A DNA stretch of 64,000 bases, taken from Salinibacterium sp. M195 (GTDB lineage: Bacteria; Actinomycetota; Actinomycetes; Actinomycetales; Microbacteriaceae). The stretch spans positions 1,426,001-1,490,000 of the forward strand of contig NZ_CP040814.1 of the NCBI RefSeq assembly GCF_019443965.1, read 5' to 3'. The position numbers and the translations under genes were made by a program. Under the pieces are notes generated by a model. It made no database searches, was not told where the DNA came from, and saw only the letters and a list, made by a program, of their open reading frames with translations. This document shows, piece by piece, positions 1-64,000 of this stretch; the first letter of the stretch is position 1, and each line of letters begins with the position of its first letter.

Positions 1-299
1 CTCTGTCTTCGGCCCTTGGTGCGGTTGCCGGTGTGCTCTTCACCCTCAACGTAAACGCTGCCTCCTTGGGAATCGGCCACGCCGTCGAGCTCAAAGCTCT
101 CGCCGTGATCATCGTCGGGGGAATGGGATCCCTGCCGGGAGCCCTCGTTGGCGGCCTCATCCTTGGCCTAGCCGAAGTGCTCGCCGTGAACTACATCGGA
201 AGTTCGTGGCGGGACATGGTGGCGTTCGGCCTCCTGTTCCTCATCCTGATCCTTCGACCGCAGGGCCTGTTCGGCGCTCGCAAGACGCGGGAGGTCTAA
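1..299 (+). CDS. livH: Branched-chain amino acid ABC transporter permease LivH, C-terminal part (5' end outside the window)
   Basis: The reading frame is open from the window edge and stops with TAA at 297-299, so only the last ~98 residues are present. They are strongly hydrophobic and contain the hallmark of LivH/LivM permeases, a VGGMGSLPGALVGG loop followed by a membrane helix and the ending LRPQGLFG. In the Liv system this inner-membrane subunit pairs with LivM to pass leucine, isoleucine or valine (or related amides) into the cell. The next gene starts 3 nt downstream and encodes LivM-LivG, then LivF, so the operon order is H-MG-F. The family call is secure; the exact substrate is not readable from this fragment. 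Confidence 0.9.
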   Translation, partial: LSSALGAVAGVLFTLNVNAASLGIGHAVELKALAVIIVGGMGSLPGALVGGLILGLAEVLAVNYIGSSWRDMVAFGLLFLILILRPQGLFGARKTREV

Positions 300-301
300 T
301 C

Positions 302-2131
302 GTGCTCGCGGAATACTCGTCGCTCATAACCCTGATCGCCCTCACCGCGATCCTCGCCTTCAGCTTCTATGCGGTGCTTATCGCTGGCCAGCTGAGTCTT
401 GCTCAGGTGGGCCTCGCCTCATTGGCAGCGTTCACCTCTGCGCTCGTGGTGCCGTCGGAACCGCTGTTCGGCTTCATCCCTCCACTGGTTATCGGCATCG
501 TTTTTGGTATGTTCGTCGGCGCCATCGCCGCGTTCATTCTCGGCCTGCCCGTCATCCGGCTGCGAGGGGTCTTTTTGGCCATCGCAACCCTTGCCTTCGG
601 CGAAATGGTGCGGATCTTCCTGATTAACCAGAGTTGGACAAACGGCGCGCAAGGGCTGAGCTTCTCGAAGCTCGTAGGACCTGGTGTCGCCTGGATCGCT
701 CTGGCCCTCGTTGCTTACTGGTTCTGGCGTCTGTCGGGATCTCGGCTAGGACGCGCTTTTGCGGCCATCCGTGAAGACGAATTGGCAGCCACCACCATGG
801 GCATCGATGTTCCGCGGTATCGGATGGCGTCGTTCGTGATCGCGGGAGCCGTCGCTGGTCTCTATGGCGTACTCCTCGCCCACTTCTCCCGATTCGCTGA
901 CCCGAACGAGTTCTCGTTCACGGCCGCGGTGGATGGGCTAGTCACCGCCGTTGTTGGTGGTGTCACCCTGTTCGTCGGACCGATTCTTGGCTCCGCCTTC
1001 CTCAGCGTGCTTCCCGAAGTGCAGCGCGTGATCGGTATTGACGCTGGGTGGATCCGTCCCACTATTTCCGGCGTGCTGCTTCTCGTCGTCATCCTCTTCC
1101 TGCCAGGAGGACTCTCGGGGCTTATCCCGCGCAGAAAATCTGCCAAGAGCCTCATCGACGATCCGTCACTTCAGCCCACACTGTCACCGTTGCCTGCCGC
1201 AGGCTCTGAGCTCGTGAACCTCAGTGGCCTTGGCAAATCCTACGGCGGAGTGCACGCCGTGCAGTCAGTGGACCTCACCGTGAATGCGGGAGAAGTTCTC
1301 GGCCTGATCGGTCCCAACGGTGCGGGCAAGACCACCCTGGTGAACATGGTCACCGGTCTGACTCCGCCGACCGCAGGAACCGGAAACGTACTTGGCGTTC
1401 CCCTTTCGGCCAGCACGAAGGCGCACCGCTTAGCCCAAGCCGGAGTTGCGCGTACTTTCCAGCAGATCAAGCTCTTCAACCGACTCTCCGCGCTCGAGAA
1501 TGTGTTGGTCGGCGGATACCGCATCACGCAAGACACACTGCTGCGTCGGCTCCTGTTCCTGCCGTCGGCACGTCGCCTGGAGCGCGAAGCTGTCGCGATG
1601 GCCTCCGCGCAATTGATTCGTGTTGGACTCGGCGACAAAGCGGCAAACGCAGCCGGGGATCTTTCCTACGGAGACCAACGTCGGCTGGAGATCGCCAGGG
1701 CGCTAGCGTCGCATCCGTCCCTTCTCGTTCTCGATGAGCCTGCCGCAGGAATGAACCACGTCGAGGCAGCGAGCTTGTCTGAGCTCATCCGTTCCCTCGC
1801 AGCCGACGGAATTGCCGTGCTCGTGATCGAGCACAACGTGCGGATGATGCTGGCCACCTGTGATCGCATCATGGTGCTGAATTTCGGTGAGATTATCGCC
1901 TTTGGAAAACCCAGTGACATCGCTCGCGATCCTCGAGTGCTCGAGGCTTACCTCGGCTCAGCAGGCTCTGACGACGACGTTGAGGCCGCATCCGTGCTCG
2001 CATCAGAGAACCTCGCCCATGTCGTCGTCGATCCGGCTGCCGAGCAGCAGGAGCATCGCAGCGGCGCCGGCAGCGGCACCGCTTCTGACACCACTCCTGA
2101 CGGCAGCACTACCCCGGAGGAGAACCGATGA
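302..2131 (+). CDS. Fused branched-chain amino acid ABC transporter permease/ATP-binding protein (LivM-LivG)
   Basis: A 609-residue protein joining two usually separate subunits. Residues ~1-285 are a multi-helix LivM permease ending LPGGLSGLIPRR. After a short linker, residues ~305-555 are a LivG ATPase with Walker A GPNGAGKT (337-344), signature LSYGDQ (454-459) and Walker B LLVLDEP (474-480). The last ~45 residues are polar and low complexity. GTG at 302 is chosen because GGGAGG lies at 289-294 and LivH ends at 299; an earlier in-frame ATG at 206 lies inside livH. The stop overlaps livF by ATGA. Fusion forces 1:1 permease:ATPase stoichiometry on one side of the transporter. Such fusions occur in other actinobacteria, so this is a lineage trait and not an assembly artefact. 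Confidence 0.9.
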   Translation: MLAEYSSLITLIALTAILAFSFYAVLIAGQLSLAQVGLASLAAFTSALVVPSEPLFGFIPPLVIGIVFGMFVGAIAAFILGLPVIRLRGVFLAIATLAFGEMVRIFLINQSWTNGAQGLSFSKLVGPGVAWIALALVAYWFWRLSGSRLGRAFAAIREDELAATTMGIDVPRYRMASFVIAGAVAGLYGVLLAHFSRFADPNEFSFTAAVDGLVTAVVGGVTLFVGPILGSAFLSVLPEVQRVIGIDAGWIRPTISGVLLLVVILFLPGGLSGLIPRRKSAKSLIDDPSLQPTLSPLPAAGSELVNLSGLGKSYGGVHAVQSVDLTVNAGEVLGLIGPNGAGKTTLVNMVTGLTPPTAGTGNVLGVPLSASTKAHRLAQAGVARTFQQIKLFNRLSALENVLVGGYRITQDTLLRRLLFLPSARRLEREAVAMASAQLIRVGLGDKAANAAGDLSYGDQRRLEIARALASHPSLLVLDEPAAGMNHVEAASLSELIRSLAADGIAVLVIEHNVRMMLATCDRIMVLNFGEIIAFGKPSDIARDPRVLEAYLGSAGSDDDVEAASVLASENLAHVVVDPAAEQQEHRSGAGSGTASDTTPDGSTTPEENR

Positions 2132-2844
2132 GCGACCCGATCCTGAGCGTCACCGGCCTGCAGGTTAACTATGGGCGAGTGGAGGCTGTGCGAGATGTTT
2201 CGTTCGATGTGCCGACCGGTTCCCTCGTCACTCTCGTCGGCGCCAATGGTGCTGGCAAGACCTCCGTTCTGAACGCCGTCTCTGGAATGCTGCGCCCCCG
2301 CCAGGGCGTCATCACCTTCGAGGGAACAGACATCACGAAGTGGCCAGCGCATCGCCTAGTGAAGGCCGGGCTTGTGCAGGTTCCGGAAGGTCGCGAGATC
2401 TTGGGAACCCTCACCGTCGCCGAGAATCTCACCCTCGGTGGCTGGCACCGCCGCAACAGCGCGATGCACACCAAAGTTGCCGAAGTCTACGAACGATTCC
2501 CTGTGCTGTTCGAGCGGCGCAAGCTGCAGGCCGGCGCGTTATCCGGGGGAGAGCAACAGATGCTGGCCATTGCCCGCGCCCTGATTGCCGAACCCAAGAT
2601 TCTTCTCCTCGACGAACCTTCGATGGGTCTCGCGCCGAAAATTGTAGACGAAGTCTTTACCGTGATCGAAGAGATTCGGCAGACGGGCACCACGGTCGTT
2701 CTGGTGGAACAGAACGCCCGTCGTGCTCTCGCTGCCGCTGACTACGGTTATGTGTTGGAGACCGGCGAAGTCTCACACTCCGGCCCCGCGCACGAACTCC
2801 TCGCCGACGAAAAGGTCATCGAGGCTTACCTCGGGCTCGACTAG
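2128..2844 (+). CDS. livF: Branched-chain amino acid ABC transporter ATP-binding protein LivF
   Basis: The 238-residue second ATPase of the Liv importer. Walker A GANGAGKT is at residues 38-45, the signature LSGGEQQ begins at residue 138, and Walker B ILLLDEP begins at residue 158. The ending EAYLGLD is typical of LivF. Its ATG overlaps the livM-livG stop by ATGA, so it is translationally coupled. It would couple ATP hydrolysis to uptake together with the LivG half of the fusion. No periplasmic binding protein is in the window; it probably lies upstream of the edge. Product assignment is firm. Confidence 0.95.
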   Translation: MSDPILSVTGLQVNYGRVEAVRDVSFDVPTGSLVTLVGANGAGKTSVLNAVSGMLRPRQGVITFEGTDITKWPAHRLVKAGLVQVPEGREILGTLTVAENLTLGGWHRRNSAMHTKVAEVYERFPVLFERRKLQAGALSGGEQQMLAIARALIAEPKILLLDEPSMGLAPKIVDEVFTVIEEIRQTGTTVVLVEQNARRALAAADYGYVLETGEVSHSGPAHELLADEKVIEAYLGLD

Positions 2845-2866
2845 CCACCGTTCCCTACGGTTGGCT
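2843..2866. terminator. Possible bidirectional terminator between livF and the MFS gene
   Basis: AGCCA-CCG pairs with CGG-T-TGGCT across a 7-nt loop. The hairpin overlaps both convergent stop codons, which are only 10 bp apart. There is no clear T tract, so the role is inferred from position. Confidence 0.35.
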
Positions 2867-4513
2867 GCGGATGATCGAGGTTGCGCCAGTCTGATCGCTG
2901 ACGGTCATCAGTTCGTGCGATTCGGCATCCGGATCAGCGTCGTCTTCACTGACAACATTGAGCGTTTCAGTGTGTTCGCCGCGGTCGATCGTGGTGGCCA
3001 GCGGCACCTCTTTGACGAACGCCAGCAGAACGGCCGAGATCAGCACGAGCGGCACCATGTAGAGGAACACCGGGGCAAGCGCATCGTTGTAGACGCCGAC
3101 AATGATCTCGCGCACGGCATCCGGCAGGTCACGCACGGCTGCCGGTGTCAGGGAGTTCGTGTCGCCAGTCGCCTCCGCGGCAGCAGCCGGAAGACGCGTG
3201 CCGAGAAGTTCGGTAAGGCGCGCAACAAACAAGCTGCCGACAACAGCAGTGCCAATCGAGGCACCAATCTGACGGAAGTAGTTGTTGGATGACGTCGCCG
3301 TACCCACTTGCGAGTTCGGGAACGTGTTCTGCACGATGAGCACGAGAATCTGCATACTCATTCCGAGACCAAGTCCCATGATCGCGAGGTACGAGCAGAG
3401 GATCCAGATCGGCAGCGTCGGGGTCATAGTCGAGAGCAGGGCCAGACCGATTGCCACAATGATCGAGCCGGTCAACGGCAGCCACTTGTAGCGACCTGTG
3501 CGGCTAACCAACTGGCCAGCAACGACCGAGCTCACCAACAGGGCGGCCATCATCGGGATCATTAAGAACCCTGCCTGAGTGGCGTTCACTCCCGTCACCA
3601 TTTGCAAGTAGGTGGGCATGTAGGCGAGGGCGCCAAACATGGCGATACCCGTGATGAGGCCGGATCCCGTTGTGAGGAGGAAGTTGCGTTCCTTGAACAT
3701 GTGCAACGGCATGATCGGCTCATCGGCAGCGCGCTCCACCATCACGAAGGAGATGGCGGAAACAATGGCGAGAGCGATAAGGCCAATGATGATGAGCGAA
3801 TCCCAGTCGTACTGAGTGCCGCCCCAGGTCGTGACCAACACGATTGCGGTTGACGCGAGTGCAAGCAAGATCATGCCCGCAACATCGATGCTGGGCTTGC
3901 TCTTGGTGTTCTTGGGGAGTTTCAGCAGGAGCACGGCAGAGACGATTGCCAGCGCTCCGAGGGGGAGGTTCATCCAGAATGCCCAACGCCATCCGATGGA
4001 CTCGGTGAACCAGCCGCCCAGTAGCGGACCAGCGACGCTGGCAAGGGCGAACACGCCGCCCATGATTCCCATGTAACGGCCACGCTCGCGAGCGGGAACC
4101 ACGTCGGCGATGATTGCCTGCGACAGGATCATGAGGCCACCGCCACCAAGGCCCTGAACCGCGCGACCGATGATCAGCCAGGTCATGTCTGGGGCAAACC
4201 CGCCAATCACGGAGCCAGCCATGAAGATCGCGATAGCGCCGATGAACAGGCCCTTGCGGCCGATGAGGTCACCGAGCTTTCCGTACACCGGCATCATGAT
4301 GGTCGACGCCAGGATGTACGCCGTTGTCACCCACAGCATGTGGTTCACACCGTCGAGCTCGCCAACGATTGTGGGTAGCGCGGTGCTGAAAATGGTCTGG
4401 TCGAGTGCCGAAAGCAACATGGTGACCATGAGGCCAGCAAACAACAGCAGGATGCTGCGCTTGGTTGCGGGGTCACTCGGAGTCATGACTTCGGGTTGAT
4501 TGGTAGTTGTCAT
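2855..4513 (-). CDS. MFS transporter, DHA2 (EmrB/QacA) family, probable drug exporter
   Basis: A 552-residue, 14-helix type major facilitator. After a ~20-residue polar start, helix 1 is followed by LDQTIFSTALPTIVGELDG, the DHA2 motif D1 region. Further on come GKLGDLIGRK (motif A) and the motif C region SVAGPLLGGWFTESIGWRWAFWMN. These are hallmarks of proton-driven multidrug exporters of the QacA/EmrB group. The start ATG at 4513 overlaps the stop of the TetR gene by ATGA; in-frame codons further upstream lie inside tetR. The pairing implies that the repressor is displaced by a substrate of this pump. The C-terminal ~55 residues are hydrophilic and acidic. The substrate is unknown. Confidence 0.92.
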   Translation of the reverse strand: MTTTNQPEVMTPSDPATKRSILLLFAGLMVTMLLSALDQTIFSTALPTIVGELDGVNHMLWVTTAYILASTIMMPVYGKLGDLIGRKGLFIGAIAIFMAGSVIGGFAPDMTWLIIGRAVQGLGGGGLMILSQAIIADVVPARERGRYMGIMGGVFALASVAGPLLGGWFTESIGWRWAFWMNLPLGALAIVSAVLLLKLPKNTKSKPSIDVAGMILLALASTAIVLVTTWGGTQYDWDSLIIIGLIALAIVSAISFVMVERAADEPIMPLHMFKERNFLLTTGSGLITGIAMFGALAYMPTYLQMVTGVNATQAGFLMIPMMAALLVSSVVAGQLVSRTGRYKWLPLTGSIIVAIGLALLSTMTPTLPIWILCSYLAIMGLGLGMSMQILVLIVQNTFPNSQVGTATSSNNYFRQIGASIGTAVVGSLFVARLTELLGTRLPAAAAEATGDTNSLTPAAVRDLPDAVREIIVGVYNDALAPVFLYMVPLVLISAVLLAFVKEVPLATTIDRGEHTETLNVVSEDDADPDAESHELMTVSDQTGATSIIRSQP

Positions 4514-5136
4514 TGAAGAGTGTTTAGTGTTTCTCGTGTGAGCCCGATCGCGCGCAAATACATGGAGTCGATTTCGGCGGTAGCGCCGTTGGCGACCCAT
4601 TCCTTTACTGCGATTCGAACAGAGGCGATGCAAGCGGCTACGGCAATCTCGGCGACATATTCAGGGTCGCGGGGGAGCGTAGTTTCTCGCTGGGTAAGGA
4701 ATTCAACAACGGCAGCGGTCATCGTGCTGTTGAGTTGCGTGAATTGGCCGAACTGTCTGCTGAGCAGACGTGGATGCTCTTTGACGAGCAGCATCCTTTG
4801 GGTTTTGAGCTGGGTTCGCTCGGCTACAGGGCCGACGATTTCGAACATGGTTGAGATGATTGCCGAAACTAGGTCATCAGATTCCGATGCACCGATGCCG
4901 GCTGCGACGGCGCGCTCCACTTCGCCTACCTCAAAGGTGCCGAGAATGGCATCCTCTTTGCTATCGAAATAGTTGAAGAACGTGCGGGGAGAGATCTCGG
5001 CGCGCTCGCTAATCATGTCGACAGTGGCACCGTCTAGCCCCTCGGCCGTCACGATCTCGACCGCAGCAGTCTCGATGCGCAGGCGCGTTTCGAGGCGTTT
5101 GCGATCACGGAGACCGAGGGCAGGGGGATGAAGCAC
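4510..5136 (-). CDS. TetR family transcriptional regulator, local repressor of the MFS pump
   Basis: A 208-residue regulator. The N-terminal helix-turn-helix spans residues ~15-63 and includes the recognition region TVDMISERAEISPRTFFNYFDSKED; the rest is an all-helical ligand and dimerisation domain. GTG at 5136 is the only suitable start. There is no Shine-Dalgarno, but AAATAT (minus strand, 5148-5143) lies exactly 6 nt before it, the layout of a leaderless transcript seen elsewhere in this window. A 17-bp palindrome overlaps that -10 box, so autorepression is likely. It is translationally coupled to the downstream exporter. Confidence 0.9.
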   Translation of the reverse strand: MLHPPALGLRDRKRLETRLRIETAAVEIVTAEGLDGATVDMISERAEISPRTFFNYFDSKEDAILGTFEVGEVERAVAAGIGASESDDLVSAIISTMFEIVGPVAERTQLKTQRMLLVKEHPRLLSRQFGQFTQLNSTMTAAVVEFLTQRETTLPRDPEYVAEIAVAACIASVRIAVKEWVANGATAEIDSMYLRAIGLTRETLNTLQ

Positions 5137-5142
5137 TCAGCA

Positions 5143-5177
5143 ATATTTGCAGAGACTGCAAAATTGCACAACTGCAA
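5143..5177 (-). promoter_or_regulatory. tetR promoter with tandem palindromic operators
   Basis: TTTGCAG-AGA-CTGCAAA is a perfect 7+3+7 inverted repeat at 5146-5162. A second dyad, TTGCA-CAAC-TGCAA, lies at 5164-5177. The first overlaps the presumed -10 AAATAT (5143-5148 on the minus strand), which precedes the GTG start by 6 nt. A dyad next to a tetR start is the classic site of autorepression; two dyads suggest two dimers bind. Confidence 0.7.
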
Positions 5178-5225
5178 AAAGCTGTGAAGGTGCCGAGAGC
5201 CGCGGAAGCAATGCGCCTGTCGACC

Positions 5226-5861
5226 CTAGATCCGAAGGGTTTCGCCGGGCTGCAACACCGTGAACTCGCCGCCATAGCCCGCCATGACCTCCGAAATTCT
5301 TGCTGCAGAAAGCGCGAGTCCCTTGTCAGAGAGCACGGCATCGTGCGTCTGAATCGCACGTTGTGGTGCCAGCTCAGCCACGTAATCCATGACTTCACTG
5401 ATCTTCAGCCACGGTGCGCCCGCAGGGATCGCGGCGCTCGTAACCGGCTTGGGCGGCACAGTGAACGAATCTCCGCCGTACCAAAACTGGCCGTTCACGA
5501 GTACGCCGAGGTTGTCGATAATCGGGATCGACTTGTGGATGACGGCATGCTCGCCCCCAAAGAACTCCAGCGTCCAGGCGCCAAGGGCTTCGCGCGCACC
5601 GCCGACGACGGTGGTGATGTTCCAGTCGCTGGCAGCGGCCGCGACACCGGCCGGGCCAAAGATGGGCGCGTCGGGATTGTTCTCACGAAGGCGCGCAAGC
5701 TGCTCGTTGGTCCAGTGATCAGGGTGCTGGTGGGTGATCACGATGGCGGTCACGTTATCGAGCGTCGGCAGGGGTTCAGTGAACGCGCCAGGGTCAATGA
5801 CAAGGCGTTGGTTTTCGTGCTCAAGAACGAGACACGCGTGCTCATGCTTGGTGAGATTCAT
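5226..5861 (-). CDS. Metallo-beta-lactamase-fold hydrolase (UlaG-like)
   Basis: A 211-residue protein with the metal-binding motif H44-Q-H46-P-D48-H49, a later GGDSF (likely bridging Asp) and a C-terminal THDAV histidine, so both metal sites look complete. The start LTKHEHACLVLEHENQRLVIDPGAF and the short length match the UlaG/YcbL-like subgroup of MBL hydrolases, which act on phosphate esters, lactones or similar small molecules. The actual substrate cannot be read. It ends 89 bp before the tetR start on the same strand, with the tetR operators between, so it is probably its own unit. Confidence 0.85.
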   Translation of the reverse strand: MNLTKHEHACLVLEHENQRLVIDPGAFTEPLPTLDNVTAIVITHQHPDHWTNEQLARLRENNPDAPIFGPAGVAAAASDWNITTVVGGAREALGAWTLEFFGGEHAVIHKSIPIIDNLGVLVNGQFWYGGDSFTVPPKPVTSAAIPAGAPWLKISEVMDYVAELAPQRAIQTHDAVLSDKGLALSAARISEVMAGYGGEFTVLQPGETLRI

Positions 5862-5915
5862 GTCACGAGCGTAGACCGGTGATGTCAGTGGTGCATCCGA
5901 TTCGAATCAGTGCGA

Positions 5916-5921
5916 CATACT
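5916..5921 (+). promoter_or_regulatory. -10 box for a leaderless lipid kinase transcript
   Basis: CATACT is followed by exactly 6 nt (GATCAG) and GTG at 5928. No good -35 is seen. The same six spacer bases occur before the ATG at 54183. Confidence 0.5.
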
Positions 5922-5927
5922 GATCAG

Positions 5928-6860
5928 GTGGAGTCGATCAAACCCCTGCGTCTTGTTGTCGCGATCAATCCGACAGCGTCTTTTGGTAAGGGCAAGCATG
6001 TTGGCCCTCAGGCTGTTGAGGCGCTACGTGCACTCGGTCATGAGGTCACCGCTCTTGAGGAGCCGAACTTTGCGTTGCTGCTGAAACGCGGCCGCAAGGC
6101 GGTGAGCAAGAAGCCGGATGCGCTGCTCGTCGTTGGTGGCGATGGCATGGTCAATCTCGGCACAAACCTTGTTGCGAAAACGAAGGTTCCGTTGGGAATC
6201 ATTCCGTCAGGCACGGGCAATGATATGGCTCGCGGTTTGGGCATCCCGTTCAACGACACCGATGCTGCGATCGCGAGCATTGTGCGCGGCCTCAGTCGAC
6301 CGTCTCGCGCGATCGACGCGGGCAGCGTTGCTTATGTCGACGAAGCTACCGGTACGGCAGCAACGCGTTGGTTTGCCTGTGTGCTTTCAGCCGGATTCGA
6401 TGCCATCGTTAATGAGCGCGCGAACTTGATGTCATGGCCTAAGGGCCCCAGCCGTTACACAGTGGCATTGGTTATTGAGTTGTTGCGGTTGCGCGCGATC
6501 AAATACAAGCTCACGATCGACGACAAGGTCATCGAAACGACGGGTGCGCTCATTAGTGTCGGCAATAACGTCTCGCTCGGTGGCGGCATGAAGGTAACGC
6601 CGAATGCTTTAGTGGATGACGGCCTTGCCGATGTTCTTGTCGTCGAAGCACTGTCACGGTTGGCGTTCTTGCGCGTCTTCCCGCGCGTGTTCAGTGGCAC
6701 GCATCTCAGCGACCCGCGCGTCACGGTATACCGCGGAAAGCACATCCGCATCGAATCCGAAGAGATCACGGCGTACGCCGACGGTGAGCGCTTTGCAGCG
6801 CTGCCGATCGACGTGACGATCGTGCCGGGCGTGCTGCATATTCTTGACCAGCGCGACTAG
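5928..6860 (+). CDS. Diacylglycerol/sphingosine kinase family lipid kinase (YegS/DgkB type)
   Basis: A 310-residue DAGK-catalytic protein. It carries the phosphate-binding NPTASFGKGK loop (residues ~14-23), VVGGDGM at residues 68-74 (the usual GGDGT with Met for Thr) and IIPSGTGNDMARG. The family phosphorylates diacylglycerol or related lipids at the membrane and recycles lipid headgroup by-products. GTG 5928 is preferred because a -10-like CATACT lies 6 nt upstream and there is no Shine-Dalgarno; a second GTG at 5910 would add six residues. It is divergent from the MBL hydrolase gene. The true lipid substrate is not decidable from sequence. Confidence 0.88.
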   Translation: MESIKPLRLVVAINPTASFGKGKHVGPQAVEALRALGHEVTALEEPNFALLLKRGRKAVSKKPDALLVVGGDGMVNLGTNLVAKTKVPLGIIPSGTGNDMARGLGIPFNDTDAAIASIVRGLSRPSRAIDAGSVAYVDEATGTAATRWFACVLSAGFDAIVNERANLMSWPKGPSRYTVALVIELLRLRAIKYKLTIDDKVIETTGALISVGNNVSLGGGMKVTPNALVDDGLADVLVVEALSRLAFLRVFPRVFSGTHLSDPRVTVYRGKHIRIESEEITAYADGERFAALPIDVTIVPGVLHILDQRD

Positions 6861-6894
6861 CTTTCTGCCTTCGAGCGAGAAGCCTTGTGGCGCC

Positions 6895-7359
6895 CTAGGC
6901 GGCCGGCACGGGGGCGTCTGTGGCGATGCACGCGTAATCCGTAATCAACACACCATCATCGGTGCTGCGCTCAGAGACGATGAATTCTTGATCGGGGCGA
7001 ACGCCGTCGGTCACGGTCTCCTTGAACTCGCTGAAAGTCTCGGAGCAGGATGAGGAGACCGCGTTCTGGAGGCCGCCTGCCTCACTAATCTCGGTCTTTG
7101 CCAGCTCGCCTTTACCGATCACGATGTGCGTGTGGTCGGTCGTGCATGGCGCAATTTCGGCTTCGGCGAGATCGCTTCCGTCGACGAAGCTGAAGCAGTC
7201 GCCAACCAGCAGGTCAGTCGAGCCGATGACCGCAGGCTCTAGTACCTGCCCGCTGTCGTCGCGAGAAAGTTCGGGGTAGAGGAGTGAGCATCCGGCGAGG
7301 GCGGAGACCGTAGCGGAGGCAAGGAGAACGGCGGTGGTGGCGCGCGTAAAAGCAGTCAA
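6895..7359 (-). CDS. Septum_form-like lipoprotein
   Basis: A ~154-residue predicted lipoprotein. The signal peptide ends in lipobox LAGC with the lipidated Cys at residue 24, and the mature part has four more cysteines within the region VGDCF...APCTTDHTH...SSSC...YACIA. This pattern matches actinobacterial Septum_form (PF13845-like) proteins, whose role in septation is only loosely supported. The TTG at 7359 is chosen because AGGA lies 6 nt before it and the signal peptide then has normal length. An in-frame ATG at 7419 sits in the tRNA promoter region. Monocistronic. Confidence 0.75.
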   Translation of the reverse strand: MTAFTRATTAVLLASATVSALAGCSLLYPELSRDDSGQVLEPAVIGSTDLLVGDCFSFVDGSDLAEAEIAPCTTDHTHIVIGKGELAKTEISEAGGLQNAVSSSCSETFSEFKETVTDGVRPDQEFIVSERSTDDGVLITDYACIATDAPVPAA

Positions 7360-7416
7360 GAGTGATCCTGTGGTTCGGAATTGGCAGAGGTGGAAAAACA
7401 TGGCCAGAATTTGTGG

Positions 7417-7422
7417 CATACT
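7417..7422 (+). promoter_or_regulatory. Probable -10 box of the tRNA-Glu gene
   Basis: CATACT lies 17 nt upstream of the first tRNA base, giving a short 5' leader. A matching -35 is not clear. Confidence 0.35.
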
Positions 7423-7439
7423 TTTCTAGTTGTTGTGAC

Positions 7440-7512
7440 GGCCCCATCGTACAGAGGCCTAGTACGCCGCCCTCTCACGGCGGTAACGCGGGTTCGAATC
7501 CCGCTGGGGTCA
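7440..7512 (+). tRNA. tRNA-Glu (anticodon CUC)
   Basis: A 73-nt cloverleaf. Acceptor GGCCCCA (7440-7446) pairs with TGGGGTC (7505-7511) with one G-U, and the discriminator is A7512. The anticodon stem CCGCC/GGCGG encloses loop CTCTCAC, giving anticodon CUC for GAG codons. The T arm has GCGGG-TTCGAAT-CCCGC. CCA is not encoded. It is followed at once by a strong terminator, so it is a stand-alone transcription unit. Confidence 0.96.
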
Positions 7513-7519
7513 CAGTAGC

Positions 7520-7560
7520 AAAGTCCCGGTCATGTTCGTGTGAACAAGACCGGGACTTTT
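7520..7560 (+). terminator. Rho-independent terminator of tRNA-Glu
   Basis: AAAGTCCCGGTC (7520-7531) pairs with GACCGGGACTTT (7548-7559), with an inner TGTTC-GTGT-GAACA hairpin and a short T tail. It lies 8 nt after the tRNA. Confidence 0.9.
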
Positions 7561-7620
7561 ATCGTTAACGGGCACCCAAAACAGGGGGCAATGCGTGCGG
7601 TTGTTTCAGGTCTAACTGGG

Positions 7621-8295
7621 TCACTGTTGTTCCAGAGCTGCCTTGATCGCTTCGGGCAAATCTTCGACGCTCTGAATCTCGATGAGCTTGTCGTTAACGA
7701 AGAAAGATGGGGTGCTCTCGACCCCGAGCTCCTGGCCATCGGCGAAGTCTGCCTCGACTCTGGCTTGTGTTTCTGGATCCGCGACCGAGGCATCGTAGAG
7801 CTCCAGGTCGAGACCTAGCTCGGCGGCGTAGTCGCGGAAGGTGGCAGCTTGAGGGCCGTCAGCAAAGCCCCAGTCTGCCTGCGTCTCGAAAAGCTTGTGA
7901 TACATCGCCTCGAACTCGCCCTGTTGACCGGCAGCTTCGGCACTGACGGCGGCTTCCATTGAGTGCGGATGGTTGGGCAGGGGAAAGTAGCGCACAACAT
8001 AGTTGATTTCGCCGTCGTAGTACTCGCGGATTCCCTCGACGTAGGGGTAAAACTGGCCACAGGCGCTGCACTCAAAGTCGAGAAATTCGACAACGGTCAC
8101 CGCATCCGGGCCAACGTCGTCGAGGTAGCGGGAGTCGCTCGCAACCGCAGACGACGTTGTCGTCGCACTGCCATCTGGCGAGTCCGCAGTGGGGCTTGTG
8201 CCTGTTGAGTTCACCGATACGTAGATGAATACACCAACCGCGATAATTACGAGCACGCCTAGCGCGACCAAGGTGGGTAAGAGGGCCTTTTTCAT
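7621..8295 (-). CDS. DsbA-family thioredoxin-fold protein, membrane-anchored
   Basis: A 224-residue protein with an N-terminal signal anchor (residues ~5-28), a Ser/Thr/Asp-rich linker, and a DsbA/Thioredoxin_4 domain. The redox motif is C76-S-A-C79 within DFECSACGQF, and the cis-proline loop reads ESTPSFF. It should form or shuffle disulfides in exported proteins on the outer face of the membrane. ATG 8295 has GGAG 6 nt upstream; an ATG 28 codons earlier is not needed. Possible clients in this window include the Cys-rich lipoprotein next door, but that link is only positional. Confidence 0.9.
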   Translation of the reverse strand: MKKALLPTLVALGVLVIIAVGVFIYVSVNSTGTSPTADSPDGSATTTSSAVASDSRYLDDVGPDAVTVVEFLDFECSACGQFYPYVEGIREYYDGEINYVVRYFPLPNHPHSMEAAVSAEAAGQQGEFEAMYHKLFETQADWGFADGPQAATFRDYAAELGLDLELYDASVADPETQARVEADFADGQELGVESTPSFFVNDKLIEIQSVEDLPEAIKAALEQQ

Positions 8296-8440
8296 GAAAT
8301 CTCCGGCTGAAAATTGACAGTGAGTTGTGCTCAAGGCTAACCGAGAGTCGTCTCCACAGTCTGTCGTTTGCCTGCACAACTCGCGGACACGTGCCTACAG
8401 TGAAAGGACAAAATACCTACGCTGAAGGGGCGTGACGACG

Positions 8441-8641
8441 ATGTTCATGGGTGGCGGAAACGGCCAGTGGGTCCGGACTCGCAATAAGGAAGGCATGAAG
8501 GCGTTCATGCAGGAGCGGCAGCGAGAAGCGGAACGGAATGCCGCCGCCCGCGCTCGATCGCGAGCATTCTGGGCCAGAACCCGACGCCGAGTGCGGTCGC
8601 TGTGGCGGCGGCTGCGTTCCCCAAAACACCCGCGCGACTAG
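8441..8641 (+). CDS. Small very basic hypothetical protein
   Basis: A 66-residue ORF with GAAGGGG 10 nt before ATG 8441 (a GTG at 8432 is also in frame). The product is extremely basic, with a Gly-rich start (MFMGGGNGQW) followed by a helical Arg/Glu/Ala stretch and an Arg/Trp-rich end. I do not recognise a family. It fills the gap between the divergent DsbA gene and the monooxygenase gene and runs in the direction of the latter. Nucleic-acid or membrane-surface binding is conceivable from charge alone. Confidence 0.45.
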   Translation: MFMGGGNGQWVRTRNKEGMKAFMQERQREAERNAAARARSRAFWARTRRRVRSLWRRLRSPKHPRD

Positions 8642-8778
8642 TCACGAATACACACGATTCGTAACAAGCGGTAGCGCAGAGACACAAAGGCGACACAAAC
8701 TCGACGTTGCGCGAAATCAGGCACAGGATGTAGCCCACACCACCCAGAAAAGGGGGTCTACAACCAAGGAGCGCGACA

Positions 8779-10023
8779 ATGTCTGACACCACTTTCACCG
8801 CCCCCGCGATCGACAATCGCTGGGCATCTGTATCTCGACCGACAACCCCCGAAGGCTGGCTGCAGCGCGCAGAAGAAGTCTCCGACATCCTCGCCGCTGA
8901 CGCCGTCGAACGAGACGCCGCGAACCTGCCGCCACGCGCCGAAGTGAAACTACTCAAAGACTCCGGCCTCGTGACAGTGCTCGGCCCGCTCAAGCACGGT
9001 GGCGGAGGGCAGTCGTGGGAGACCACCTACAAAGTCATTCGCACGATTGCCCGCGGCGATGGATCGATCGGGCAACTGCTTGGCTACCACTACCTCTGGG
9101 CATGGGCAACGCGTCTCGTTGCCACTGACGAGCAGATTGCCGACATCGAGCAGCTCTACACCGAAAAGAACTTTCTCTTTGGCGGTGCCGTGAATCCGCG
9201 AGATTCTGATTTGACCGTGACTGATGTGGGCGACGACATCATCTTCACGGGCAACAAATCATTCTCCACTGGTGGAGTCGTCTCCGATCTGACTGTCCTG
9301 GAGGGCATCCTCGAAGGAACGGTCACTCACGTCTTTGCGGTCGTTCCGACGGAACAGCCTGCGATCGTCTTCAACGGTGATTGGGACAATCTAGGGCAGC
9401 GTCTCACCGAGTCAGGTTCCGTGCAGATCAACGGGGTGCGCACGAGCTGGGCCTCGGCATTGGGCTTCGTCAATAGAGAGTTCCAGCCGCTCACCTATGG
9501 CACGCTCAACGTTCCGGCCATTCAACTCGTGTTCGCGAATTTTTACCTCGGAATCGCTCAAGGAGCGATCGAGAATGCGTCCGCCTACACGCGCACCAAG
9601 AGCCGCGCCTGGCCGTACGGCGGCGACAACAAGGCCAATGCTTCCGAGGAGTGGTACATCCTCGAAGGCTACGGGCAGCTGCAATCAAAACTGTGGGCGG
9701 ATGAGGCCCTACTCGACTCGGTCGGAGCGGAGATCAGTGCCGTTCTGCACGCGCCGCGCACGGAACTCACTGCGCGACGTCGCGGCGAAATTGCGGTGCG
9801 GATCGCCGCAGGCAAGCTCCGCATTAGCGAAGACGGCCTCGAGGTCGCGACGAAGGTATTCGAGTTGACGGGCGCTAGGGCATCCGCAAACTCGGTTGGG
9901 TTGGATATTTTCTGGCGCAACCTGCGCACCCACAGCCTGCACGACCCCGCACCATACAAGAAGCGCGAGGTTGGACAATATGTGCTGCTCAATGAAGTGC
10001 CCGAGCCCAGCTGGTACACCTAA
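8779..10023 (+). CDS. Acyl-CoA dehydrogenase-fold flavin monooxygenase (DszC/SfnC-like)
   Basis: A 414-residue protein with the acyl-CoA dehydrogenase fold. Features include GDGSIGQLLGYHYLWAWA, GNKSFSTGGVVSDLTVLEG (a flavin-loop variant of the dehydrogenase TGxKxxIT region) and the C-terminal FELTGARASANSVGLDIFWRNLRTHSLHDP. That ending matches the DszC/SfnC group, which uses reduced FMN and O2 to oxidise organosulfur compounds, and not beta-oxidation enzymes. Start ATG 8779 has AAGGAG at 8766-8771. It stands alone, with no reductase or sulfonate transporter adjacent. The substrate is probably a sulfone, sulfoxide or related compound, by family only. Confidence 0.85.
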   Translation: MSDTTFTAPAIDNRWASVSRPTTPEGWLQRAEEVSDILAADAVERDAANLPPRAEVKLLKDSGLVTVLGPLKHGGGGQSWETTYKVIRTIARGDGSIGQLLGYHYLWAWATRLVATDEQIADIEQLYTEKNFLFGGAVNPRDSDLTVTDVGDDIIFTGNKSFSTGGVVSDLTVLEGILEGTVTHVFAVVPTEQPAIVFNGDWDNLGQRLTESGSVQINGVRTSWASALGFVNREFQPLTYGTLNVPAIQLVFANFYLGIAQGAIENASAYTRTKSRAWPYGGDNKANASEEWYILEGYGQLQSKLWADEALLDSVGAEISAVLHAPRTELTARRRGEIAVRIAAGKLRISEDGLEVATKVFELTGARASANSVGLDIFWRNLRTHSLHDPAPYKKREVGQYVLLNEVPEPSWYT

Positions 10024-10031
10024 GCCGGCTC

Positions 10032-10070
10032 GCGAGAGCGGAACGCCCTCGGGCGACATTCCGCTCTCGC
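10032..10070. terminator. Hairpin between convergent monooxygenase and metal ATPase genes
   Basis: GCGAGAGCGGAA (10032-10043) pairs perfectly with TTCCGCTCTCGC (10059-10070); the loop itself can form CGCCC-TC-GGGCG. There is no T tract. Confidence 0.65.
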
Positions 10071-10133
10071 CGCGCCACCTCGGGGAAGTGCTTCGGAGCA
10101 CTCGTGGCCACTGCTGCGGGCAGCGGGGGAGCG

Positions 10134-12098
10134 CTACAGAGAGCGCTGGGGCAACCGTGCTGCTCGCACCCCATTGACGATGACAACCAGCTCAGCAACT
10201 TCATGCACCAGCACGACACCGGCGAGGCCGAGCACCCCGAAAAGCGCGAGCGGGAACAGCACGATGATGATCGCGAGCGACAGCACAATGTTTCCCGTCA
10301 TAATGCGACGCCCGCGCCGCGCATGAAGCAGAGCAAGCGGAATGAGACGCAGATCGCTGCCGGTGAAGGCAACATCCGCTGACTCGACGGCGACAGCTGA
10401 GCCGGTCGCGCCCATGGCGATCCCGACATCGGCGGCGGCCAACGCCGGAGCGTCGTTGATTCCATCGCCGATCATTGCCGTGGGAGATTCTGCCGCCAGA
10501 GCCTCAATCGCGTGAGCCTTGTCGGCAGGTAAGAGTTCGGCGCGCACGTCGCTGATACCAGCCTGGGTGGCAAGCGCGGTGGCCGTGCGGGCGTTGTCGC
10601 CGGTCAGCATGAGGGTGCGGATGCCCGACGCCTGCAATTGTGCGACAGCCTCCGCAGCATCCGGCCGCAGCTCGTCGCGGATGCCCAGGAGCCCGATGAC
10701 GCGACCGTCACGTTCAACCACCACGACAGTCATTCCCTTGTCGGCGAGGGCTGCTGCGGTCTCGTTGAGCGCCCCCGCGTTGAGCCAGCGAGTGTTGCCG
10801 ATGCGGGCGGGGGTGCCGTCGATGAGTCCAGAAACACCGCGTCCGGCGTCTTCGACGACATCGATCGCGTCAGGGTGGTCGGGCTGCTCGGCAAGCACAG
10901 CGGCCGCGAGGGGATGAGTGCTGTGAGCTTCGAGGGCAGCAGCGATCTGCAGCACGGCATCCCGCGTCACGTCTGTGGCGGTTTCGACCGCGACAACCGT
11001 GGGCTGATTGCGGGTGAGGGTGCCGGTTTTGTCTAACGCGACAGTGCGGATGCTGCCGAGACGTTCAAACGCTGCACCAGACTTCACGATGATTCCCAGC
11101 TTGCTCGCTGAGCCAATAGCTGAAATCACTGTGACGGGTACAGCGATCGCGAGCGCGCACGGCGATGCGGCGACGAGTACGACCAGGGCACGTTCCGTCC
11201 ACAGTTCGGGGTCGACAATGAGGAAGCCAAAGCCGATGATGGCTGCCGCGAGCACGAGAACGATGGGCACGAGCGGGCGCGCGATTCGGTCAGCGAGGCG
11301 TGCCCGGGTGCCCTTGCGCGAGTTGGCTTCTTCGACCAGGCGAACAATGGTGGTGAGCGAGTTGTCTGTGCCCCTGGCAGTGGCCTGGATGCGCAGCGAT
11401 CCTGTTCCGTTAATCGAACCAGCGAGCACTGTGACTCCGGCCTCAACGGCGACCGGAATTGACTCTCCCGTGACCGCGGACGTGTCAACGCTGCTTCGAC
11501 CACCTTCGACAACGCCATCGGTTGCCACACGTTCGCCGGCGCGCACGAAAAGTAGGTCGCCGACGACGATTTCCGAGGCGGGGAGCGTTACCGGAGCACC
11601 GTCGCGCTCCACGAGCGCGGTTTCGGGAATGAGAGAGAGCAGCGCTCGCAGCCCGTGGCGGGCACGATCCATTGCGCGATCTTCGAGGGCTTCGGCTATG
11701 GAGAACAAGAAGGCGAGAGCGGCGGCTTCACCGACGTGACCGAGGAGCACTGCGCCAACTGCAGCGATCGTCATGAGCAGTCCAACGCCGAGGGAACCGC
11801 TGGCTAGCCTGCGGAGCGCGCCGGGAACGAAGGTGGCGGCACCGGCGAGCAGGCTGCCAGCCTGAAGTGCCGTTGCGGGCCAGCCGTCTGCTCCAGCGGC
11901 AATGGCGATGAGTGCAGCGATCAACAGCACTCCGGAGAGTGCGGGGAGCGCTAAGGCTCGGTCTCGCCACCAGGGGGCTAAGTCGGTGTTGACAAGGGCA
12001 GCTGCCGGCGACGTGACGGCACTGGTATCGGTATCGCGGGGGATATCAAGATCACGCACGGTGCTTGGCTCACGTGGTCCGCAGCATTCTTCACTCAC
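10134..12098 (-). CDS. Heavy-metal P1B-type ATPase, P1B-4-like (Co/Ni/Fe or Cd/Pb/Zn exporter)
   Basis: A 654-residue metal pump. It has the actuator motif TGES, the phosphorylation motif DKTGTLT, and GDGINDAPAL. The transmembrane metal motif is SPC (VAASPCALAIAVPV) where CadA/ZntA pumps have CPC, and the late helix has HEVAEL, resembling the HEGxxG of P1B-4 pumps such as mycobacterial CtpD/CtpJ. There is no N-terminal HMA domain, but the extreme N-terminus has a Cys pair (SEECCGP). GTG 12098 overlaps the cmtR-like stop by GTGA, so it is co-transcribed with its sensor. The family suggests Co2+ or Fe2+ export, while the sensor family suggests Cd/Pb; specificity is open. Confidence 0.92.
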   Translation of the reverse strand: MSEECCGPREPSTVRDLDIPRDTDTSAVTSPAAALVNTDLAPWWRDRALALPALSGVLLIAALIAIAAGADGWPATALQAGSLLAGAATFVPGALRRLASGSLGVGLLMTIAAVGAVLLGHVGEAAALAFLFSIAEALEDRAMDRARHGLRALLSLIPETALVERDGAPVTLPASEIVVGDLLFVRAGERVATDGVVEGGRSSVDTSAVTGESIPVAVEAGVTVLAGSINGTGSLRIQATARGTDNSLTTIVRLVEEANSRKGTRARLADRIARPLVPIVLVLAAAIIGFGFLIVDPELWTERALVVLVAASPCALAIAVPVTVISAIGSASKLGIIVKSGAAFERLGSIRTVALDKTGTLTRNQPTVVAVETATDVTRDAVLQIAAALEAHSTHPLAAAVLAEQPDHPDAIDVVEDAGRGVSGLIDGTPARIGNTRWLNAGALNETAAALADKGMTVVVVERDGRVIGLLGIRDELRPDAAEAVAQLQASGIRTLMLTGDNARTATALATQAGISDVRAELLPADKAHAIEALAAESPTAMIGDGINDAPALAAADVGIAMGATGSAVAVESADVAFTGSDLRLIPLALLHARRGRRIMTGNIVLSLAIIIVLFPLALFGVLGLAGVVLVHEVAELVVIVNGVRAARLPQRSL

Positions 12099-12454
12099 GC
12101 TGTGGCTTTCGGATCGCAGCACAGCGGAACATCGCAGTCGTTGTCGAGGCACGGCGCTCCGTCATCAATCGCGAGCACGACGTTGACTATGGCTGTCAGG
12201 GCGCGGGTGAGGTGAGCATCAGATATCTCGTAGCGAGTCGAGCGCCCCTCCGGTGTTGCCACGACAAGGCCGCAGCCGCGGAGGCAGGTGAGGTGGTTTG
12301 AGACGTTGCTTCTGGTGAGTTCGAGATCGTGCGCCAACTGCACTGGGTAGCCAGGTTTTTCAAGCAAGGAAAGCAAGATGCGGGCTCGGGTCGGGTCGGC
12401 CATCGCGCGGCCGAGGCGGTTCATTACATCAACACGAGAAGCACTAGTCAGCAT
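12095..12454 (-). CDS. cmtR: ArsR/SmtB-family metal-sensing repressor, CmtR-like
   Basis: A 119-residue winged-helix repressor. LGRAMADPTRARILLSLL and the recognition helix LTRSNVSNHLTCLRGCGLVVATPEG are nearly those of Mycobacterium CmtR. The Cd/Pb ligands Cys57 and Cys61 of that family correspond to the CLRGC pair here. The C-terminus has extra cysteines (APCLDNDCDVPLCCDP), near where CmtR has Cys102. ATG 12454 is chosen because TATAGT (minus strand 12466-12461) lies exactly 6 nt upstream, a leaderless promoter; 29 further upstream codons are in frame but would overlap it. It heads the operon with the ATPase. It should leave DNA when metal binds. Confidence 0.9.
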   Translation of the reverse strand: MLTSASRVDVMNRLGRAMADPTRARILLSLLEKPGYPVQLAHDLELTRSNVSNHLTCLRGCGLVVATPEGRSTRYEISDAHLTRALTAIVNVVLAIDDGAPCLDNDCDVPLCCDPKATA

Positions 12455-12466
12455 CTGCTGACTATA
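12447..12466 (-). promoter_or_regulatory. cmtR promoter -10 and overlapping operator dyad
   Basis: GTCAGCA-TC-TGCTGAC (12447-12462) is a perfect 7+2+7 inverted repeat. It covers the ATG of cmtR and abuts the -10 box TATAGT (minus strand 12466-12461). Repressor binding here would block initiation directly. Another GTCAG lies just upstream. Confidence 0.65.
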
Positions 12467-12549
12467 CAGCAAGTACTGACCTATCGGGTTTTCGCAAGCT
12501 GAGAAAAAGCACAACGCTTGTGGGCGCGCGTCAGCTATCATTGTGCTCG

Positions 12550-12654
12550 CGAAGGGGAGTATCCCACCTCGTTGTACTCGTCAATACGAGCCACTCAGTA
12601 GTGGCTCCGGGGCAACGGCATCCAGAAATCACGTGGCTGCGGGAGAGACTTTCG
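12550..12654 (+). promoter_or_regulatory. yybP-ykoY (Mn2+-sensing) riboswitch upstream of terC
   Basis: P1 is formed by CGAAGG (12550-12555) with CTTTCG (12649-12654, one G-U). It is followed by the family's invariant GGAGTA (12556-12561) on the 5' side and preceded by GAGA on the 3' side, the hallmark of this aptamer. Inside is a strong GAGCCACT-CAGT-AGTGGCTC hairpin (12588-12607). TerC/Alx membrane proteins are a known target of this riboswitch class, and the element sits ~40 nt before the terC start on the same strand. Confidence 0.85.
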
Positions 12655-12691
12655 AGACTTGCTAGACCTCGAAACCCCTGAACGGACTCTC

Positions 12692-13693
12692 TTGACCACT
12701 CTGCCTATCTTGTTTGAAGTAACGTCACTGACTGTTTTGCTGATTATTCTCGCAGCGGACCTGATCATGGCGTACAAACGGCCGCACATCCCCAGCACTA
12801 AAGAGTCAGCACTCTGGGTCAGCTTCTATGTGAGCCTCGCCCTCATCTTTGCGCTCATGATGTTCTTGCTGGGCGACGTAGAACAGGCCGGCCAGTTCGT
12901 CGCCGGTTGGGTCACTGAATACAGCCTCTCAATCGATAATCTGTTCGTGTTCGTGATCATCATGGGCCGCTTCTCAGTGCCGCGAAAGTACCAACAAGAG
13001 GTGCTGATGGTCGGCATCCTGATCGCCCTCGTTTTGCGCGGAATCTTCATTTTGCTCGGCGCGCAGCTCATCGAAAACTTCAGCTTCATCTTCTACATCT
13101 TCGGTGCGTTCCTGCTCTACACCGCTATTCGCCAGGTCTTCGAAAACCACGACGACATGGAGGAAACCGAAAGTGGAATCATCCGCTTCCTGCGCAAGCA
13201 CATCAACATCTCTCCGACATTCGACGGCGGCAAAGTTCGCACGGTGATCGACGGTAAAAAGGTCTTCACGCCGATCTTGGTTGTGTTCGTGGCGCTCGGA
13301 ATCACCGACCTCGTGTTTGCGATTGACTCAATCCCTGCGATCTTCGGAATCACGACCGACCCGTTCATCGTGTTCACGGCCAACATCTTCGCGCTCATGG
13401 GGCTCCGCCAGCTGTACTTCTTGCTCGGTGACCTCATCGACAAACTGGTGTACCTCCACTACGGCATCGCCTTCGTGCTCGGGTTCATCGGCGTGAAGTT
13501 GTTCCTTCACGCCCTGCACGTTAACGAGTTGCCCTTTATCAACGGTGGAGAGCCCGCTCTCTGGGCGCCGGAGATTGGCACGTGGACCTCACTGATCGTC
13601 ATTCTTGTCTCGATGGCCGTTGCCGTAATCGCGAGCCTCGTGAAGATGCAACACGATAAGAAGCGCAAGCTCGCTGAACTCTCGATCGACTAG
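12692..13693 (+). CDS. TerC/Alx-family membrane protein, probable Mn2+ exporter
   Basis: A ~333-residue integral membrane protein with nine or so helices. The TerC signature is present, with acidic intramembrane motifs SLSIDNLFVFVIIM and GITDLVFAIDSIPAIFGIT separated by a hydrophilic loop of ~40 residues. The DN and DS Asp residues are those thought to bind metal. Bacterial Alx/TerC proteins export Mn2+. TTG 12692 is preferred because the riboswitch aptamer ends at 12654-12656 and an earlier TTG at 12659 would leave no room for a ribosome site. Regulation by manganese through the 5' riboswitch is strongly suggested. Confidence 0.9.
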   Translation: MTTLPILFEVTSLTVLLIILAADLIMAYKRPHIPSTKESALWVSFYVSLALIFALMMFLLGDVEQAGQFVAGWVTEYSLSIDNLFVFVIIMGRFSVPRKYQQEVLMVGILIALVLRGIFILLGAQLIENFSFIFYIFGAFLLYTAIRQVFENHDDMEETESGIIRFLRKHINISPTFDGGKVRTVIDGKKVFTPILVVFVALGITDLVFAIDSIPAIFGITTDPFIVFTANIFALMGLRQLYFLLGDLIDKLVYLHYGIAFVLGFIGVKLFLHALHVNELPFINGGEPALWAPEIGTWTSLIVILVSMAVAVIASLVKMQHDKKRKLAELSID

Positions 13694-13713
13694 TAACTAC
13701 GCGTCGCACAGCA

Positions 13714-13769
13714 AAACGCGCGGTGCCGCACCCCAGAGCAGCAGCTCGAGGGCGTAGCACCGCGCGTTT
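13714..13769. terminator. Bidirectional terminator between terC and the leucine dehydrogenase gene
   Basis: AAACGCGCGGTGC (13714-13726) pairs perfectly over 13 bp with GCACCGCGCGTTT (13757-13769), with a 30-nt loop. Short T runs lie on both strands. Confidence 0.85.
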
Positions 13770-13814
13770 CTGCCCTCGCCTAGGGCTGAGGGCCACCGCG
13801 GGGGCAGTTATGGT

Positions 13815-14903
13815 CTAGACGACCGTGACGAGGCGCGACTGTGCCAGTCGCTCTGCAGCATCCAGGGTCGTGATGCCCTGCGCTGCAGCATCGCGGAAGA
13901 TTGTGGCAACAGTGTCGCCGATAGCCTCGACGCGCTTCGCAATGGCGTCTGCGTCAGCATCCGGTGCAGAAGCCATGTCGAGGTAGATCACGCCTCCACC
14001 ATTCACGACGAAGTCTGGGGCCCAGAGGATGCCGCGCTCCGTGAGTGCCTCGGCACCGTCATGTTGCGCGAGTTGGTTATTGGCCGCGCCGACCACGCCG
14101 CTGACGTTGAGCTCGCGAATGATGCGGGGGCTGAGAGCACCACCCATTCCGCAGGGCACATAGATGTCGGCGATCACGCTGTGAGCTTCGTCGGCGTCGA
14201 CCCAGTTGGCATCAAGTTCGGCGGCAAGAAGTTTGCGGTCGAGGTTCACATCGGTGACAGTGAGCACTGCGCCGGCGGCGGTCAGCGAGCGTGCAAGGCG
14301 TCCACCGACCTGACCGAGTCCGGAGATCACGAGGTGTCGTCCGGCTACCTCACGAGTGCCAAAGAGTGCTTCACAGGTCGCAAGGATGCTGGCGTGCACA
14401 CCAGCGGCAGTAGCGTCAGCTGGCTCGCCGGCTCCACCCTGCTCGGCGGGGAGACCGCAAACATGCTCAGTACGCTCGGCCACAACCGACATGAGTTCAG
14501 CGCTTGTTCCGACATCTTCTGCCGTCATATACGCACCGTTGAGACTCTCGATGGCGTCCCCGAGATCGAGCATCGCATTCCGCTTCTGCTCAGCGGTGAG
14601 CGTCACGCCCATCGGAATGTGGATGACCGACTTGCCGCCACCGCGGTTGAGGCCGGCGGCAGAATTCTTGAGCGTCATTGCGGCAGAGAGACGGAGGGAG
14701 TCGGCCACCGCGTCGGTCCAGTGTGGATAGTTCCACATTCGCGCGCCGCCCAGGGCTTGACCGAGGACGGTGGAGTGAACGGCGACGCTAATAATGAGGC
14801 CGGAGCGCTTGCCTGTCGATACGAGAACGTTCTCGTGAACAAATTCCGCGTTTTCGATAGCGGAGACGGGGGCTTCTAACGTCGTTGACGGTTGCATAAT
14901 CAT
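13815..14903 (-). CDS. Leu/Phe/Val dehydrogenase family (NAD-dependent amino acid dehydrogenase)
   Basis: A 362-residue Glu/Leu/Phe/Val dehydrogenase. The substrate and catalytic region reads MTLKNSAAGLNRGGGKSVI, with Lys79 and the catalytic Lys91. The Rossmann NAD motif is GLGQVGGRLA. Length and motifs fit leucine, phenylalanine or valine dehydrogenase and not the longer glutamate enzymes; they deaminate branched-chain or aromatic amino acids to 2-oxo acids. ATG 14903 has AGGAGA upstream. A role in branched-chain amino acid breakdown would fit the Liv importer and leuCD elsewhere in the window, though the genes are not linked. Exact substrate undecided. Confidence 0.88.
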   Translation of the reverse strand: MIMQPSTTLEAPVSAIENAEFVHENVLVSTGKRSGLIISVAVHSTVLGQALGGARMWNYPHWTDAVADSLRLSAAMTLKNSAAGLNRGGGKSVIHIPMGVTLTAEQKRNAMLDLGDAIESLNGAYMTAEDVGTSAELMSVVAERTEHVCGLPAEQGGAGEPADATAAGVHASILATCEALFGTREVAGRHLVISGLGQVGGRLARSLTAAGAVLTVTDVNLDRKLLAAELDANWVDADEAHSVIADIYVPCGMGGALSPRIIRELNVSGVVGAANNQLAQHDGAEALTERGILWAPDFVVNGGGVIYLDMASAPDADADAIAKRVEAIGDTVATIFRDAAAQGITTLDAAERLAQSRLVTVV

Positions 14904-15038
14904 GTACTTCTCCTGCGTGATGGCCTTGTGGGCAGAACAACAAATTGGCAAGTGGTGGTAGCGCGAGGGTGGTGCGCTGTGGTCAGCATACCGCCGGGGT
15001 TCAAGCAACCGGGCGCTCGCGCGAATTCATTGCTACGT

Positions 15039-15044
15039 TAAGAT
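15039..15044 (+). promoter_or_regulatory. Candidate -10 box at the head of the secretion/kinase island
   Basis: TAAGAT lies 7 nt before an ATG at 15052 and 25 nt before the ATG at 15070. No good -35 is visible. It is the best promoter candidate in the 166-bp gap before the long + strand gene run. Confidence 0.4.
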
Positions 15045-15069
15045 CTGACAAATGCTTGGGGGCTGCGTA

Positions 15070-15924
15070 ATGATTACGGATCAGTACGAGTTAGTGCTGC
15101 CCAGCGGGCCAGTGAATGTGCATGTTTCCGCGGCCTCCGATCGCGGTTCAGTGCGTTCCATCAACGAAGATAGTTTCCTCGTGCTTCCTCGCCTTTTTCT
15201 GGTCGCTGACGGTATGGGCGGCCACTCGTTTGGTGATCGCGCCAGCCAGTGTGTTGTTCAGAGTTTTGCGCGCGCTATGGCCCAACATGACCTGCTGACT
15301 CCCGCAGACATCGTGCAGGCGATCATCGAAGCAAACTCTGCGGTCATGAACTTGAACAAAGATGACGAAGCCGTGTCAGGTACCACCCTGTCTGGCCTCG
15401 CGCTGGTGTCGGTCGGCGTCGATGCTGAACCACGCTGGATGGCTTTCAATGTGGGGGACTCCCGTGTCTATAGCTGGGATGGTCGTCAGCTAGAGCAGGT
15501 CACGGTCGACCACTCTGCGGTGCAAGAACTTCTTGATCTGGGGCACATCACGGCGCTGGAAGCAACAACGCACCCTGAACGCAACGTCATCACGCGTGCA
15601 CTCGGCATTCATGAGGAGGTCAATCCAGATTTTTGGCTGCTGCCGGTAGGGACGCGGCACACCTTTGTGGCTTGTTCGGATGGCCTCACTAAAGAGCTCG
15701 ATGATGACCTGATTGCGGGCATCCTTGCCGATCGGGCCGCCCTAAGTGACGGCGTAAGTTTTGCCGATCGATTGGTTGCGGGGGCGCTCGCCGCTGGGGG
15801 CTCCGACAACGTGACGGTGATTGTCGTTGAAGCTAGCCGCACGACAAATTCAGACTCTGCCAATGAAGACACTGTTGAGCGCGAAATTCCTCAGCATCTC
15901 GAAGAAACCCGACCGAGAAAGTAG
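15070..15924 (+). CDS. PP2C-family Ser/Thr protein phosphatase (PrpC/PstP-like)
   Basis: A 284-residue PPM phosphatase. Conserved motifs appear in order: SDRGSVRSINEDS, FLVADGMGGHSFGDRAS, VGDSRVYSWDG, ACSDGLTKEL and GGSDNVTVIVVE. All Asp residues for the two-metal centre are present. There is no membrane segment, so it is cytosolic. ATG 15070 has GGGGG (15058-15062) 7 nt before it; ATG 15052 is an alternative six codons upstream. It is the first gene of a long same-strand run and should reverse the action of the kinase two genes on, keeping the FHA proteins of the island in balance. Confidence 0.93.
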   Translation: MITDQYELVLPSGPVNVHVSAASDRGSVRSINEDSFLVLPRLFLVADGMGGHSFGDRASQCVVQSFARAMAQHDLLTPADIVQAIIEANSAVMNLNKDDEAVSGTTLSGLALVSVGVDAEPRWMAFNVGDSRVYSWDGRQLEQVTVDHSAVQELLDLGHITALEATTHPERNVITRALGIHEEVNPDFWLLPVGTRHTFVACSDGLTKELDDDLIAGILADRAALSDGVSFADRLVAGALAAGGSDNVTVIVVEASRTTNSDSANEDTVEREIPQHLEETRPRK

Positions 15925-15930
15925 ATCGCA

Positions 15931-17232
15931 GTGGTCATGACGTACCTCTATGCCCCGCCCGTTGACACCGCGTGGTCTGCTGTTGTCGGCGAGCAGCAGA
16001 TTATCCTGGTCGACTCTCTCGACGTGAGCCTGCTCGACACATTGTGGGCCAAGCGGTCTCTCGGCGTGCAGGCTGCAGTAGAAACGCTCAGCGCTCGCGG
16101 ACTCTCAGCCACCCCAGCGTTTGCCATCGTCGAGTGGACAGCGGATGACGACAACCGACCTGGCGCACGGGTGATTGTTCGGGGGCCGGTCAGCATCACC
16201 TTGGGCACTCCGGCTGGCACGGAAACTGTTAGTGGCGTTCGGGTGAGTACCTGGGCGGAACGTTACTGCGACGACGTAGTCGACTGCGTCGTCATTGTCG
16301 ACAACGCCACTACGGCAGACCAGCTTCCCATCGTTGAGGGCGTGGTGCGCGCGGCGCAGTTGAGCTGCTCGCAAGTTGCGGCGGCGAGCACACCGATAGC
16401 AGCGGTTGCCTCGGTGTCTGCGTCTGCGCCGACTGCGGCACCTGTACCGGCTGCTGTGCCTGAACCTGCACCCGTACCGGTTTCTGCGCCAGCTGCCGAG
16501 CCCTCGGCACCGTTTTCTGAGGTAACTATCGTCGACCGCCCCGCAGACATTGACGACGAGTCGATTCAGGATGTCGCCTCATCGATCGAGGTGGAGGACA
16601 ACTCCAGCGGGTACGACTACTTGTTCGGCGAGACCGTCGTGCGAGATATTTCCACGGCCGCTGCGGGGCAGGATGTCGGAGATGATGAATCGCTAGCGGG
16701 GCAAGAAAACGCGACCTCGGTGGTAGAAGACCTGATCGGTAAGGTGCCGACATCCGCCTCCGCCTCCGATGCAGCTGCTGCCGTCGACCCGGAAGGCGAC
16801 CACGATGGCATGACGATCATGACGAGTGATTTGGCAGACCTTCGCGCCGCACGATCGAAGGAGCGCACCGAAGCGCCGCCCGCTCCTGAACAACAGAAGC
16901 TTTACCTGCAGATGTCAACGGGCGCGCGGGAGTCGCTGACGCAGCCGATCTTGATCGGGAGAGCGCCGACAGTGAGCAAAGTGTCCAGTGGAGCATTGCC
17001 GAGACTCGTGACGATTCCCGGAGATAAAGACATTTCTCGAAACCATGTGCAAATCGTGGTCGAAGGGGGAACAGCGGTGGTCACTGACTTGCATTCCCGA
17101 AACGGAACACACGTCGCATTGCCGGGTCGACCGTCCCAACGTTTGCGTGCCGGCGAACCGACGACCATTATTGTGGGCACCGTCATCGACCTTGGCGGAG
17201 AAGTCACGCTCACTGTCGGCGAGGATGCGTGA
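15931..17232 (+). CDS. FHA-domain protein with long disordered middle
   Basis: A 433-residue cytosolic protein. Residues ~1-150 form a folded N-terminal part of unknown family. Residues ~150-320 are Ala/Pro-rich and then acidic, predicted disordered. Residues ~330-433 are an FHA domain with LIGRAP, the phosphopeptide-binding SRNHV and HSRNGTHV. FHA domains bind phosphothreonine, so the disordered Ser/Thr/Asp-rich linker could be a kinase target. The start is GTG 15931 or ATG 15937, 6 or 12 nt after the phosphatase stop. It overlaps the kinase gene by 4 nt, implying a phosphatase-FHA-kinase unit. Confidence 0.85.
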   Translation: MVMTYLYAPPVDTAWSAVVGEQQIILVDSLDVSLLDTLWAKRSLGVQAAVETLSARGLSATPAFAIVEWTADDDNRPGARVIVRGPVSITLGTPAGTETVSGVRVSTWAERYCDDVVDCVVIVDNATTADQLPIVEGVVRAAQLSCSQVAAASTPIAAVASVSASAPTAAPVPAAVPEPAPVPVSAPAAEPSAPFSEVTIVDRPADIDDESIQDVASSIEVEDNSSGYDYLFGETVVRDISTAAAGQDVGDDESLAGQENATSVVEDLIGKVPTSASASDAAAAVDPEGDHDGMTIMTSDLADLRAARSKERTEAPPAPEQQKLYLQMSTGARESLTQPILIGRAPTVSKVSSGALPRLVTIPGDKDISRNHVQIVVEGGTAVVTDLHSRNGTHVALPGRPSQRLRAGEPTTIIVGTVIDLGGEVTLTVGEDA

Positions 17233-18911
17233 TGCGCCGCACAGCAGCCACTCCACCCGAGTTGCCCGGTTACACGTTCGTTAAGCTGCTCGGCTCGGGC
17301 GGCTTCAGCGACGTTTTTCTCTACGACCAGCACCTTCCTCGGCGTCGCGTGGCTGTAAAAGTATTGTTGACCGAAGACTTGGCGCCAGCGACGAGAGCGT
17401 CATTCGTCGCTGAGGCTAACCTCATGGCCCAGCTCTCGGCGCACCCTTACATCGTCTCGATATTTCACGCGGATGTTGCTTCCGATGACCGCCCCTATTT
17501 CGTTATGGAATACTGCTCGGGCCCTAGCCTCGCCGAGCGCTACAAGAGCGCCCCGCTGCCGGTTACTGATGTGCTCCGTGTGGGTATTCGAGTCAGTGGG
17601 GCGGTGGCGACCGCCCACACGGCAGGAATTCTGCACCGTGACATCAAGCCTGCCAACGTGCTCACCAACGACTACGGGTGGCCCGCGCTTACCGACTTTG
17701 GAATTTCGTCTGCGCTCGACGACGAGATCCCGCTGCATACCAGCTCTCGTGCCCCCGTCGTCGAAGAGAGCGGATCAACGACGGGTGCGTCGATTGGTAT
17801 GTCCGTTCCGTGGTCGCCGCCGGAAATGTTCGAAGACGACCCGAATCCGGATGTTCGCGCCGATGTTTTCTCTCTCGCCGCTACGCTCTACACTCTTCTC
17901 GCCGGTCACACACCGTTCGAGGTGCGTGGTCGCTCCAACGGTGCTCTCGATCTCATCGGTCGTATCGAGCGAGGGCTGATTACACCTCTGACCCGCGACG
18001 ATGTGCCCTCGAGCATGCTCGCCGTTCTGCGCAAAGGAATGGCCTCGCGCCGGGATGATCGCTTTGCCAGCGCACTCGATTTTGCTCGAGCCTTGCAGCG
18101 AGTCGAACTGGAGCTGGGTTATGCCCCGACAACGGTCGATGTGCCGAATCTCGCTGTCGATCAGGTTGCTCACGGGAACCCTGACGACGACGATGACGCC
18201 ACACGCGCACGCAGCGTCTCCACGATTCAAGCCCAGCCTGCGCCCGCCGCACCGCAAGCCCGGAAAAACCCCGATGCTGCTGCGGCCCGCGCCGACAGCG
18301 CCGATGAAACCCAAGTTCGTGGTGCTCCGCAGCAAGTGGCTCAACCGGCATCAGCCGGTTCAGCGGCGGCGCTGCCCGCTGCAGCCGTGCCAGATGTGGG
18401 TGAAACCGTTGTGCGACCTCGGCAAACCGCAGGCAACGCTGCGAGCACTGTGGCGACATCCGCTCTGGTTGACGAAGAGTCCGAAACCGAACGGCGGCCT
18501 CGACGCCCGGTGCTCGGATTGGTGATTGGTGGCATTGCGGTTGCGGTTGCGGCAGCAGTCACGATCGCCGTCGTCGTATCGAACCCGGTTTCCACCGAGG
18601 AGCCAGAAGTCACTGCGCCCACAAGCGCCCCGACATCTGCCGTAGTGGAAAGTGTGCCCACTCCGGTGCTGCTCTCGTCATCCGAGAGTCAAGGCTCTGT
18701 GATTTTCTCGATCGATAAGCCCGCGCTGCAGGAGGGCGATCGCATCATCTGGAAACGAGTGGGTCGCGCGAGTGAGCCAGTCAAGCAGTCTGAAGACGGC
18801 ATCATCACCGTAGACGGCTACGTCGCATCGACAACGTTGTGCATTGACGTTCGTATCGTGCGGTCGGGCGTTGAATCGGCGAACCCCTTGGAAGCGTGCT
18901 TTCCCGAATGA
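17229..18911 (+). CDS. Membrane Ser/Thr protein kinase (PknB-type catalytic domain)
   Basis: A 560-residue Hanks-type kinase. Glycine loop GSGGFSDV, ATP-binding Lys in VAVKV, catalytic HRDIKPANVL and DFGISS are all intact. The kinase domain (~1-290) is followed by a ~150-residue Ala/Pro/Asp-rich juxtamembrane region with several DETQVRG/GETVVRP-like Thr sites. One helix follows (~430-452) and a ~105-residue outer domain without PASTA repeats. The GTG at 17229 overlaps the previous stop; ATG 17232 is equally possible. The outer domain has two cysteines, perhaps a disulfide. It probably phosphorylates the FHA partners and the secretion ATPase; that target list is inferred. Confidence 0.93.
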   Translation: MMRRTAATPPELPGYTFVKLLGSGGFSDVFLYDQHLPRRRVAVKVLLTEDLAPATRASFVAEANLMAQLSAHPYIVSIFHADVASDDRPYFVMEYCSGPSLAERYKSAPLPVTDVLRVGIRVSGAVATAHTAGILHRDIKPANVLTNDYGWPALTDFGISSALDDEIPLHTSSRAPVVEESGSTTGASIGMSVPWSPPEMFEDDPNPDVRADVFSLAATLYTLLAGHTPFEVRGRSNGALDLIGRIERGLITPLTRDDVPSSMLAVLRKGMASRRDDRFASALDFARALQRVELELGYAPTTVDVPNLAVDQVAHGNPDDDDDATRARSVSTIQAQPAPAAPQARKNPDAAAARADSADETQVRGAPQQVAQPASAGSAAALPAAAVPDVGETVVRPRQTAGNAASTVATSALVDEESETERRPRRPVLGLVIGGIAVAVAAAVTIAVVVSNPVSTEEPEVTAPTSAPTSAVVESVPTPVLLSSSESQGSVIFSIDKPALQEGDRIIWKRVGRASEPVKQSEDGIITVDGYVASTTLCIDVRIVRSGVESANPLEACFPE

Positions 18912-19615
18912 ATCCCCTAAGAATTGAGTTCTGTGGCGAGTGGTACGAGGTCGTTCACCCGAATGACTTTCATGTGGGGCGAGAATCTGACTTAGTCATC
19001 GACGACAACCCGTATCTTCATCGGCGATTTCTTCGCATTTATGAAGAGTTCGGCATGTGGTGGCTGGGCAACGTAGGCAACCTGCTTACAGCGACGGTGA
19101 CGGATGTCACGGGTCAAGTGCAGGCATGGCTTGCTCCGGGGGCCAGACTGCCGATCGTCTTTCCGCAGATGCAGGTGCTATTTAGTGCAGGATCTACTAC
19201 CTACGAATTCACGGTTCATGCCGGAGATGACTACTTCACGACGGCTACCGCGGTCGCTGGCAATTCAGGCTCGACGACGATCGGGCCTATTCCCCTCACG
19301 TCGTCGCAGCGGTTGCTGATCGTGGCGCTTGCGGAGAATGTATTGCGCCAGTCGTCGCCTGGCCGAGGAGACATCCCCGCGTCGGCCGAAGCTGCCGCGA
19401 GACTTCACTGGTCGATTACGACGTTCAATCGCAAGCTCGACAACGTCTGCGAGAAGTTAGACAAGAGCGGCGTAGCCGGCCTGCGGGGTGGCAAAGACAA
19501 CCTCGCAACCAATCGCAGATTGCGGCTCGTTGAGTATGCAGTAGCAACTCGGCTTGTCGATAAAGACGATCTTTACCTTCTTGAACGCAACGACGAAGAC
19601 AAACGGACCCCGTAA
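18908..19615 (+). CDS. FHA domain fused to a C-terminal winged-helix DNA-binding-like domain
   Basis: A 235-residue protein. The N-terminal ~100 residues form a divergent FHA-like fold (VGRESDLVIDDNPYLHRRFLRIYEE), with an H-R-R in place of the usual S-x-x-H. The C-terminal half (LTSSQRLLIVALAENVLRQ...HWSITTFNRKLDNVCEKLDKSGV...NRRLRLVEYAV) looks like a winged helix with a recognition helix. This suggests a transcription factor that reads the phosphorylation state set by the kinase. Its ATG overlaps the kinase stop by ATGA, so it is co-translated. It lies just before a 146-bp gap and the giant surface-protein gene, a natural place for it to act. Confidence 0.72.
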   Translation: MNPLRIEFCGEWYEVVHPNDFHVGRESDLVIDDNPYLHRRFLRIYEEFGMWWLGNVGNLLTATVTDVTGQVQAWLAPGARLPIVFPQMQVLFSAGSTTYEFTVHAGDDYFTTATAVAGNSGSTTIGPIPLTSSQRLLIVALAENVLRQSSPGRGDIPASAEAAARLHWSITTFNRKLDNVCEKLDKSGVAGLRGGKDNLATNRRLRLVEYAVATRLVDKDDLYLLERNDEDKRTP

Positions 19616-19761
19616 TTGGGGGCACGCTAGGGCAGAACTACCCATACCCTTTCTAGCTGGGTGACTCCGCAAAATGCTAGGATATGTCATGGAATTTGGT
19701 TAGAGATTTGTCGGCGTGATCGTGTGCATACAAGCTGTGCGGAGTTCGGGAGAAGTACGAC

Positions 19762-22700
19762 GTGAAGTTGTCTGTCGGAACTGCGCGCAATCGCAAAACC
19801 ATCGCGTCTGTCGTCGCGCTCTCGCTTGTCGTCGGGGTTCCGCTGACGGTAGCCGCGCTACATCCCGGCTATCCCGTGTCAGATGTCGACCTCACCGCGT
19901 CAGACGTGTGGGTCACTAACGGTGAGCAACTTCTTGGCGGCCGTCTCAATCGTCAGATCGACGAACTCAACGGTTCCGTGATTGCGTCGAGCGCGCAATT
20001 CGATGTCTTGCAAGACGGCAACACCCTCTTTATGAGTGATCCTGTGTCACATCGTGTCGAGTCGGTAGACCCGGCTACGACGGAAGTTACCTCGGCGATC
20101 GATGTGCCCCCGGATGCCGCTGTGTCATTCGGCGGAACCAATCTCACTGTTGTTTCTCCCGATGGCGATCTGTGGATCGTTCCGGCTGTCGGAGATCTGC
20201 AGTTCAACTACATCTCAGCACCTCCGCTGCTCGAGCTCGGCCCTGGTGGCCAAGCAACAGTCACTCGCGATGGCGTGGTGATTGCGGTGTCGCCCGCACA
20301 CAAGTCTATTTATCGGGTTGCGACCATCGCCGACGAGCCAGTCGCCGCTGATTTTCCCGCCGTGGGAGAGTTTCAGATCGCCGCTACCGGTGATTCAGCT
20401 GTCGTCTTCGACCAGTCCACAAACGAACTTGTCACAGAAGCTGGCAAGGTTTATCCCCTCACCAAGCAGGGCCTGCGCTTGCAGCAGTCCAGCGCAGAAT
20501 CAGATTTCGCGGTTGTTGCCACCGCCGATTCGCTTCAGCGCATCAATCTGGGCAACGGAGAAATCGCCGATGTGGATGCCGACATCCAGAATCCGGTCGA
20601 TGATGACACCAGCGTTTCTGCGCCCGTAGCGCTCGACGGCTGTGCGCACGGCGCGTGGGCGTCGGCACAGCGCTACGTACTCGCTTGCGCGGACGGCGAT
20701 CCTCAAACTCAGGCTATTAGTGAGCTGACTCAGGGCAACGTGCTGGAATTTCGCGTAAACAAGTCAGTAATCGCTCTCAATAACCTGACTAACGGCAATG
20801 TGTGGTTGCTCGACGACAACATGCGGCTCGTCGAAAATTGGGACGACGTCACTCCGCCCGAAGATGTGGAATCTGAAGAGGAAGGCGACGAGAAGTCGTC
20901 GATTCAGTCATTCGAAGACACCCTCGCCGAGCGCACAGACACGAACCGCCTTCCTGTCGCGTCCGACGACGAATACGGTGTTCGCCCAAGCCGCACCACG
21001 GTGTTCACCGTGCTCGACAACGACACAGACGCAGACGGTGACGTACTCGTTGTCTCGGCGTACGACCGTGTTGCGGAATCGACCGGGCGACTCGACCTGA
21101 TTGACGGGGGTCGCGCGCTCCAGTTCACGCCCGTGAGCGATTTTGTGGGCTCAATCGCCTTCAACTACACGATTAACGATGGCCGAGGCGGCACGGATCA
21201 GGCTCGCGTCACCGCAACGGTTGTTCCAGAAGGCCGCAACGAGCTCCCGTACAGCGTTCGCGAAGCGGGAATCAGCGTCGAAGCAAATCAGACCGTCAGC
21301 TACAACGTGCTTGCTGATTGGAAAGATCCCGACGGTGACGATCTGTATCTGATTGCGGCGTCGCCCAAATCCGGCGACCTGGTGAGGTTCACGCCAGACG
21401 GTTTCATCACCTTCACCCACAAGACGTCTGAACTCGGTGAGAAAGAGGTTTCTTTCTTAGTATCTGATGGCAGCAAGACGCCTGCTCAGGGCGAACTGAT
21501 CGTGACTGTCGAACCGCCGGGAACGCTCAATCCGGTGGGCACCCCCGACTTCGCAACGGCGTTCGAAACTGAGACCGTTGTCATCGAGCCGTTGCTCAAT
21601 GACTTATCTCCTTCGGGAGCGCCCCTTGCCTTGGTAGCAATGGATGAGGCAAGCGATGGCGCTGTCGCATCGTTCAACAGCGATCGCGGCGAGATTACTT
21701 TTAGCTCCTCATCCGCCGGAATTTTCTACCTCACGTACACGCTGAGCGCTGGCTCCAATACGAGCGTTGGGCTGGTTCGTATTGATGTGATGCCCACGCC
21801 AGGCTCGACAGAGCTTCCGCCCGTTGCGGTGAAAGACACCGCGTATTTGCGTGGTGACGAACCAACTACCGTGTCGGTACTGTCGAACGATGTGAGTCCG
21901 AGCGGCAATATCTTGGCCGTGCAGTCAATCGATGTGGATCCGGCGCTTACCGCGAAGGGGCTCGTCGTCGAGCTCTTGGAGAGCACGCTCATCCGCGTGA
22001 CTTCTCCGGCAGCCCTCACCAAACAGGTCAACTTCACGTACACAATTTCGGATGGCCTTGGCACGGCAACGGCTGGTGTCACGGTGGTTCCTGTGCCGGC
22101 TCTCACTAAGCACCAGCCGCCGGTGGCAGTGGATGACTCCGCCCGCGTGCGTGCTGGCGACATCATCACGCTGGATGTTCTCGATAATGACTTCCACCCG
22201 GATGACAGCCCCATGGCACTCGACGCAGAATTGGTGACAGCACCAACGGCGGGTGTGGCTTTTATTAGCCAAGACAATTTGCGCTTTCAGGCGCCGACAA
22301 AGCCGGGGCTGTACACGGTCGATTACCGGGTCATTGATCCTTTCGGCGAGACGGCGGCGGCGACTGCCAGCTTTACGGTGACCCCGCTCGATCTCGAGGC
22401 TAACCAGGATCCGACTCCATTAACGCTGGTGGCGCGAGTGCTTGCCGGTGGCGAGATTCGGGTTGACATTCCGCTCAACACGGTTGATCCCGATGGTGAT
22501 TCCACTGACCTGTTGAGGTTCCCCACTAACCCGACCCTCGGGGCGGTAACGGAGTTCGGAACCGACTACTTCTATTACGAGGCTTCTCCGGGAGTCGCCG
22601 GCACTGACTCGTTCAGCTACGAAGTGCTCGACGCGTTTGGTGCTACGGGCGTCGCTGAGATCAAGATCGCAATCATTCCTGAGCCGGATGAGCTGCGCGA

Positions 22701-25353
22701 CCCTATCGCGGTTCCCGACAGCGTCGAGATTCGGCCAGGCCGCACGGCTCAGGTCGACCTTTCCGCGAATGACTCTGACCCGCAGGGTGCACCTATTGCG
22801 GTCGAATCTGAGCTCATTGACGTTCCGGATGGCGTTTCTGCTGAAGTAGTTGGCAAGAAGTTCCTGCTCATCGAAGCACCGGAGACGGAGCAGTCTTTTT
22901 CGATCCGTTACCGCCTGACGAACGACAGGGGCGGTTCTGCGGTGAGCTATGTGCTGGTCAAAGTGACCCCGGATGCTCCGATCTTCCCGCCAGTGGCTGA
23001 CGACCTCACCATTGTGAAGAAGGATATCGCCGGGAAGAAGTCGATAACCGTTGACCTCTTCGATGGGTTTGCTTTCAACCCGGCGGGCGTCACGGAAGAT
23101 CTCGTGGTTGCGCTGGAGGGACCCAATGCTGAGTCGGGTCTGCTCCGTGAGATAAACGGCCAGGTTGAGGTCACACCTGGTCCGAATCGGCAAGCAATCA
23201 CGTATAGCGTGACGAACGAACTTGATGGGCTGAGCGCCCGTGCATTCATTCTGGTGCCGGCCGCGGTCGATGAGAACTTCGATGAGCCACCCATCATCGA
23301 CCCTGATTTGCCCACGCAATATGTGAGCATGAACGAAACTCGAGAGTGGAAACTTTCGGATATTGTCGTGGCTCCTTCGGGGCGCGATGTGTGGATTCCG
23401 AATGACAAGACCGTGAGCGCTGTTCAAGGTGACGGGTCGTCTAACTATGTCGACGACAAGACCATTACGTTCACCCCGGCAAAGGACTATCGCGGTCCGG
23501 CCGCCCTTAACTTCACGGTGACAGATGGCGCTTCGAAGAATGATCCCGCCGGAATCTCGGCAAATCTCCGCCTGAACATCGTCGTCGGAGACCCCGAATT
23601 CAAAGACACTCCTCCGGAGTTCACAACGCCGAGTCCGAGCGTTGAGGTGGGAGAAACCACCACGATTGATTTGCGTGATTCGACCGCGCACCCCAACCCC
23701 GCCATTCTCCGGGAGGTCAAGTACTCAAACCTCACGGGGGCTAGCAACGGTCTTGACGCCAAGCTCAGTGGTTCAGAACTGAGCCTGAATGTTCCGCGCT
23801 CTACGCCGAAGGGCACCACGATCACTCTCGCGGTCATGCTGCGGTGGGATAAGTTCGAGGTTCCTGGCACTATCAACGTGACGGTGGTTGGGTCAACGCG
23901 ACCGCTTGCTGTTGCGGTGTCCGACGAGCTGGAGATGCAGCGTGGCGATGGAGCTATTACGCTCAATCCGTTGACGAATGACTCCAACCCGTATCTGTCG
24001 ACGGGGGAGGCCTTGACAGTTGTTGACGCCCAAGTGCAGAACACGGGTGAACCGGCCGATGTCACGTTCACGGCTAATTCGATCACAATTAGCCCAGATC
24101 CTGCTCTTAAAAGTGGTGAGATCGAAGTCGTTTATACGATTTCGGATGCTACTGAAGACGTCGACCGAAACGTCAACGGAACGGTCACGCTCGTCGTGAG
24201 TGACATCCCGGATCAGGTGCAAAAGCCCACTCGGGATGCGGGCTCTGCGGTCGGCGGCGATAAGTCTGCGACGTGGCGCTTCGTGGCTCCAGCCACCAAC
24301 GGAAAACCCATTTCAGCGTACGAAGTGCGCACGACTCCTGCGGTCGGCAACCTTCCGGCTGATTGCCAAGCTGGGGCGCCGTGCACCATCTCGGGGCTTC
24401 AGAATGGAACGTCGTACACCTTCGCGGCGCGTGCGATCAACGAGCATGGGCCAGGGGAGTGGTCGCCCACAAGCGACCAGATCACTCCGTATGGAACGCC
24501 TGCGGCGCCGACAGTGACCGCATCAGTGCAGAGCCCGTGGGCTCCGAGCGGCCGTGTGTCTGCATCGTGGCCTGCCGTTGGCGGTACTGGCGGCACCACT
24601 ACTTACTACTGGACTTCGAGCAACGGTCAGTCTGGTAGCACGACCGGCACCAGCGCAACGACCTCCGCCAGTCTCGCGGCCGGCAATTACACCTTTACCG
24701 TGTACGCGCAGAACACTGGCGGCAAGCGTGGCTCTGACGGCACTTCGAACTCTGCCCAGGTGCAGAACCAGACCGTACCCGGGCAAGTTACTGGAGTCTC
24801 CGGAACGGTGACGAAGAGCACCACAGCTGGCACGATCCGCTGGTCGTGGAACGCTTCGACAGGAGGCGCAGCGGTCACCGATAACCTCATTTACACCTGG
24901 ACGGTAAATGGCGTGAGCAATACGACCACTGCTACGAGTGCGGTCAGCTCAGGACTACCAGCGGCGTCCTCATACTCGGTGAGCGTCGTAGCGAGCAACA
25001 ATGCGGGCACCGGATCCGCGGGAACCGCCTCGGCTGGGCCGATTGTTACGCCGCCGCCTCCGGCAACCGTGTCGCTCTGCTTCGTCTTCGACGGGTGGTC
25101 TCCGGGTGTGCACCGATACGGCGTCGTGTGGAGCGGGCAAAGTTCGGGGCAACATACCGCAGGAATAACTGATTCGTCAGGCGTTGTTCGCGGGATACGT
25201 TCTGCTTCTGGATCCGACTACACGCTGATGACCGGTGCGTGGAAGAGCTGGAACCGTGTCGCGGGTAACTCCGACGGCCAATTCGTCACCCGCGCGGTCT
25301 TTGACGGCGTTCTCACCCCCGAAGTGACTGTGCAAAGCATCCCGGCCTGCTAG
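19762..25353 (+). CDS. Giant secreted/membrane-anchored protein: beta-propeller, Ig/cadherin-like repeats and Fn3 domains
   Basis: An 1863-residue protein. A signal anchor at residues ~12-34 is followed by a propeller-like region (~40-365), an acidic linker (~370-395), then about eight to ten tandem Ig/cadherin-like domains (~395-1480). These recur with VLDNDTDADGD-type Ca-binding motifs: LLNDLSPSGAP, VLSNDVSPSGN, VLDNDFHPDDSP, LSANDSDPQGAP and PLTNDSNP. Three fibronectin-III domains (~1486-1770) and a Cys-bounded end complete it. There is no LPXTG or C-terminal helix, so it is held by its N-terminus or released. GTG 19762 has GGGAGAAG upstream. It corresponds to the fn3 gene of bifidobacterial kinase-Fn3-AAA-DUF58-transglutaminase clusters. 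It probably spans the wall as adhesin or scaffold for the secretion machine. Confidence 0.88.
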   Translation: MKLSVGTARNRKTIASVVALSLVVGVPLTVAALHPGYPVSDVDLTASDVWVTNGEQLLGGRLNRQIDELNGSVIASSAQFDVLQDGNTLFMSDPVSHRVESVDPATTEVTSAIDVPPDAAVSFGGTNLTVVSPDGDLWIVPAVGDLQFNYISAPPLLELGPGGQATVTRDGVVIAVSPAHKSIYRVATIADEPVAADFPAVGEFQIAATGDSAVVFDQSTNELVTEAGKVYPLTKQGLRLQQSSAESDFAVVATADSLQRINLGNGEIADVDADIQNPVDDDTSVSAPVALDGCAHGAWASAQRYVLACADGDPQTQAISELTQGNVLEFRVNKSVIALNNLTNGNVWLLDDNMRLVENWDDVTPPEDVESEEEGDEKSSIQSFEDTLAERTDTNRLPVASDDEYGVRPSRTTVFTVLDNDTDADGDVLVVSAYDRVAESTGRLDLIDGGRALQFTPVSDFVGSIAFNYTINDGRGGTDQARVTATVVPEGRNELPYSVREAGISVEANQTVSYNVLADWKDPDGDDLYLIAASPKSGDLVRFTPDGFITFTHKTSELGEKEVSFLVSDGSKTPAQGELIVTVEPPGTLNPVGTPDFATAFETETVVIEPLLNDLSPSGAPLALVAMDEASDGAVASFNSDRGEITFSSSSAGIFYLTYTLSAGSNTSVGLVRIDVMPTPGSTELPPVAVKDTAYLRGDEPTTVSVLSNDVSPSGNILAVQSIDVDPALTAKGLVVELLESTLIRVTSPAALTKQVNFTYTISDGLGTATAGVTVVPVPALTKHQPPVAVDDSARVRAGDIITLDVLDNDFHPDDSPMALDAELVTAPTAGVAFISQDNLRFQAPTKPGLYTVDYRVIDPFGETAAATASFTVTPLDLEANQDPTPLTLVARVLAGGEIRVDIPLNTVDPDGDSTDLLRFPTNPTLGAVTEFGTDYFYYEASPGVAGTDSFSYEVLDAFGATGVAEIKIAIIPEPDELRDPIAVPDSVEIRPGRTAQVDLSANDSDPQGAPIAVESELIDVPDGVSAEVVGKKFLLIEAPETEQSFSIRYRLTNDRGGSAVSYVLVKVTPDAPIFPPVADDLTIVKKDIAGKKSITVDLFDGFAFNPAGVTEDLVVALEGPNAESGLLREINGQVEVTPGPNRQAITYSVTNELDGLSARAFILVPAAVDENFDEPPIIDPDLPTQYVSMNETREWKLSDIVVAPSGRDVWIPNDKTVSAVQGDGSSNYVDDKTITFTPAKDYRGPAALNFTVTDGASKNDPAGISANLRLNIVVGDPEFKDTPPEFTTPSPSVEVGETTTIDLRDSTAHPNPAILREVKYSNLTGASNGLDAKLSGSELSLNVPRSTPKGTTITLAVMLRWDKFEVPGTINVTVVGSTRPLAVAVSDELEMQRGDGAITLNPLTNDSNPYLSTGEALTVVDAQVQNTGEPADVTFTANSITISPDPALKSGEIEVVYTISDATEDVDRNVNGTVTLVVSDIPDQVQKPTRDAGSAVGGDKSATWRFVAPATNGKPISAYEVRTTPAVGNLPADCQAGAPCTISGLQNGTSYTFAARAINEHGPGEWSPTSDQITPYGTPAAPTVTASVQSPWAPSGRVSASWPAVGGTGGTTTYYWTSSNGQSGSTTGTSATTSASLAAGNYTFTVYAQNTGGKRGSDGTSNSAQVQNQTVPGQVTGVSGTVTKSTTAGTIRWSWNASTGGAAVTDNLIYTWTVNGVSNTTTATSAVSSGLPAASSYSVSVVASNNAGTGSAGTASAGPIVTPPPPATVSLCFVFDGWSPGVHRYGVVWSGQSSGQHTAGITDSSGVVRGIRSASGSDYTLMTGAWKSWNRVAGNSDGQFVTRAVFDGVLTPEVTVQSIPAC

Positions 25354-25396
25354 CGGCCTCTCACAATTTCTCCGCAAAGATAAAGGACAGTTCCGA

Positions 25397-26365
25397 ATGC
25401 CCGTAACGCAAGAACAAGCGACCTGGTTCGCTGACGCTTTTCAGAAACTCATTTCGAATGTCGACAAGGCAATCGTGGGAAAAGACCACGTCATTCGTCT
25501 GGTGTTGACCGCACTGATTTCGGACGGCCATGTGCTGCTGGAGGATTTCCCGGGAACGGGAAAGACGGTTCTCGCCAAAGCTCTCGCGAACACTCTCGAC
25601 GGCACGACCTCGCGCATCCAGTTCACTCCTGACCTGTTGCCATCCGATGTCACCGGCGTACAGATTTTCGACCAGTCGAAGGGCAAGTTTGAGTTTCACT
25701 ACGGCCCCATTTTCGCGTCGATCGTGCTTGCCGACGAGATCAACCGGGCCAGCCCCAAGACTCAGAGTGCCCTGCTCGAGGTAATGGAGGAGGGCGTCGT
25801 CACGATCGATGGTGAAGGCCACCCTGTCGGCGCACCATTCCTCGTTATCGCAACTCAAAACCCGGTCGAGCAAGCGGGAACGTACAAGCTTCCCGAAGCC
25901 CAACTGGATCGCTTTCTCATCAAAACCACGCTCGGCTATCCCGACAGCAAGACCGCGGTCTCGCTGCTCATGGACTCGGGCACCCGCGCCAGAGCATCAC
26001 TGGTGTCACCCATCATCAAGCCAGAGTCAATTGTGGCAATGGCCGGCCTCGCTGCTGAAGTGTTCGTTGACGAGTCAGTAATGACGTATCTCAATCACAT
26101 CGTGGAAGCTACCCGCAAGGACCGCGACGTCGTGCTTGGGGTGAGCATGCGTGGCGCGATGGCATTGGCGCGGGCGATCAAGACGTGGGCAATCACGCAG
26201 GGGCGCACGTATGCGACTCCCGATGATGTGCGGGATTTGGCTGTAGCGGTGCTCGCTCATCGCGTCATTCTCGACCCTGAATCTGAGTTCGCTGGAGTAG
26301 TAGCCGAAGACGTCATCAATCGCATTCTGGTCGACATCGAGCCACCCGCGTACCGCGCTTCCTAA
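25397..26365 (+). CDS. MoxR-family AAA+ ATPase (island copy)
   Basis: A 322-residue MoxR ATPase. Walker A is in DFPGTGKTVLAKAL, Walker B in VLADEINRASPKTQSALLEVMEE, and sensor 1 in VIATQNPVEQAGTYKLPEAQLDRF. MoxR proteins are chaperone-like ATPases acting with DUF58/vWA partners on cell-envelope or metal-loading processes. ATG 25397 has AAAGGAC upstream. It starts a second tight block: DUF58 follows after 12 nt, then the transglutaminase-like protein by ATGA. A paralogue with the same neighbours lies at 54566. Confidence 0.93.
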   Translation: MPVTQEQATWFADAFQKLISNVDKAIVGKDHVIRLVLTALISDGHVLLEDFPGTGKTVLAKALANTLDGTTSRIQFTPDLLPSDVTGVQIFDQSKGKFEFHYGPIFASIVLADEINRASPKTQSALLEVMEEGVVTIDGEGHPVGAPFLVIATQNPVEQAGTYKLPEAQLDRFLIKTTLGYPDSKTAVSLLMDSGTRARASLVSPIIKPESIVAMAGLAAEVFVDESVMTYLNHIVEATRKDRDVVLGVSMRGAMALARAIKTWAITQGRTYATPDDVRDLAVAVLAHRVILDPESEFAGVVAEDVINRILVDIEPPAYRAS

Positions 26366-26377
26366 GAACGAATTCCT

Positions 26378-27721
26378 ATGACTACTGACTCTTCTGTGGT
26401 GCCTGAAACTCGGGCACCTGAAGCGCCCCGCCGAGCAATGACGGGGCCAGCCGCTGGTGCTGCACGCGGAGCGTTCGAGCGCGCCCGGGAGTCAGGTGCT
26501 CGTGTCATGCGCGGGAGTGCTGCCGTCGTCGCTCCGGTTATGCGGGCGGTTGCTTCAACCGTGGGCCCTGTTGTGAAGGTTGTCACCCCGATGGGCTGGC
26601 TAGTGCTGGTGTTGGCCGTTATCGCCCTAGCGCTGAGTGTGATCTTTGGGTGGCAGGAATTCACTTTCTTAGGCACAGTATTGCTGGCGGCGATGCTCGT
26701 GAGCACCGCGTTCTTGTTTGGCCGCGCCTCGTATGGTGTCGTTGTCGAATTGAATCCTCGTCGGGTTGTGGTTGGCGATCGTGCGCTAGGGCGCATGGTT
26801 GTCACGAACACGGGGACGAAGGCGCTGCCTCCTACTCGCATGGAATTGCCTGTGGGCAAGGGCGTAGCCGAGTTTCAACTGCCAGCCATGAAACCCAAAG
26901 CGGAGCACGAAGAATTGTTTGCGGTCCCGACCGCCAAGAGGGCCGTCATCGTTGCCGGTCCGGCAGAGTCCGTGCGCGGAGACCAGATTGGGTTGCTACG
27001 CCGAGCGTTGACCTGGGCGGATGCCGTTGACCTGTTCGTGCATCCCCGCACTGTTCGCCTCATTCCTTCTGCTGCCGGTTTGGTGCGTGACCTCGAAGGT
27101 CAAATTTCGAACAAAATCACCAACAATGACATCGCATTTCACGCGCTTCGGCCTTATGTTCCGGGAGATGATCGCCGCTATGTGCACTGGCGCACATCGG
27201 CACGTATCGGTCAGCTCATGGTGCGGCAATTTCAGGAGACACGTCGTTCGCAATTGACCATTGTCCACACATCCCGCAGCGATTTATACGCTTCGGAAGC
27301 GGAATTCGAACTAGCGCTCTCGGTGACGGCGTCGATCGCGGCGCAGGTTATCCGGGATGGAACCCAGATGAATGTGGTGAGCGACGAGGGCGTGTGGCGT
27401 ACGCAGACGGTGACATCCATGTTGGATGCGTCGTGCCGGATCGAACCCAGCACCAATGAGTTTGGTTCTGTGCGCGCTTTTGTTCGCGAGCGCACCCGTC
27501 GCTTGCCCGCTCCCAGCGTTGTCATGATGGTGGCCGGCTCACGCATGAGCACGGCAGATTTCCGCAGCGTGCAGGCGCTGTTCGGGCAAGACACCAGCCA
27601 GGTGGCTTTCCATGTTGTCGAGGGTGCTGAACCCACCATCTCAGCGGTCGCTGGACTCACTGTCGTGACGATCGGAGACCTTAAGGATCTGTCGAAACTC
27701 GTGAGGGGGTTGGGCGGATGA
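26378..27721 (+). CDS. DUF58-domain membrane protein (island copy)
   Basis: A 447-residue protein. It has a ~70-residue Ala/Arg-rich cytosolic start, two closely spaced helices (~70-112), then a DUF58 region. The DUF58 signature is YVPGDDRRYVHWRTSARIGQLMVRQF, and a vWA-like C-terminal part follows. DUF58 proteins are functional partners of MoxR. The 70-residue N-terminal extension is absent from the paralogue at 55571. The gene overlaps the next by ATGA. The role in the island is inferred: remodelling or assembling envelope complexes. Confidence 0.88.
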   Translation: MTTDSSVVPETRAPEAPRRAMTGPAAGAARGAFERARESGARVMRGSAAVVAPVMRAVASTVGPVVKVVTPMGWLVLVLAVIALALSVIFGWQEFTFLGTVLLAAMLVSTAFLFGRASYGVVVELNPRRVVVGDRALGRMVVTNTGTKALPPTRMELPVGKGVAEFQLPAMKPKAEHEELFAVPTAKRAVIVAGPAESVRGDQIGLLRRALTWADAVDLFVHPRTVRLIPSAAGLVRDLEGQISNKITNNDIAFHALRPYVPGDDRRYVHWRTSARIGQLMVRQFQETRRSQLTIVHTSRSDLYASEAEFELALSVTASIAAQVIRDGTQMNVVSDEGVWRTQTVTSMLDASCRIEPSTNEFGSVRAFVRERTRRLPAPSVVMMVAGSRMSTADFRSVQALFGQDTSQVAFHVVEGAEPTISAVAGLTVVTIGDLKDLSKLVRGLGG

Positions 27722-30084
27722 GCACTTCACAGCAGCCCTCCGGGCGCCGAAAACTCTCAGCACGAACGTGGATAGACGTCGGCGTTGTCGTGATGCTGGC
27801 GACGATTGGGCTTCTCGGATTCGAGCCCTCTTTCGGCGGGTATAGCTTCCTTCTTCCCGCGCTGGGAGGGCTTGTCGTTGGTGCCGCGACCGGAATCATT
27901 GCCAGTGTTTTTAGGCTGAATGTCGTCACGACAATTCTGGTCGCTGTCATTGCTTACTTCTTGTGTGGCACCGCATTTGCCGTGCCGCAGCAGGCGATAT
28001 TTGCCGTTCTGCCGAGTCTTCAGTCGTTGTCGACCATCGCGATCGGAACGGTGTACGGCTGGGCAGACATCGTCACGCTGCAAACACCTATCGAGGCTCC
28101 TCAGCACATTACTGTCGTTCCGTACGTGGCTACGTGGATCGTGGCTCTGGTCTCGACAACGTTGGCAACGCGCTGGTTGAGTCGCGCGCCTCGTGCAGCG
28201 TGGCGTTTCGGCGTGGTGCTACTCGGACCATTGGCTATCTATGTCGCGAGCATCCTGATCGGCACGGATGATCCTTACCAAGCGGGCGTCCGTGGCATTA
28301 GTTTCGGCGTCCTGGCGCTGATCTGGTTGGGAATGCGCCGAAGCGATGGCGTGAACGTCGCCCAAGCTGGGGCGCGCCGAATGCGCACACGAAAGTTTGC
28401 AGGCATAGCGGTCGTAGTGGCGGTTGCTGTGTTGCTGGGTGGGGGAGCCGGATGGTGGTTTGCTCCGGCGCAGGATCAACGCTTTGTGCTGCGAGACGAG
28501 ATCGAGCCGCCGTTCGACCCCTTGCAGTATCCGAGCCCCTTGGCGGGGTTCCGTCATTACACCAAGCAAGTTACCGATGACGTCTTGTTTACCGTGAGTG
28601 GGCTCAAGGCCGGGGATACCGTTCGGCTTGCCACACTCGACTCGTATACCGGCAAACTCTGGAACGTCACTGGTTCTGAATCGAGCGCAGCGGGGTCAGG
28701 AACTTTCAGTTTGGTCGGTCGTGAACTGCCGCACCAATCGTTCATCACTCCCGAGAGTCGCTCCGACATCACGTTTACGATCGGGGCCTACTCCGATGTG
28801 TGGATCCCGAGCATTGGCTATCCGACAGATTTCGCGTTCACTGGGGGCACTGCGCTCGACGCCAGAGATAGCCTTCGCTACAACACATCGACGGGCACAG
28901 CAGTTCTCACCACGCGTCTGCACGAAGGAGACTCCTACACAGTGGATGCCAGGGTGCAGAAAGTCGTCACCATAGCCGAACTGTCCGAGGTTCCCGTCGC
29001 GGCTGTTGAGCTGCCGCCCGTATCCGCAAGCCCGGATATCGTGACGTCGAAGGCTCAGGAGTATGCCGAGCTGGCAACAACACCGGCAGCTCAGTTGGAA
29101 GCAATCCGGCTGGCGCTCACAAGCACAGGATTTTTGAGTCACGGTCGAGCATCCGATGCTGTTCCCTCGCGTGCCGGTCATGGTGCCGATCGCATTACTG
29201 ATCTTTTGGAACGCAATCAGATGATTGGTGATCAGGAACAGTACGCTTCTGCATTCGCTCTGATGGCCCGCAGTTTCGGATACCCAGCGCGGGTAGTGAT
29301 GGGGTTCGCCCCAGAAATTGTTGACGGCCAGAGTGTTGATGTCACCGGTGATGACGTCACGGCGTGGGTTGAGGTTGCTTTCGATGACGTGGGCTGGGTC
29401 GCGTTTAACCCGACCCCGGATGAGACAGACATCCCGCAAGATCAGACTCCGAAGCCGCAGAGTGAACCTCAGCCACAAGTGCGCCAACCTCCTCGCGCGG
29501 AGGCCGAACCAGAAGACTTGCTTACTCCTGTCGAACTCGAAGAGAGCGACGAAGATGATGACGGTCTCGCATTCGTGATTCCCGGGTGGGTCTACGTGCT
29601 CGGCCTCAGCCTGTTAATTCCTGCCTTCATCATCTTCGCGCCGCTGTTGATCGTCGGAATCATCAAAGCGCGCCGTGCCCGACGTCGTCGCGAAGCATCT
29701 GCTGCTCACGATCAGGTCGCTGGTGCGTGGGAGGAGCTTGTCGATCAATATTCCGAACTGGGTTACGACGTTCCGTCTAAAGCCACGCGAGTGATGGTCG
29801 CCGAACAGCTGGACTCTCAAATCGTTGGCCAGGCCGACTCTGCGAACACGACCGACTACCGCACTGTTGCGCTACGCCCGCTTGCGGCCTCCACCGACGG
29901 CGTTGTTTTCTCTGGCCAAGAGGTGTCGGCCGAACGCAGTGCTGAAGCGTGGTCAGAAACCGCAGCCGCGATTGAAGCAGGCCGTGCCGGCCTCACTCGC
30001 CGCCGCCGCGCCGTCAGCCGCTACCGCATCCGTTCGGCCAGAGATTGGGCCTCAAGAATCTCGACGAAGAGAGAAAACTCATGA
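27718..30084 (+). CDS. Transglutaminase-like membrane protein with lost catalytic triad (TgpA-type pseudoenzyme)
   Basis: A 788-residue protein. It has ~6 N-terminal helices (residues ~15-250), a long outer segment, a transglutaminase-core fold, a Pro/Glu-rich linker, one late helix (~620-645) and a cytosolic tail. The core aligns with the paralogue at 56928, but the active residues differ. The nucleophile Cys is Gln506 (MIGDQEQYASAF), the His is Thr548 (DDVTAWVEVAF) and the acid is Asn564 (WVAFNPTP). Fold residues around them are kept (YASAFALMARSFGYPARVVMGF). It therefore should not crosslink or hydrolyse peptides, and probably works as a binding or structural protein. ATGA overlaps join it to DUF58 before and the secretion ATPase after. 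Confidence 0.88.
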   Translation: MSTSQQPSGRRKLSARTWIDVGVVVMLATIGLLGFEPSFGGYSFLLPALGGLVVGAATGIIASVFRLNVVTTILVAVIAYFLCGTAFAVPQQAIFAVLPSLQSLSTIAIGTVYGWADIVTLQTPIEAPQHITVVPYVATWIVALVSTTLATRWLSRAPRAAWRFGVVLLGPLAIYVASILIGTDDPYQAGVRGISFGVLALIWLGMRRSDGVNVAQAGARRMRTRKFAGIAVVVAVAVLLGGGAGWWFAPAQDQRFVLRDEIEPPFDPLQYPSPLAGFRHYTKQVTDDVLFTVSGLKAGDTVRLATLDSYTGKLWNVTGSESSAAGSGTFSLVGRELPHQSFITPESRSDITFTIGAYSDVWIPSIGYPTDFAFTGGTALDARDSLRYNTSTGTAVLTTRLHEGDSYTVDARVQKVVTIAELSEVPVAAVELPPVSASPDIVTSKAQEYAELATTPAAQLEAIRLALTSTGFLSHGRASDAVPSRAGHGADRITDLLERNQMIGDQEQYASAFALMARSFGYPARVVMGFAPEIVDGQSVDVTGDDVTAWVEVAFDDVGWVAFNPTPDETDIPQDQTPKPQSEPQPQVRQPPRAEAEPEDLLTPVELEESDEDDDGLAFVIPGWVYVLGLSLLIPAFIIFAPLLIVGIIKARRARRRREASAAHDQVAGAWEELVDQYSELGYDVPSKATRVMVAEQLDSQIVGQADSANTTDYRTVALRPLAASTDGVVFSGQEVSAERSAEAWSETAAAIEAGRAGLTRRRRAVSRYRIRSARDWASRISTKRENS

Positions 30085-33000
30085 AACTCAAGCTCACTTT
30101 GAAGCGTGAGAACGGGCCGCAGTCCGACATCGTGGTCACGTCAGATGCCTCAGCGACCGTGGGGTCGCTAGCTGAGGCAATCGCCACAGTTGATCCGTTC
30201 GCGTCGAAAGCCACGGCCGTGCGCTCTCTGACTTTGCTCAGCTCGCAGGGTGGCGCCGGGCGCGTTCTCGAGCCCGATGTTGCTCTGGGAGATTCCCCGA
30301 TCGCCTCCGGCGCTACGGTCAAGCTGTCTGCCGATTCGGGTTCGCTCCCACCGGCAGCGGGCACTCAGCCGGCAGCCACGCTCACCATTGTTGATGGACC
30401 AGATATCGGGCGCATCATTACGCTGCCGATTGGTGGTGCGGTGCTTGGCCGCGATGCGCGAGCAGACATTCTGCTCGATGATCCTCTGGTGTCAAAGCTG
30501 CACGCACGGGTGGATGTTGCGCCAGGCGTTGTGCGTATTGTCGATCTCAATTCGGCAAACGGAATTGAAGTAGATGGCGGGCCAGTGACCCGTGTCGAAC
30601 TCGGCGACGGTGAAACGGTGCTCGTCGGCAATAGCCTCATTCGGGTAGGCATTGTCGTGCAAGAAGACCGTACGCACGACTTTCTTGCCGAGGGGCCGAT
30701 TGGGTTCAACCGATCACCCCGGGTCGAGGAACGCTACCCTGGTGAAGAGTTCGTTGGCCCTAAAGTTCCGGCGCCGGCTGAGCCGACTCCGTTCCCATGG
30801 CTCTCGCTCATAGCGCCCCTCCTGATGGGGTTGGTGTTATTCGCCGTTACTCAGCGATTGATTTCTGTCGTCTTCGTTGCTCTGTCGCCACTGCTGATGT
30901 TAAGCACATTTTTCACCAACAGCCGATTGCGCAAGCGCAAGGCAAAGCTCGAGCTGGAGCAGTTCGAGAAGCAACTCACCTACCTCAGCGAAGAACTCGA
31001 GTCGCAGCATCCGATCGAGAAGTCAGTGCGGCTGCGTGAGCTGCCGTCCACTTCCGAGGTCTATGACGAGGCGATGACTCTCGGGCCCGTCTTGTGGACC
31101 CGTCGCCCTGAGCACTGGTCCTTTCTCTCGTTGCGACTGGGAGTGGGGTCACTTCCGTCGCGTAACAGCGTTTCTGTTGTCGGTGAAGACGAGGGCGTTC
31201 CTGAGTTACGTGACCGGTTCCGGGAGGTGCGTGATCGCTACTCAACTGTCGATGGTGTGCCCCTCGCTGAAAACCTCTACGAGTCCGGAGCGCTCGGAAT
31301 AGTAGGAGAGCACCACTCTGCTGCGGATGTCGCGCGTGGTCTGGTGACTCAAGCCGTCGGCCTGCACTCGCCAACTGAGCTGGTTGTCACGGCAATCGTC
31401 GGACCAACGTGGAGCCCGGAATTCGAGTGGTTGAAATGGCTGCCGCACACGGCTGCACCCAACAGCCCGATCAGCGGAAGCCACCTCGCCAACAGTCAAG
31501 CAACCGGTGGCGCCCTTCTCTCGATGCTCGAAGAGCTTGTAGAGGCGCGTCGAGGCGCAAACCGTGCCGGGGCTGGGTTCCGTGGTGCTACGAACTTCGA
31601 TTCCTCGGCGATTGTGCAGGGGGAGCGTGTGGGTCAGGACGACCAATCGGCGCCACCACCCGTTGCCCAGCCTGCCATTCTGGTTCTTATCGGACATGAT
31701 GCCCCGATCGACAAAGCGCGACTGGTGCAGTTGGCCGAAAATGGTGCCGAGGCGGGCGTGTTCCCCATCTGGTTGGCGCCGGAGGTGTCAGACCTCCCCG
31801 CTGCAGCGAGAACATACATCGAAACGAATGGCGATCACAGCCAGTCTGCGGTTGGCTACGTTCGCTTGGGTCGTCGCATTAGCCCGGTGACGACTGAACC
31901 AGTGTCCAGCGAGAATTCGCTGAAACTGGCGCGCCGACTCGCTCCCGTTTATGACGCTGGCTTCTCTGAAGCAGATGAGAGCGATATCCCTCGCAGCGTT
32001 TCTTTGGTTTCGCTCTTGGGAACCGACCTCACTGAGAGCAGCGAAGCCGCGATCGAGCGGTGGCAGCAGAACGACTCAATTCACGACCGTTCAGGGGCGC
32101 CGCCGAAACGTTCTCGTCGTACCGGCAGGTTGCGCGCGATCGTCGGCCAAGCATCGGTAGATGCCATGCACCTCGATTTGCGAGCTCAAGGCCCTCACGC
32201 GCTTGTCGGCGGAACTACCGGCTCAGGAAAGAGCGAATTTCTGCAAGCCTGGGTTCTCGGTATGGCGGCGGAATATAGCCCCGACAGAGTGACCTTCCTC
32301 TTTATCGACTACAAGGGCGGCTCTGCGTTCGCCGACTGTGTCAGCCTCCCGCACTGTGTGGGGCTCGTCACCGACCTCAGCCCCCACCTGGTGCGCCGCG
32401 CTCTCACGAGTTTGCGGGCCGAGTTGCACTATCGCGAGCACCTCCTCAACAGGAAGAAAGCGAAAGACCTTCTTGAGTTGGAGAAGCGGGGCGACCCGGA
32501 GAGCCCGCCAGCGCTGGTTCTGGTCATTGACGAGTTCGCCGCGCTCGTTGGCGAAGTGCCAGAGTTCGTCGATGGGGTAGTCGACATCGCCCAGCGCGGT
32601 CGCTCGCTCGGCATCCATCTCATCATGGCAACACAACGTCCGGCCGGCGTCATCAAAGACAACCTGCGGGCAAACACGAACTTGCGCATTGCGCTCCGTA
32701 TGGCCGATGAAACCGACAGTCAAGATGTGGTCGGCGACAAGATTGCTGGCACATTTGACCCCTCTATCCCCGGTCGGGGAATAGCCAAGACGGGGCCAGG
32801 TCGACTCACGTTGTTCCAATCGGCATACGCCGGCGGGTGGAGCCGGGCCGAGAAGCCCGTTCCTTCGATCGAAGTTGGCGAGCTGCGCTTCGGTGCTGAG
32901 CTGTTGTGGGAGAAGCCGGGCGGCGCGGTCGAGCCGACATCCGACGATGAGCAAGGCCCAACCGATCAAGCACGAATCGTGGCCAATCTGATTTCTGCGG

Positions 33001-34577
33001 CCACCGCGGCTCACATTCCGGCGGCCCGACGTCCGTGGCTAGACCAGCTTGCACCGCGCTATGACCTGACTCGATTGCGCCAGCGCACCGATGCCGAGCT
33101 GGTTCTTGGCGTCAACGACGTGCCTACTCGCCAGCTGCAGAATGAAGTCTTCTTCAAACCAGACATTGACGGCAACATTGTGGTTTACGGTTCCGGTGGT
33201 ACCGGAAAATCGACGATGCTGCGCAGCCTCGCCGTTGCTGCTGGGGTGACTCCACGCGGTGGCCCCGTAGACGTCTATGGTCTCGACTTCGGCACGGGTG
33301 CGCTGCGGATGCTGGAACCTTTGCCGCACGTGGGCTCCATCGTCAGCGGAGACGACCCGGAACGAGTCATCCGGTTGCTGCGCACTCTTCGCGGAATTGT
33401 CGAAGAACGTGGCGACCGGTACACCGCCGTGAACGCTTCGACGATCGCGGAGTATCGCACTATCGCTAACCGGCCGGCCGAGGCACGCATCCTGTTGTTG
33501 GTCGATAATTTCCCGGCCTTCCGGGCCGAGTTCGAAGTGGGAGCCTCTCGCGCGCCCTGGTACGCCGCGTTCATGCAACTTCTCACAGAGGGTCGCGGGC
33601 TGGGCGTTCACGTCGCACTTTCGGCAGACCGCCCGGGGAGCGTTCCGTCTGCAGTTAGCGCTGCGATAACGCGCCGGGTGGTGCTGCGCCAAGCGGAGGA
33701 GAGTTCCTACTTCTTGTTGGATACCCCGACGGATGTGTTGTCAGCAGCGTCGCCTCCGGGGCGAGCAATTATCGACGGGCTCGAAACTCAGCTCGCGGTC
33801 GTCGGCGGCACTGCAAACGTTGCGGAGCAGTCTGCTGCCATTGAAAAGTTGGCGCGTGCTATCTCGCGCACCGACCGTACGCCGGCGCCAGCGGTAGGCA
33901 CACTGCCGTTGGAATACCCGAGTTCGCAGTTGCCGGCGATGATCGGTGACCAGGCGGCCTTGGGCATCTCAGAAGTGGATCTTCAACCAACGGGTTTCGA
34001 ACCAAGCGGAATGTTCGTGCTCGCGGGGCCTCCCGCGAGTGGACGATCCAACGCGCTCTCCGTGCTCATCACTGCCGTGGAACGCGCGGTGCCCAACGTC
34101 ACTCGCTACTACATCGGCAATCCACGCTCGGCACTGTCGCAGACCTCGGGATGGGAAGCTACCGCGACTCGCCTCGAAGATGTCAGTGATCTCGCGAAAG
34201 AAATAACGGCGACGGTCGAGGAGGGCCATGAGGGTCGTATTCTCGTCGTGATCGAACAAATTGCTGACTTCTTGAGTTCAAGCGCCGATGCCGCACTCGT
34301 TGCCATGTTGAAGGCGATTAAGCGAAGCGACCACATGGTCATTGCCGAAGCTGATTCTTCGCAGTGGGGCTCATCGTGGCCGCTGATGAGCGAAGTGAAA
34401 TCGGCGCGCACGGGATTCTTGCTGCAACCGGAGACTCTAGACGGGGATTCCATCCTCAAGACCGGGTTGCCGCGGGTCTCTCGAGCCGAGTTCCCGCCAG
34501 GCCGCGGCTACTTTATCGCTCGCGGCAAAGCGGTTCGCGTACAACTTCCCCTCTTCGATGAGCGGCTTAGCTCATGA
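30081..34577 (+). CDS. EssC/EccC-like type VII secretion ATPase with N-terminal ubiquitin-like and FHA domains
   Basis: A 1498-residue FtsK/SpoIIIE-family protein. Residues ~1-85 look like a YukD/ubiquitin-like fold. Residues ~100-190 are an FHA domain (LGRDARADILL, SKLH, NSANG). Two helices follow (~238-280), then three ATPase domains. Domain 1 is canonical: GGTTGSGKSE at 710-719, with Walker B Asp817-Glu818. Domain 2 has Lys1043 (GSGGTGKST) but Asp1142-Asn1143 in place of Asp-Glu. Domain 3 has GPPASGRS with Arg1322 for Lys and lacks a normal Walker B. This layout and the degenerate later domains match firmicute EssC and mycobacterial EccC, the motor that recognises and exports WXG100 proteins. 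Its ATG overlaps the transglutaminase-like gene by ATGA; WXG100 genes follow. Confidence 0.93.
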   Translation: MKLKLTLKRENGPQSDIVVTSDASATVGSLAEAIATVDPFASKATAVRSLTLLSSQGGAGRVLEPDVALGDSPIASGATVKLSADSGSLPPAAGTQPAATLTIVDGPDIGRIITLPIGGAVLGRDARADILLDDPLVSKLHARVDVAPGVVRIVDLNSANGIEVDGGPVTRVELGDGETVLVGNSLIRVGIVVQEDRTHDFLAEGPIGFNRSPRVEERYPGEEFVGPKVPAPAEPTPFPWLSLIAPLLMGLVLFAVTQRLISVVFVALSPLLMLSTFFTNSRLRKRKAKLELEQFEKQLTYLSEELESQHPIEKSVRLRELPSTSEVYDEAMTLGPVLWTRRPEHWSFLSLRLGVGSLPSRNSVSVVGEDEGVPELRDRFREVRDRYSTVDGVPLAENLYESGALGIVGEHHSAADVARGLVTQAVGLHSPTELVVTAIVGPTWSPEFEWLKWLPHTAAPNSPISGSHLANSQATGGALLSMLEELVEARRGANRAGAGFRGATNFDSSAIVQGERVGQDDQSAPPPVAQPAILVLIGHDAPIDKARLVQLAENGAEAGVFPIWLAPEVSDLPAAARTYIETNGDHSQSAVGYVRLGRRISPVTTEPVSSENSLKLARRLAPVYDAGFSEADESDIPRSVSLVSLLGTDLTESSEAAIERWQQNDSIHDRSGAPPKRSRRTGRLRAIVGQASVDAMHLDLRAQGPHALVGGTTGSGKSEFLQAWVLGMAAEYSPDRVTFLFIDYKGGSAFADCVSLPHCVGLVTDLSPHLVRRALTSLRAELHYREHLLNRKKAKDLLELEKRGDPESPPALVLVIDEFAALVGEVPEFVDGVVDIAQRGRSLGIHLIMATQRPAGVIKDNLRANTNLRIALRMADETDSQDVVGDKIAGTFDPSIPGRGIAKTGPGRLTLFQSAYAGGWSRAEKPVPSIEVGELRFGAELLWEKPGGAVEPTSDDEQGPTDQARIVANLISAATAAHIPAARRPWLDQLAPRYDLTRLRQRTDAELVLGVNDVPTRQLQNEVFFKPDIDGNIVVYGSGGTGKSTMLRSLAVAAGVTPRGGPVDVYGLDFGTGALRMLEPLPHVGSIVSGDDPERVIRLLRTLRGIVEERGDRYTAVNASTIAEYRTIANRPAEARILLLVDNFPAFRAEFEVGASRAPWYAAFMQLLTEGRGLGVHVALSADRPGSVPSAVSAAITRRVVLRQAEESSYFLLDTPTDVLSAASPPGRAIIDGLETQLAVVGGTANVAEQSAAIEKLARAISRTDRTPAPAVGTLPLEYPSSQLPAMIGDQAALGISEVDLQPTGFEPSGMFVLAGPPASGRSNALSVLITAVERAVPNVTRYYIGNPRSALSQTSGWEATATRLEDVSDLAKEITATVEEGHEGRILVVIEQIADFLSSSADAALVAMLKAIKRSDHMVIAEADSSQWGSSWPLMSEVKSARTGFLLQPETLDGDSILKTGLPRVSRAEFPPGRGYFIARGKAVRVQLPLFDERLSS

Positions 34578-34714
34578 ACGACTCACTCGAGCCGAAGGAT
34601 CCCGTCGATAAGTCAACTCGGGCGATCGTGCTCGACAAGAACTACCGGCCTGCGTCGATGGGGAGTGCTCCCCATCGACGCAGGTCGGTGGCAAAGATAG
34701 ATTCAGATAACTAG
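34574..34714 (+). CDS. Possible 46-residue ORF coupled to the EssC-like gene
   Basis: ATG 34574 overlaps the EssC-like stop by ATGA and the frame runs to TAG at 34712. The product is hydrophilic (MNDSLEPKDPVDKSTRAIV...) with no recognised family. More than a third of it is encoded by a near-perfect RNA hairpin (34642-34691), which makes selection on protein sequence doubtful. It may be a translated spacer whose real function is the RNA structure. Confidence 0.3.
   Translation: MNDSLEPKDPVDKSTRAIVLDKNYRPASMGSAPHRRRSVAKIDSDN
34642..34691 (+). promoter_or_regulatory. Long RNA hairpin upstream of the first WXG100 gene
   Basis: A 24-bp stem: bases 34642-34665 pair with 34668-34691 across a 2-nt TG step, with 17 inner Watson-Crick pairs (34649-34665 with 34668-34684) and two G-U pairs further out. 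There is no T tract, so it is not a classic terminator. A smaller CCGCTC-CCT-GAGCGG hairpin follows at 34716-34730, 25 nt before the WXG100 start. Likely an mRNA processing or stability element. Confidence 0.75.
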
Positions 34715-34755
34715 CCCGCTCCCTGAGCGGCGAAACAACCAGAAGGAGCATTTCC

Positions 34756-35052
34756 ATGGCAAATCTTAACGTCACCTACGACGATCTCCGCAACGCATCT
34801 CAGCGTCTTCGCACCGGCCAAGAAGAGTTGAACTCGAAGCTCACCGAACTGAGTGGAATCGTTTCGGACCTCACCTCGAATGGTTTCCAGGCTGAAGCAT
34901 CATCAGCGGCATACCGTGACTCGTTCGAGAAGTTCACTTCAGGAACGCGGTCGGCAATCGATGGACTCGAAGGCCTCTCGCAGTTCCTCGTCTCGGCCGC
35001 CGATCAACTTCAGCAGACCGACGAAGGGCTTGCTGCAGCAATTCGGGGCTAG
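34756..35052 (+). CDS. WXG100/ESAT-6-like small secreted protein
   Basis: A 98-residue helical-hairpin protein. Two amphipathic helices flank a central turn, with heptad hydrophobics such as LRTGQEELNSKLTELSGIV and IDGLEGLSQFLVSAADQLQQ. The usual W-x-G turn is replaced by SNGFQAEA, and no C-terminal YxxxD export signal is visible. Location right after the EssC-like ATPase, size and fold make it a type VII substrate or chaperone partner; it probably forms a dimer with itself or with the next protein. A strong ribosome site (AGAAGGAG) lies 7 nt before ATG 34756. Hairpins on both sides suggest it is expressed above the rest of the operon. Confidence 0.85.
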   Translation: MANLNVTYDDLRNASQRLRTGQEELNSKLTELSGIVSDLTSNGFQAEASSAAYRDSFEKFTSGTRSAIDGLEGLSQFLVSAADQLQQTDEGLAAAIRG

Positions 35053-35058
35053 TGACCC

Positions 35059-35086
35059 GGCTGGCTCCGCCTCTGCGGAGCCAGCC
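35059..35086 (+). terminator. Perfect hairpin between the two WXG100-like genes
   Basis: GGCTGGCTCCGC (35059-35070) pairs perfectly with GCGGAGCCAGCC (35075-35086) around CTCT; only TT follows. It could be a partial terminator or a 3'-end protecting hairpin for the first WXG100 mRNA. Confidence 0.7.
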
Positions 35087-35121
35087 TTCCTGCAGCCAAC
35101 TGACCTAAGGAGAATCCCAGC

Positions 35122-35508
35122 ATGGCGAGCGACCAGATGAAGATTGACTATGGCAACCTCGAACATCTCTCGACCAAATTGAGTTCTGCGTTGAACGTCG
35201 TAGGAAGAGATCTCGAAGGTTCTGTGCTCCTCGCCGCAGATTGCGGGGATGCGGGCTTGGCCAGAAAAGTTGTGGGCTTTAGCACGTCGTGGAACAAGCA
35301 TCGTTTGGACATCCGCGACACCCTTGATTGGCTCCAGGGCACGGTGAAGAACATTCGAGACGAACTCGAAGCGGTGGATACTCAACTTGCTGCGGGGCTC
35401 AACAGCGAGGGTTCAGCCGTCATGGCGCCGGGCGTCGTGGCACCCGGAGCTGTGGCACCCGGTAGTGGTAACTCCAGTAACGCCGGTAGCGGCTTCCGAT
35501 CAGTGTGA
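35122..35508 (+). CDS. Second WXG100-like protein (EspC/T7SS-target type) with Gly/Pro/Ala tail
   Basis: A 128-residue protein. Residues ~1-92 form two helices around ADCGDAGLARKVVGFSTSWNKHR, a pattern of actinobacterial T7SS-associated helical proteins in which CGD stands where WGD or WxG is common. Residues ~95-128 are a flexible tail with the repeat APGVVAPGAVAPG. AAGGAG lies 9 nt before ATG 35122. It is likely a heterodimer partner of the preceding WXG100 protein or a separate substrate. The low-complexity tail is unusual for the family and may act outside the cell. Confidence 0.78.
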   Translation: MASDQMKIDYGNLEHLSTKLSSALNVVGRDLEGSVLLAADCGDAGLARKVVGFSTSWNKHRLDIRDTLDWLQGTVKNIRDELEAVDTQLAAGLNSEGSAVMAPGVVAPGAVAPGSGNSSNAGSGFRSV

Positions 35509-35522
35509 GAAAAGACGACTAA

Positions 35523-36863
35523 ATGAACGACATGATTCCTGCTCCGCTCACGGGTGAGACGAGCACGATCCACAGGTTTGCGCAAACGTACCGCGACACA
35601 GCCGCGGCGCTTCGCGACGCAGTCGCAGGGTTGTCTGAACTCGAAAATGAGAATGTTTCGATCAGCCTTGCCGTCGACGAGGTGAGAGTCAAGGCAGCTG
35701 AGGCGAGCAAGGCTACGAGCAAGGTAGCGACGCGCTATGACGGTGCAGCCGACGTCTACTTCACCTATCAGAACGAGCTATCGCAGGCGCAGTCAAAGGC
35801 AGAGCATGCTCGCCTCGCGATCGACGAGAATAATGGCAACGCTCACTATTGGCGCCTCCGCCAGGTGCAATTGCGGGCTCGCGCTATGATCACGCCGAGC
35901 CAAGAGCTGCTCGACGACATCACGGAGACGAACGAACGCGTCCAGTCGTTCGCCTCGGAGTACGCGGTGTCCATAGCGTCCTATAACCAAGCAGTGCAGG
36001 AAAAAGCCGATGCGGTGGCAAAGGCCATCGCCGGCCTCGATGAGGTGGCACAGACAGCAGGCCTCAACGACGGCTTCTTTGAGGCGATAGCGGGAGTCCT
36101 TCAGGTAGTGTACGAACTGGCCCAGACCTATCTGGCGCCGCTGCTAACGAAACTTCGCGAACTTCTTAAGGTCATCAAAGACATTGTCGATCTGTTGTCG
36201 TTTATCGTCAGCATTCTGGCCATTTTCATCCCCGCGCTTGGGCCGTTTGCGCTGGCGTTGATACTGACGTCGCTTGCGCTCAGCGCCACCATCTTCCTTC
36301 TTTCTCTCGCGCTGTACACGCTCGGGAAGGCATCTCTCGGAACGGTGCTGGCTGACGGCGTCAGCCTGGTAGTGAGCATTGTGACCTCAAAACTCGGCCC
36401 TGCAATCAAAGCCGCGGGCCACGCGGCCCGTACGGCCCCGGGCGCCACCGCCACGGTCCGAACAGTGTTTGACGCGATAGTAGACAAGTCCATGGATGCC
36501 AGCGAGGGCGCTGTGTTGGGGCTTGCGCAGTCGGGGGCGGATCTCACGATTAGGAACACGCTAGACATCACGATTGACCAATTCCCGAACGAAAACGGCT
36601 TACCCGCCGGAACGGATCCGGGTGTAGTGAAATTGGACCACGCAACTTGGGACTTTACGGGGCTCACAGATCCCACCACGGCAAGCGATTGGGCAGTGGA
36701 AAAGGCGTTCGGCATCGCAGCCCCAGTTCCGACGTCAGTCATGGGCATCGGCGAGGGCGCAGGAGCCCTCGGCTTCAGCCTTGAGTCGATCCCTGCGGTC
36801 CTTGAGGGTGCCGCTGACACGTTCGACCTAGCCTCGAGGCTCGTGAAAGTGGCTGTATCGTGA
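35523..36863 (+). CDS. Putative large type VII substrate: WXG-like helical N-terminus with central hydrophobic segment
   Basis: A 446-residue protein. Residues ~1-190 are helical and coiled-coil-like, resembling the LXG/WXG-type entry domain of T7SS effectors. Residues ~215-275 are highly hydrophobic (DLLSFIVSILAIFIPALGPFALALILTSLALSATIFLLSLALYTLG in two or more helices, written here only to show character in part). The C-terminal ~170 residues are soluble, with DITIDQFPNENGL and TWDFTGL. No toxin family is recognised. It lies 14 nt after the second WXG100 gene and overlaps the next gene by GTGA. It could be a pore-forming or membrane-inserting effector, or a structural part of the pore replacing EccB/EccD or EsaA-type subunits, which are absent. 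Confidence 0.65.
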   Translation: MNDMIPAPLTGETSTIHRFAQTYRDTAAALRDAVAGLSELENENVSISLAVDEVRVKAAEASKATSKVATRYDGAADVYFTYQNELSQAQSKAEHARLAIDENNGNAHYWRLRQVQLRARAMITPSQELLDDITETNERVQSFASEYAVSIASYNQAVQEKADAVAKAIAGLDEVAQTAGLNDGFFEAIAGVLQVVYELAQTYLAPLLTKLRELLKVIKDIVDLLSFIVSILAIFIPALGPFALALILTSLALSATIFLLSLALYTLGKASLGTVLADGVSLVVSIVTSKLGPAIKAAGHAARTAPGATATVRTVFDAIVDKSMDASEGAVLGLAQSGADLTIRNTLDITIDQFPNENGLPAGTDPGVVKLDHATWDFTGLTDPTTASDWAVEKAFGIAAPVPTSVMGIGEGAGALGFSLESIPAVLEGAADTFDLASRLVKVAVS

Positions 36864-37465
36864 CCGAAACCGGAAACACCATTCCCCATTCCTATGTTCT
36901 GCCGATCCCCAACGGGTGGCACGAGATTCCTGCTCCAGGAAGTGGTGCTGATGCCGCTATCCGTTCACTTGCCGAGCGGCTCGCACCACGAAAAGAGTCC
37001 GTAGAGCCGCTTCGGTTTGCTCTCGCGGGGGTAGTGGAATTGTCAACAATGTTGAAGCCTGGCCCTCGCCGAAACTATGCACTTGTGGTCGATGCCGACC
37101 AAGGAATCGCAGATGCACTGATGAGTATTCGGCTGAGCCGAGTAGCGCCCGAGGCTTTCGGCCAGTATCTGGCGGCGATCGAAAGTTCCACGTCGTTGGA
37201 TCCCAAGATAGAGACTGTTACTCGAACCGTTACCGAGCTGACGCTTCAAGCGGGGCCTGCGATTCTCCTGAAAGACGTCACTGTTAAGCGCGAGCAAGAG
37301 GGATTGATTGCCGGCGCCATCGAGCGGGCACTGCTCTCGGTGTTCGTCAGCGAAGCTCCAGCGATGCTCGAAATTCTTGTCGCTACACGAAACCTCGCCC
37401 GCTTTCACGATATCGGTGAATACACTCGGGTTGTCGCCGCTGCCTACGGCCCAGACGGAGCATAA
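36860..37465 (+). CDS. Hypothetical T7SS-island protein, possible Mog1/PsbP-like fold (1)
   Basis: A 201-residue soluble protein, start GTG 36860 overlapping the previous stop. It begins with VLPIPNGWHEIP and ends with an amphipathic helix, a broad outline shared with the next gene product and with Mog1/PsbP-like (LpqN-type) proteins. I do not recognise a named family. The two adjacent genes may be distant duplicates, encoding a heterodimer that serves the putative effector as chaperone, adaptor or immunity protein. No signal peptide is seen. Confidence 0.6.
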   Translation: MTETGNTIPHSYVLPIPNGWHEIPAPGSGADAAIRSLAERLAPRKESVEPLRFALAGVVELSTMLKPGPRRNYALVVDADQGIADALMSIRLSRVAPEAFGQYLAAIESSTSLDPKIETVTRTVTELTLQAGPAILLKDVTVKREQEGLIAGAIERALLSVFVSEAPAMLEILVATRNLARFHDIGEYTRVVAAAYGPDGA

Positions 37466-37467
37466 AT

Positions 37468-38094
37468 ATGTCGAACACCTCACCGCGCTTTAGTCTTCCT
37501 GGTCAGTGGGGCAGAGTTGACCTCGCCACCGAAGCATCGAGCCGCCGCTCGATTCGACGTCTCGTCAACGACGTCGTCGGTAACGTCGATCAACTCGCAA
37601 CGTTGCGAGCCGACCTTCGAACTCGGTTTCAGGCAGCAGCGGATCCAGCCCGCGAAGGCGGGGCCACATCCATGTTCGTTGCGATTGAGCTGGCCAAAGG
37701 AATTCCGTTGCCAGCATGGGCAGTCGTGTTCGAGCCAGAGATTGAGTCCACTGACTTCGACGCGCTCGGTCTCAGCGACCTCAAGACCTTTCTCGAGCAA
37801 GGAATCACAACCACTGACCCCGCGGTGACGAGCGCTGATGTTTCTGGGCTGGCGATTCAAGCAGTGCGTCATTCTTGGCGCCGCACCGCGCAGCTCGACC
37901 CCTCCAACGAAGACACAAAGACGGAGATGTTGGAGGTCGACTACTGGCTGGCAGCAGCGAACCCCAACCGCATCGCGATGATTACGTTCTCAACCGGCTA
38001 TGCCGAGTTTGAAGAGCAGATGCTCGCGCTCTTCGACGCAGTGATTTCGACAATTCGGTGGGAGGCCCCTCAACCGCAACCGGTAGCTCACTAA
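37468..38094 (+). CDS. Hypothetical T7SS-island protein, possible Mog1/PsbP-like fold (2)
   Basis: A 208-residue soluble protein beginning 2 nt after the previous stop. RFSLPGQWGRVDL at the start and MITFSTGYAEFEEQMLALFDAVISTIRW at the end echo Mog1/PsbP-like proteins, in which a final strand and helix close a beta-sandwich. No catalytic motif and no signal peptide. Co-translation with the putative effector upstream suggests a cytosolic helper. The function is not recognised; the fold suggestion is inference. Confidence 0.6.
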   Translation: MSNTSPRFSLPGQWGRVDLATEASSRRSIRRLVNDVVGNVDQLATLRADLRTRFQAAADPAREGGATSMFVAIELAKGIPLPAWAVVFEPEIESTDFDALGLSDLKTFLEQGITTTDPAVTSADVSGLAIQAVRHSWRRTAQLDPSNEDTKTEMLEVDYWLAAANPNRIAMITFSTGYAEFEEQMLALFDAVISTIRWEAPQPQPVAH

Positions 38095-38129
38095 CCTGCA
38101 CCGGCAACGGCGAGAATGAGTTAAGGTTG

Positions 38130-38151
38130 CCTTTCGACCCGTGTTGAAAGG
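38130..38151 (+). promoter_or_regulatory. Hairpin covering the ribosome site of the last FHA gene
   Basis: CCTTTC (38130-38135) can pair with GAAAGG (38146-38151), the presumed Shine-Dalgarno 8 nt before ATG 38160. It could lower translation of this gene relative to its neighbours. Confidence 0.4.
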
Positions 38152-38159
38152 TTTGCCGC

Positions 38160-38882
38160 ATGAGCGCTGGAGATGAGAACGATTTCATCGTTCCCCCTCC
38201 CGGCATGGTGCCCACAAAAACTCCACCGAATCCCACTCAGGCTGAATCAGACCCTAGCGGCGAAGTGATCGAGATGCCTCCCGGAGTCGTCGATTCTGGC
38301 ACCTATCGAATGCCGCAGCCGCAGGTTGTTTCTCGCCCAAGCCTGGATGACGCACCCGCGTTCTTTCCCGCCAGCACGCTAGGGGCGCCAGCGCCGGAGC
38401 CTGCTCCGCCGGCTTCGCAGCACTCCGCGCCTCCTCCCATCGACGACGCGATTTCTCTTGCGGCCCGTGCCATCGATGACAAGTTCAATGACGAGCCCAA
38501 TGACGCGGTAGACGAAGAGACGCGCTTTGTCGCGGCGCCTCGAGCAACCCTCGCGTGGCAAATCACCCTTGCTGACGGCACCCAACTTTCGCTCCACCGC
38601 ACTACCCTCCTTGGCCGTGGCCCCGCGATCAACGCACAGTGGCCGGATGCTGCAGTGCTGCCGGTCATCGACCCGCTCAAGTCGGTATCCAAGACGCATG
38701 CCGCGCTCCAGGTCACGCCCGACGGAGACCTCGTGGCGCACGATCTACACTCGACGAACGGCGTATTTCTTCAGTATCCGGAGGCTGCGGAGATTGCCGT
38801 TAGGCCGGGCGAGGCGGTTCAGGTTCGGCCCGGTTCGCAGCTGAGATTAGGGCAGTTCGTCGTGGCTGTAGACCGCATCTAA
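38160..38882 (+). CDS. FHA-domain protein closing the island
   Basis: A 240-residue cytosolic protein. The N-terminal ~140 residues are Pro/Ala-rich and disordered, with ETRFVAAPR just before the folded part. The C-terminal ~100 residues are an FHA domain: LLGRGPAINAQWPDAAVLPV, SVSKTHAAL and HDLHSTNGVFL. The ETRF Thr resembles autophosphorylation or FHA-docking sites in FhaA/GarA-type proteins. It is the fourth FHA domain in the island, counting the one in the EssC-like ATPase. It probably links the kinase to the secretion apparatus. The gene is 65 nt after the previous one and followed by leuC with its own leader. Confidence 0.85.
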   Translation: MSAGDENDFIVPPPGMVPTKTPPNPTQAESDPSGEVIEMPPGVVDSGTYRMPQPQVVSRPSLDDAPAFFPASTLGAPAPEPAPPASQHSAPPPIDDAISLAARAIDDKFNDEPNDAVDEETRFVAAPRATLAWQITLADGTQLSLHRTTLLGRGPAINAQWPDAAVLPVIDPLKSVSKTHAALQVTPDGDLVAHDLHSTNGVFLQYPEAAEIAVRPGEAVQVRPGSQLRLGQFVVAVDRI

Positions 38883-38968
38883 GCGCCCGTCAGCGCCCAA
38901 CGTCTGGGGGTGGCCTCGTGTTGCGGCCGAATGATGAAAGGCCATCAGTGGTCACTGGTGGCGCGGCG

Positions 38969-38974
38969 TAGACT
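38969..38974 (+). promoter_or_regulatory. Candidate -10 box of the leuCD operon
   Basis: TAGACT lies 56 nt before leuC. A TCGCGC/GCGCGA hairpin follows in the leader. No convincing -35. Confidence 0.35.
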
Positions 38975-39030
38975 AGAGAGATTGAGTCGCGCAGTTTTTC
39001 GCGCGATCGTTGATTCGAAAGAGGTGCGCT

Positions 39031-40491
39031 ATGGGCAAGACCCTGGCAGAGAAAGTGTGGGATGACCATCTGGTCGTCAAGGGTGCCGATGGCACTCCCG
39101 ACCTCATCTACATCGACCTTCACCTTGTGCACGAAGTCACGAGCCCTCAAGCATTCGATGGACTTCGGATGGCCGGCCGCCCGGTCCGCCGCCCCGACCT
39201 CACTATCGCCACTGAAGATCACAACACCCCGACTCTCGCGATCCACAAGCCGATCGCTGATCTCACGAGTCGCACCCAGATCGAAACTTTGCGCAAGAAC
39301 GCTAAAGAGTTCGGCGTGCGCTTGCATTCACTCGGCGACATCGAACAGGGCATCGTGCACGTCGTTGGCCCGCAACTTGGTCTCACCATGCCAGGCATCA
39401 CTGTGGTCTGTGGCGACTCGCACACCAGCACGCACGGCGCATTTGGTGCAATGGCTTTCGGCATCGGCACTAGTGAAGTTGAGCACGTGCTCGCTACTCA
39501 AACTCTTCCGCTCAAAGCATTCAAGACGATGGCGATCACCGTGGAGGGTGAACTGCGGCCCGGCGTTACCGCAAAAGACATCATCCTTGCCGTAATTGCG
39601 CAGATCGGAACCGGCGGTGGCCAAGGCTACGTGCTCGAATTCCGTGGCAGCGCCATTCGTGCTCTCTCTATGGAGGGCCGCATGACGATCTGCAACATGT
39701 CGATTGAGGCTGGTGCCCGCGCCGGAATGATCGCCCCAGACCAGATCACCTACGACTACCTGCAGGGTCGTCCGCACGCACCAGAGGGTACCGACTGGGA
39801 TGCCGCCGTTGAATACTGGAACACTCTCGCCACCGACGACGACGCTGTCTTCGACGCCGAAGTCTTCCTCGATGCCAACACGCTCGAGCCGTTCGTCACC
39901 TGGGGAACCAACCCCGGCCAGGGCGTCTCGCTCAGCGACAACGTTCCGGTTCCTGCCGACATTAGCGACCCCAACGACAGGGCATCCGCAGAACGCGCGA
40001 TTGAGTACATGGCGCTCGATGCTGGGATGCCGATGAAAGACATCCGAGTGGATGCCGTCTTCATGGGGTCGTGCACTAACAGCCGGATTGAAGACTTGCG
40101 TGCATTCGCGTCGATCATTCAGGGCCGCAAGAAAGCGGACCACGTTCGTGTCATGGTTGTGCCGGGCTCCGCTCGCGTGCGCATCGAAGCCGAAGCCGAA
40201 GGCATCGACAAGATCGTTGAAGAGTTTGGCGCTGAGTGGCGCTTCGCCGGCTGCTCCATGTGCCTCGGAATGAACCCAGACCAGCTAGCCCCGGGGGAGC
40301 GTTGCGCTTCCACCAGTAACCGCAACTTCGAAGGCCGCCAAGGCAAGGGAGGTCGCACGCATCTGGTGTCGCCCCTCGTTGCCGCAGCCACCGCCATCCG
40401 CGGAACACTCTCTAGCCCGTGGGACCTCGAAAACAGCCCGCTGCCCGAACAGATGGCGCTCGCCGCAACAACCGCAGAGGAGTCGCGCTAA
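39031..40491 (+). CDS. leuC: 3-isopropylmalate dehydratase large subunit
   Basis: A 486-residue aconitase-family enzyme for the second step of leucine synthesis, isomerising 2- to 3-isopropylmalate with LeuD. Signature [21 protein letters not shown] is present. The [4Fe-4S] ligands are seen as GSCTNSR and GCSMCLG. ATG 39031 has AAAGAGG 7 nt upstream; an in-frame ATG 21 nt earlier is not needed. It overlaps leuD by 1 nt (TAATG), so the subunits are co-translated. Confidence 0.97.
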
Positions 40492-41087
40492 TGGACAAGG
40501 TCACCACCGTCAGCGGAATCGCCGTTCCGCTCAAGCGCAGCAATGTCGACACCGACCAGATCATTCCTGCAGAGTTTCTGAAGCGAGTAACGAAGACCGG
40601 ATTCGACGATGCGTTGTTTTTTGCATGGCGTCAAGATCCCGACTTCATCCTTAACCGCGAGCCATACAGCCACGGCAAAATATTGGTCACCGGTTCCGAC
40701 TTCGGCACGGGCTCCAGCCGCGAGCACGCGGTGTGGGCACTGCGCGATTACGGCTTTCAGGCAGTTCTCAGTTCCCGTTTTGGCGATATTTTTCGGGGCA
40801 ACTCAGGAAAGCAGGGTTTGCTCGCAGCCCAGCTAACTGAAGAAGAAATCGAAACAATCTGGGCTCTCATCGACGCCGAGCCCGGTCTTGAGATCACGGT
40901 CGATCTCGAAGCTCGCACGGTAACTGCGGGTTCAACGCAGTTCACTTTCGAGATAGATGATTACACTAGGTGGCGTTTGCTTGAGGGGCTCGATGACATC
41001 GGCCTCACTCTGAGAAACGAAACAGACATCACGGAGTTCGAAAGCCGCCGAGAATCATGGCGACCTAAGACTTTGCCAGCGAAGTAG
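40491..41087 (+). CDS. leuD: 3-isopropylmalate dehydratase small subunit
   Basis: A 198-residue swivel-domain subunit. [13 protein letters not shown] and [17 protein letters not shown] are the LeuD motifs that complete the active site with LeuC. Its ATG shares the A of the leuC stop. Length is normal. murA follows 8 nt on, so leucine synthesis and cell-wall synthesis share a transcript here. Confidence 0.97.
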
Positions 41088-41095
41088 AGGTAACG

Positions 41096-42463
41096 ATGAA
41101 TCCATTGGCTCAAGACTCAACAGCCGCAGCCAAGCGAACCGGATTACTTTCCAACCAGATCATCATCAATGGTGGAAAGCCGCTTCGTGGGCGCATCAAC
41201 GTTCGCGGCGCAAAAAACCTCGCCACCAAGGCGATGGTTGCGGCTCTGCTCGCAGACACCCCCAGCGTGCTCAAAGATGTTCCGGCCATTAGCGACGTTG
41301 GTGTCGTCACCGGAATGCTCGAAGCGTACGGGGTCACTGTCACGGAGACCGGCGACGGCGAGCTCACCCTCGACCCCAAGAATGTTCTCAAGGCACACTT
41401 TGCCAAGATCGACGCGCTTGCTGGCTCTAGCCGTATCCCGATTCTCTTCTGCGGACCGCTGCTGCACCGCCTCGGCGAAGCGCTCATTCCCGACCTCGGT
41501 GGTTGCCGCATTGGCGACCGTCCCATTGACTTCCACTTGGATGCCCTGCGTGCGTTCGGTGCAGTAGTCGATAAGAGCTATGAAGGTATTCGACTCACGG
41601 CTCCCGATGGACTTCACGGTGCCGATATCGACTTGCCATACCCCAGCGTGGGAGCAACCGAACAGGTTCTCCTCACTGCGGTTCTCGCTAAGGGCGTTAC
41701 CGAGCTCAAGGGTGCGGCTATTGAGCCTGAGATCATGGATCTCATTGCCATCCTGCAAAAGATGGGCGCGATCATCAATGTCGAGCCCAACCGCGTCATC
41801 TTCATTGAGGGTGTCGAGAAGCTCAGCGGCTACAACCACCGTGCGCTCTTCGACCGCAACGAGGCCGCAAGTTGGGCATCCGCAGCTCTGGCAACCGGTG
41901 GCGATATTTTCGTCGAAGGTGCGAAGCAACAAGAGCTGATGAACTTCTTGAATATCTTCCGCAAAGTCGGGGGAGCATTCGACGTCGCTGAAGACGGCAT
42001 CCGTTTCTGGCACCCGGGCGGTGCGCTCAAGCCCGTCGTCATTGAGACAGACGTTCACCCCGGTTTCATGACCGACTGGCAGCAGCCATTGATTGTTGCG
42101 CTTACTCAGGCTGAGGGGCGATCGGTAGTTCACGAGACTGTCTACGAGAATCGTTTGGGATTTACCTCGGCACTCATCGAGATGGGCGCCGACATTGAGG
42201 TCTACGAAGAGGGGCTTGAGTCGGTTAGTCGTCGCGTTCCTCGTCGTCCGCTAGAGCAAGCCGCAGTCATCATCGGGCCAACGCCACTTCATGGTGCCGA
42301 TGTTGAGATCCCTGACCTTCGCGGCGGGTTCAGCCACCTCATTGCCGCGTTGACCGCCGAAGGCCAGTCAACCGTGAGCAACGTTGGCATCATCGCCCGT
42401 GGCTATGAGCACTTTGTTGACAAGCTCGAGTCCCTCGGCGCCGACTTCATTTACGAGGGGTAA
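41096..42463 (+). CDS. murA: UDP-N-acetylglucosamine 1-carboxyvinyltransferase
   Basis: A 455-residue enzyme making the first committed step of peptidoglycan synthesis, transferring enolpyruvate from PEP to UDP-GlcNAc in the cytosol. Catalytic Lys40-Asn41 (RGAKN) is seen. The loop LGGCRIGDRP keeps Cys137, the residue modified by fosfomycin, so intrinsic resistance by the Cys-to-Asp change is not predicted. A ~20-residue extension precedes the fold. It sits between leuD and an acyltransferase gene in one tight run. Confidence 0.95.
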   Translation: MNPLAQDSTAAAKRTGLLSNQIIINGGKPLRGRINVRGAKNLATKAMVAALLADTPSVLKDVPAISDVGVVTGMLEAYGVTVTETGDGELTLDPKNVLKAHFAKIDALAGSSRIPILFCGPLLHRLGEALIPDLGGCRIGDRPIDFHLDALRAFGAVVDKSYEGIRLTAPDGLHGADIDLPYPSVGATEQVLLTAVLAKGVTELKGAAIEPEIMDLIAILQKMGAIINVEPNRVIFIEGVEKLSGYNHRALFDRNEAASWASAALATGGDIFVEGAKQQELMNFLNIFRKVGGAFDVAEDGIRFWHPGGALKPVVIETDVHPGFMTDWQQPLIVALTQAEGRSVVHETVYENRLGFTSALIEMGADIEVYEEGLESVSRRVPRRPLEQAAVIIGPTPLHGADVEIPDLRGGFSHLIAALTAEGQSTVSNVGIIARGYEHFVDKLESLGADFIYEG

Positions 42464-42469
42464 CGCGCG

Positions 42470-43240
42470 GTGCCGTCGAGCCCGAAACGGGGAATGCGCG
42501 TGAAATCTGAGAAGACGGCTGTTTTTCGGACTCTGGCGTTTCTGATTTTGCCTGCCATGACAGTGATCGCGAAATACAAAATTCACGACGCTCACAATGT
42601 GCCCGCGCAGGGAGCTTTCGTTCTCTCGCCCAATCACTACAGCAAGATCGACCCGGTAGTGATTGGTGTCGGTATGTGGAAAATCGGGCGAATGCCGCGC
42701 TACATGGCCAAAGCCGCGCTCTTCGATGTTCCGGTTATGGGCTGGTTGCTGAAAAAATCGGGCCAAGTTCCCGTGCAGCGTGCAGCCCAGAGTCGCAGCG
42801 GAGCGGATCCGATGAAAGCCGCGCGCCAGATTACCAATCAAGGTCTTGCCGTGGTCGTCTACCCCGAAGGTACGCTGACGCGCGAACCCGACATGTGGCC
42901 GATGCGAGGAAAATATGGTGCGGTGCGTACGGCACTCGCCGCCGGGGTCCCCTTGATTCCTTCTGCGAGCTGGGGCGCTCAAGAAATCCTGCCGCGATAT
43001 TCAAAACGGATTAGTATTTTTCCCCGGAAGACTGTTCATATTATTTTTGGTGAACCCGTAGATTTGTCCGAATTTGAGGGCAAACATCTGGATTCCCGAG
43101 TACTCGCTGAGGCTACGGAGAAACTCATGATTGCCATCACCGAACTGCTTGAGGAGCTTCGCGGCGAAACTGCTCCGAAGGTTCGCTACAACCCGGCCGA
43201 TCACGGTCAGAGTGAGGTTGGCCGTTTTGATCAACGCTAA
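42470..43240 (+). CDS. plsC: 1-acyl-sn-glycerol-3-phosphate acyltransferase (PlsC family)
   Basis: A 256-residue membrane-associated acyltransferase that makes phosphatidate. The catalytic motif is N55-H-Y-S-K-I-D61, followed by YPEGTLTREP for glycerol-phosphate binding. One hydrophobic N-terminal segment (FRTLAFLILPAMTVIA) anchors it. GTG 42470 has GAGGGG upstream within the murA end; ATG 42494 is an alternative. It overlaps gpsA, which makes its glycerol-3-phosphate precursor, a logical pairing. Confidence 0.92.
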   Translation: MPSSPKRGMRVKSEKTAVFRTLAFLILPAMTVIAKYKIHDAHNVPAQGAFVLSPNHYSKIDPVVIGVGMWKIGRMPRYMAKAALFDVPVMGWLLKKSGQVPVQRAAQSRSGADPMKAARQITNQGLAVVVYPEGTLTREPDMWPMRGKYGAVRTALAAGVPLIPSASWGAQEILPRYSKRISIFPRKTVHIIFGEPVDLSEFEGKHLDSRVLAEATEKLMIAITELLEELRGETAPKVRYNPADHGQSEVGRFDQR

Positions 43241-44261
43241 TGTCGATTCCGACCACGCCCCCGCCCGCCGTGTTGCGGTGCTCGGTGCTGGTTCGTGGGG
43301 CACAACGTTCTCCAAGATCCTTGCCGATGGCGGCAACGATGTAGCGCTGTGGGCCCGCCGCCCTGAACTCGCTCGTGAAATCTCGCAGTCCAAGCGCAAC
43401 AGTGACTACTTGCCAGGGATCAACCTGCCACGATCGCTGTGGGCGAGTGACAAGCTGCATGAAGTGCTTGACGGTGCAGAACAGGTTTACCTTTCAGTGC
43501 CCAGCCAGTCGCTGCGCGAAAACCTACGCATCGTTCGGGAGTTAATTCCCGAGGATGCCCTCATCGTCTCGCTCATGAAGGGTGTCGAAAAGGGCACCGG
43601 AGCACGGATGAGCGAAGTGATCCTGCAGGAACTCGGCGTCGACCCCAGTCGAGTCGCGGTGGCATCCGGCCCCAACTTGGCCTTAGAAATCGCCAAGGAA
43701 CAGCCGACTGCGGCCGTGATGAGCAGTGCAAGCTTGGAAACAGCCACCACTGTGGCCGTGACGGCCCGCAACCGATACTTCCGTTCCTTTGTGAACACGG
43801 ATGTCATTGGTACCGAATTTGGCGGCGTGCTGAAGAACCTCATCGCGGTCGCTATCGGCATCGTCGACGGCGTTGGCTACGGCGAGAACACGAAGGCCTC
43901 GATCATCACTCGCGGACTCGCCGAAATGACTGATTTTTCGGTCGCTTTTGGGGCGCGAGCAGAAACTCTGGCAGGACTTGCGGGTCTTGGCGACCTCATC
44001 GCTACGTGCGAGTCGTCTCTCTCGCGCAACAACACGGCAGGCCGTCTCCTCGGTCAGGGCTATAGCTTCTCTGAAGTAATCAAGCAGATGAATCAGACCG
44101 CCGAAGGGCTTTCTTCGGTCGCACCGATTCTCGAACTTGCGCTTTCGAAGGGCGTCGACATGCCGATCGTGAGCCAAGTCGCCGAGGTGCTTGCGGGTAC
44201 GCTCGCTCCGCGGGATATTGCTCCGCATTTGACGACCGACGATCTTCCACAGGGGGAATAG
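43227..44261 (+). CDS. gpsA: NAD(P)-dependent glycerol-3-phosphate dehydrogenase
   Basis: A ~344-residue enzyme reducing dihydroxyacetone phosphate to sn-glycerol-3-phosphate for phospholipids. The Rossmann motif is VLGAGSWGTTF, the catalytic Lys is in VLKNLIAVAIGIVDG, and GLAGLGDLIATC is typical. TTG 43227 (GAGG 9 nt upstream) is preferred; GTG 43212 and TTG 43218 are also in frame. It overlaps plsC by ~14 nt and ddl starts 3 nt after it. Confidence 0.94.
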   Translation: MINANVDSDHAPARRVAVLGAGSWGTTFSKILADGGNDVALWARRPELAREISQSKRNSDYLPGINLPRSLWASDKLHEVLDGAEQVYLSVPSQSLRENLRIVRELIPEDALIVSLMKGVEKGTGARMSEVILQELGVDPSRVAVASGPNLALEIAKEQPTAAVMSSASLETATTVAVTARNRYFRSFVNTDVIGTEFGGVLKNLIAVAIGIVDGVGYGENTKASIITRGLAEMTDFSVAFGARAETLAGLAGLGDLIATCESSLSRNNTAGRLLGQGYSFSEVIKQMNQTAEGLSSVAPILELALSKGVDMPIVSQVAEVLAGTLAPRDIAPHLTTDDLPQGE

Positions 44262-44264
44262 ACA

Positions 44265-45401
44265 TTGACGGACCAGCCCCCGGCGACGGCCAAGTCCCCA
44301 TTGACAGCCCAGCCCCTGAAAACGGTGGTGTTGCTGTTCGGCGGCCGCTCGTCAGAGCACAGCATCAGTTGTGCGACAGCTGGCGGCGTGCTCTCGGCAA
44401 TTGATCGCACAAAATATACGGTGATTCCGGTAGGGATCACTCGCGATGGCGCGTTTACGCTTCAGCCTGATGACGCCGATATGTTTACGCTCAACCCCGA
44501 GGCGATGCCCGAAGTCGGCGATAACGGCACGCGTATTCACTGGCCAGAAACGGCGCTCTCGCGTCAACTGACAGTCACGGACACCAACGGTGCGACCCGC
44601 AGCCTCGGCGACGTCGATGTGGTTTTCCCCATTTTGCATGGACCATTCGGCGAAGATGGCACGATCCAGGGGCTGATAGAACTCACCGGACTGCCCTATG
44701 TCGGAAATGGCGTCCTCGCCTCTGCAATGGGCATGAACAAGCATTTTACGAAGCTTGCCCTCGAGGCTGCAGGGGTGGCGGTAGCCCCATGGGTGACCGT
44801 GTCAGCGGCACAGTGGGCACGAGAACCGGCGGTCTGGCGCACACGTTCCTCCAGCATCGGCTTCCCCGTTTTCGTGAAACCGGCCCGTGCCGGATCGTCG
44901 GTCGGCGTCACGAAAGTAAATGGCCCCGACGAGCTGGATGACGCTTTTGCGACCGCGTTCGCGGAAGACTCCACCGCCTTGGTCGAGCAGGCGATGACGG
45001 GGCGAGAGATTGAGTGTGGAGTGCTCTCGGGTCGTGACGGCGCCGAAACTCGCGTCAGTCTTGCCGGTGAGATCGTCGTCACCGGTCGTGATTTCTACGA
45101 CTTCGAAGCCAAATATCTTGATGTCTCCGCGGCACAACTGATTTGTCCGGCGCCGCTGCACGATGGCGAACTCTGGCAAATGCAACGAACCGCGGCCCGC
45201 GCCTTCGAGGCAATCGGTGGGGCAGGACTTGCCCGTGTCGATTTCTTCTTCGATGGCACCGAGTTCGTCGTCAACGAGATCAACACCCTGCCCGGCTTCA
45301 CCCCGATCTCGATGTTCCCTAAGTGCTGGGCCGCGAGTGGAATGAGCTATCCAGAGCTCATCGACGAGCTCATTGAGCTGGGGCTCGAAACCGTTCGCTA
45401 G
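44265..45401 (+). CDS. ddl: D-alanine--D-alanine ligase
   Basis: A 378-residue ATP-grasp enzyme that makes the D-Ala-D-Ala end of peptidoglycan stems. Motifs: GGRSSEHSISCATAGG, HGPFGEDGTIQGLIE, PARAGSSVGV and FVVNEINTLPGFTPISMFPK, the last with the metal-binding Glu/Asn. TTG 44265 has AGGGGGA 8 nt upstream. It ends the murA-plsC-gpsA-ddl run, and a DUF3515 lipoprotein gene converges on it, a common actinobacterial order. Confidence 0.95.
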   Translation: MTDQPPATAKSPLTAQPLKTVVLLFGGRSSEHSISCATAGGVLSAIDRTKYTVIPVGITRDGAFTLQPDDADMFTLNPEAMPEVGDNGTRIHWPETALSRQLTVTDTNGATRSLGDVDVVFPILHGPFGEDGTIQGLIELTGLPYVGNGVLASAMGMNKHFTKLALEAAGVAVAPWVTVSAAQWAREPAVWRTRSSSIGFPVFVKPARAGSSVGVTKVNGPDELDDAFATAFAEDSTALVEQAMTGREIECGVLSGRDGAETRVSLAGEIVVTGRDFYDFEAKYLDVSAAQLICPAPLHDGELWQMQRTAARAFEAIGGAGLARVDFFFDGTEFVVNEINTLPGFTPISMFPKCWAASGMSYPELIDELIELGLETVR

Positions 45402-45418
45402 GCGCTAGGCGCTTGGTC

Positions 45419-45961
45419 CTACTCGGACTCGGCGTCAGCATCCGCGTCGGGCGCTGGGGCATCTGACAGTTCAAGACAGAAACGGTCAGCAGGGACTTGG
45501 CTCACAGCACCGGCGAGGTCGCTGAGTGCTTCGAATCCGGAAACTTCATCGCCATCAATGTCGGGATCGCCGTCGCTGTCAATAATCACCTGCACCGCGG
45601 GATCGCGGCCGTATGACGTGAAGACATAGTTCGGGGCATCGCTGTCGTCGCGTAGCCAATCGATGCCGTCGTTGGGCGCTGTGACGCAGGCCAATGCAGC
45701 AGTCGGGTCGGGAACGGCTACTCCGCACAGCAACAAAATGCTTGCTGGCTCGCCCCACGCGCCAGTTCCCTGCGCGTTGGTTTCACGCTTATCGAGCCCG
45801 GTAACAGCGTCAGGGAGCCGAACGATGACGTCGGCGCATGCAGGGTTCGCCGAATCGGCGGCGGGTTCAAGCGGCACTATCGACGCGCATCCGCCCAGCG
45901 TTGCCAACAAAGGAACCATCGCGATTAGGGCGATCATGGGGGTGCGGGTCGTCGTTCTCAT
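45419..45961 (-). CDS. DUF3515 lipoprotein
   Basis: A 180-residue lipoprotein with lipobox LGGC (Cys25) after a short signal peptide. The mature part contains CADVIVRLPDAV and a paired-Cys pattern (LLLCGV, ALACVT, RFCLEL) of the DUF3515 family, usually found beside ddl and thiL. Function unknown. The C-terminal tail is Asp/Ala-rich. Only 23 bp separate its start from that of thiL on the other strand, so the two promoters must overlap the partner gene. Confidence 0.88.
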   Translation of the reverse strand: MRTTTRTPMIALIAMVPLLATLGGCASIVPLEPAADSANPACADVIVRLPDAVTGLDKRETNAQGTGAWGEPASILLLCGVAVPDPTAALACVTAPNDGIDWLRDDSDAPNYVFTSYGRDPAVQVIIDSDGDPDIDGDEVSGFEALSDLAGAVSQVPADRFCLELSDAPAPDADADAESE

Positions 45962-45972
45962 CGCCTTCAGGC

Positions 45973-45978
45973 TACCGT
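45973..45978 (+). promoter_or_regulatory. -10 box for leaderless thiL
   Basis: TACCGT lies exactly 6 nt before ATG 45985 in the 23-bp gap between divergent genes, leaving no room for a leader. Confidence 0.5.
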
Positions 45979-45984
45979 GAGAAT

Positions 45985-46977
45985 ATGACGATTGACCGCC
46001 AGAGCGAGACCCCTGACACTCTCGGTGGCGTTGGGGAGCTTGCCGCCCTCAAGCGCATCTTTCCTCGCCTGCCGTCTGCTGCGGCAGAGCTACTGGGGCC
46101 TGGTGACGATTCTGCTGTCTTGGCAACGCCAGACAAGCGCGTCGTGATCACGACAGACATGATGATCCATGGCCCAGATTTTCGACTCGCGTGGTCTTCT
46201 CCCTACGATTTGGGCTGGAAAGCTGCTGCTACGAACCTCTCGGATATCGCCGCAATGGGCGCGGTTCCGACCGGTTTGGTCGTCGCAATTGCGGCGCCAA
46301 ACGACACCCCGGTTTCGGCACTCGAAGCAATTGCTGACGGACTTCGCGAGGGCTGTGAGGCGCTTGCGCCCGGCAGCGGAGTGATTGGCGGCGACCTCTC
46401 TGTGTCGACCGTGCTCACGATTGTGATTACAGCGTTTGGCGACCTTGAGGGTCGTGCCCCCGTTCTGCGTTCCGGCGCCCGTGTTGGCGATGTTGTGGCG
46501 GTGTCTGGCACGCTCGGCCTCGCTGCTGAGGGCCTCAGGCTGTTATTCACCGCAGGCATCGTCGACGGAGAACCGGATGCCGCAGCCGCAGCAGCGCTGG
46601 CTATGACGCATCCCGATGCTCTCGCCGCCCAACTCCGGCCAGCGCCTCCGATCGCAGATGGCAAGGTCGCCTCACTCGGAGGAGCCACGGCAATGCTTGA
46701 CCTCAGCGATGGGCTCGCGATTGATGCTCGCCGTATTGCTACGGCCAGCAACGTGGGGTTGGATCTCTCATCCGAAGCAGTAGGTGGCCGGGTGCAGCTC
46801 GACGGCGGCGAAGATCATTCGCTGCTCGCGACATTCCCCGAGTCAGCACCGCTGCCAGCAGGGTTCCGCGCTATCGGCCGAGTCGTTGATGGCGAAGGCG
46901 TGCTCGTTGACGGTATTGCGTACACCGAGCGTGGCGGTTGGGATCCCTATGCGGGCTGGGACGGTGCCGTCGGCTAG
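45985..46977 (+). CDS. thiL: Thiamine-monophosphate kinase
   Basis: A 330-residue ATP-dependent kinase making thiamine diphosphate, the last step of cofactor synthesis. LGPGDDSAVL, the Mg-binding TTDMMIHGPDF and the KAAATNLSDIAAMGA helix are classic. It is read divergently from the DUF3515 gene and converges on rsmD. ATG 45985 is chosen because the N-terminus then matches the family; the open frame continues far upstream antisense to the lipoprotein gene. Confidence 0.94.
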   Translation: MTIDRQSETPDTLGGVGELAALKRIFPRLPSAAAELLGPGDDSAVLATPDKRVVITTDMMIHGPDFRLAWSSPYDLGWKAAATNLSDIAAMGAVPTGLVVAIAAPNDTPVSALEAIADGLREGCEALAPGSGVIGGDLSVSTVLTIVITAFGDLEGRAPVLRSGARVGDVVAVSGTLGLAAEGLRLLFTAGIVDGEPDAAAAAALAMTHPDALAAQLRPAPPIADGKVASLGGATAMLDLSDGLAIDARRIATASNVGLDLSSEAVGGRVQLDGGEDHSLLATFPESAPLPAGFRAIGRVVDGEGVLVDGIAYTERGGWDPYAGWDGAVG

Positions 46978-46988
46978 ACCCCGGTCGC

Positions 46989-47561
46989 CTAGACCTCGGT
47001 CGGTTGAACCCAGTAGAGCGTGGTGTCGCCGTAGTCTTTGCGGCGATCGAGTTCGAGACCGGCAGGCCACTCGGGCTCGGGGTCGCGTGAGCTGCGTTCG
47101 ACAATCACGAGCGCGTCGGGGCTGAGCTGGCTCGCGAGCAGCTCGAGTGCCCCGAGCAGTTCGCCATTGCCGAGTTCATAGGGCGGATCGATGAACACAA
47201 GATCCCACTGATCACCGGATGTCTCCAAGAAGGTGTGCACGGCACGGGCGGCGGTGAGAATGATTGGCTTTGATCCACGCGGAGCTTTCGCCGCAATGAG
47301 GGTGGCGTTTTTGCGGCAGGTGGCGGCGGCGCGAGCGTTGTTCTCCACGAGGGTGACGTGGGGTGCACCGCGGGAGGCGGATTCGAGGCCGAGCGCTCCG
47401 GTGCCGGCGTACAGGTCGAGCACGCGGGCGCCGACGATGGCGTCGCGGGCTTCAAGCGCCGAGAAGATGGCTTCGCGCAACCGGTCGCTGGTGGGGCGCG
47501 TGCCCGAGCTCGGAACGGCAATGGTGAGGGAGCCGGCGTATCCGGCAATGATGCGTGTCAT
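46989..47561 (-). CDS. rsmD: 16S rRNA (guanine966-N2)-methyltransferase
   Basis: A 190-residue SAM-dependent methyltransferase. LDLYAGTGALGLESASRGA binds SAM and FIDPPYELG is the catalytic N-methyltransferase DPPY motif. The N-terminal RIIAGYAGSL and TSDRLREAIFSAL are RsmD-specific. It modifies G966 of 16S rRNA in 30S subunits. It is divergent from recG with 56 bp between starts. Confidence 0.93.
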   Translation of the reverse strand: MTRIIAGYAGSLTIAVPSSGTRPTSDRLREAIFSALEARDAIVGARVLDLYAGTGALGLESASRGAPHVTLVENNARAAATCRKNATLIAAKAPRGSKPIILTAARAVHTFLETSGDQWDLVFIDPPYELGNGELLGALELLASQLSPDALVIVERSSRDPEPEWPAGLELDRRKDYGDTTLYWVQPTEV

Positions 47562-47605
47562 GGCCTTTCGAGCCTAGCCGTCTGAAGAACGCCGGTGGTC
47601 GCGGG

Positions 47606-47611
47606 TACTCT
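47606..47611 (+). promoter_or_regulatory. -10 box for leaderless recG
   Basis: TACTCT is followed by exactly 6 nt (TCTAGG) and GTG 47618. Confidence 0.55.
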
Positions 47612-47617
47612 TCTAGG

Positions 47618-49792
47618 GTGACCTCGCCCCTTGATCAGAAGCTCAGCGCCGTCTTGGGCGGGCGTACCGCTACCTCGATGCAGCGTGGTCTTGGTCTGCT
47701 CACGGTCGGCGATCTGCTGACCCACTATCCGCGTCGTTATGCACGGCGCGGCGAGCTCACGGCGTTGGCCCAGTTGCCGCTGGATGAGGCGGTGACAATC
47801 GTCGCTGAGGTGCGCGAGGTGCGTAACCGTCCGATGCGCAACAAGCGTGGCTCCATTCTCGAGGTGTCGATCAGCGATGGCACGGGCATCCTGACTCTCA
47901 CGTTTTTCAATCAGGCGTGGCGTGCCAATGAGTTGTCACCCGGTGTGCGCGGAATCTTCGCGGGCAAAGTGGGCCAATATCGTGGCACCCGCCAGCTCGC
48001 GCATCCTGACTATGAACTTTTTGACCGGGATGCTCTCGAGCTGAAGAAGCCCGAGCAGGCCAAGTCGTGGGCCGAGCAGCCGATCCCCATTTATCCCGCT
48101 ACGTCTACGGTCGCGAGTTGGCAGATCCAGAAGGCCGTCGAGGTCATCCTCGACACTCTGGGCCCGCTCGATGACCCGGTGCCGGATGCGATTCGACGCG
48201 AACGCGAACTGCTGCCGTATGGCAAGGCTCTCGAGCTTGTACACCGCCCCAAGGTCGACGCCGATTGGCGCAGCGCCCGTGACGCGCTTCGCTTCCAAGA
48301 GGCGTTTGTCTTGCAGTCTGCACTCTTGCAGCAACGTCAGAAGCAGCGCGAGTCAGAGGCGATTGCGCGCACGGCCGGTCCGTTGCTTGAGGGATTCGAT
48401 GCGGCGCTGCCATTTACTCTCACGGGTGATCAGCAGACGGTGGGGGAGGAAATCTTTCACGATCTGGCTGCGCCTGTTCCGATGAACCGTCTCGTGCAGG
48501 GTGAGGTCGGTTCCGGTAAGACTCTCGTGGCGCTCAGGGCAATGTTGGCGGTTGCGCAGTCGGGCGGCCAATCGGCTTTGCTCGCGCCAACCGAGGTCTT
48601 GGCGCATCAACATTTCCGTTCGATCATCCGTACGCTGGGCCCCGATCTCGCGGCCGAACTGCGGCCAACCCTTATCACCGGCCAGTTGCCCACGGCCGAA
48701 CGCAAGAAGGCTCTCCTCGCGACTGTGTCGGGTGCCTCTCGCATTGTCATCGGCACCCATGCACTCTTGGGCGATGCCGTTACCTTCATTGACCTCGGTC
48801 TCGTTGTGGTGGATGAGCAGCACCGCTTTGGGGTTGACCAGCGCGAAGCGCTGCGCCTCAAGGGGGCCAAGCCGCCGCACGTTCTCGTACTCACGGCAAC
48901 GCCCATCCCGCGGACCGTCGCGATGACGGTGTTTGGTGACCTCGATATTTCGTCGATCGCAGAACTGCCCGCCGGTCGCCAGCCGATTAGCAGCCATGTT
49001 GTACCGCTGGCCGAGAAGCCGGGCTGGGTGTCTCGTGTCTGGCAGCGATTGGCCGAAGAGCTCGCTGTCGGCCGTCAGGGCTTCGTGGTGTGCCCGGCCA
49101 TTGATGCCAAGACTGAAGAACCCGGCAGTGAACCGGCACCGAAAGCATCCGACGATCCGGATGCCGGACCGCCGCGCCCGATTGCCAACGTCACCGAGGT
49201 ATTGGCGTCGCTCCGCAGCAACGAGGTGCTCGCTGGCAAGCGGATTGAGGCGCTCCACGGCAAGCTCTCGAGCGAGGAGAAAGACGATCTCATGCGCGCT
49301 TTTGCCGCGGGGGACATCGATGTTCTTGTGGCAACCACGGTGATCGAAGTCGGCGTCGACGTGCCCAATGCATCGGTGATGGTTGTGCTCGACGCGGATC
49401 GCTTCGGCGTATCGCAGCTACACCAGTTGCGTGGTCGTGTTGGTCGAGGTGGCGTTCCGGGGCTGTGCTTGTTTGTGACGGCGGCCGAGGGGGAGTCGCT
49501 GGCACGCGAACGGGTTGAGGCTGTGGCATCCACTCTCGACGGTTTCGAACTGGCTAATAAAGATTTGGAGCTTCGCCGTGAAGGTGACGTTCTCGGCGGC
49601 GTGCAGTCGGGTGGACGTTCGAGCCTCAAATTGCTGCGAGTCGCTAACGACGGGCAGCTCATTGCGGAAGCACGCGAAGCAGCGCACTCGGTTCTTGCCG
49701 CTGACCCGACACTGGCCGAACATGCGGCGCTCGCCGATGCTCTTAAGCGCCGCCTCGACGAGAGCGCTGAAGCCTTCCTCGGCAAGAACTAG
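47618..49792 (+). CDS. recG: ATP-dependent DNA helicase RecG
   Basis: A 724-residue branch-migrating helicase that remodels stalled forks and Holliday junctions. An N-terminal wedge/OB domain (~1-200) precedes helicase motifs GEVGSGKT, DEQHRFGV (DEQH box) and TATPIPRT, and the C-terminal HQLRGRVGRG. GTG 47618 is used because a TACTCT -10 lies 6 nt before it, and an upstream in-frame ATG overlaps rsmD. Length is slightly above E. coli RecG, with a Pro/Asp-rich insert (EPAPKASDDPDAGPP) in the second helicase domain. Confidence 0.95.
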   Translation: MTSPLDQKLSAVLGGRTATSMQRGLGLLTVGDLLTHYPRRYARRGELTALAQLPLDEAVTIVAEVREVRNRPMRNKRGSILEVSISDGTGILTLTFFNQAWRANELSPGVRGIFAGKVGQYRGTRQLAHPDYELFDRDALELKKPEQAKSWAEQPIPIYPATSTVASWQIQKAVEVILDTLGPLDDPVPDAIRRERELLPYGKALELVHRPKVDADWRSARDALRFQEAFVLQSALLQQRQKQRESEAIARTAGPLLEGFDAALPFTLTGDQQTVGEEIFHDLAAPVPMNRLVQGEVGSGKTLVALRAMLAVAQSGGQSALLAPTEVLAHQHFRSIIRTLGPDLAAELRPTLITGQLPTAERKKALLATVSGASRIVIGTHALLGDAVTFIDLGLVVVDEQHRFGVDQREALRLKGAKPPHVLVLTATPIPRTVAMTVFGDLDISSIAELPAGRQPISSHVVPLAEKPGWVSRVWQRLAEELAVGRQGFVVCPAIDAKTEEPGSEPAPKASDDPDAGPPRPIANVTEVLASLRSNEVLAGKRIEALHGKLSSEEKDDLMRAFAAGDIDVLVATTVIEVGVDVPNASVMVVLDADRFGVSQLHQLRGRVGRGGVPGLCLFVTAAEGESLARERVEAVASTLDGFELANKDLELRREGDVLGGVQSGGRSSLKLLRVANDGQLIAEAREAAHSVLAADPTLAEHAALADALKRRLDESAEAFLGKN

Positions 49793-49794
49793 TC

Positions 49795-49827
49795 CCGCGA
49801 GGGGTCGAGTCTCGACGCGACCCGCGG
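49795..49827 (+). terminator. Hairpin after recG
   Basis: GGGTCG (49802-49807) pairs with CGACCC (49818-49823), extended by CCGC/GCGG outside a 3-nt bulge. No T tract. Confidence 0.55.
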
Positions 49828-49931
49828 AGACCTGACGCGAATACGCCATGCGCTTGGCCGTTCCGCAGCGGACGGGTGTGCGATATTTCCTCGCACAGCG
49901 AACTCCCACGCGGCATCCAGCGCTCAGCCAC

Positions 49932-49937
49932 TATCGT
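49932..49937 (+). promoter_or_regulatory. -10 box for leaderless coaD
   Basis: TATCGT lies exactly 6 nt before ATG 49944; no Shine-Dalgarno is present. Confidence 0.5.
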
Positions 49938-49943
49938 TGAAGC

Positions 49944-50432
49944 ATGAGTCGGATCGCTGTTGTTCCTGGGTCCTTTGACCCTGTCACCCTTGGCCACCTC
50001 GACGTGATTGAGCGGGCAGCGAAAACCTTTGACGAAGTGCACGTTCTCGTCGTGCATAACCCCGGTAAGACAGCGTTATTGCCCATCGCGCAGCGTGTTT
50101 CGCTCATCGAGCAAGCGGTCGCAGATGCTCGCCTCAAGGGCAACATTCGGGTCACCAGCTGGAGCATGGGTTTACTCGTCGACTACTGCACCGACGTCGG
50201 CGCGAGCGTCATCATCAAGGGCATCCGCTCTCAAGTGGATGTCGCCTACGAAACTCCGATGGCGATTGTGAATCGCGATCTTGCTGGGGTCGAGACAGTG
50301 TTCATGTTGCCGAACCCCGCTCACGCTCACGTCTCAAGTTCTCTTGTACGTCAAGTTGCGGCACTCGGCGGCGACGTCGCGCCGTATGTTCCGCGCTCCG
50401 TTTCTGAATTTTTGCAAGCACCGCGGGACTAA
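49944..50432 (+). CDS. coaD: Phosphopantetheine adenylyltransferase
   Basis: A 162-residue nucleotidyltransferase that makes dephospho-CoA from 4'-phosphopantetheine and ATP. The T/HxGH region reads [12 protein letters not shown] and the second nucleotide motif is [10 protein letters not shown]. Size is standard. In many actinobacteria coaD follows recG and rsmD, as here; a 151-bp gap with a hairpin separates recG. Confidence 0.95.
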
Positions 50433-50438
50433 CACCGG

Positions 50439-50444
50439 CACAAT
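50439..50444 (+). promoter_or_regulatory. Candidate -10 box for leaderless fgd
   Basis: CACAAT lies 6 nt before ATG 50451, in the 18-bp gap after coaD. Confidence 0.35.
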
Positions 50445-50450
50445 GGGTTC

Positions 50451-51467
50451 ATGACACTCACCCTCGGATACAAAGCGTCAGCCGAACAATTCGCCCCCCG
50501 CGAGCTCGTAGAGATTGCGGTTGCGGCAGAAGCGCATGGAATGGAAAGCGTCGCCGTGAGCGACCACTTTCAGCCATGGCGCCACGAGGGCGGACACGCA
50601 CCATTCTCACTGAGCTGGATGGCGGCAGTGGGGGAGCGCACGAGCACGATCCGTATCGGTACGAGCGTGATGACCCCGACGTTCCGCTACAACCCTGCTG
50701 TGCTTGCACAGGCATTCGCAACGATGGGCTGCCTTTACCCTGGTCGCATCATGCTCGGTGTGGGCAGCGGTGAAGCGCTCAACGAGATCGCGACCGGATT
50801 CCGCGGTGCTGGAGCGCAGGACTGGCCTGAGTTCAAGGAGCGCTTCGCTCGCTTGCGCGAATCGGTTCGCCTCATGCGTGCACTCTGGACCGAGGATCGG
50901 GTGTCGTTTGAGGGAGAGTATTACTCCACTCACGAAGCCAGCATTTATGACCGCCCCGACCAGCCCATCCCGATCTACATTGCGGCTGGCGGCCCGATGG
51001 TTGCACGCTATGCCGGCCGTGCCGGTGATGGTTTCATTTGCACCTCAGGCAAGGGCATGGAGCTTTACAACGACGCGCTCATTCCCGGCGTCAAGGAGGG
51101 TGCGGCCAAGGCTGACCGCAAGTTCGAAGACATCGACCGGATGATCGAAATCAAGCTCTCCTATGACACTGATGCAGAGCTCGCCCTCGAAAACACCCGT
51201 TTTTGGGCACCGCTTGCGCTCTCCAAAGAGCAGAAGCACGACATCACCGATCCCATTGAAATGGAGAAGGCTGCTGACGCCCTGCCAATCGAGCAGATTG
51301 CTTCGCGTTGGATCGTCGGCAATGATCCAGACAAGGTCGTCGAGGAGATTCGCCAATATGTGGATGCCGGGCTCAACCACCTCGTGTTCCACGCGCCCGG
51401 GGGCGACCAGCGCCGGTTCCTCGAACTCTTCGAGCGCGACATTGCGCCGCGATTGCGGGCGCTCTAA
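50451..51467 (+). CDS. fgd: F420-dependent glucose-6-phosphate dehydrogenase
   Basis: A 338-residue luciferase-like TIM barrel. The N-terminus [20 protein letters not shown] and the run [21 protein letters not shown] are essentially those of mycobacterial Fgd1, including the equivalents of Asp39, His40, Trp44 and, in [11 protein letters not shown], Glu109. It oxidises glucose-6-phosphate to 6-phosphogluconolactone and reduces F420 to F420H2. That supplies reductant to F420-dependent enzymes such as the LLM protein encoded next. Identification is by motif memory and is strong. Confidence 0.95.
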
Positions 51468-51500
51468 AACTCTGCAGCCTACGGTTGCCGCAGACGCGGG

Positions 51501-51531
51501 CGACCGCCGCCGACAATGTCGGCGACGGTCG
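51501..51531. terminator. Hairpin between convergent fgd and the small gene at 51544
   Basis: CGACCG and CGGTCG (51501-51506/51526-51531) enclose GCCGAC-AAT-GTCGGC (51509-51523) with 2-nt internal loops. No T tract. Confidence 0.6.
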
Positions 51532-51543
51532 ACGGTGTGGCGC

Positions 51544-51822
51544 TCATCGGATGTTGAAGCGCGGATAGTTCTGCTCCACGCGCGCTCTGGCTTGTTCTAG
51601 TCGTTCGCGGCGGAGCTGATCTTCAGCACGGGCCGCAATGGAAACACTGGAGCGCGGATGCTGCGGGCGTCGGCTCCAGGTGACCAGTGCAACCCCCAGA
51701 TGTAGCGCGATTCGGTCGAGAACTCCGAATCTGCGCACTACTCGCCCCGACTGTTGACCAGGGGCTTGGGGTTCAGGTGGGTGGTATTGGCGACCGGGTT
51801 TGGTCGTCACGGTGTCGTTCAT
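51544..51822 (-). CDS. Small hypothetical protein
   Basis: A 92-residue ORF starting at ATG 51822 with GAGAAG upstream. The Pro/Gln-rich start (PGRQYHPPEPQAPGQQSG) is followed by one moderately hydrophobic helix (FGVLDRIALHLGVALVTW) and an Arg/Glu-rich helical end (AEDQLRRERLEQARARVEQN). It may be a peripheral or single-span membrane protein. It could be the downstream gene of the promoter and 21-codon ORF at 52078-52205, 256 bp upstream on the same strand. No family recognised. Confidence 0.55.
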   Translation of the reverse strand: MNDTVTTKPGRQYHPPEPQAPGQQSGRVVRRFGVLDRIALHLGVALVTWSRRPQHPRSSVSIAARAEDQLRRERLEQARARVEQNYPRFNIR

Positions 51823-51958
51823 GTGTCTTCTCTTTCACTGAGGAATCCGGTGAGTGGGCGCGCTAAAGCTCGCCAGGGGGAGCGCGCGAGAGCGCACTCG
51901 ATTACACGAGGGATCGTTCGAGGTGGGTTACCCGAAAGTGCTCGAAAGGTGAACTGAG

Positions 51959-51984
51959 CTGATCGCACAAATGATTGCGATCAG
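51959..51984. repeat. 9-bp perfect inverted repeat in the fgd-LLM gap
   Basis: CTGATCGCA (51959-51967) and TGCGATCAG (51976-51984) are separated by 8 nt. Either a regulator site or an RNA hairpin in the leader of the minus-strand gene at 51544. Confidence 0.6.
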
Positions 51985-52077
51985 TGCACGCGAATGCGTG
52001 CTTGCTCGAGTCTCGAGCCGGGTGTGCTCCGTGAGCGCCGCCACCGTCAGAACCGGTTGGCGAGAAACGCTAACCAG

Positions 52078-52143
52078 CTATGCGGAGAAGGCGCCGACGG
52101 AGCCGGCGGTAGTCGGAATCATTCCGATAGTTGAAATAAACAC
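52078..52143 (-). CDS. 21-codon ORF with strong ribosome site
   Basis: GTG 52143 is preceded by a perfect AAAGGAG (minus strand, 52156-52150) with 6-nt spacing, and TAG is at 52080-52078. The peptide begins MFISTIGMIPTTAG and ends GAFSA. It is mildly hydrophobic and has no run of a single amino acid typical of attenuation leaders. A good promoter (-10 at 52181-52176) lies just upstream. It may be a small membrane or signalling peptide or a leader peptide for the gene at 51544. Confidence 0.45.
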   Translation of the reverse strand: MFISTIGMIPTTAGSVGAFSA

Positions 52144-52175
52144 GCGAGGCTCCTTTCGATAATTGGCGTTTGCTC

Positions 52176-52205
52176 AGTGTAGAACTATCGCTGAGTCAGA
52201 ATCAA
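52176..52205 (-). promoter_or_regulatory. Promoter for the minus-strand 21-codon ORF
   Basis: -35 TTGATT (minus strand, 52205-52200), 18-nt spacer, -10 TACACT (52181-52176). It is among the best consensus matches in the window. Transcription would start near 52169. Confidence 0.65.
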
Positions 52206-52285
52206 GACCCAATTTGACGACAGTTTATTGCCGCGACAACCAGCGGTGCGTGCGGCTGCATCCCAGTCCGCGCAACAATAGACAG

Positions 52286-53299
52286 ATGTCCGCAACCGTT
52301 TCTGCGCCCCACATTGGTTATGCCGCCATGCTCGAGAGGTTTCATCCGCTCGAGGTTTTGGAGTTCGCCCAGCATGCAGAGTCACGCGGTTTTCGTGGGG
52401 TGATGGCGGCTGATCATTATCAGCCGTGGACTCCGCAGCAGGGGCAGGCGTCCTTCGTGTGGAACGTGCTGAGTGCTCTTGGCCAGACCACGAGCGGCGA
52501 TTTGGGTACCGGAGTAACCGCGCCCACTTTTCGGTGGCATCCCGCGATGGTTGCTCAAGCGTCAGCAACGCTGGCCGCGATGAATCCCGGCCGCCACTGG
52601 TTGGGTTTGGGTAGCGGTGAAGCTATCAACGAGCATGTCGTTGGCCAGTATTGGCCAGAAGCGCCTGAACGTATCAACCGCATGTTTGAGGCGGTCGACA
52701 TCATCAAGAAGTTGTTCGCTTCGGGGCTGGCCGGAAAAGATGTTCGCCACGATGGCCAGTTTTATCGGCTCGAATCGACACGACTCTGGACGATGCCAGA
52801 AACTGCACCCGAAATCTTGGTCGCTACCGCTGGGCCGGTCGCAGCAAAACGAGCGGGCAAGACCGTCGATGGGCTCATAACGGAGGCTGCGCCTCTAGAG
52901 AAAATTGACATGTTACTTAAGCGTTTCGCCGAGGGCGCTCGTGAAGCTGGCCGAGACACGTCGCAGCAGAGTCGCGTTCTGCGGTTGCACCTCAGCTGGG
53001 CAGAGACCGACGAGCAAGCGATGAAGAATGCCATCACCGAGTGGCCAAACGGTGGTTTACGGTTCGCTAAGAACGACATCCGCTCACCGTTCGAGCTTGA
53101 ACAACTCGCTCGAATGGTGCGACCATCAGACTTTGAAGGACGGATGCCCGTCAGCGCTGATCCCGATGTGCACCGTGCTTACATCCAGGGCTACCTTGAC
53201 CTCGGCTTTGACCGAATCTATCTCCACAATGTTGGTCGTAATCAGACTGAGTTCCTCGAGGTATTCGGTCGCGCCGTGCTTCCAGCGCTGCGCAAGTAG
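52286..53299 (+). CDS. LLM-class F420-dependent oxidoreductase
   Basis: A 337-residue luciferase-like TIM barrel related to Fgd but distinct. [25 protein letters not shown] replaces the Fgd [10 protein letters not shown] run, and [14 protein letters not shown] is the cofactor loop. It belongs to the F420-dependent alcohol/aldehyde or Fgd2-like group. ATG 52286 is used, with AACAAT 6 nt before it. It likely consumes or makes F420H2 together with Fgd; substrate unknown. cofE follows 32 nt downstream. Confidence 0.85.
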
Positions 53300-53319
53300 T
53301 GGCAAGCGCTGCCATGCCG

Positions 53320-53325
53320 CACACT
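53320..53325 (+). promoter_or_regulatory. Candidate -10 box for leaderless cofE
   Basis: CACACT lies exactly 6 nt before GTG 53332. Confidence 0.35.
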
Positions 53326-53331
53326 AGAACG

Positions 53332-54144
53332 GTGAGAATGAGCGCATGGGCTGTGCCCGGCATCCCCGAGATTGTGTCCGGAATCGACTTGACCGAGGTG
53401 ATTGCTGCGGCGCTCATTAGCGACTCTGGCGATGTGGAGTCTGGAGGCCTTGAGAGCGGTGACGTTCTGACAGTGACTTCCAAGATCGTCAGCAAAGCTG
53501 AGGGGCGCACGGTGCAGGCTGCTGACCGCGAGCAGGCGATAACCGATGAGACCGTGAGGCTTGTGGCCTCCCGTGAGCATCCCCACGGCGTGACCCGCAT
53601 CGTTGAGAATCGCCTCGGGCTTGTGATGGCTGCAGCCGGCGTTGACTCAAGCAATACCCCCGACGGCGTCGTGTTGTTGTTGCCGCTGGATCCTGATGCG
53701 ACCGCGCGGCGTCTCTGTCAGGGTTTGCGCGAGCGTTTCGGTGTGCGTGTCGGAGTGGTCATCACCGACACGGTTGGCCGGCCCTGGCGCAGAGGACAAG
53801 CCGATATTGCGATTGGTGCGGCCGGGATCCACGTGCTTGATGATTTGCGGGGAACGGTTGATGCATCGGGTCGCCCTCTGGCGGTGAGCGTCACGGCTGT
53901 TGCCGACGAAATCGCGGCGGCGACGGACCTAGTGAAGGGCAAGGCGGGCGGGTTGCCGGTTGCTGTTGTTCGCGGTCTCGGTCGGCATGTTGCCGATCTC
54001 GACGCTGTGGGGGCTCGCTCGCTCGTGCGCACTGGGCCAGAAGACATGTTTCGGCTGGGAACCAAAGAGGCGTGGATGGCCGGGTTCGATGAGGCTCACG
54101 ACAATTCTGACGGTGGCTCTCACGCCGGCTTCAAAGAGGATTAA
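53332..54144 (+). CDS. cofE: Coenzyme F420-0:L-glutamate ligase
   Basis: A ~270-residue stand-alone CofE adding glutamates to F420-0 with [53 protein letters not shown] and [18 protein letters not shown] are diagnostic. It lacks the C-terminal nitroreductase-like domain of mycobacterial FbiB, so dehydro-F420 reduction must be done by another gene product. The start is GTG 53332 (or ATG 53338). It clusters with fgd and an LLM enzyme, giving F420 production and use together. Confidence 0.93.
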
Positions 54145-54170
54145 TACTCGACTGTGGGGGCGTCTGGCGC

Positions 54171-54176
54171 TATCCT
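54171..54176 (+). promoter_or_regulatory. -10 box for leaderless PLDc_N gene
   Basis: TATCCT is followed by GATCAG and ATG 54183, the same 6-nt spacer as before the lipid kinase gene at 5928. Confidence 0.5.
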
Positions 54177-54182
54177 GATCAG

Positions 54183-54539
54183 ATGGGGAGTCTGATTTCA
54201 CTCGCGTACTTTGCAATGCTCATCGCAGTACTCGTCGATGTCATCCTGATCGACGAATCGCGAATCAAGAATCTCGGCAAGGTCACGTGGGTTTTCGTGG
54301 TGATCTTTCTCCCGCTCATCGGCTCCATTCTCTGGCTCGCGATCGGTCGCGAATACGCGCAGGCACAGCCGGTCAGTAGTTTTGGTGCGCCTCAGCGTCG
54401 CGAAGCCCTTGCGCCGCGTGACACGAGAAACACTGAGGCGGAGCTCGCCAAGCTCGACGCTGAAATTGCGTTCTTTCAGAAACAAGAAGAGATTCGTGAG
54501 CTCGAAGAGAAGCTGCGCAATCGTAAGCAATTGCCCTAG
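54183..54539 (+). CDS. PLDc_N-domain membrane protein
   Basis: A 118-residue protein. Two helices (residues ~5-23 and ~33-55) contain DVILIDESRIKNLGKVTWVFVVIFLPLIGSILWLAIGR in two parts, the PLDc_N (phospholipase D nuclease N-terminal) family pattern, followed by a soluble Glu/Lys coiled-coil tail (~80-115). No PLD catalytic HKD motif is present. Such proteins are probably membrane scaffolds or antitoxin-like regulators; the function is unknown. Confidence 0.82.
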   Translation: MGSLISLAYFAMLIAVLVDVILIDESRIKNLGKVTWVFVVIFLPLIGSILWLAIGREYAQAQPVSSFGAPQRREALAPRDTRNTEAELAKLDAEIAFFQKQEEIRELEEKLRNRKQLP

Positions 54540-54565
54540 TGTGCAAGCGCTGACAGACTCAACGA

Positions 54566-55561
54566 ATGGATGATGTGAGTTCCACACCGATGCCCGATGA
54601 CGTGTTCCATGGTCACTGCGCCGCGATAGTGCGCAGCGTTTCCACCGTAATTGACGGTAAAGCTGACGCCGTGCGGCTTGCCCTCACGGTGCTTCTTGCT
54701 GAGGGGCATCTCCTCATTGAAGACGTGCCGGGGGTGGGTAAAACTATGCTGGCACGCGCGCTGGCACGCACGGTGGATTGCTCGGTATCGCGAGTGCAGT
54801 TCACTCCCGACTTGCTGCCTGCCGACATCACTGGCGTTTCGGTGTACAACCAAAACACCCGCGACTTTGAGTTCAAAAAAGGCCCTGTTTTCGCCAACAT
54901 TGTCATTGGCGACGAGATTAACCGTGCCAGCCCCAAGACGCAGTCGGCGTTGCTCGAGTGCATGGCAGAGTCGAGTGTGACGGTCGATGGCCACACCTAC
55001 GAACTCACGAGCCCGTTCATTGTTGTTGCGACCCAGAACCCCATCGAGATGGAGGGTACTTATCCTCTGCCGGAGGCCCAGCGGGATCGCTTCATGGCCC
55101 GTATTTCAATGGGCTACCCCGATGCTGCCGCTGAGTTGGCGATGTTGCGCTCACGCGAACTAACGAGTCCGCTAGATGCACTTACTCCGGTCGTTACCGT
55201 CGAGCAGCTACGCGATCTCATCGCGACGGTGCGCAGCGTTTACGTGAGCACTGCAGTTGAGGAGTATGCCGTAGCGATTGCTCAGGCAACTCGCCGTGAC
55301 CGCGAAGTTCGCGTGGGGGCGAGCCCCCGAGCGACTCTTCATTTGGTGCGTGCGGCTAAGGCTCGCGCTGCTATTGATGGCCGCGAATTCGTGTTGCCGG
55401 ATGACATCGATGCGCTGGCAGTAACGGTGCTGGCTCACCGGATGATTCCAGCTCGGCATGCCGGCGATACCGCTGCAGTACTGTCTGGTCATTCGATTGC
55501 TGATGTCATTGAGCGTATTGTCGCCGAAACTCCGGTTCCTGTAACCGCTGCGGCGTCTTAG
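54566..55561 (+). CDS. MoxR-family AAA+ ATPase (second copy)
   Basis: A 331-residue MoxR ATPase: Walker A VPGVGKTMLARAL, Walker B VIGDEINRASPKTQSALLECMAE, sensor VVATQNPIEMEGTYPLPEAQRDRF. ATG 54566 has CAGACT 6 nt upstream (leaderless-like). It leads a MoxR-DUF58-transglutaminase cassette paralogous to the one at 25397-30084, though sequence differs throughout (IEMEGT versus VEQAGT). This is the more ordinary version found in many bacteria. Confidence 0.93.
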   Translation: MDDVSSTPMPDDVFHGHCAAIVRSVSTVIDGKADAVRLALTVLLAEGHLLIEDVPGVGKTMLARALARTVDCSVSRVQFTPDLLPADITGVSVYNQNTRDFEFKKGPVFANIVIGDEINRASPKTQSALLECMAESSVTVDGHTYELTSPFIVVATQNPIEMEGTYPLPEAQRDRFMARISMGYPDAAAELAMLRSRELTSPLDALTPVVTVEQLRDLIATVRSVYVSTAVEEYAVAIAQATRRDREVRVGASPRATLHLVRAAKARAAIDGREFVLPDDIDALAVTVLAHRMIPARHAGDTAAVLSGHSIADVIERIVAETPVPVTAAAS

Positions 55562-55570
55562 GAACAGCTC

Positions 55571-56941
55571 ATGCCTCGCGCAGATTTTCGGCGATCGATC
55601 CGCATTGTGCTGGGCAGCGCGCGCCTGACTCGGCGCGGGATCACGTTTCTTGCGCTGGGTGTTGGTGTCGGTATCGCCGGATTTGCTCTAGGTATTCCGA
55701 TTCTGTTATATGTCAGTTGTTTTGCACTTGCTCTGCCGCTTGTAGCGGTCACTTTTGTGCGCACCCGAGAGTCGTCATTGAGCGTTTCGCGCAGATTTTC
55801 GTTCCCGGTCGTCGAGGCTGGCAACACCACGGCGGTGACGTTGCGCGTTGATAACGGCTCGAAACGTGCCACGACTCCAGTTCGGTGGCGGGATGCTCTG
55901 CCGTGGCGCCCGTGGGTGACAGAGAATGGGTGGCTTCCTCGGCTGTCTGTGAAGTCGGGACTAGCGAGCGGTCGCAGCGCTGCGCAGTTGTCGTATGCGT
56001 TGACCCCAACCAAGCGAGGTGTTTTTGAGATCGGTCCGCTGGTAGTGGAGGCGACTGATCCGTTTGAGCTGGCCTGGGGGGCGTGGAACGTTGGTTCCGT
56101 AACTCCTCTGGTCGTGACTCCGCGGGTGGCGCAACTGGCGACAACGGCCCTCATCGCGCAGTCCGGTGATGGCGAGGCTCGCGTCGTTCAGCGCCGTTCC
56201 TCTGGCGACGACGACGATGCGATGACGCGAGAGTATCGCCGGGGTGACGCTATGCGGCGGGTGCATTGGAAGGCATCCGCACGCCACGGCAGCTTGATGG
56301 TGCGTCAAGAAGAGCAACACAGCTATCCCGAAGCACGCATCATTGTTGATACGCGCCGTGAAGGCTATCCAGATGCGAGCCGGGCAACTGTCTTGCGAGC
56401 AGTCGGCGACAATGGCCTCTCGCAGTCGCATAGTGCCCGGTTCGAATGGGTCGTCGCGATGTTGGCTTCGGCTGCCGTGCAATTGCGCCGTGAAGGTTTT
56501 TTGGTTCAGATCATTGAGACCGGCCAGTCGCAACTGACGGATGCCGCAACGCTGCATCGCCGCTCGTCTGCCGAACAAGAGTTATTGACGCGGCTCGCGG
56601 CGTTGGCGCCGATTGAGTCTCCTGCGGAATGGTGGGGAGAACCATCCTCGCGTTCATTCGCCCGGGGCCCAGTCATTGCTCTCGTTGCTAATCCTGAGCC
56701 GGCGACGGTGGATTTTTTGCTGAGCCAAGCGACGAGCACAGTGCTTGCGGTGGCGTTTGTTGTCGAACCAAGCTCTGGCTTTGGCGATCGGGAGCGATTT
56801 GGCGCCGCGAAGCGTCCGCCGCTGGCGGAGGAGCTGCGGGCTGCAGGCTGGAAAGTGATCTCGGTGCAATCGTTCGACGATGTCGCCGATGTCTGGAATC
56901 TGTATGTCACCGAATCGAGGGTCTCCCGTGAGCGTCACTGA
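55571..56941 (+). CDS. DUF58-domain membrane protein (second copy)
   Basis: A 456-residue protein with two N-terminal helices (~22-60) and DUF58 motif REYRRGDAMRRVHWKASARHGSLMVRQEE. It lacks the 70-residue cytosolic extension of the island copy at 26378. It starts 9 nt after moxR and overlaps the transglutaminase gene by ~14 nt. Works with MoxR on envelope proteins by family. Confidence 0.88.
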   Translation: MPRADFRRSIRIVLGSARLTRRGITFLALGVGVGIAGFALGIPILLYVSCFALALPLVAVTFVRTRESSLSVSRRFSFPVVEAGNTTAVTLRVDNGSKRATTPVRWRDALPWRPWVTENGWLPRLSVKSGLASGRSAAQLSYALTPTKRGVFEIGPLVVEATDPFELAWGAWNVGSVTPLVVTPRVAQLATTALIAQSGDGEARVVQRRSSGDDDDAMTREYRRGDAMRRVHWKASARHGSLMVRQEEQHSYPEARIIVDTRREGYPDASRATVLRAVGDNGLSQSHSARFEWVVAMLASAAVQLRREGFLVQIIETGQSQLTDAATLHRRSSAEQELLTRLAALAPIESPAEWWGEPSSRSFARGPVIALVANPEPATVDFLLSQATSTVLAVAFVVEPSSGFGDRERFGAAKRPPLAEELRAAGWKVISVQSFDDVADVWNLYVTESRVSRERH

Positions 56942-59150
56942 GACAGCGCGGTCATCGAATGTCGAGCGTCACGCTCGTCGACTTCGCTCGTGGTCGTTGG
57001 CCGCGGTGATGGCGTTAGCAATCGGTGTCGCGGCGAGCAGCCTCGGCGCGGTGCTCGCCGAGGGTGCATGGTGGTTTCCGCTTATGGCCGTTGCGGTGGT
57101 GGTTTTGGCGACCGCTGCCGCCGTGCGCAATGTGAGCCCCCGAGCCATCGGGGGCTCGTTTGCGGGGCTAATCGCCGCCGGGGAACTTCTTGTTCTCATG
57201 TTCGCAGCCGATACAGCGATTGCGGGAATAGTGCCAACGGGGGAGACCTTCTCGCGCTTTGCCCAGCTGGCTCGTGATGGCAACGAATCGATAGCCAATC
57301 AGCGTTTTCCGGCCGATGCCGAAACCGGCATCGTTTACCTGATTTGTTTGGGGGCGCTGGCGGTGACGCTGGCGATGGATGTTGCGGCGTTCGTCATCCG
57401 CAAGCCTGCGTTCACCGGCATCCCCCTTCTCGTCTTGCTTCTCGTGCCCAGTTTTGTGCGCAGCGAGTTGCATGACGCCTTCGTTTTTGCGCTGACGGCG
57501 CTGTCCTATGTTGCGATTTTGATCGTCGCATCTCCGCAGGTAAGTGTGCGAGCAGCGTGGCCATTAGCGTCGGGGGCACTTGTGCTCTCGCTCATCGTGC
57601 CGGTGCTGTTGCCCAGCGTAGAGCCGGCAGCTGAGGTAGGGAGTCGCCCGGGGCTCATCTCCACCGGAGTGAATCCCATCATCAACTTGAGCAGCGATCT
57701 TCGGCGGAATGCACCACTGTTAGCGCTGACGTATACCGCTGAGGGCACGGGTGAGTATTTGCGCGTAGCCGTGCTCGACGAGTTTGGCGACGATACCTGG
57801 CAGCCATCGGGCAATGGTGGCGACAGCGGCGACGACATGGACGCCTTTGAATTGCCTGCGGGCTTCACCGACGCCGTGCCGTTTTCCGAGAATCTGATGC
57901 AGATCCAGATCGAACGTATCCGCGGAAGGTATCTCCCGGTGCCCTATGCCACGACAGAAGTCGCCGGGCTCACTGGAGATTGGACGTGGGAGTCAGAGGG
58001 TCTCACGGTCTCTTCGGACAGCGCGAATTCGAAGGACCAAGAGTATGAGGTGTCGTACCTCACCCCGGCGCCCTCGATCGAGCTCTTGCAGGCTGCTCCT
58101 ACGACGCTTCCGGAAGGCTACGAGAAGTATCTGGCGCTGCCCGAGACACTGCCAAGCATTGTCGCTGAGACAGCTCAAGAAGTTGTCGGTGGTGCTGCCA
58201 CCCGCATTGATCAGGCCCTCGCACTTCAATCGTTTTTCAAAGATGGTGACTTCGAATACTCAGAAGAGGCGCCGCTGACGGACGACTATGACGGCTCTGG
58301 CGCCGAAGTGCTCGCCGAATTCTTGGATGCCAAGAGCGGCTACTGCGTGCACTTTGCTTCGGCAATGGCCGCGATGGCCCGCACGCTCGATATCCCCGCC
58401 CGTGTTGTTGTGGGGTTCTCACCCGGTCAAAAGAAGGCCGACCCGGATACCGACGAGGTTGAGTTCGTGGTCTCAACCGACAACTTGCACTCGTGGCCAG
58501 AATTGTACTTTCCCACTATCGGATGGCTCCGCTTCGAGCCCACCGTCTCTGTCGGCACCGAACCCCGATTTGCGCAAAGCATCATCGATGATCCCAGCAC
58601 TCCCGATATCGATGAGTCTCAGCCTGAGCCGGCGGACCTGCCAGCCCCGACACCCACCGCTACTCCCGGTGCGCGACCAGACTTGCCGCTCGATGAGCAG
58701 CCAACAACCGAAACTGCTAATCCCGTGGCATCTTCGCCGTTCTGGTGGCTGCTAATCGCCCTGCCCATCCTGCTGTTGGTTCCGTCCATAGTGAGACTGA
58801 TTCGTCGCGGCCTTCGCCTCACGGCAGTGTCTCGCGGCGCCGTTGCTCCGGCCTGGCGCGAAGTACGCGATACAGCCAGAGACCTGGGCTTTCACCTCAG
58901 CGCGACCGCGACCCCGCGCCAGCAATACGAAGAGCTGCTTTCTGGGATGGGAACCCCGGGCAGCACCGCGCTGGAAAGCCTTCTAGCCCGCGTCGAGACG
59001 GCGGCCTTCAGCGAGCGAGAAACACACGTTAGTGCGTCTGCCGTGACGGCCGCGCTGGCGTCACTCCGAGCATCCGCACGCTGGAAGGCGCGACTGCGAG
59101 CCCTGTGGGCACCACGAACCGCCTTCGGGCGCATCGACCGAACGCGCTAG
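56928..59150 (+). CDS. Transglutaminase-domain membrane protein (TgpA-like, active-site intact)
   Basis: A 740-residue protein with ~6 N-terminal helices (to ~200), an outer region, a transglutaminase core, a Pro/Thr linker, one late helix and a DUF4129-like cytosolic tail. The catalytic Cys473 (SGYCVHFASAMAAMAR) and His521 (DNLHSWPELYF) are present; the third position is Glu537 (RFEPT). It probably acts on peptides or proteins outside the membrane. GTG 56928 has GAGGG upstream. Its TAG and the TAG of the convergent ABC gene share the palindrome CTAG at 59147-59150. Comparison with Gln506/Thr548/Asn564 of the island copy shows which one is the enzyme. Confidence 0.9.
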   Translation: MSVTETARSSNVERHARRLRSWSLAAVMALAIGVAASSLGAVLAEGAWWFPLMAVAVVVLATAAAVRNVSPRAIGGSFAGLIAAGELLVLMFAADTAIAGIVPTGETFSRFAQLARDGNESIANQRFPADAETGIVYLICLGALAVTLAMDVAAFVIRKPAFTGIPLLVLLLVPSFVRSELHDAFVFALTALSYVAILIVASPQVSVRAAWPLASGALVLSLIVPVLLPSVEPAAEVGSRPGLISTGVNPIINLSSDLRRNAPLLALTYTAEGTGEYLRVAVLDEFGDDTWQPSGNGGDSGDDMDAFELPAGFTDAVPFSENLMQIQIERIRGRYLPVPYATTEVAGLTGDWTWESEGLTVSSDSANSKDQEYEVSYLTPAPSIELLQAAPTTLPEGYEKYLALPETLPSIVAETAQEVVGGAATRIDQALALQSFFKDGDFEYSEEAPLTDDYDGSGAEVLAEFLDAKSGYCVHFASAMAAMARTLDIPARVVVGFSPGQKKADPDTDEVEFVVSTDNLHSWPELYFPTIGWLRFEPTVSVGTEPRFAQSIIDDPSTPDIDESQPEPADLPAPTPTATPGARPDLPLDEQPTTETANPVASSPFWWLLIALPILLLVPSIVRLIRRGLRLTAVSRGAVAPAWREVRDTARDLGFHLSATATPRQQYEELLSGMGTPGSTALESLLARVETAAFSERETHVSASAVTAALASLRASARWKARLRALWAPRTAFGRIDRTR

Positions 59151-59932
59151 GCCGGGCTAAAGCCAATAACGGGTTTGCCCGTGACGGGGTTCGTCAGAAT
59201 GGAGGCTCGCACCCCGTAAACCTCAGCAATGAGCGCTTCGGTGAGTACCATTTCGGTGGCCCCGGCGGCAACAACGCGACCATGCGAGAGCACAATGATG
59301 TGGTCGCAGTAGCTCGCTGCCAGAGAGAGATCGTGGAGAGCCGCCAGCACGGTAACCCCGGTCGTACGCAAGTGCGCGAGCAGCTCAAGCACCGCTAGCT
59401 GTGCCGCAATATCGAGATGATTCGTCGGTTCATCGAGGGCTAACAGTTGCGGCTGCTGTGCCAGCGCCCGCGCAAGCATCACTCGCTGTTTTTCGCCGCC
59501 AGAGAGGCTCTGAAACTCTCGATCGCGAAATGCGGTCATTTCAACAGTGGCGAGGCTGTCGCTGACGATTGCGGTGGATTCTGCAGAATCCGCTTCCCAC
59601 AAAGACTGGTGGGGGAGCCTGCCTAGCTGCACGACCATGCCGACGGAGAGAGACGAGTCTGTGGTCGAATCTTGTTCCACGAATGCAGCGAGACGAGCGC
59701 GTTGGCGGCGCGGCATCCCGAGCAGGTCGTCGTTGCCAAATGTGACGGTTCCCGCTGCCGGAGCCTGCACGGCGGTGAGCGCGCGAAGCAGAGTCGACTT
59801 TCCAGCACCGTTTGGCCCAACGAGCGCGCTGAGCGAGCCGCGCGCAACCGTGCAGTCGACGTTGTCAATGAGGAGGGTGCCATCGGCGGTGATGCTGATG
59901 CGCTCTGCGATGAGTCCAGCGTTGTCGCTCAT
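59147..59932 (-). CDS. FecE/HmuV-type ABC ATPase (probable F420-0/siderophore-type importer)
   Basis: A 261-residue ATPase: Walker A GPNGAGKST, signature LSGGEKQR, Walker B LLALDEPTNHLD. Its start overlaps the permease stop by ATGA. With the permease and binding lipoprotein it makes a BtuCDF-like importer. The binding protein points to the set proposed as an F420-0 transporter. It converges on the transglutaminase gene with overlapping stops. Confidence 0.9.
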   Translation of the reverse strand: MSDNAGLIAERISITADGTLLIDNVDCTVARGSLSALVGPNGAGKSTLLRALTAVQAPAAGTVTFGNDDLLGMPRRQRARLAAFVEQDSTTDSSLSVGMVVQLGRLPHQSLWEADSAESTAIVSDSLATVEMTAFRDREFQSLSGGEKQRVMLARALAQQPQLLALDEPTNHLDIAAQLAVLELLAHLRTTGVTVLAALHDLSLAASYCDHIIVLSHGRVVAAGATEMVLTEALIAEVYGVRASILTNPVTGKPVIGFSPA

Positions 59933-60939
59933 GTTGAACTCTTTCGGCGGGTGAGCAGGAACGCGAAGATGGGAGCGCCAATCATGGCAGTGACTATGCC
60001 GACGGGAATCTCGCGGGGGTCAAACAGGGTTCTGGCCAGAGTGTCAGCCCAGACCAAGAACACGGCGCCGAGCAACGCGCTCAGTGGTAAGAGGGCACGA
60101 TGGCCTGGCCCGACGAGCAATCGCACGGCGTGCGGCAAGATCAGCCCGACAAACCCGATCGAGCCACTCACTGACACCATGGCGCCGGTGACGAGCGCAG
60201 ATGCCGCAAGCAGCCCCCAGCGGGTCGCGCTGACGTTCACGCCGAGTGAGGCTGCCTGCACGTCGCCGAAAGCAAAGGAGTCGAGCAGGCGCCCCGTGAG
60301 CATCACCGGAATGCCGATCACGATGATGGCGACCATCGTGATGCCTACGGCAGGCCAGCGCGCTCCACTGAGCGAACCGAGCAACCACGACAGCACTTCA
60401 CGGTAAGAGTCGCCGGTGACGCTCCAGAAAATGACAAAGCTCGTGATCGCCGAGGCGAGAGCCGATACGGCGATACCCGCGAGCACGGTACGCGACGGCG
60501 TAATTGCTCCAAGCGAACCCGCCAGCAGCAACGTGAGCGTCAATGCCAACAGCGCGCCAACGAAAGCGGCGAACGGCAACAAGACAGCAGCGCCGAGCAA
60601 AATCACCGAAACCGCGCCGAGCGCAGCGCCAGACGACAGCCCAAGCAGATACGGATCAGCAAGCGGGTTACGCGTAATGGCCTGCATGACGGCGCCGCTC
60701 AAAGCGAGACCAGCACCCACCGCCGCAGCTGTGAGCACCCTGGGCAGTCGCAACTGCCACACAATGCCATCTCGCAGCTCAGTCAGCGGGCTCACCCCAA
60801 TGCCGAGGTGGCTCCCAATCGAGCGCCACACCTCATCGAACCGGATGTCGGCAGGGCCAATCGTCACCGCGATGGTGATCGACACGAGAAGTGCGATCCC
60901 CAGCGCGGCGCCGAATGCGAGCGGAGAAACTTTAGCCAT
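59929..60939 (-). CDS. FecCD-family ABC permease (probable F420-0/siderophore-type importer)
   Basis: A 336-residue, ~10-helix permease of the BtuC/FecCD fold. WQLRLPRVLTAAAVGAGLALSGAVMQAITRNPLADPYLLGLSSGAALG is the family core (shown in recognised parts), and GLILPHAVRLLVGPGHR is the late coupling region. ATG 60939 overlaps the binding-protein stop by 8 nt; an upstream in-frame ATG is 14 codons longer. Only one permease gene, so it would work as a homodimer. Confidence 0.9.
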   Translation of the reverse strand: MAKVSPLAFGAALGIALLVSITIAVTIGPADIRFDEVWRSIGSHLGIGVSPLTELRDGIVWQLRLPRVLTAAAVGAGLALSGAVMQAITRNPLADPYLLGLSSGAALGAVSVILLGAAVLLPFAAFVGALLALTLTLLLAGSLGAITPSRTVLAGIAVSALASAITSFVIFWSVTGDSYREVLSWLLGSLSGARWPAVGITMVAIIVIGIPVMLTGRLLDSFAFGDVQAASLGVNVSATRWGLLAASALVTGAMVSVSGSIGFVGLILPHAVRLLVGPGHRALLPLSALLGAVFLVWADTLARTLFDPREIPVGIVTAMIGAPIFAFLLTRRKSST

Positions 60940-61936
60940 CGAGCTCCGCAATCTGAGCCGACAAACTTTCGGCAGCCTCAACGCTGCGCACGCCAGCCTC
61001 GCTCGCCGCGAACGGCACCACGAGGTAGCGGCCAGCCTTCACTGCACTGAGGTTTGCGGTCGCGGGGTTCGCCTCAAGCACACCGATCTTCTTGTCTGCA
61101 GAATTCCAGGCGGCATCCACGAGCACGATGAAGTCGGGGTCGGCGTCAACGACGGCTTCCCAGTTGAATGGAGCCCATGTCGACTTCACGTCGGCGGCGA
61201 TGTTGGTGAGGCCAACAGTGTCGAGCAGCAGTTGCGGTGCTCCGATGCCGGCACCCACGTAGGGAGTGTCGGAACCTGACGAGAACCAGAGGGCGGTGCG
61301 AGCGTCACCGTTCGCATCGACGGCGGCGAGCTGAGCGGCCTGCTCGGCGAGGAGGGCGGTGGCGTCAACGTGGAAGATGGAAGCGACGGTCTCGATGTCG
61401 CTAAACACGTCGTCGAAGCTGAGCTTGGCAGGCTGTTCAGCACTCTGACAAGCAGAAGGGGCGACGAACGTGTTGATGCCGAGGGCAGCGAGGTCGGCGC
61501 GCTCGCCGGCACCATCAGTGCTGAACGTTGATTCCCAGCCCGCAAAGACGAGATCAGGCTCAAGGTCGAGCACTGCTTCTTCGCTAGGCACTCGTTCCGC
61601 GATCGAGGTCAGATCTGCAGCATCGGATGCCCACTGCTCAGGCACGGGACCGTCCTGAAACGCGGTGCCAATGATGCGATCGCCCAAACCGAGCGCGAGC
61701 AGCATTTCGGTTGTTGACGACTTGATCGTGATTACTCGTTCGGGAGCCGAATCGAAGCTGACGTCTACGCCGCAGTTGCTGAGCTCGACGGTCTGCGCAG
61801 CAGCCTCGGTCGACGGAGCGGCCGTTTCGGAAGCGGCAGCCGTGCATCCGCTGAGGGTAAGAACGGAAACGCCAGCAAGCAGAGCGGTGCGGGAGAGAGC
61901 GGAACGCGAGAAAGCGGTGCGAGAAAGAACAGACAT
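60932..61936 (-). CDS. Solute-binding lipoprotein, resembles the proposed F420-0 ABC transporter binding protein
   Basis: A 334-residue lipoprotein with lipobox LSGC (Cys31). The cluster-A binding fold carries SNCGVDVSFDSAPERVITIKSS, GTAFQDGPVPEQW, FAGWESTF, WFSSGSDTPYVGAGIGAPQ, LTNIAADVKSTW and VPFAASEAGVRSVEAA. These match my memory of the binding protein that was linked to F420 by phylogenetic profiling, more than they match siderophore or B12 proteins. The F420 genes 6-10 kb away fit. ATG 61936 has GGAAGG upstream. A minus-strand TAGACT (62072-62067) may be its -10. Substrate remains unproved. Confidence 0.78.
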   Translation of the reverse strand: MSVLSRTAFSRSALSRTALLAGVSVLTLSGCTAAASETAAPSTEAAAQTVELSNCGVDVSFDSAPERVITIKSSTTEMLLALGLGDRIIGTAFQDGPVPEQWASDAADLTSIAERVPSEEAVLDLEPDLVFAGWESTFSTDGAGERADLAALGINTFVAPSACQSAEQPAKLSFDDVFSDIETVASIFHVDATALLAEQAAQLAAVDANGDARTALWFSSGSDTPYVGAGIGAPQLLLDTVGLTNIAADVKSTWAPFNWEAVVDADPDFIVLVDAAWNSADKKIGVLEANPATANLSAVKAGRYLVVPFAASEAGVRSVEAAESLSAQIAELDG

Positions 61937-62161
61937 GGAGCCTTCCAAGAAACGGGGAATGGGCGCAGGAGCGCGCCACACATAATGAAAAATGTTTCAA
62001 GAAGACCGGAAGCCCAATCCTGGGCAAACCAACCACGCCATACCAAGCGCACGGGTCTGTCGCACCAGTCTAGAGAGAGGCGGATGCTCATGCCTACACC
62101 GGCCCCCGCGGTGCGGCGTGCTCATCCGTGGATCAGCTGACTGTGCGGTTACTGACCGGGG

Positions 62162-62191
62162 GCGACAAGGAGGCTCTCGCGGGGGTAGAAT
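62162..62191 (+). promoter_or_regulatory. Candidate promoter of the DUF177-rpmF-rnc-mutM run
   Basis: -35-like GCGACA (62162-62167), 18-nt spacer, -10 TAGAAT (62186-62191), 8 nt before GTG 62200. The rest of the 263-bp gap from 61937 shows only a GCCCA-ATCC-TGGGC hairpin and no further gene. Confidence 0.45.
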
Positions 62192-62199
62192 CGACGACC

Positions 62200-62787
62200 G
62201 TGTCTAGAATCAACGAGAGTCCGTATGCCGTGTTGGTGCGCGATCTCATGCACCGCCCAGGTGAGATGAGAGAGCACTCCCTCAACATCGTCGTACCCGA
62301 AACCTTTGGCACCACTGTTGTCGAGGTTCCTCAGGGCGCAAATCTGTCGGTTAAAGGCCGCTTTGAGTCTCTTCATGACGGTGTTTTAGTGGATGCCGTT
62401 GTCTCGGGAAAAGCTAAGGCAGAGTGTGTTCGTTGCCTCATTGACGTCACGCTGCCTGTTCGAGTCGAGTTTCAAGAACTTTTCGCGTATTCTGAGGACG
62501 AAGCTTTCGACTACACGGTTATCGACGAATACATCGATCTTGAGCCTGTAGTGCGGGATTCGGTAGTTTTGTCGCTACCATTCCAGCCGGTCTGTCAAAA
62601 GGACTGTCTTGGACTGTGCCCTGAGTGTGGGGTTCGGTTGCTCGATAATCCAGGACACGAACACGAAGCGCCGATCGATGCCCGCTGGGCAGCGTTGGCT
62701 GGCCTCCAAGATTTCACGCAAGACTCGCACGATCAAGACTTGAACGACGCGAACGATTCACCTGAGACCCAAGAAGAAAAGAGTTAG
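62200..62787 (+). CDS. YceD/DUF177 family protein (23S rRNA accumulation)
   Basis: A 195-residue protein of the YceD family that precedes rpmF in most bacteria and is needed for normal 23S rRNA levels in some. [19 protein letters not shown] begins the family fold, and CVRCLIDV plus [13 protein letters not shown] form two Cys pairs, likely a zinc site. GTG 62200 is chosen for the match to family start and the promoter just upstream. The C-terminal tail is Asp/Gln-rich. Confidence 0.9.
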
Positions 62788-62789
62788 TC

Positions 62790-62993
62790 ATGGCAGTACC
62801 AAAGCGCAAAATGTCGCGGGCCAGCACCCGCATGCGCCGCGCCCAGTGGAAGGCAACCCCTCCCACTCTCGTCAAGACCGTTGAAAACGGCAAGACCGTT
62901 TACAGCCTTCCGCACCGCGCCAAGGTAGTCGAAGACTCCGCCGGCACGCCCCTGTACATGGAGTACAAGGGTCGCAAGGTCGCTGACGTTTAA
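62790..62993 (+). CDS. rpmF: 50S ribosomal protein L32, zinc-independent form
   Basis: A 67-residue protein. [21 protein letters not shown] is the L32 start. No cysteine occurs anywhere, so it is the C-minus form that does not bind zinc. It starts 2 nt after the DUF177 stop. A Cys-containing paralogue elsewhere in the genome is possible but not seen here. Confidence 0.96.
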
Positions 62994-63019
62994 CTAGTCT
63001 TCACACACTTGGGTCGAGA

Positions 63020-63721
63020 ATGGCGATGACGGGTTCCAGCTCACAGGCTGAGCTCTCCGCCGTGCTCGGGGTCGCAATTGATCCCGAGTTACTCACGCTT
63101 GCGCTCACGCACCGCTCTTTCGCGTACGAAAATGGCGGTATAGGGCACAACGAACGACTCGAGTTTCTTGGTGACTCAATTCTTGGCCAGGCAGTAACGG
63201 TCAAGCTGTATCGCGATAACCCGGATCTTGACGAGGGAGACCTTGCCAAGCGTCGGGCCAGTCTCGTTTCTTCTGTCGCGCTCGCCGAAATCGCGCGCCT
63301 GATAGGGCTCGGAGCGTTTATTCGCCTCGGCAAGGGTGAAGAGCAGACGGGCGGCCGTGAGAAGCCGTCAATCTTGGCTGACACCGTCGAAGCGATAATT
63401 GGTGCTGCCTACATTGATCGCGGAGGCGACGAAGCGACTGCTCTCGTTCTGCGGCTTGTCGCTCCGCTGCTTGCTGACCCTGAACGGTTCGGGGCAGCGA
63501 TGGACCCGAAAACCAGCCTCCAAGAGCTCGCTGCCCAACTCGGGCGCGGGGCGCCGGAGTACCGTATCAAAGACAGCGGTCCTGATCACTCGAAGCGTTT
63601 TCACGCCAGTGTTGTGCTGTCGGGCGATGTCATCTCTAGCGGCAACGGATCCAGCAAAAAGCATGCTGAAATGGCCGCGGCGCTCGAAGCTTGGACAATT
63701 CTCCAAGTCGCGTCGAAGTAG
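63020..63721 (+). CDS. rnc: Ribonuclease III
   Basis: A 233-residue double-strand RNase. The signature is NERLEFLGDSILG, with the second acidic site in DTVEAIIGAAYID, and the dsRNA-binding domain covers the last ~70 residues (DPKTSLQELAAQLGRG to the KKHAEMAAALEAW helix). It processes rRNA precursors and could cleave structured mRNA such as the hairpin at 34642. mutM starts 5 nt after its stop. Confidence 0.96.
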   Translation: MAMTGSSSQAELSAVLGVAIDPELLTLALTHRSFAYENGGIGHNERLEFLGDSILGQAVTVKLYRDNPDLDEGDLAKRRASLVSSVALAEIARLIGLGAFIRLGKGEEQTGGREKPSILADTVEAIIGAAYIDRGGDEATALVLRLVAPLLADPERFGAAMDPKTSLQELAAQLGRGAPEYRIKDSGPDHSKRFHASVVLSGDVISSGNGSSKKHAEMAAALEAWTILQVASK

Positions 63722-63726
63722 GAGCA

Positions 63727-64000
63727 GTGCCCGAACTTCCCGAGGTTGAAGTTGTGCGCGCAGGCCTCGAACCAGCAGTCACTGGTGCGACTGCGGCATC
63801 CGTCACCGTCTTTGATGAGCGTTCACTGCGCCGCCACGATGGGCCAAGCGAAGACTTTATTGACCGGCTGACAGGTCGCCTCTTTTTGACGCCGCGACGC
63901 CGGGGAAAATTCCTGTGGATTCCGCTCGGCGGCCCTGCAGATGAAGCGCTCGAACGCGCTGCGGGTCTCACTCCCGACCTTCACGCCTCCGGCATTGGCT
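63727..64000 (+). CDS. mutM: Formamidopyrimidine-DNA glycosylase, N-terminal part (runs off the window)
   Basis: The first ~91 codons of Fpg/MutM. After the initiator GTG comes PELPEVEVVRAGLEP, giving the catalytic Pro2 and Glu3 after Met removal. The conserved Lys follows in RRGKFLW. The enzyme excises oxidised purines such as 8-oxoguanine. The C-terminal zinc finger lies beyond the edge. Order rpmF-rnc-mutM is common in actinobacteria. Confidence 0.93.
   Translation, partial: MPELPEVEVVRAGLEPAVTGATAASVTVFDERSLRRHDGPSEDFIDRLTGRLFLTPRRRGKFLWIPLGGPADEALERAAGLTPDLHASGIG

Follow-up and report, generated by a model that had tools for sequence, protein, structure and literature searches.

A type VII secretion core beside a PFNA-type envelope module in one gene island of Salinibacterium sp. 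M195

The window, which is the whole 64,000-nucleotide stretch of the Salinibacterium sp. M195 genome analysed here, carries a run of 15 consecutive plus-strand genes at 15052-38882. Judged by its sequence, this island consists of a T7SS core (an FHA-bearing EssC, a WXG100 protein, a WXG-like partner, a modular substrate and U201/U208) and an envelope module of the PFNA type (kinase, PP2C, FHA proteins, an Ig/Fn3 giant, MoxR, DUF58 and TGM). The presence of an export motor and of likely exported proteins in one run with the PFNA set suggests that both can work together. The preferred reading, with a rough probability of 0.58, is an Actinomycetota T7SS in which a PFNA-type envelope module under kinase control is coupled to the export core. 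The linkage between the ATPase and the PFNA module is recurrent across genomes but not obligatory.

Composition of the island

The run is flanked by a minus-strand Glu/Leu/Phe/Val dehydrogenase gene and by an aconitase-family gene, and its largest intergenic gap does not exceed 180 bp. The original prediction had counted fourteen or more same-strand genes, and the following 15 were found:

15052..15924, +, PP2C-type Ser/Thr phosphatase, 290 aa (PF13672, 39.2 bits, cut-off 24)
15931..17232, +, FHA-domain protein 1, 433 aa, FHA at 341-422 (PF00498, 36.5 bits)
17229..18911, +, Ser/Thr kinase (STK), 560 aa (PF00069, 116.6 bits)
18896..19615, +, 239-aa protein with an FHA-like N-terminus and a possible winged-helix C-terminus, both named by eye and after the original prediction
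19762..25353, +, giant protein, 1863 aa, Big_9 Ig repeats and fn3 (PF17963, 234.8 bits; fn3, 52.7 bits)
25397..26365, +, MoxR-family AAA+ ATPase, 322 aa (PF07726, 207.6 bits)
26378..27721, +, DUF58 protein, 447 aa (PF01882, 50.8 bits), with N-terminal hydrophobic segments by hydropathy
27718..30084, +, TGM, transglutaminase-like membrane protein, 788 aa (PF01841, 58.2 bits)
30081..34577, +, EssC-like ATPase, 1498 aa (PF01580, PF00498)
34756..35052, +, WXG100-family protein of 98 aa, a candidate core substrate (PF06013, 48.2 bits, cut-off 27.3)
35122..35508, +, small WXG-like partner of the downstream substrate, 128 aa, so read from its size, location and recurrence
35523..36863, +, U446, putative T7SS substrate, 446 aa, by homologues and hydropathy
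36860..37465, +, U201, paralogue of U208 (the U201 profile matches U208 at 1.4e-6)
37468..38094, +, U208, PsbP/Mog1/DcrB-like fold, candidate immunity protein or chaperone of the substrate
38160..38882, +, FHA-domain protein 2, 240 aa, last gene of the island (PF00498, 29.9 bits)

The expected ATGA/GTGA overlaps are present, as read from the coordinates, at the FHA/STK, DUF58/TGM, TGM/EssC and substrate/U201 junctions. The domain roster of the original prediction agrees with Pfam, which recovers the PP2C, FHA, kinase, Big_9/fn3 giant, MoxR-type AAA, DUF58, transglutaminase core, EssC, WXG100 and last FHA genes. The phosphatase also matches NF033484 (E=1.7e-57), yet below the cut-off of that model. 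The HRD and DFG motifs of the kinase are intact, and hydropathy predicts one TM at 432-450 with a short outer tail. Pfam does not back the label of an FHA-winged helix protein, as nothing matches the 239-aa product at E<=0.01; orthologues of this product adjoin the STK gene in relatives. The giant has an N-terminal hydrophobic anchor at 14-32, and hydropathy predicts no C-terminal TM. The metal-site columns of DUF58 present a mixed picture.

Export core, candidate substrates and the transglutaminase-like protein

EssC most plausibly starts at 30081, at the stop codon of TGM, and the database form is 1498 aa long. The protein carries an FHA domain at about 94-194, two TM and three FtsK-type ATPase domains with Walker A endings GKS, GKS and GRS; Pfam reports the FHA domain and two FtsK/SpoIIIE stretches. 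The phosphothreonine-binding residues of the FHA domain are conserved. Its best NCBIfam match is TIGR03928, at 521 bits against a cut-off of 778, and the EccC models also score below their cut-offs. Of the general features of type VII secretion, the locus has both a multi-domain FtsK ATPase of the EssC/EccC type with its two TM and a WXG100 protein. The predicted strand order of EssC residues 1-84 is beta-grasp-like. A ubiquitin-like domain at this N-terminus gained no support: the profile comparison with EccD gave a probability of 1.6%, and a PDB sequence search with the N-terminus returned nothing relevant to such a domain. The structure matches of the EssC model are taken up by its FHA domain, and a beta-grasp fold of residues 1-84 is putative.

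Two WXG100-like proteins had been proposed. The 98-aa protein holds up, scoring as WXG100 although its W-x-G position reads N-G-F, and a home-made WXG100 profile finds matches in 67/80 named EssC loci. For the 128-aa protein Pfam gives no match at E<=0.01, but its small homologues recur just upstream of genes for U446 homologues. In U446, the N-terminal ~300 residues are common to the homologues (best aligned over 2-299) and the C-terminus is variable. Its hydrophobic segments (221-288) are placed inside the conserved part, and the U446 profile has matches in 56 of the 80 named loci.

The fold matches of U208 include the Eag chaperones of T6SS and the immunity proteins Tsi3 and Tli4. Eag proteins shield hydrophobic segments of T6SS substrates. 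Within the preferred reading, it is a real possibility, held at somewhat below even odds, that U208 and U201 are not chaperones but immunity proteins against the variable substrate end, as the matches to the two T6SS immunity proteins and the position of both genes directly 3' of the substrate gene would suggest. Such a role is opposed by the related genes that come after substrates with differing C-termini in many loci, and by the hydrophobic segments of U446, which resemble those shielded by Eag proteins.

The original prediction had noted that EccB, EccD and EssB were not seen in the sequence. The genome-wide search gave the same picture: EccB was not found in the Salinibacterium sp. M195 genome, and neither an EccD/YukD-type domain, EssB/YukC nor EsaB/YukD was found in it at E<=1. 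The EccD/YukD model detects its target in 12/12 EccB genomes tried, and the EssB/YukC model detects the B. subtilis protein. The cluster has no mycosin match; one mycosin-like S8 peptidase is present elsewhere in the genome in an unrelated setting (237 bits, below the cut-off of 278.75). A complete ESX set elsewhere, which would have spoken against the original prediction, is thus ruled out as regards EccB, EccD/YukD and EssB. The same genome contains one further EccC-like gene, at 2418938-2422015, which itself stands beside MoxR-DUF58-TGM.

TGM has seven hydrophobic segments by hydropathy. The Cys-His-Asp triad of an active transglutaminase is absent from it: in the alignment to 6g49 these positions are Q506/T548/N564, and in the family columns the catalytic Cys occurs in 0/58 cluster copies. 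TGM is probably a pseudoenzyme. As it lacks the catalytic Cys, it is probably structural, a role which the pseudoenzyme state fits without proving it.

Linkage of the ATPase and the PFNA module across genomes

Linkage was followed in an order-wide sample, with the EccB genomes (23/149 of the order) as the control. In 24 of the 41 genomes with a window-type ATPase, TGM is encoded on the same strand at most 9 kb away; the EccB genomes have a TGM within 20 kb in 2/23 cases. Among the named loci with full flanks (n=49), 33 are linked and 15 unlinked. The linked loci show four gene orders, the linkage recurs in several ATPase clades, and the TGM-EssC join is also present in loci of Microcella, Protaetiibacter, Salinibacterium, Amnibacterium, Leifsonia and Nocardioides. 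The linkage counts, set against the EccB control, rule out chance clustering of the two halves.

The remaining 17/41 ATPase genomes have no TGM within 20 kb; 5 have no TGM (E<=1e-15), 6 carry it on the same contig but at a distance and 6 on other contigs only. A window-type ATPase is also absent from 28 of the 61 genomes in which TGM scores strongly, at about 200 bits or above. When the 24 linked genomes were removed and the rest compared with the family background in 20000 permutations, ATPase and TGM were jointly present in 12 genomes against 10.9 expected, and 6477 permutations were as high. Joint presence beyond the family background is rejected for the unlinked genomes. The idea of one machine is supported by linkage in many relatives, by the gene orders and by the ATPase clades, but not as an obligatory union.

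Individual relatives illustrate both arrangements. In three relatives of the same family (G247, G276 and G262), the ATPase and PFNA loci are apart, and WXG100 and U446 matches occur at the EssC locus and not at the PFNA locus. The PFNA modules with the most similar TGM (G247 and G215, 52% and 48% identity) have no adjoining EssC, and G230 carries a PFNA module but lacks any EssC match at 1e-50. In G256, a giant-MoxR-DUF58-TGM block comes directly after EssC, and the 20 kb fetched contain no kinase match. Seven of the first 11 ATPase loci from other genomes (G189, G178, G172, G092, G108, G085, G062) have no giant, MoxR, DUF58 or TGM nearby.

Known systems, competing explanations and proposed mechanism

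Garrett, Higginson and Palmer (2024, PMC11217815) described T7SSd, a T7SS of Actinomycetota with the WXG100 protein TsdA, the FHA-ATPase TsdC, the kinase TsdD, the giant Ig protein TsdI and the small one-TM protein TsdH. The claim of an undescribed system was overstated, because that work already describes such a T7SS. The island shares with T7SSd the phylum, the FHA-bearing EssC-type ATPase, WXG100, the Ser/Thr kinase, the giant Ig envelope protein and the lack of any separate ubiquitin-like protein found; a TsdA-type WXG100, a TsdC-type ATPase with conserved FHA residues and a TsdD-type membrane kinase are all present. It differs in its PP2C and extra FHA proteins, and the terms 'DUF58', 'transglutaminase' and 'Fn3' are absent from the main text of PMC11217815. 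In the island, DUF58 and a transglutaminase-like protein come on top of a similar parts list, and that main text names neither for T7SSd.

The PFNA cluster of bifidobacteria has been described as a host-contact operon (PMC8430577, PMC6803598), and its DUF58 has no known role according to PMC8430577. The order of kinase (pkb2), fn3 giant, MoxR (aaa-atp), duf58 and tgm is shared, with the 239-aa gene inserted in the window between kinase and giant; PP2C and FHA genes are shared with some bifidobacterial species. In contrast to the island, 'secretion' and 'FtsK' are absent from the main text of both papers. The T7SSb of Bacillota shares the EssC domain layout with FHA and the TIGR03928 match, which is however below its cut-off, and its YukC/EssB and YukD/EsaB were not found in the window genome. 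T7SSa/ESX (EccB-EccC-EccD-EccE-mycosin) shares an FtsK-type ATPase and a WXG100 protein, but the EccC models stay below cut-off, and EccB and EccD are missing from the genome search results. In the literature searched, no paper unites DUF58, transglutaminase and type VII secretion, PFNA and type VII secretion, or FtsK, DUF58 and WXG100, an absence limited to the searches made.

An unlikely alternative to the preferred reading is that the island is plain T7SSd (TsdD, TsdI, TsdC, TsdA), with MoxR, DUF58 and TGM as bystanders. The parts are of the same kinds in the same phylum (PMC11217815), and in G331 a kinase, a 147-aa one-TM protein, a 1797-aa giant with a TM at each end, EssC, an FHA protein and a WXG-like protein make up a T7SSd-like set that has no MoxR-DUF58-TGM alongside, the PFNA of that genome standing apart. 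The window ATPase nevertheless falls in a well supported clade distinct from that of G331 and G275, the two T7SSd-like ATPases compared, whose nearest named relatives are from Bifidobacterium sp. LC6, Actinomyces sp. and Alloscardovia. When named T7SSd ATPases were sought starting from G178, neither Olsenella nor Bifidobacterium was among the 120 matches listed. TsdI has a signal peptide and a C-terminal TM, the latter lacking by hydropathy in the window giant, and no TsdH-like small protein with an N-terminal TM occurs among the 15 products, where no gap is >180 bp. The recurrent linkage of MoxR-DUF58-TGM to the ATPase also argues against bystanders.

Two independent machines that share a kinase/FHA block and lie side by side just to be co-regulated, with PFNA serving adhesion or sensing and EssC exporting through other membrane partners, are a possible if somewhat doubtful explanation. 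It draws on the occurrence of each half without the other, on the unlinked genomes at background, on the relatives in which substrates match only at the EssC locus, and on the passages about PFNA in PMC8430577 and PMC6803598, which name no secretion gene. The recurrence in several ATPase clades, the G256 arrangement with no kinase match in the 20 kb fetched and the failure to find EccB, EccD/YukD or EssB as partners for EssC weigh against it. Chance neighbours, or a recent insertion of an EssC island into the PFNA operon of the window lineage, are highly improbable: the modules of G247 and G215 without adjoining EssC would agree with insertion, but as a sole explanation it is contradicted, because the TGM-EssC join recurs in the genera named above and the linkage is far above the EccB control.

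Under the preferred reading of a coupled export core, the membrane kinase would sense the envelope or the giant and phosphorylate threonines of cytosolic partners, and the ATPase would then dock onto the PFNA module through its own FHA domain and through the two separate FHA proteins. The threonine-phosphorylation switch of T6SS is built from the PpkA kinase, the PppA phosphatase and Fha; by analogy, PP2C may reset the switch. In the island as in T6SS, a secretion motor is surrounded by kinase, PP2C and FHA, and an Eag-like fold adjoins a TM-bearing substrate, but T6SS is an unrelated machine, and the likeness is one of logic, not membership. MoxR may work on a DUF58-TGM membrane complex, the giant would span through the wall, and the catalytically dead TGM would be a structural part rather than a cross-linker. 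EssC would export the WXG100 protein, and the WXG-like partner together with the substrate, whose membrane segments Eag-fold U208/U201 may shield before export. A further proposal, which is rather unlikely, is that PFNA is the trans-envelope part of a separate Actinomycetota T7SS type, with the giant, DUF58 and dead TGM replacing EccB/EccD/EccE or EssA/EssB/EsaA, and assembly switched by kinase/PP2C/FHA; the bifidobacterial PFNA would then be the envelope half without, or apart from, the motor.

With an Eag-like fold next to a T7SS substrate, the chaperoning of membrane-inserting substrates would become a link between type VI and type VII secretion. The dead TGM speaks against the bifidobacterial PFNA 'transglutaminase' being an enzyme. 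Should the EssC core and the PFNA module form a single machine, a T7SS with new envelope parts would be added to a widespread group of Actinomycetota, the trans-envelope path that EssC-type ATPases use in systems other than ESX and T7SSb could be tested in environmental bacteria, and the bifidobacterial PFNA operon would get a concrete hypothesis.

Gene content of the island

The same-strand run described in the original prediction, from PP2C to FHA with EssC, WXG100 and MoxR-DUF58-TGM (transglutaminase-like membrane protein) genes, is confirmed as fifteen consecutive genes at 15052-38882 of the window (G000:C1:1426001-1490000, in a genome of a single 3,035,657-base contig). The closest named relatives of its EssC protein are Microbacteriaceae proteins.

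Genes of the island
1, +, PP2C
2, +, FHA
3, +, Ser/Thr kinase
4, +, 239-aa FHA-like protein
5, +, giant, 1863 aa, with an N-terminal anchor and Big_9 and fn3 domains
6, +, MoxR
7, +, DUF58
8, +, transglutaminase-like (TGM)
9, +, EssC
10, +, WXG100 protein
11, +, WXG-like protein, 128 aa
12, +, U446, putative substrate, 446 aa
13 and 14, +, U201 (201 aa) and U208 (208 aa), related to each other
15, +, FHA protein

Linkage of the EssC core and the PFNA-type module

The order was sampled with 149 genomes, which were scanned with EssC (a match list cut at its weak end) and with TGM (E<=1e-15). Window-type ATPases, defined as EssC matches of at least 870 bits, a line drawn where the scores drop from 876 to 474 bits, occur in 41 genomes. 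The predicted co-travel of EssC with its upstream genes holds in 24 of these, where TGM lies at most 20 kb away (15 bp to 8.7 kb) and always on the same strand, but not in the other 17, where TGM is distant on the same contig (6), on other contigs only (6) or not found at E<=1e-15 (5). TGM lies within 20 kb of 7 of the 52 weaker ATPase matches taken into comparison, and in 2 of 23 genomes of the EccB control, with distances read by eye (window-type ATPase versus control, Fisher p=1.3e-4). In these two, G304 (C21) and G263 (C45), TGM is ~9 and ~16 kb from EccB, possibly a rarer link with ESX-type loci.

Among the best 80 of 521 relatives in named genomes, annotated with profiles made from the window proteins, giant/MoxR/DUF58/TGM genes occur in 33 of the 49 loci with full flanks (at least 9 kb each side), kinase-module genes only in 1 and neither in 15; the 31 cut loci give 6, 7 and 18, respectively. 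Four gene orders around EssC are found in these 80.

Gene orders around EssC in named loci
1, as in the window: giant-MoxR-DUF58-TGM-EssC (L100-L103, L107, L125, L137, L139, L147)
2: TGM-FHA-PP2C-FHA-kinase-EssC (e.g., L113, L141, L159, L162)
3: TGM, one or two FHA genes, EssC (e.g., L128, L153, L164, L178)
4a: EssC first, PP2C-FHA-kinase-giant downstream (L104, L111, L112, L122, L136)
4b: EssC first, kinase-giant downstream (L117, L123, L156)

The survival of the linkage through such reshuffling suggests selection. In Microbacterium sp. NIBRBAC000506063 (L173), the island EssC and TGM are each broken into two open frames, by either decay or sequencing error, which are indistinguishable here.

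In an ATPase tree of 75 sequences (quick method, SH-aLRT support only), the window ATPase falls within a clade of 31 with support 100. MoxR, DUF58 and TGM, mostly with the giant, also stand beside ATPases outside this clade: a short FHA-less EssC, present in the own genome (L040), in G215 and in G247; the ATPases of the G256/G208/G284/G340 group; and those of G231 and G171. L040 (G000:C1:2418938-2429617, leaving out the giant side) holds MoxR, DUF58, TGM, a 961-aa FHA-type protein and an EssC-like protein of 1025 aa with no FHA seen, and is a paralogous EssC-module combination. G134 and G097 carry the module on the opposite strand, some 20 kb or less from the ATPase. The linked or unlinked state requires 10 changes on the tree (54 rows, labelled by hand), so joins or splits are frequent.

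The above-chance joint presence of EssC and TGM is carried by the linked genomes. In a family-stratified permutation test of 147 of the 149 genomes, 33 joint presences were observed versus 25.0 expected, a count reached in 1 of 20000 permutations; without the linked genomes, the figures are close to chance (12 versus 10.9; 6477 of 20000). The window-type ATPase is missing from 28 of 61 genomes with a TGM of at least about 200 bits. Among the first 11 loci from other genomes, no giant, MoxR, DUF58 or TGM lies near the ATPase in G189, G178 (kinase present), G172, G092, G108, G085 (PFNA locus elsewhere) and G062. In G247, G276, G262 and G240, the EssC locus (FHA, EssC, WXG100, U446) is separate from the PFNA locus, and the WXG100 and U446 matches sit at the former. 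G230 carries PFNA, and the matches listed contain no EssC from it at 1e-50; in G331, of the same family, a T7SSd-like locus and a PFNA locus are separate. As the halves are found apart or alone in relatives, neither strictly depends on the other.

Membrane partners and the transglutaminase-like protein

The absence of EccB, EccD and EssB homologues noted in the original prediction was borne out by searches of the own genome, which covered EccB, YukD/EccD and YukC/EssB and gave no match. The same YukD/EccD model finds 12 of 12 EccB genomes tried. EccB occurs in 2 of the 41 window-type ATPase genomes (G202, G260) and in 23 of the whole 149. Mycosin, also reported as not seen, has one S8 peptidase resembling it outside the island (L202, G000:C1:2798278-2799144), although its score is below the cut-off and its neighbourhood shows no recognisable ESX gene. 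This peptidase has a hydrophobic start, a C-terminal segment and an enolase-like gene nearby (named by eye). An orphan WXG100 gene (L001, G000:C1:1254917-1255168, 63.8 bits) has GroEL-like and histidine-kinase-like neighbours (by eye) and no adjoining FtsK/EssC match.

The island TGM is probably a dead transglutaminase (pseudoenzyme), judging from its alignment. Q506, T548 and N564 stand where the solved enzyme 6g49 has its catalytic Cys, His and Asp. Among 60 readable rows of at least 100 bits, from loci chosen by similarity to window proteins and with weaker TGMs outside the count, the Cys column holds D, E, Q, G, S, A or R in 58, each directly followed by Glu-Gln; the L173 fragment, a gap here, is not counted. 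These 58 include the PFNA copies of G230 and G331, and keep His in 22 and Asp in 36. Cys is kept in two rows, both also with His: a second G247 gene and window 56880-59150. The latter belongs to a second MoxR-DUF58-transglutaminase trio (54566-59150; MoxR by eye), ~20 kb from the EssC gene, and serves as an internal control.

Relation to T7SSd

In the accessible part of its description, T7SSd comprises five components, TsdA, C, D, H and I (PMC11217815), and the words DUF58, transglutaminase and Fn3 are absent from the main text. The G331 T7SSd-like locus holds a kinase, a 147-aa one-TM protein, a giant of 1797 aa with N- and C-terminal TMs, EssC, FHA and WXG-like genes. The closest named relatives of its EssC (Bifidobacterium sp. 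LC6, Actinomyces sp. HMSC06A08, Alloscardovia) have no FHA in Pfam, unlike TsdC in the accessible description. Compared with that same part, the window shares counterparts of TsdA, TsdC and TsdD, whereas its giant differs in topology from TsdI, TsdH is missing, and MoxR, DUF58, TGM, PP2C and FHA proteins are extra. On these grounds the island is not filed as a T7SSd member. It is filed, from gene content and for PFNA from the accessible part of the source, as a T7SS that would work like T7SSd plus PFNA.
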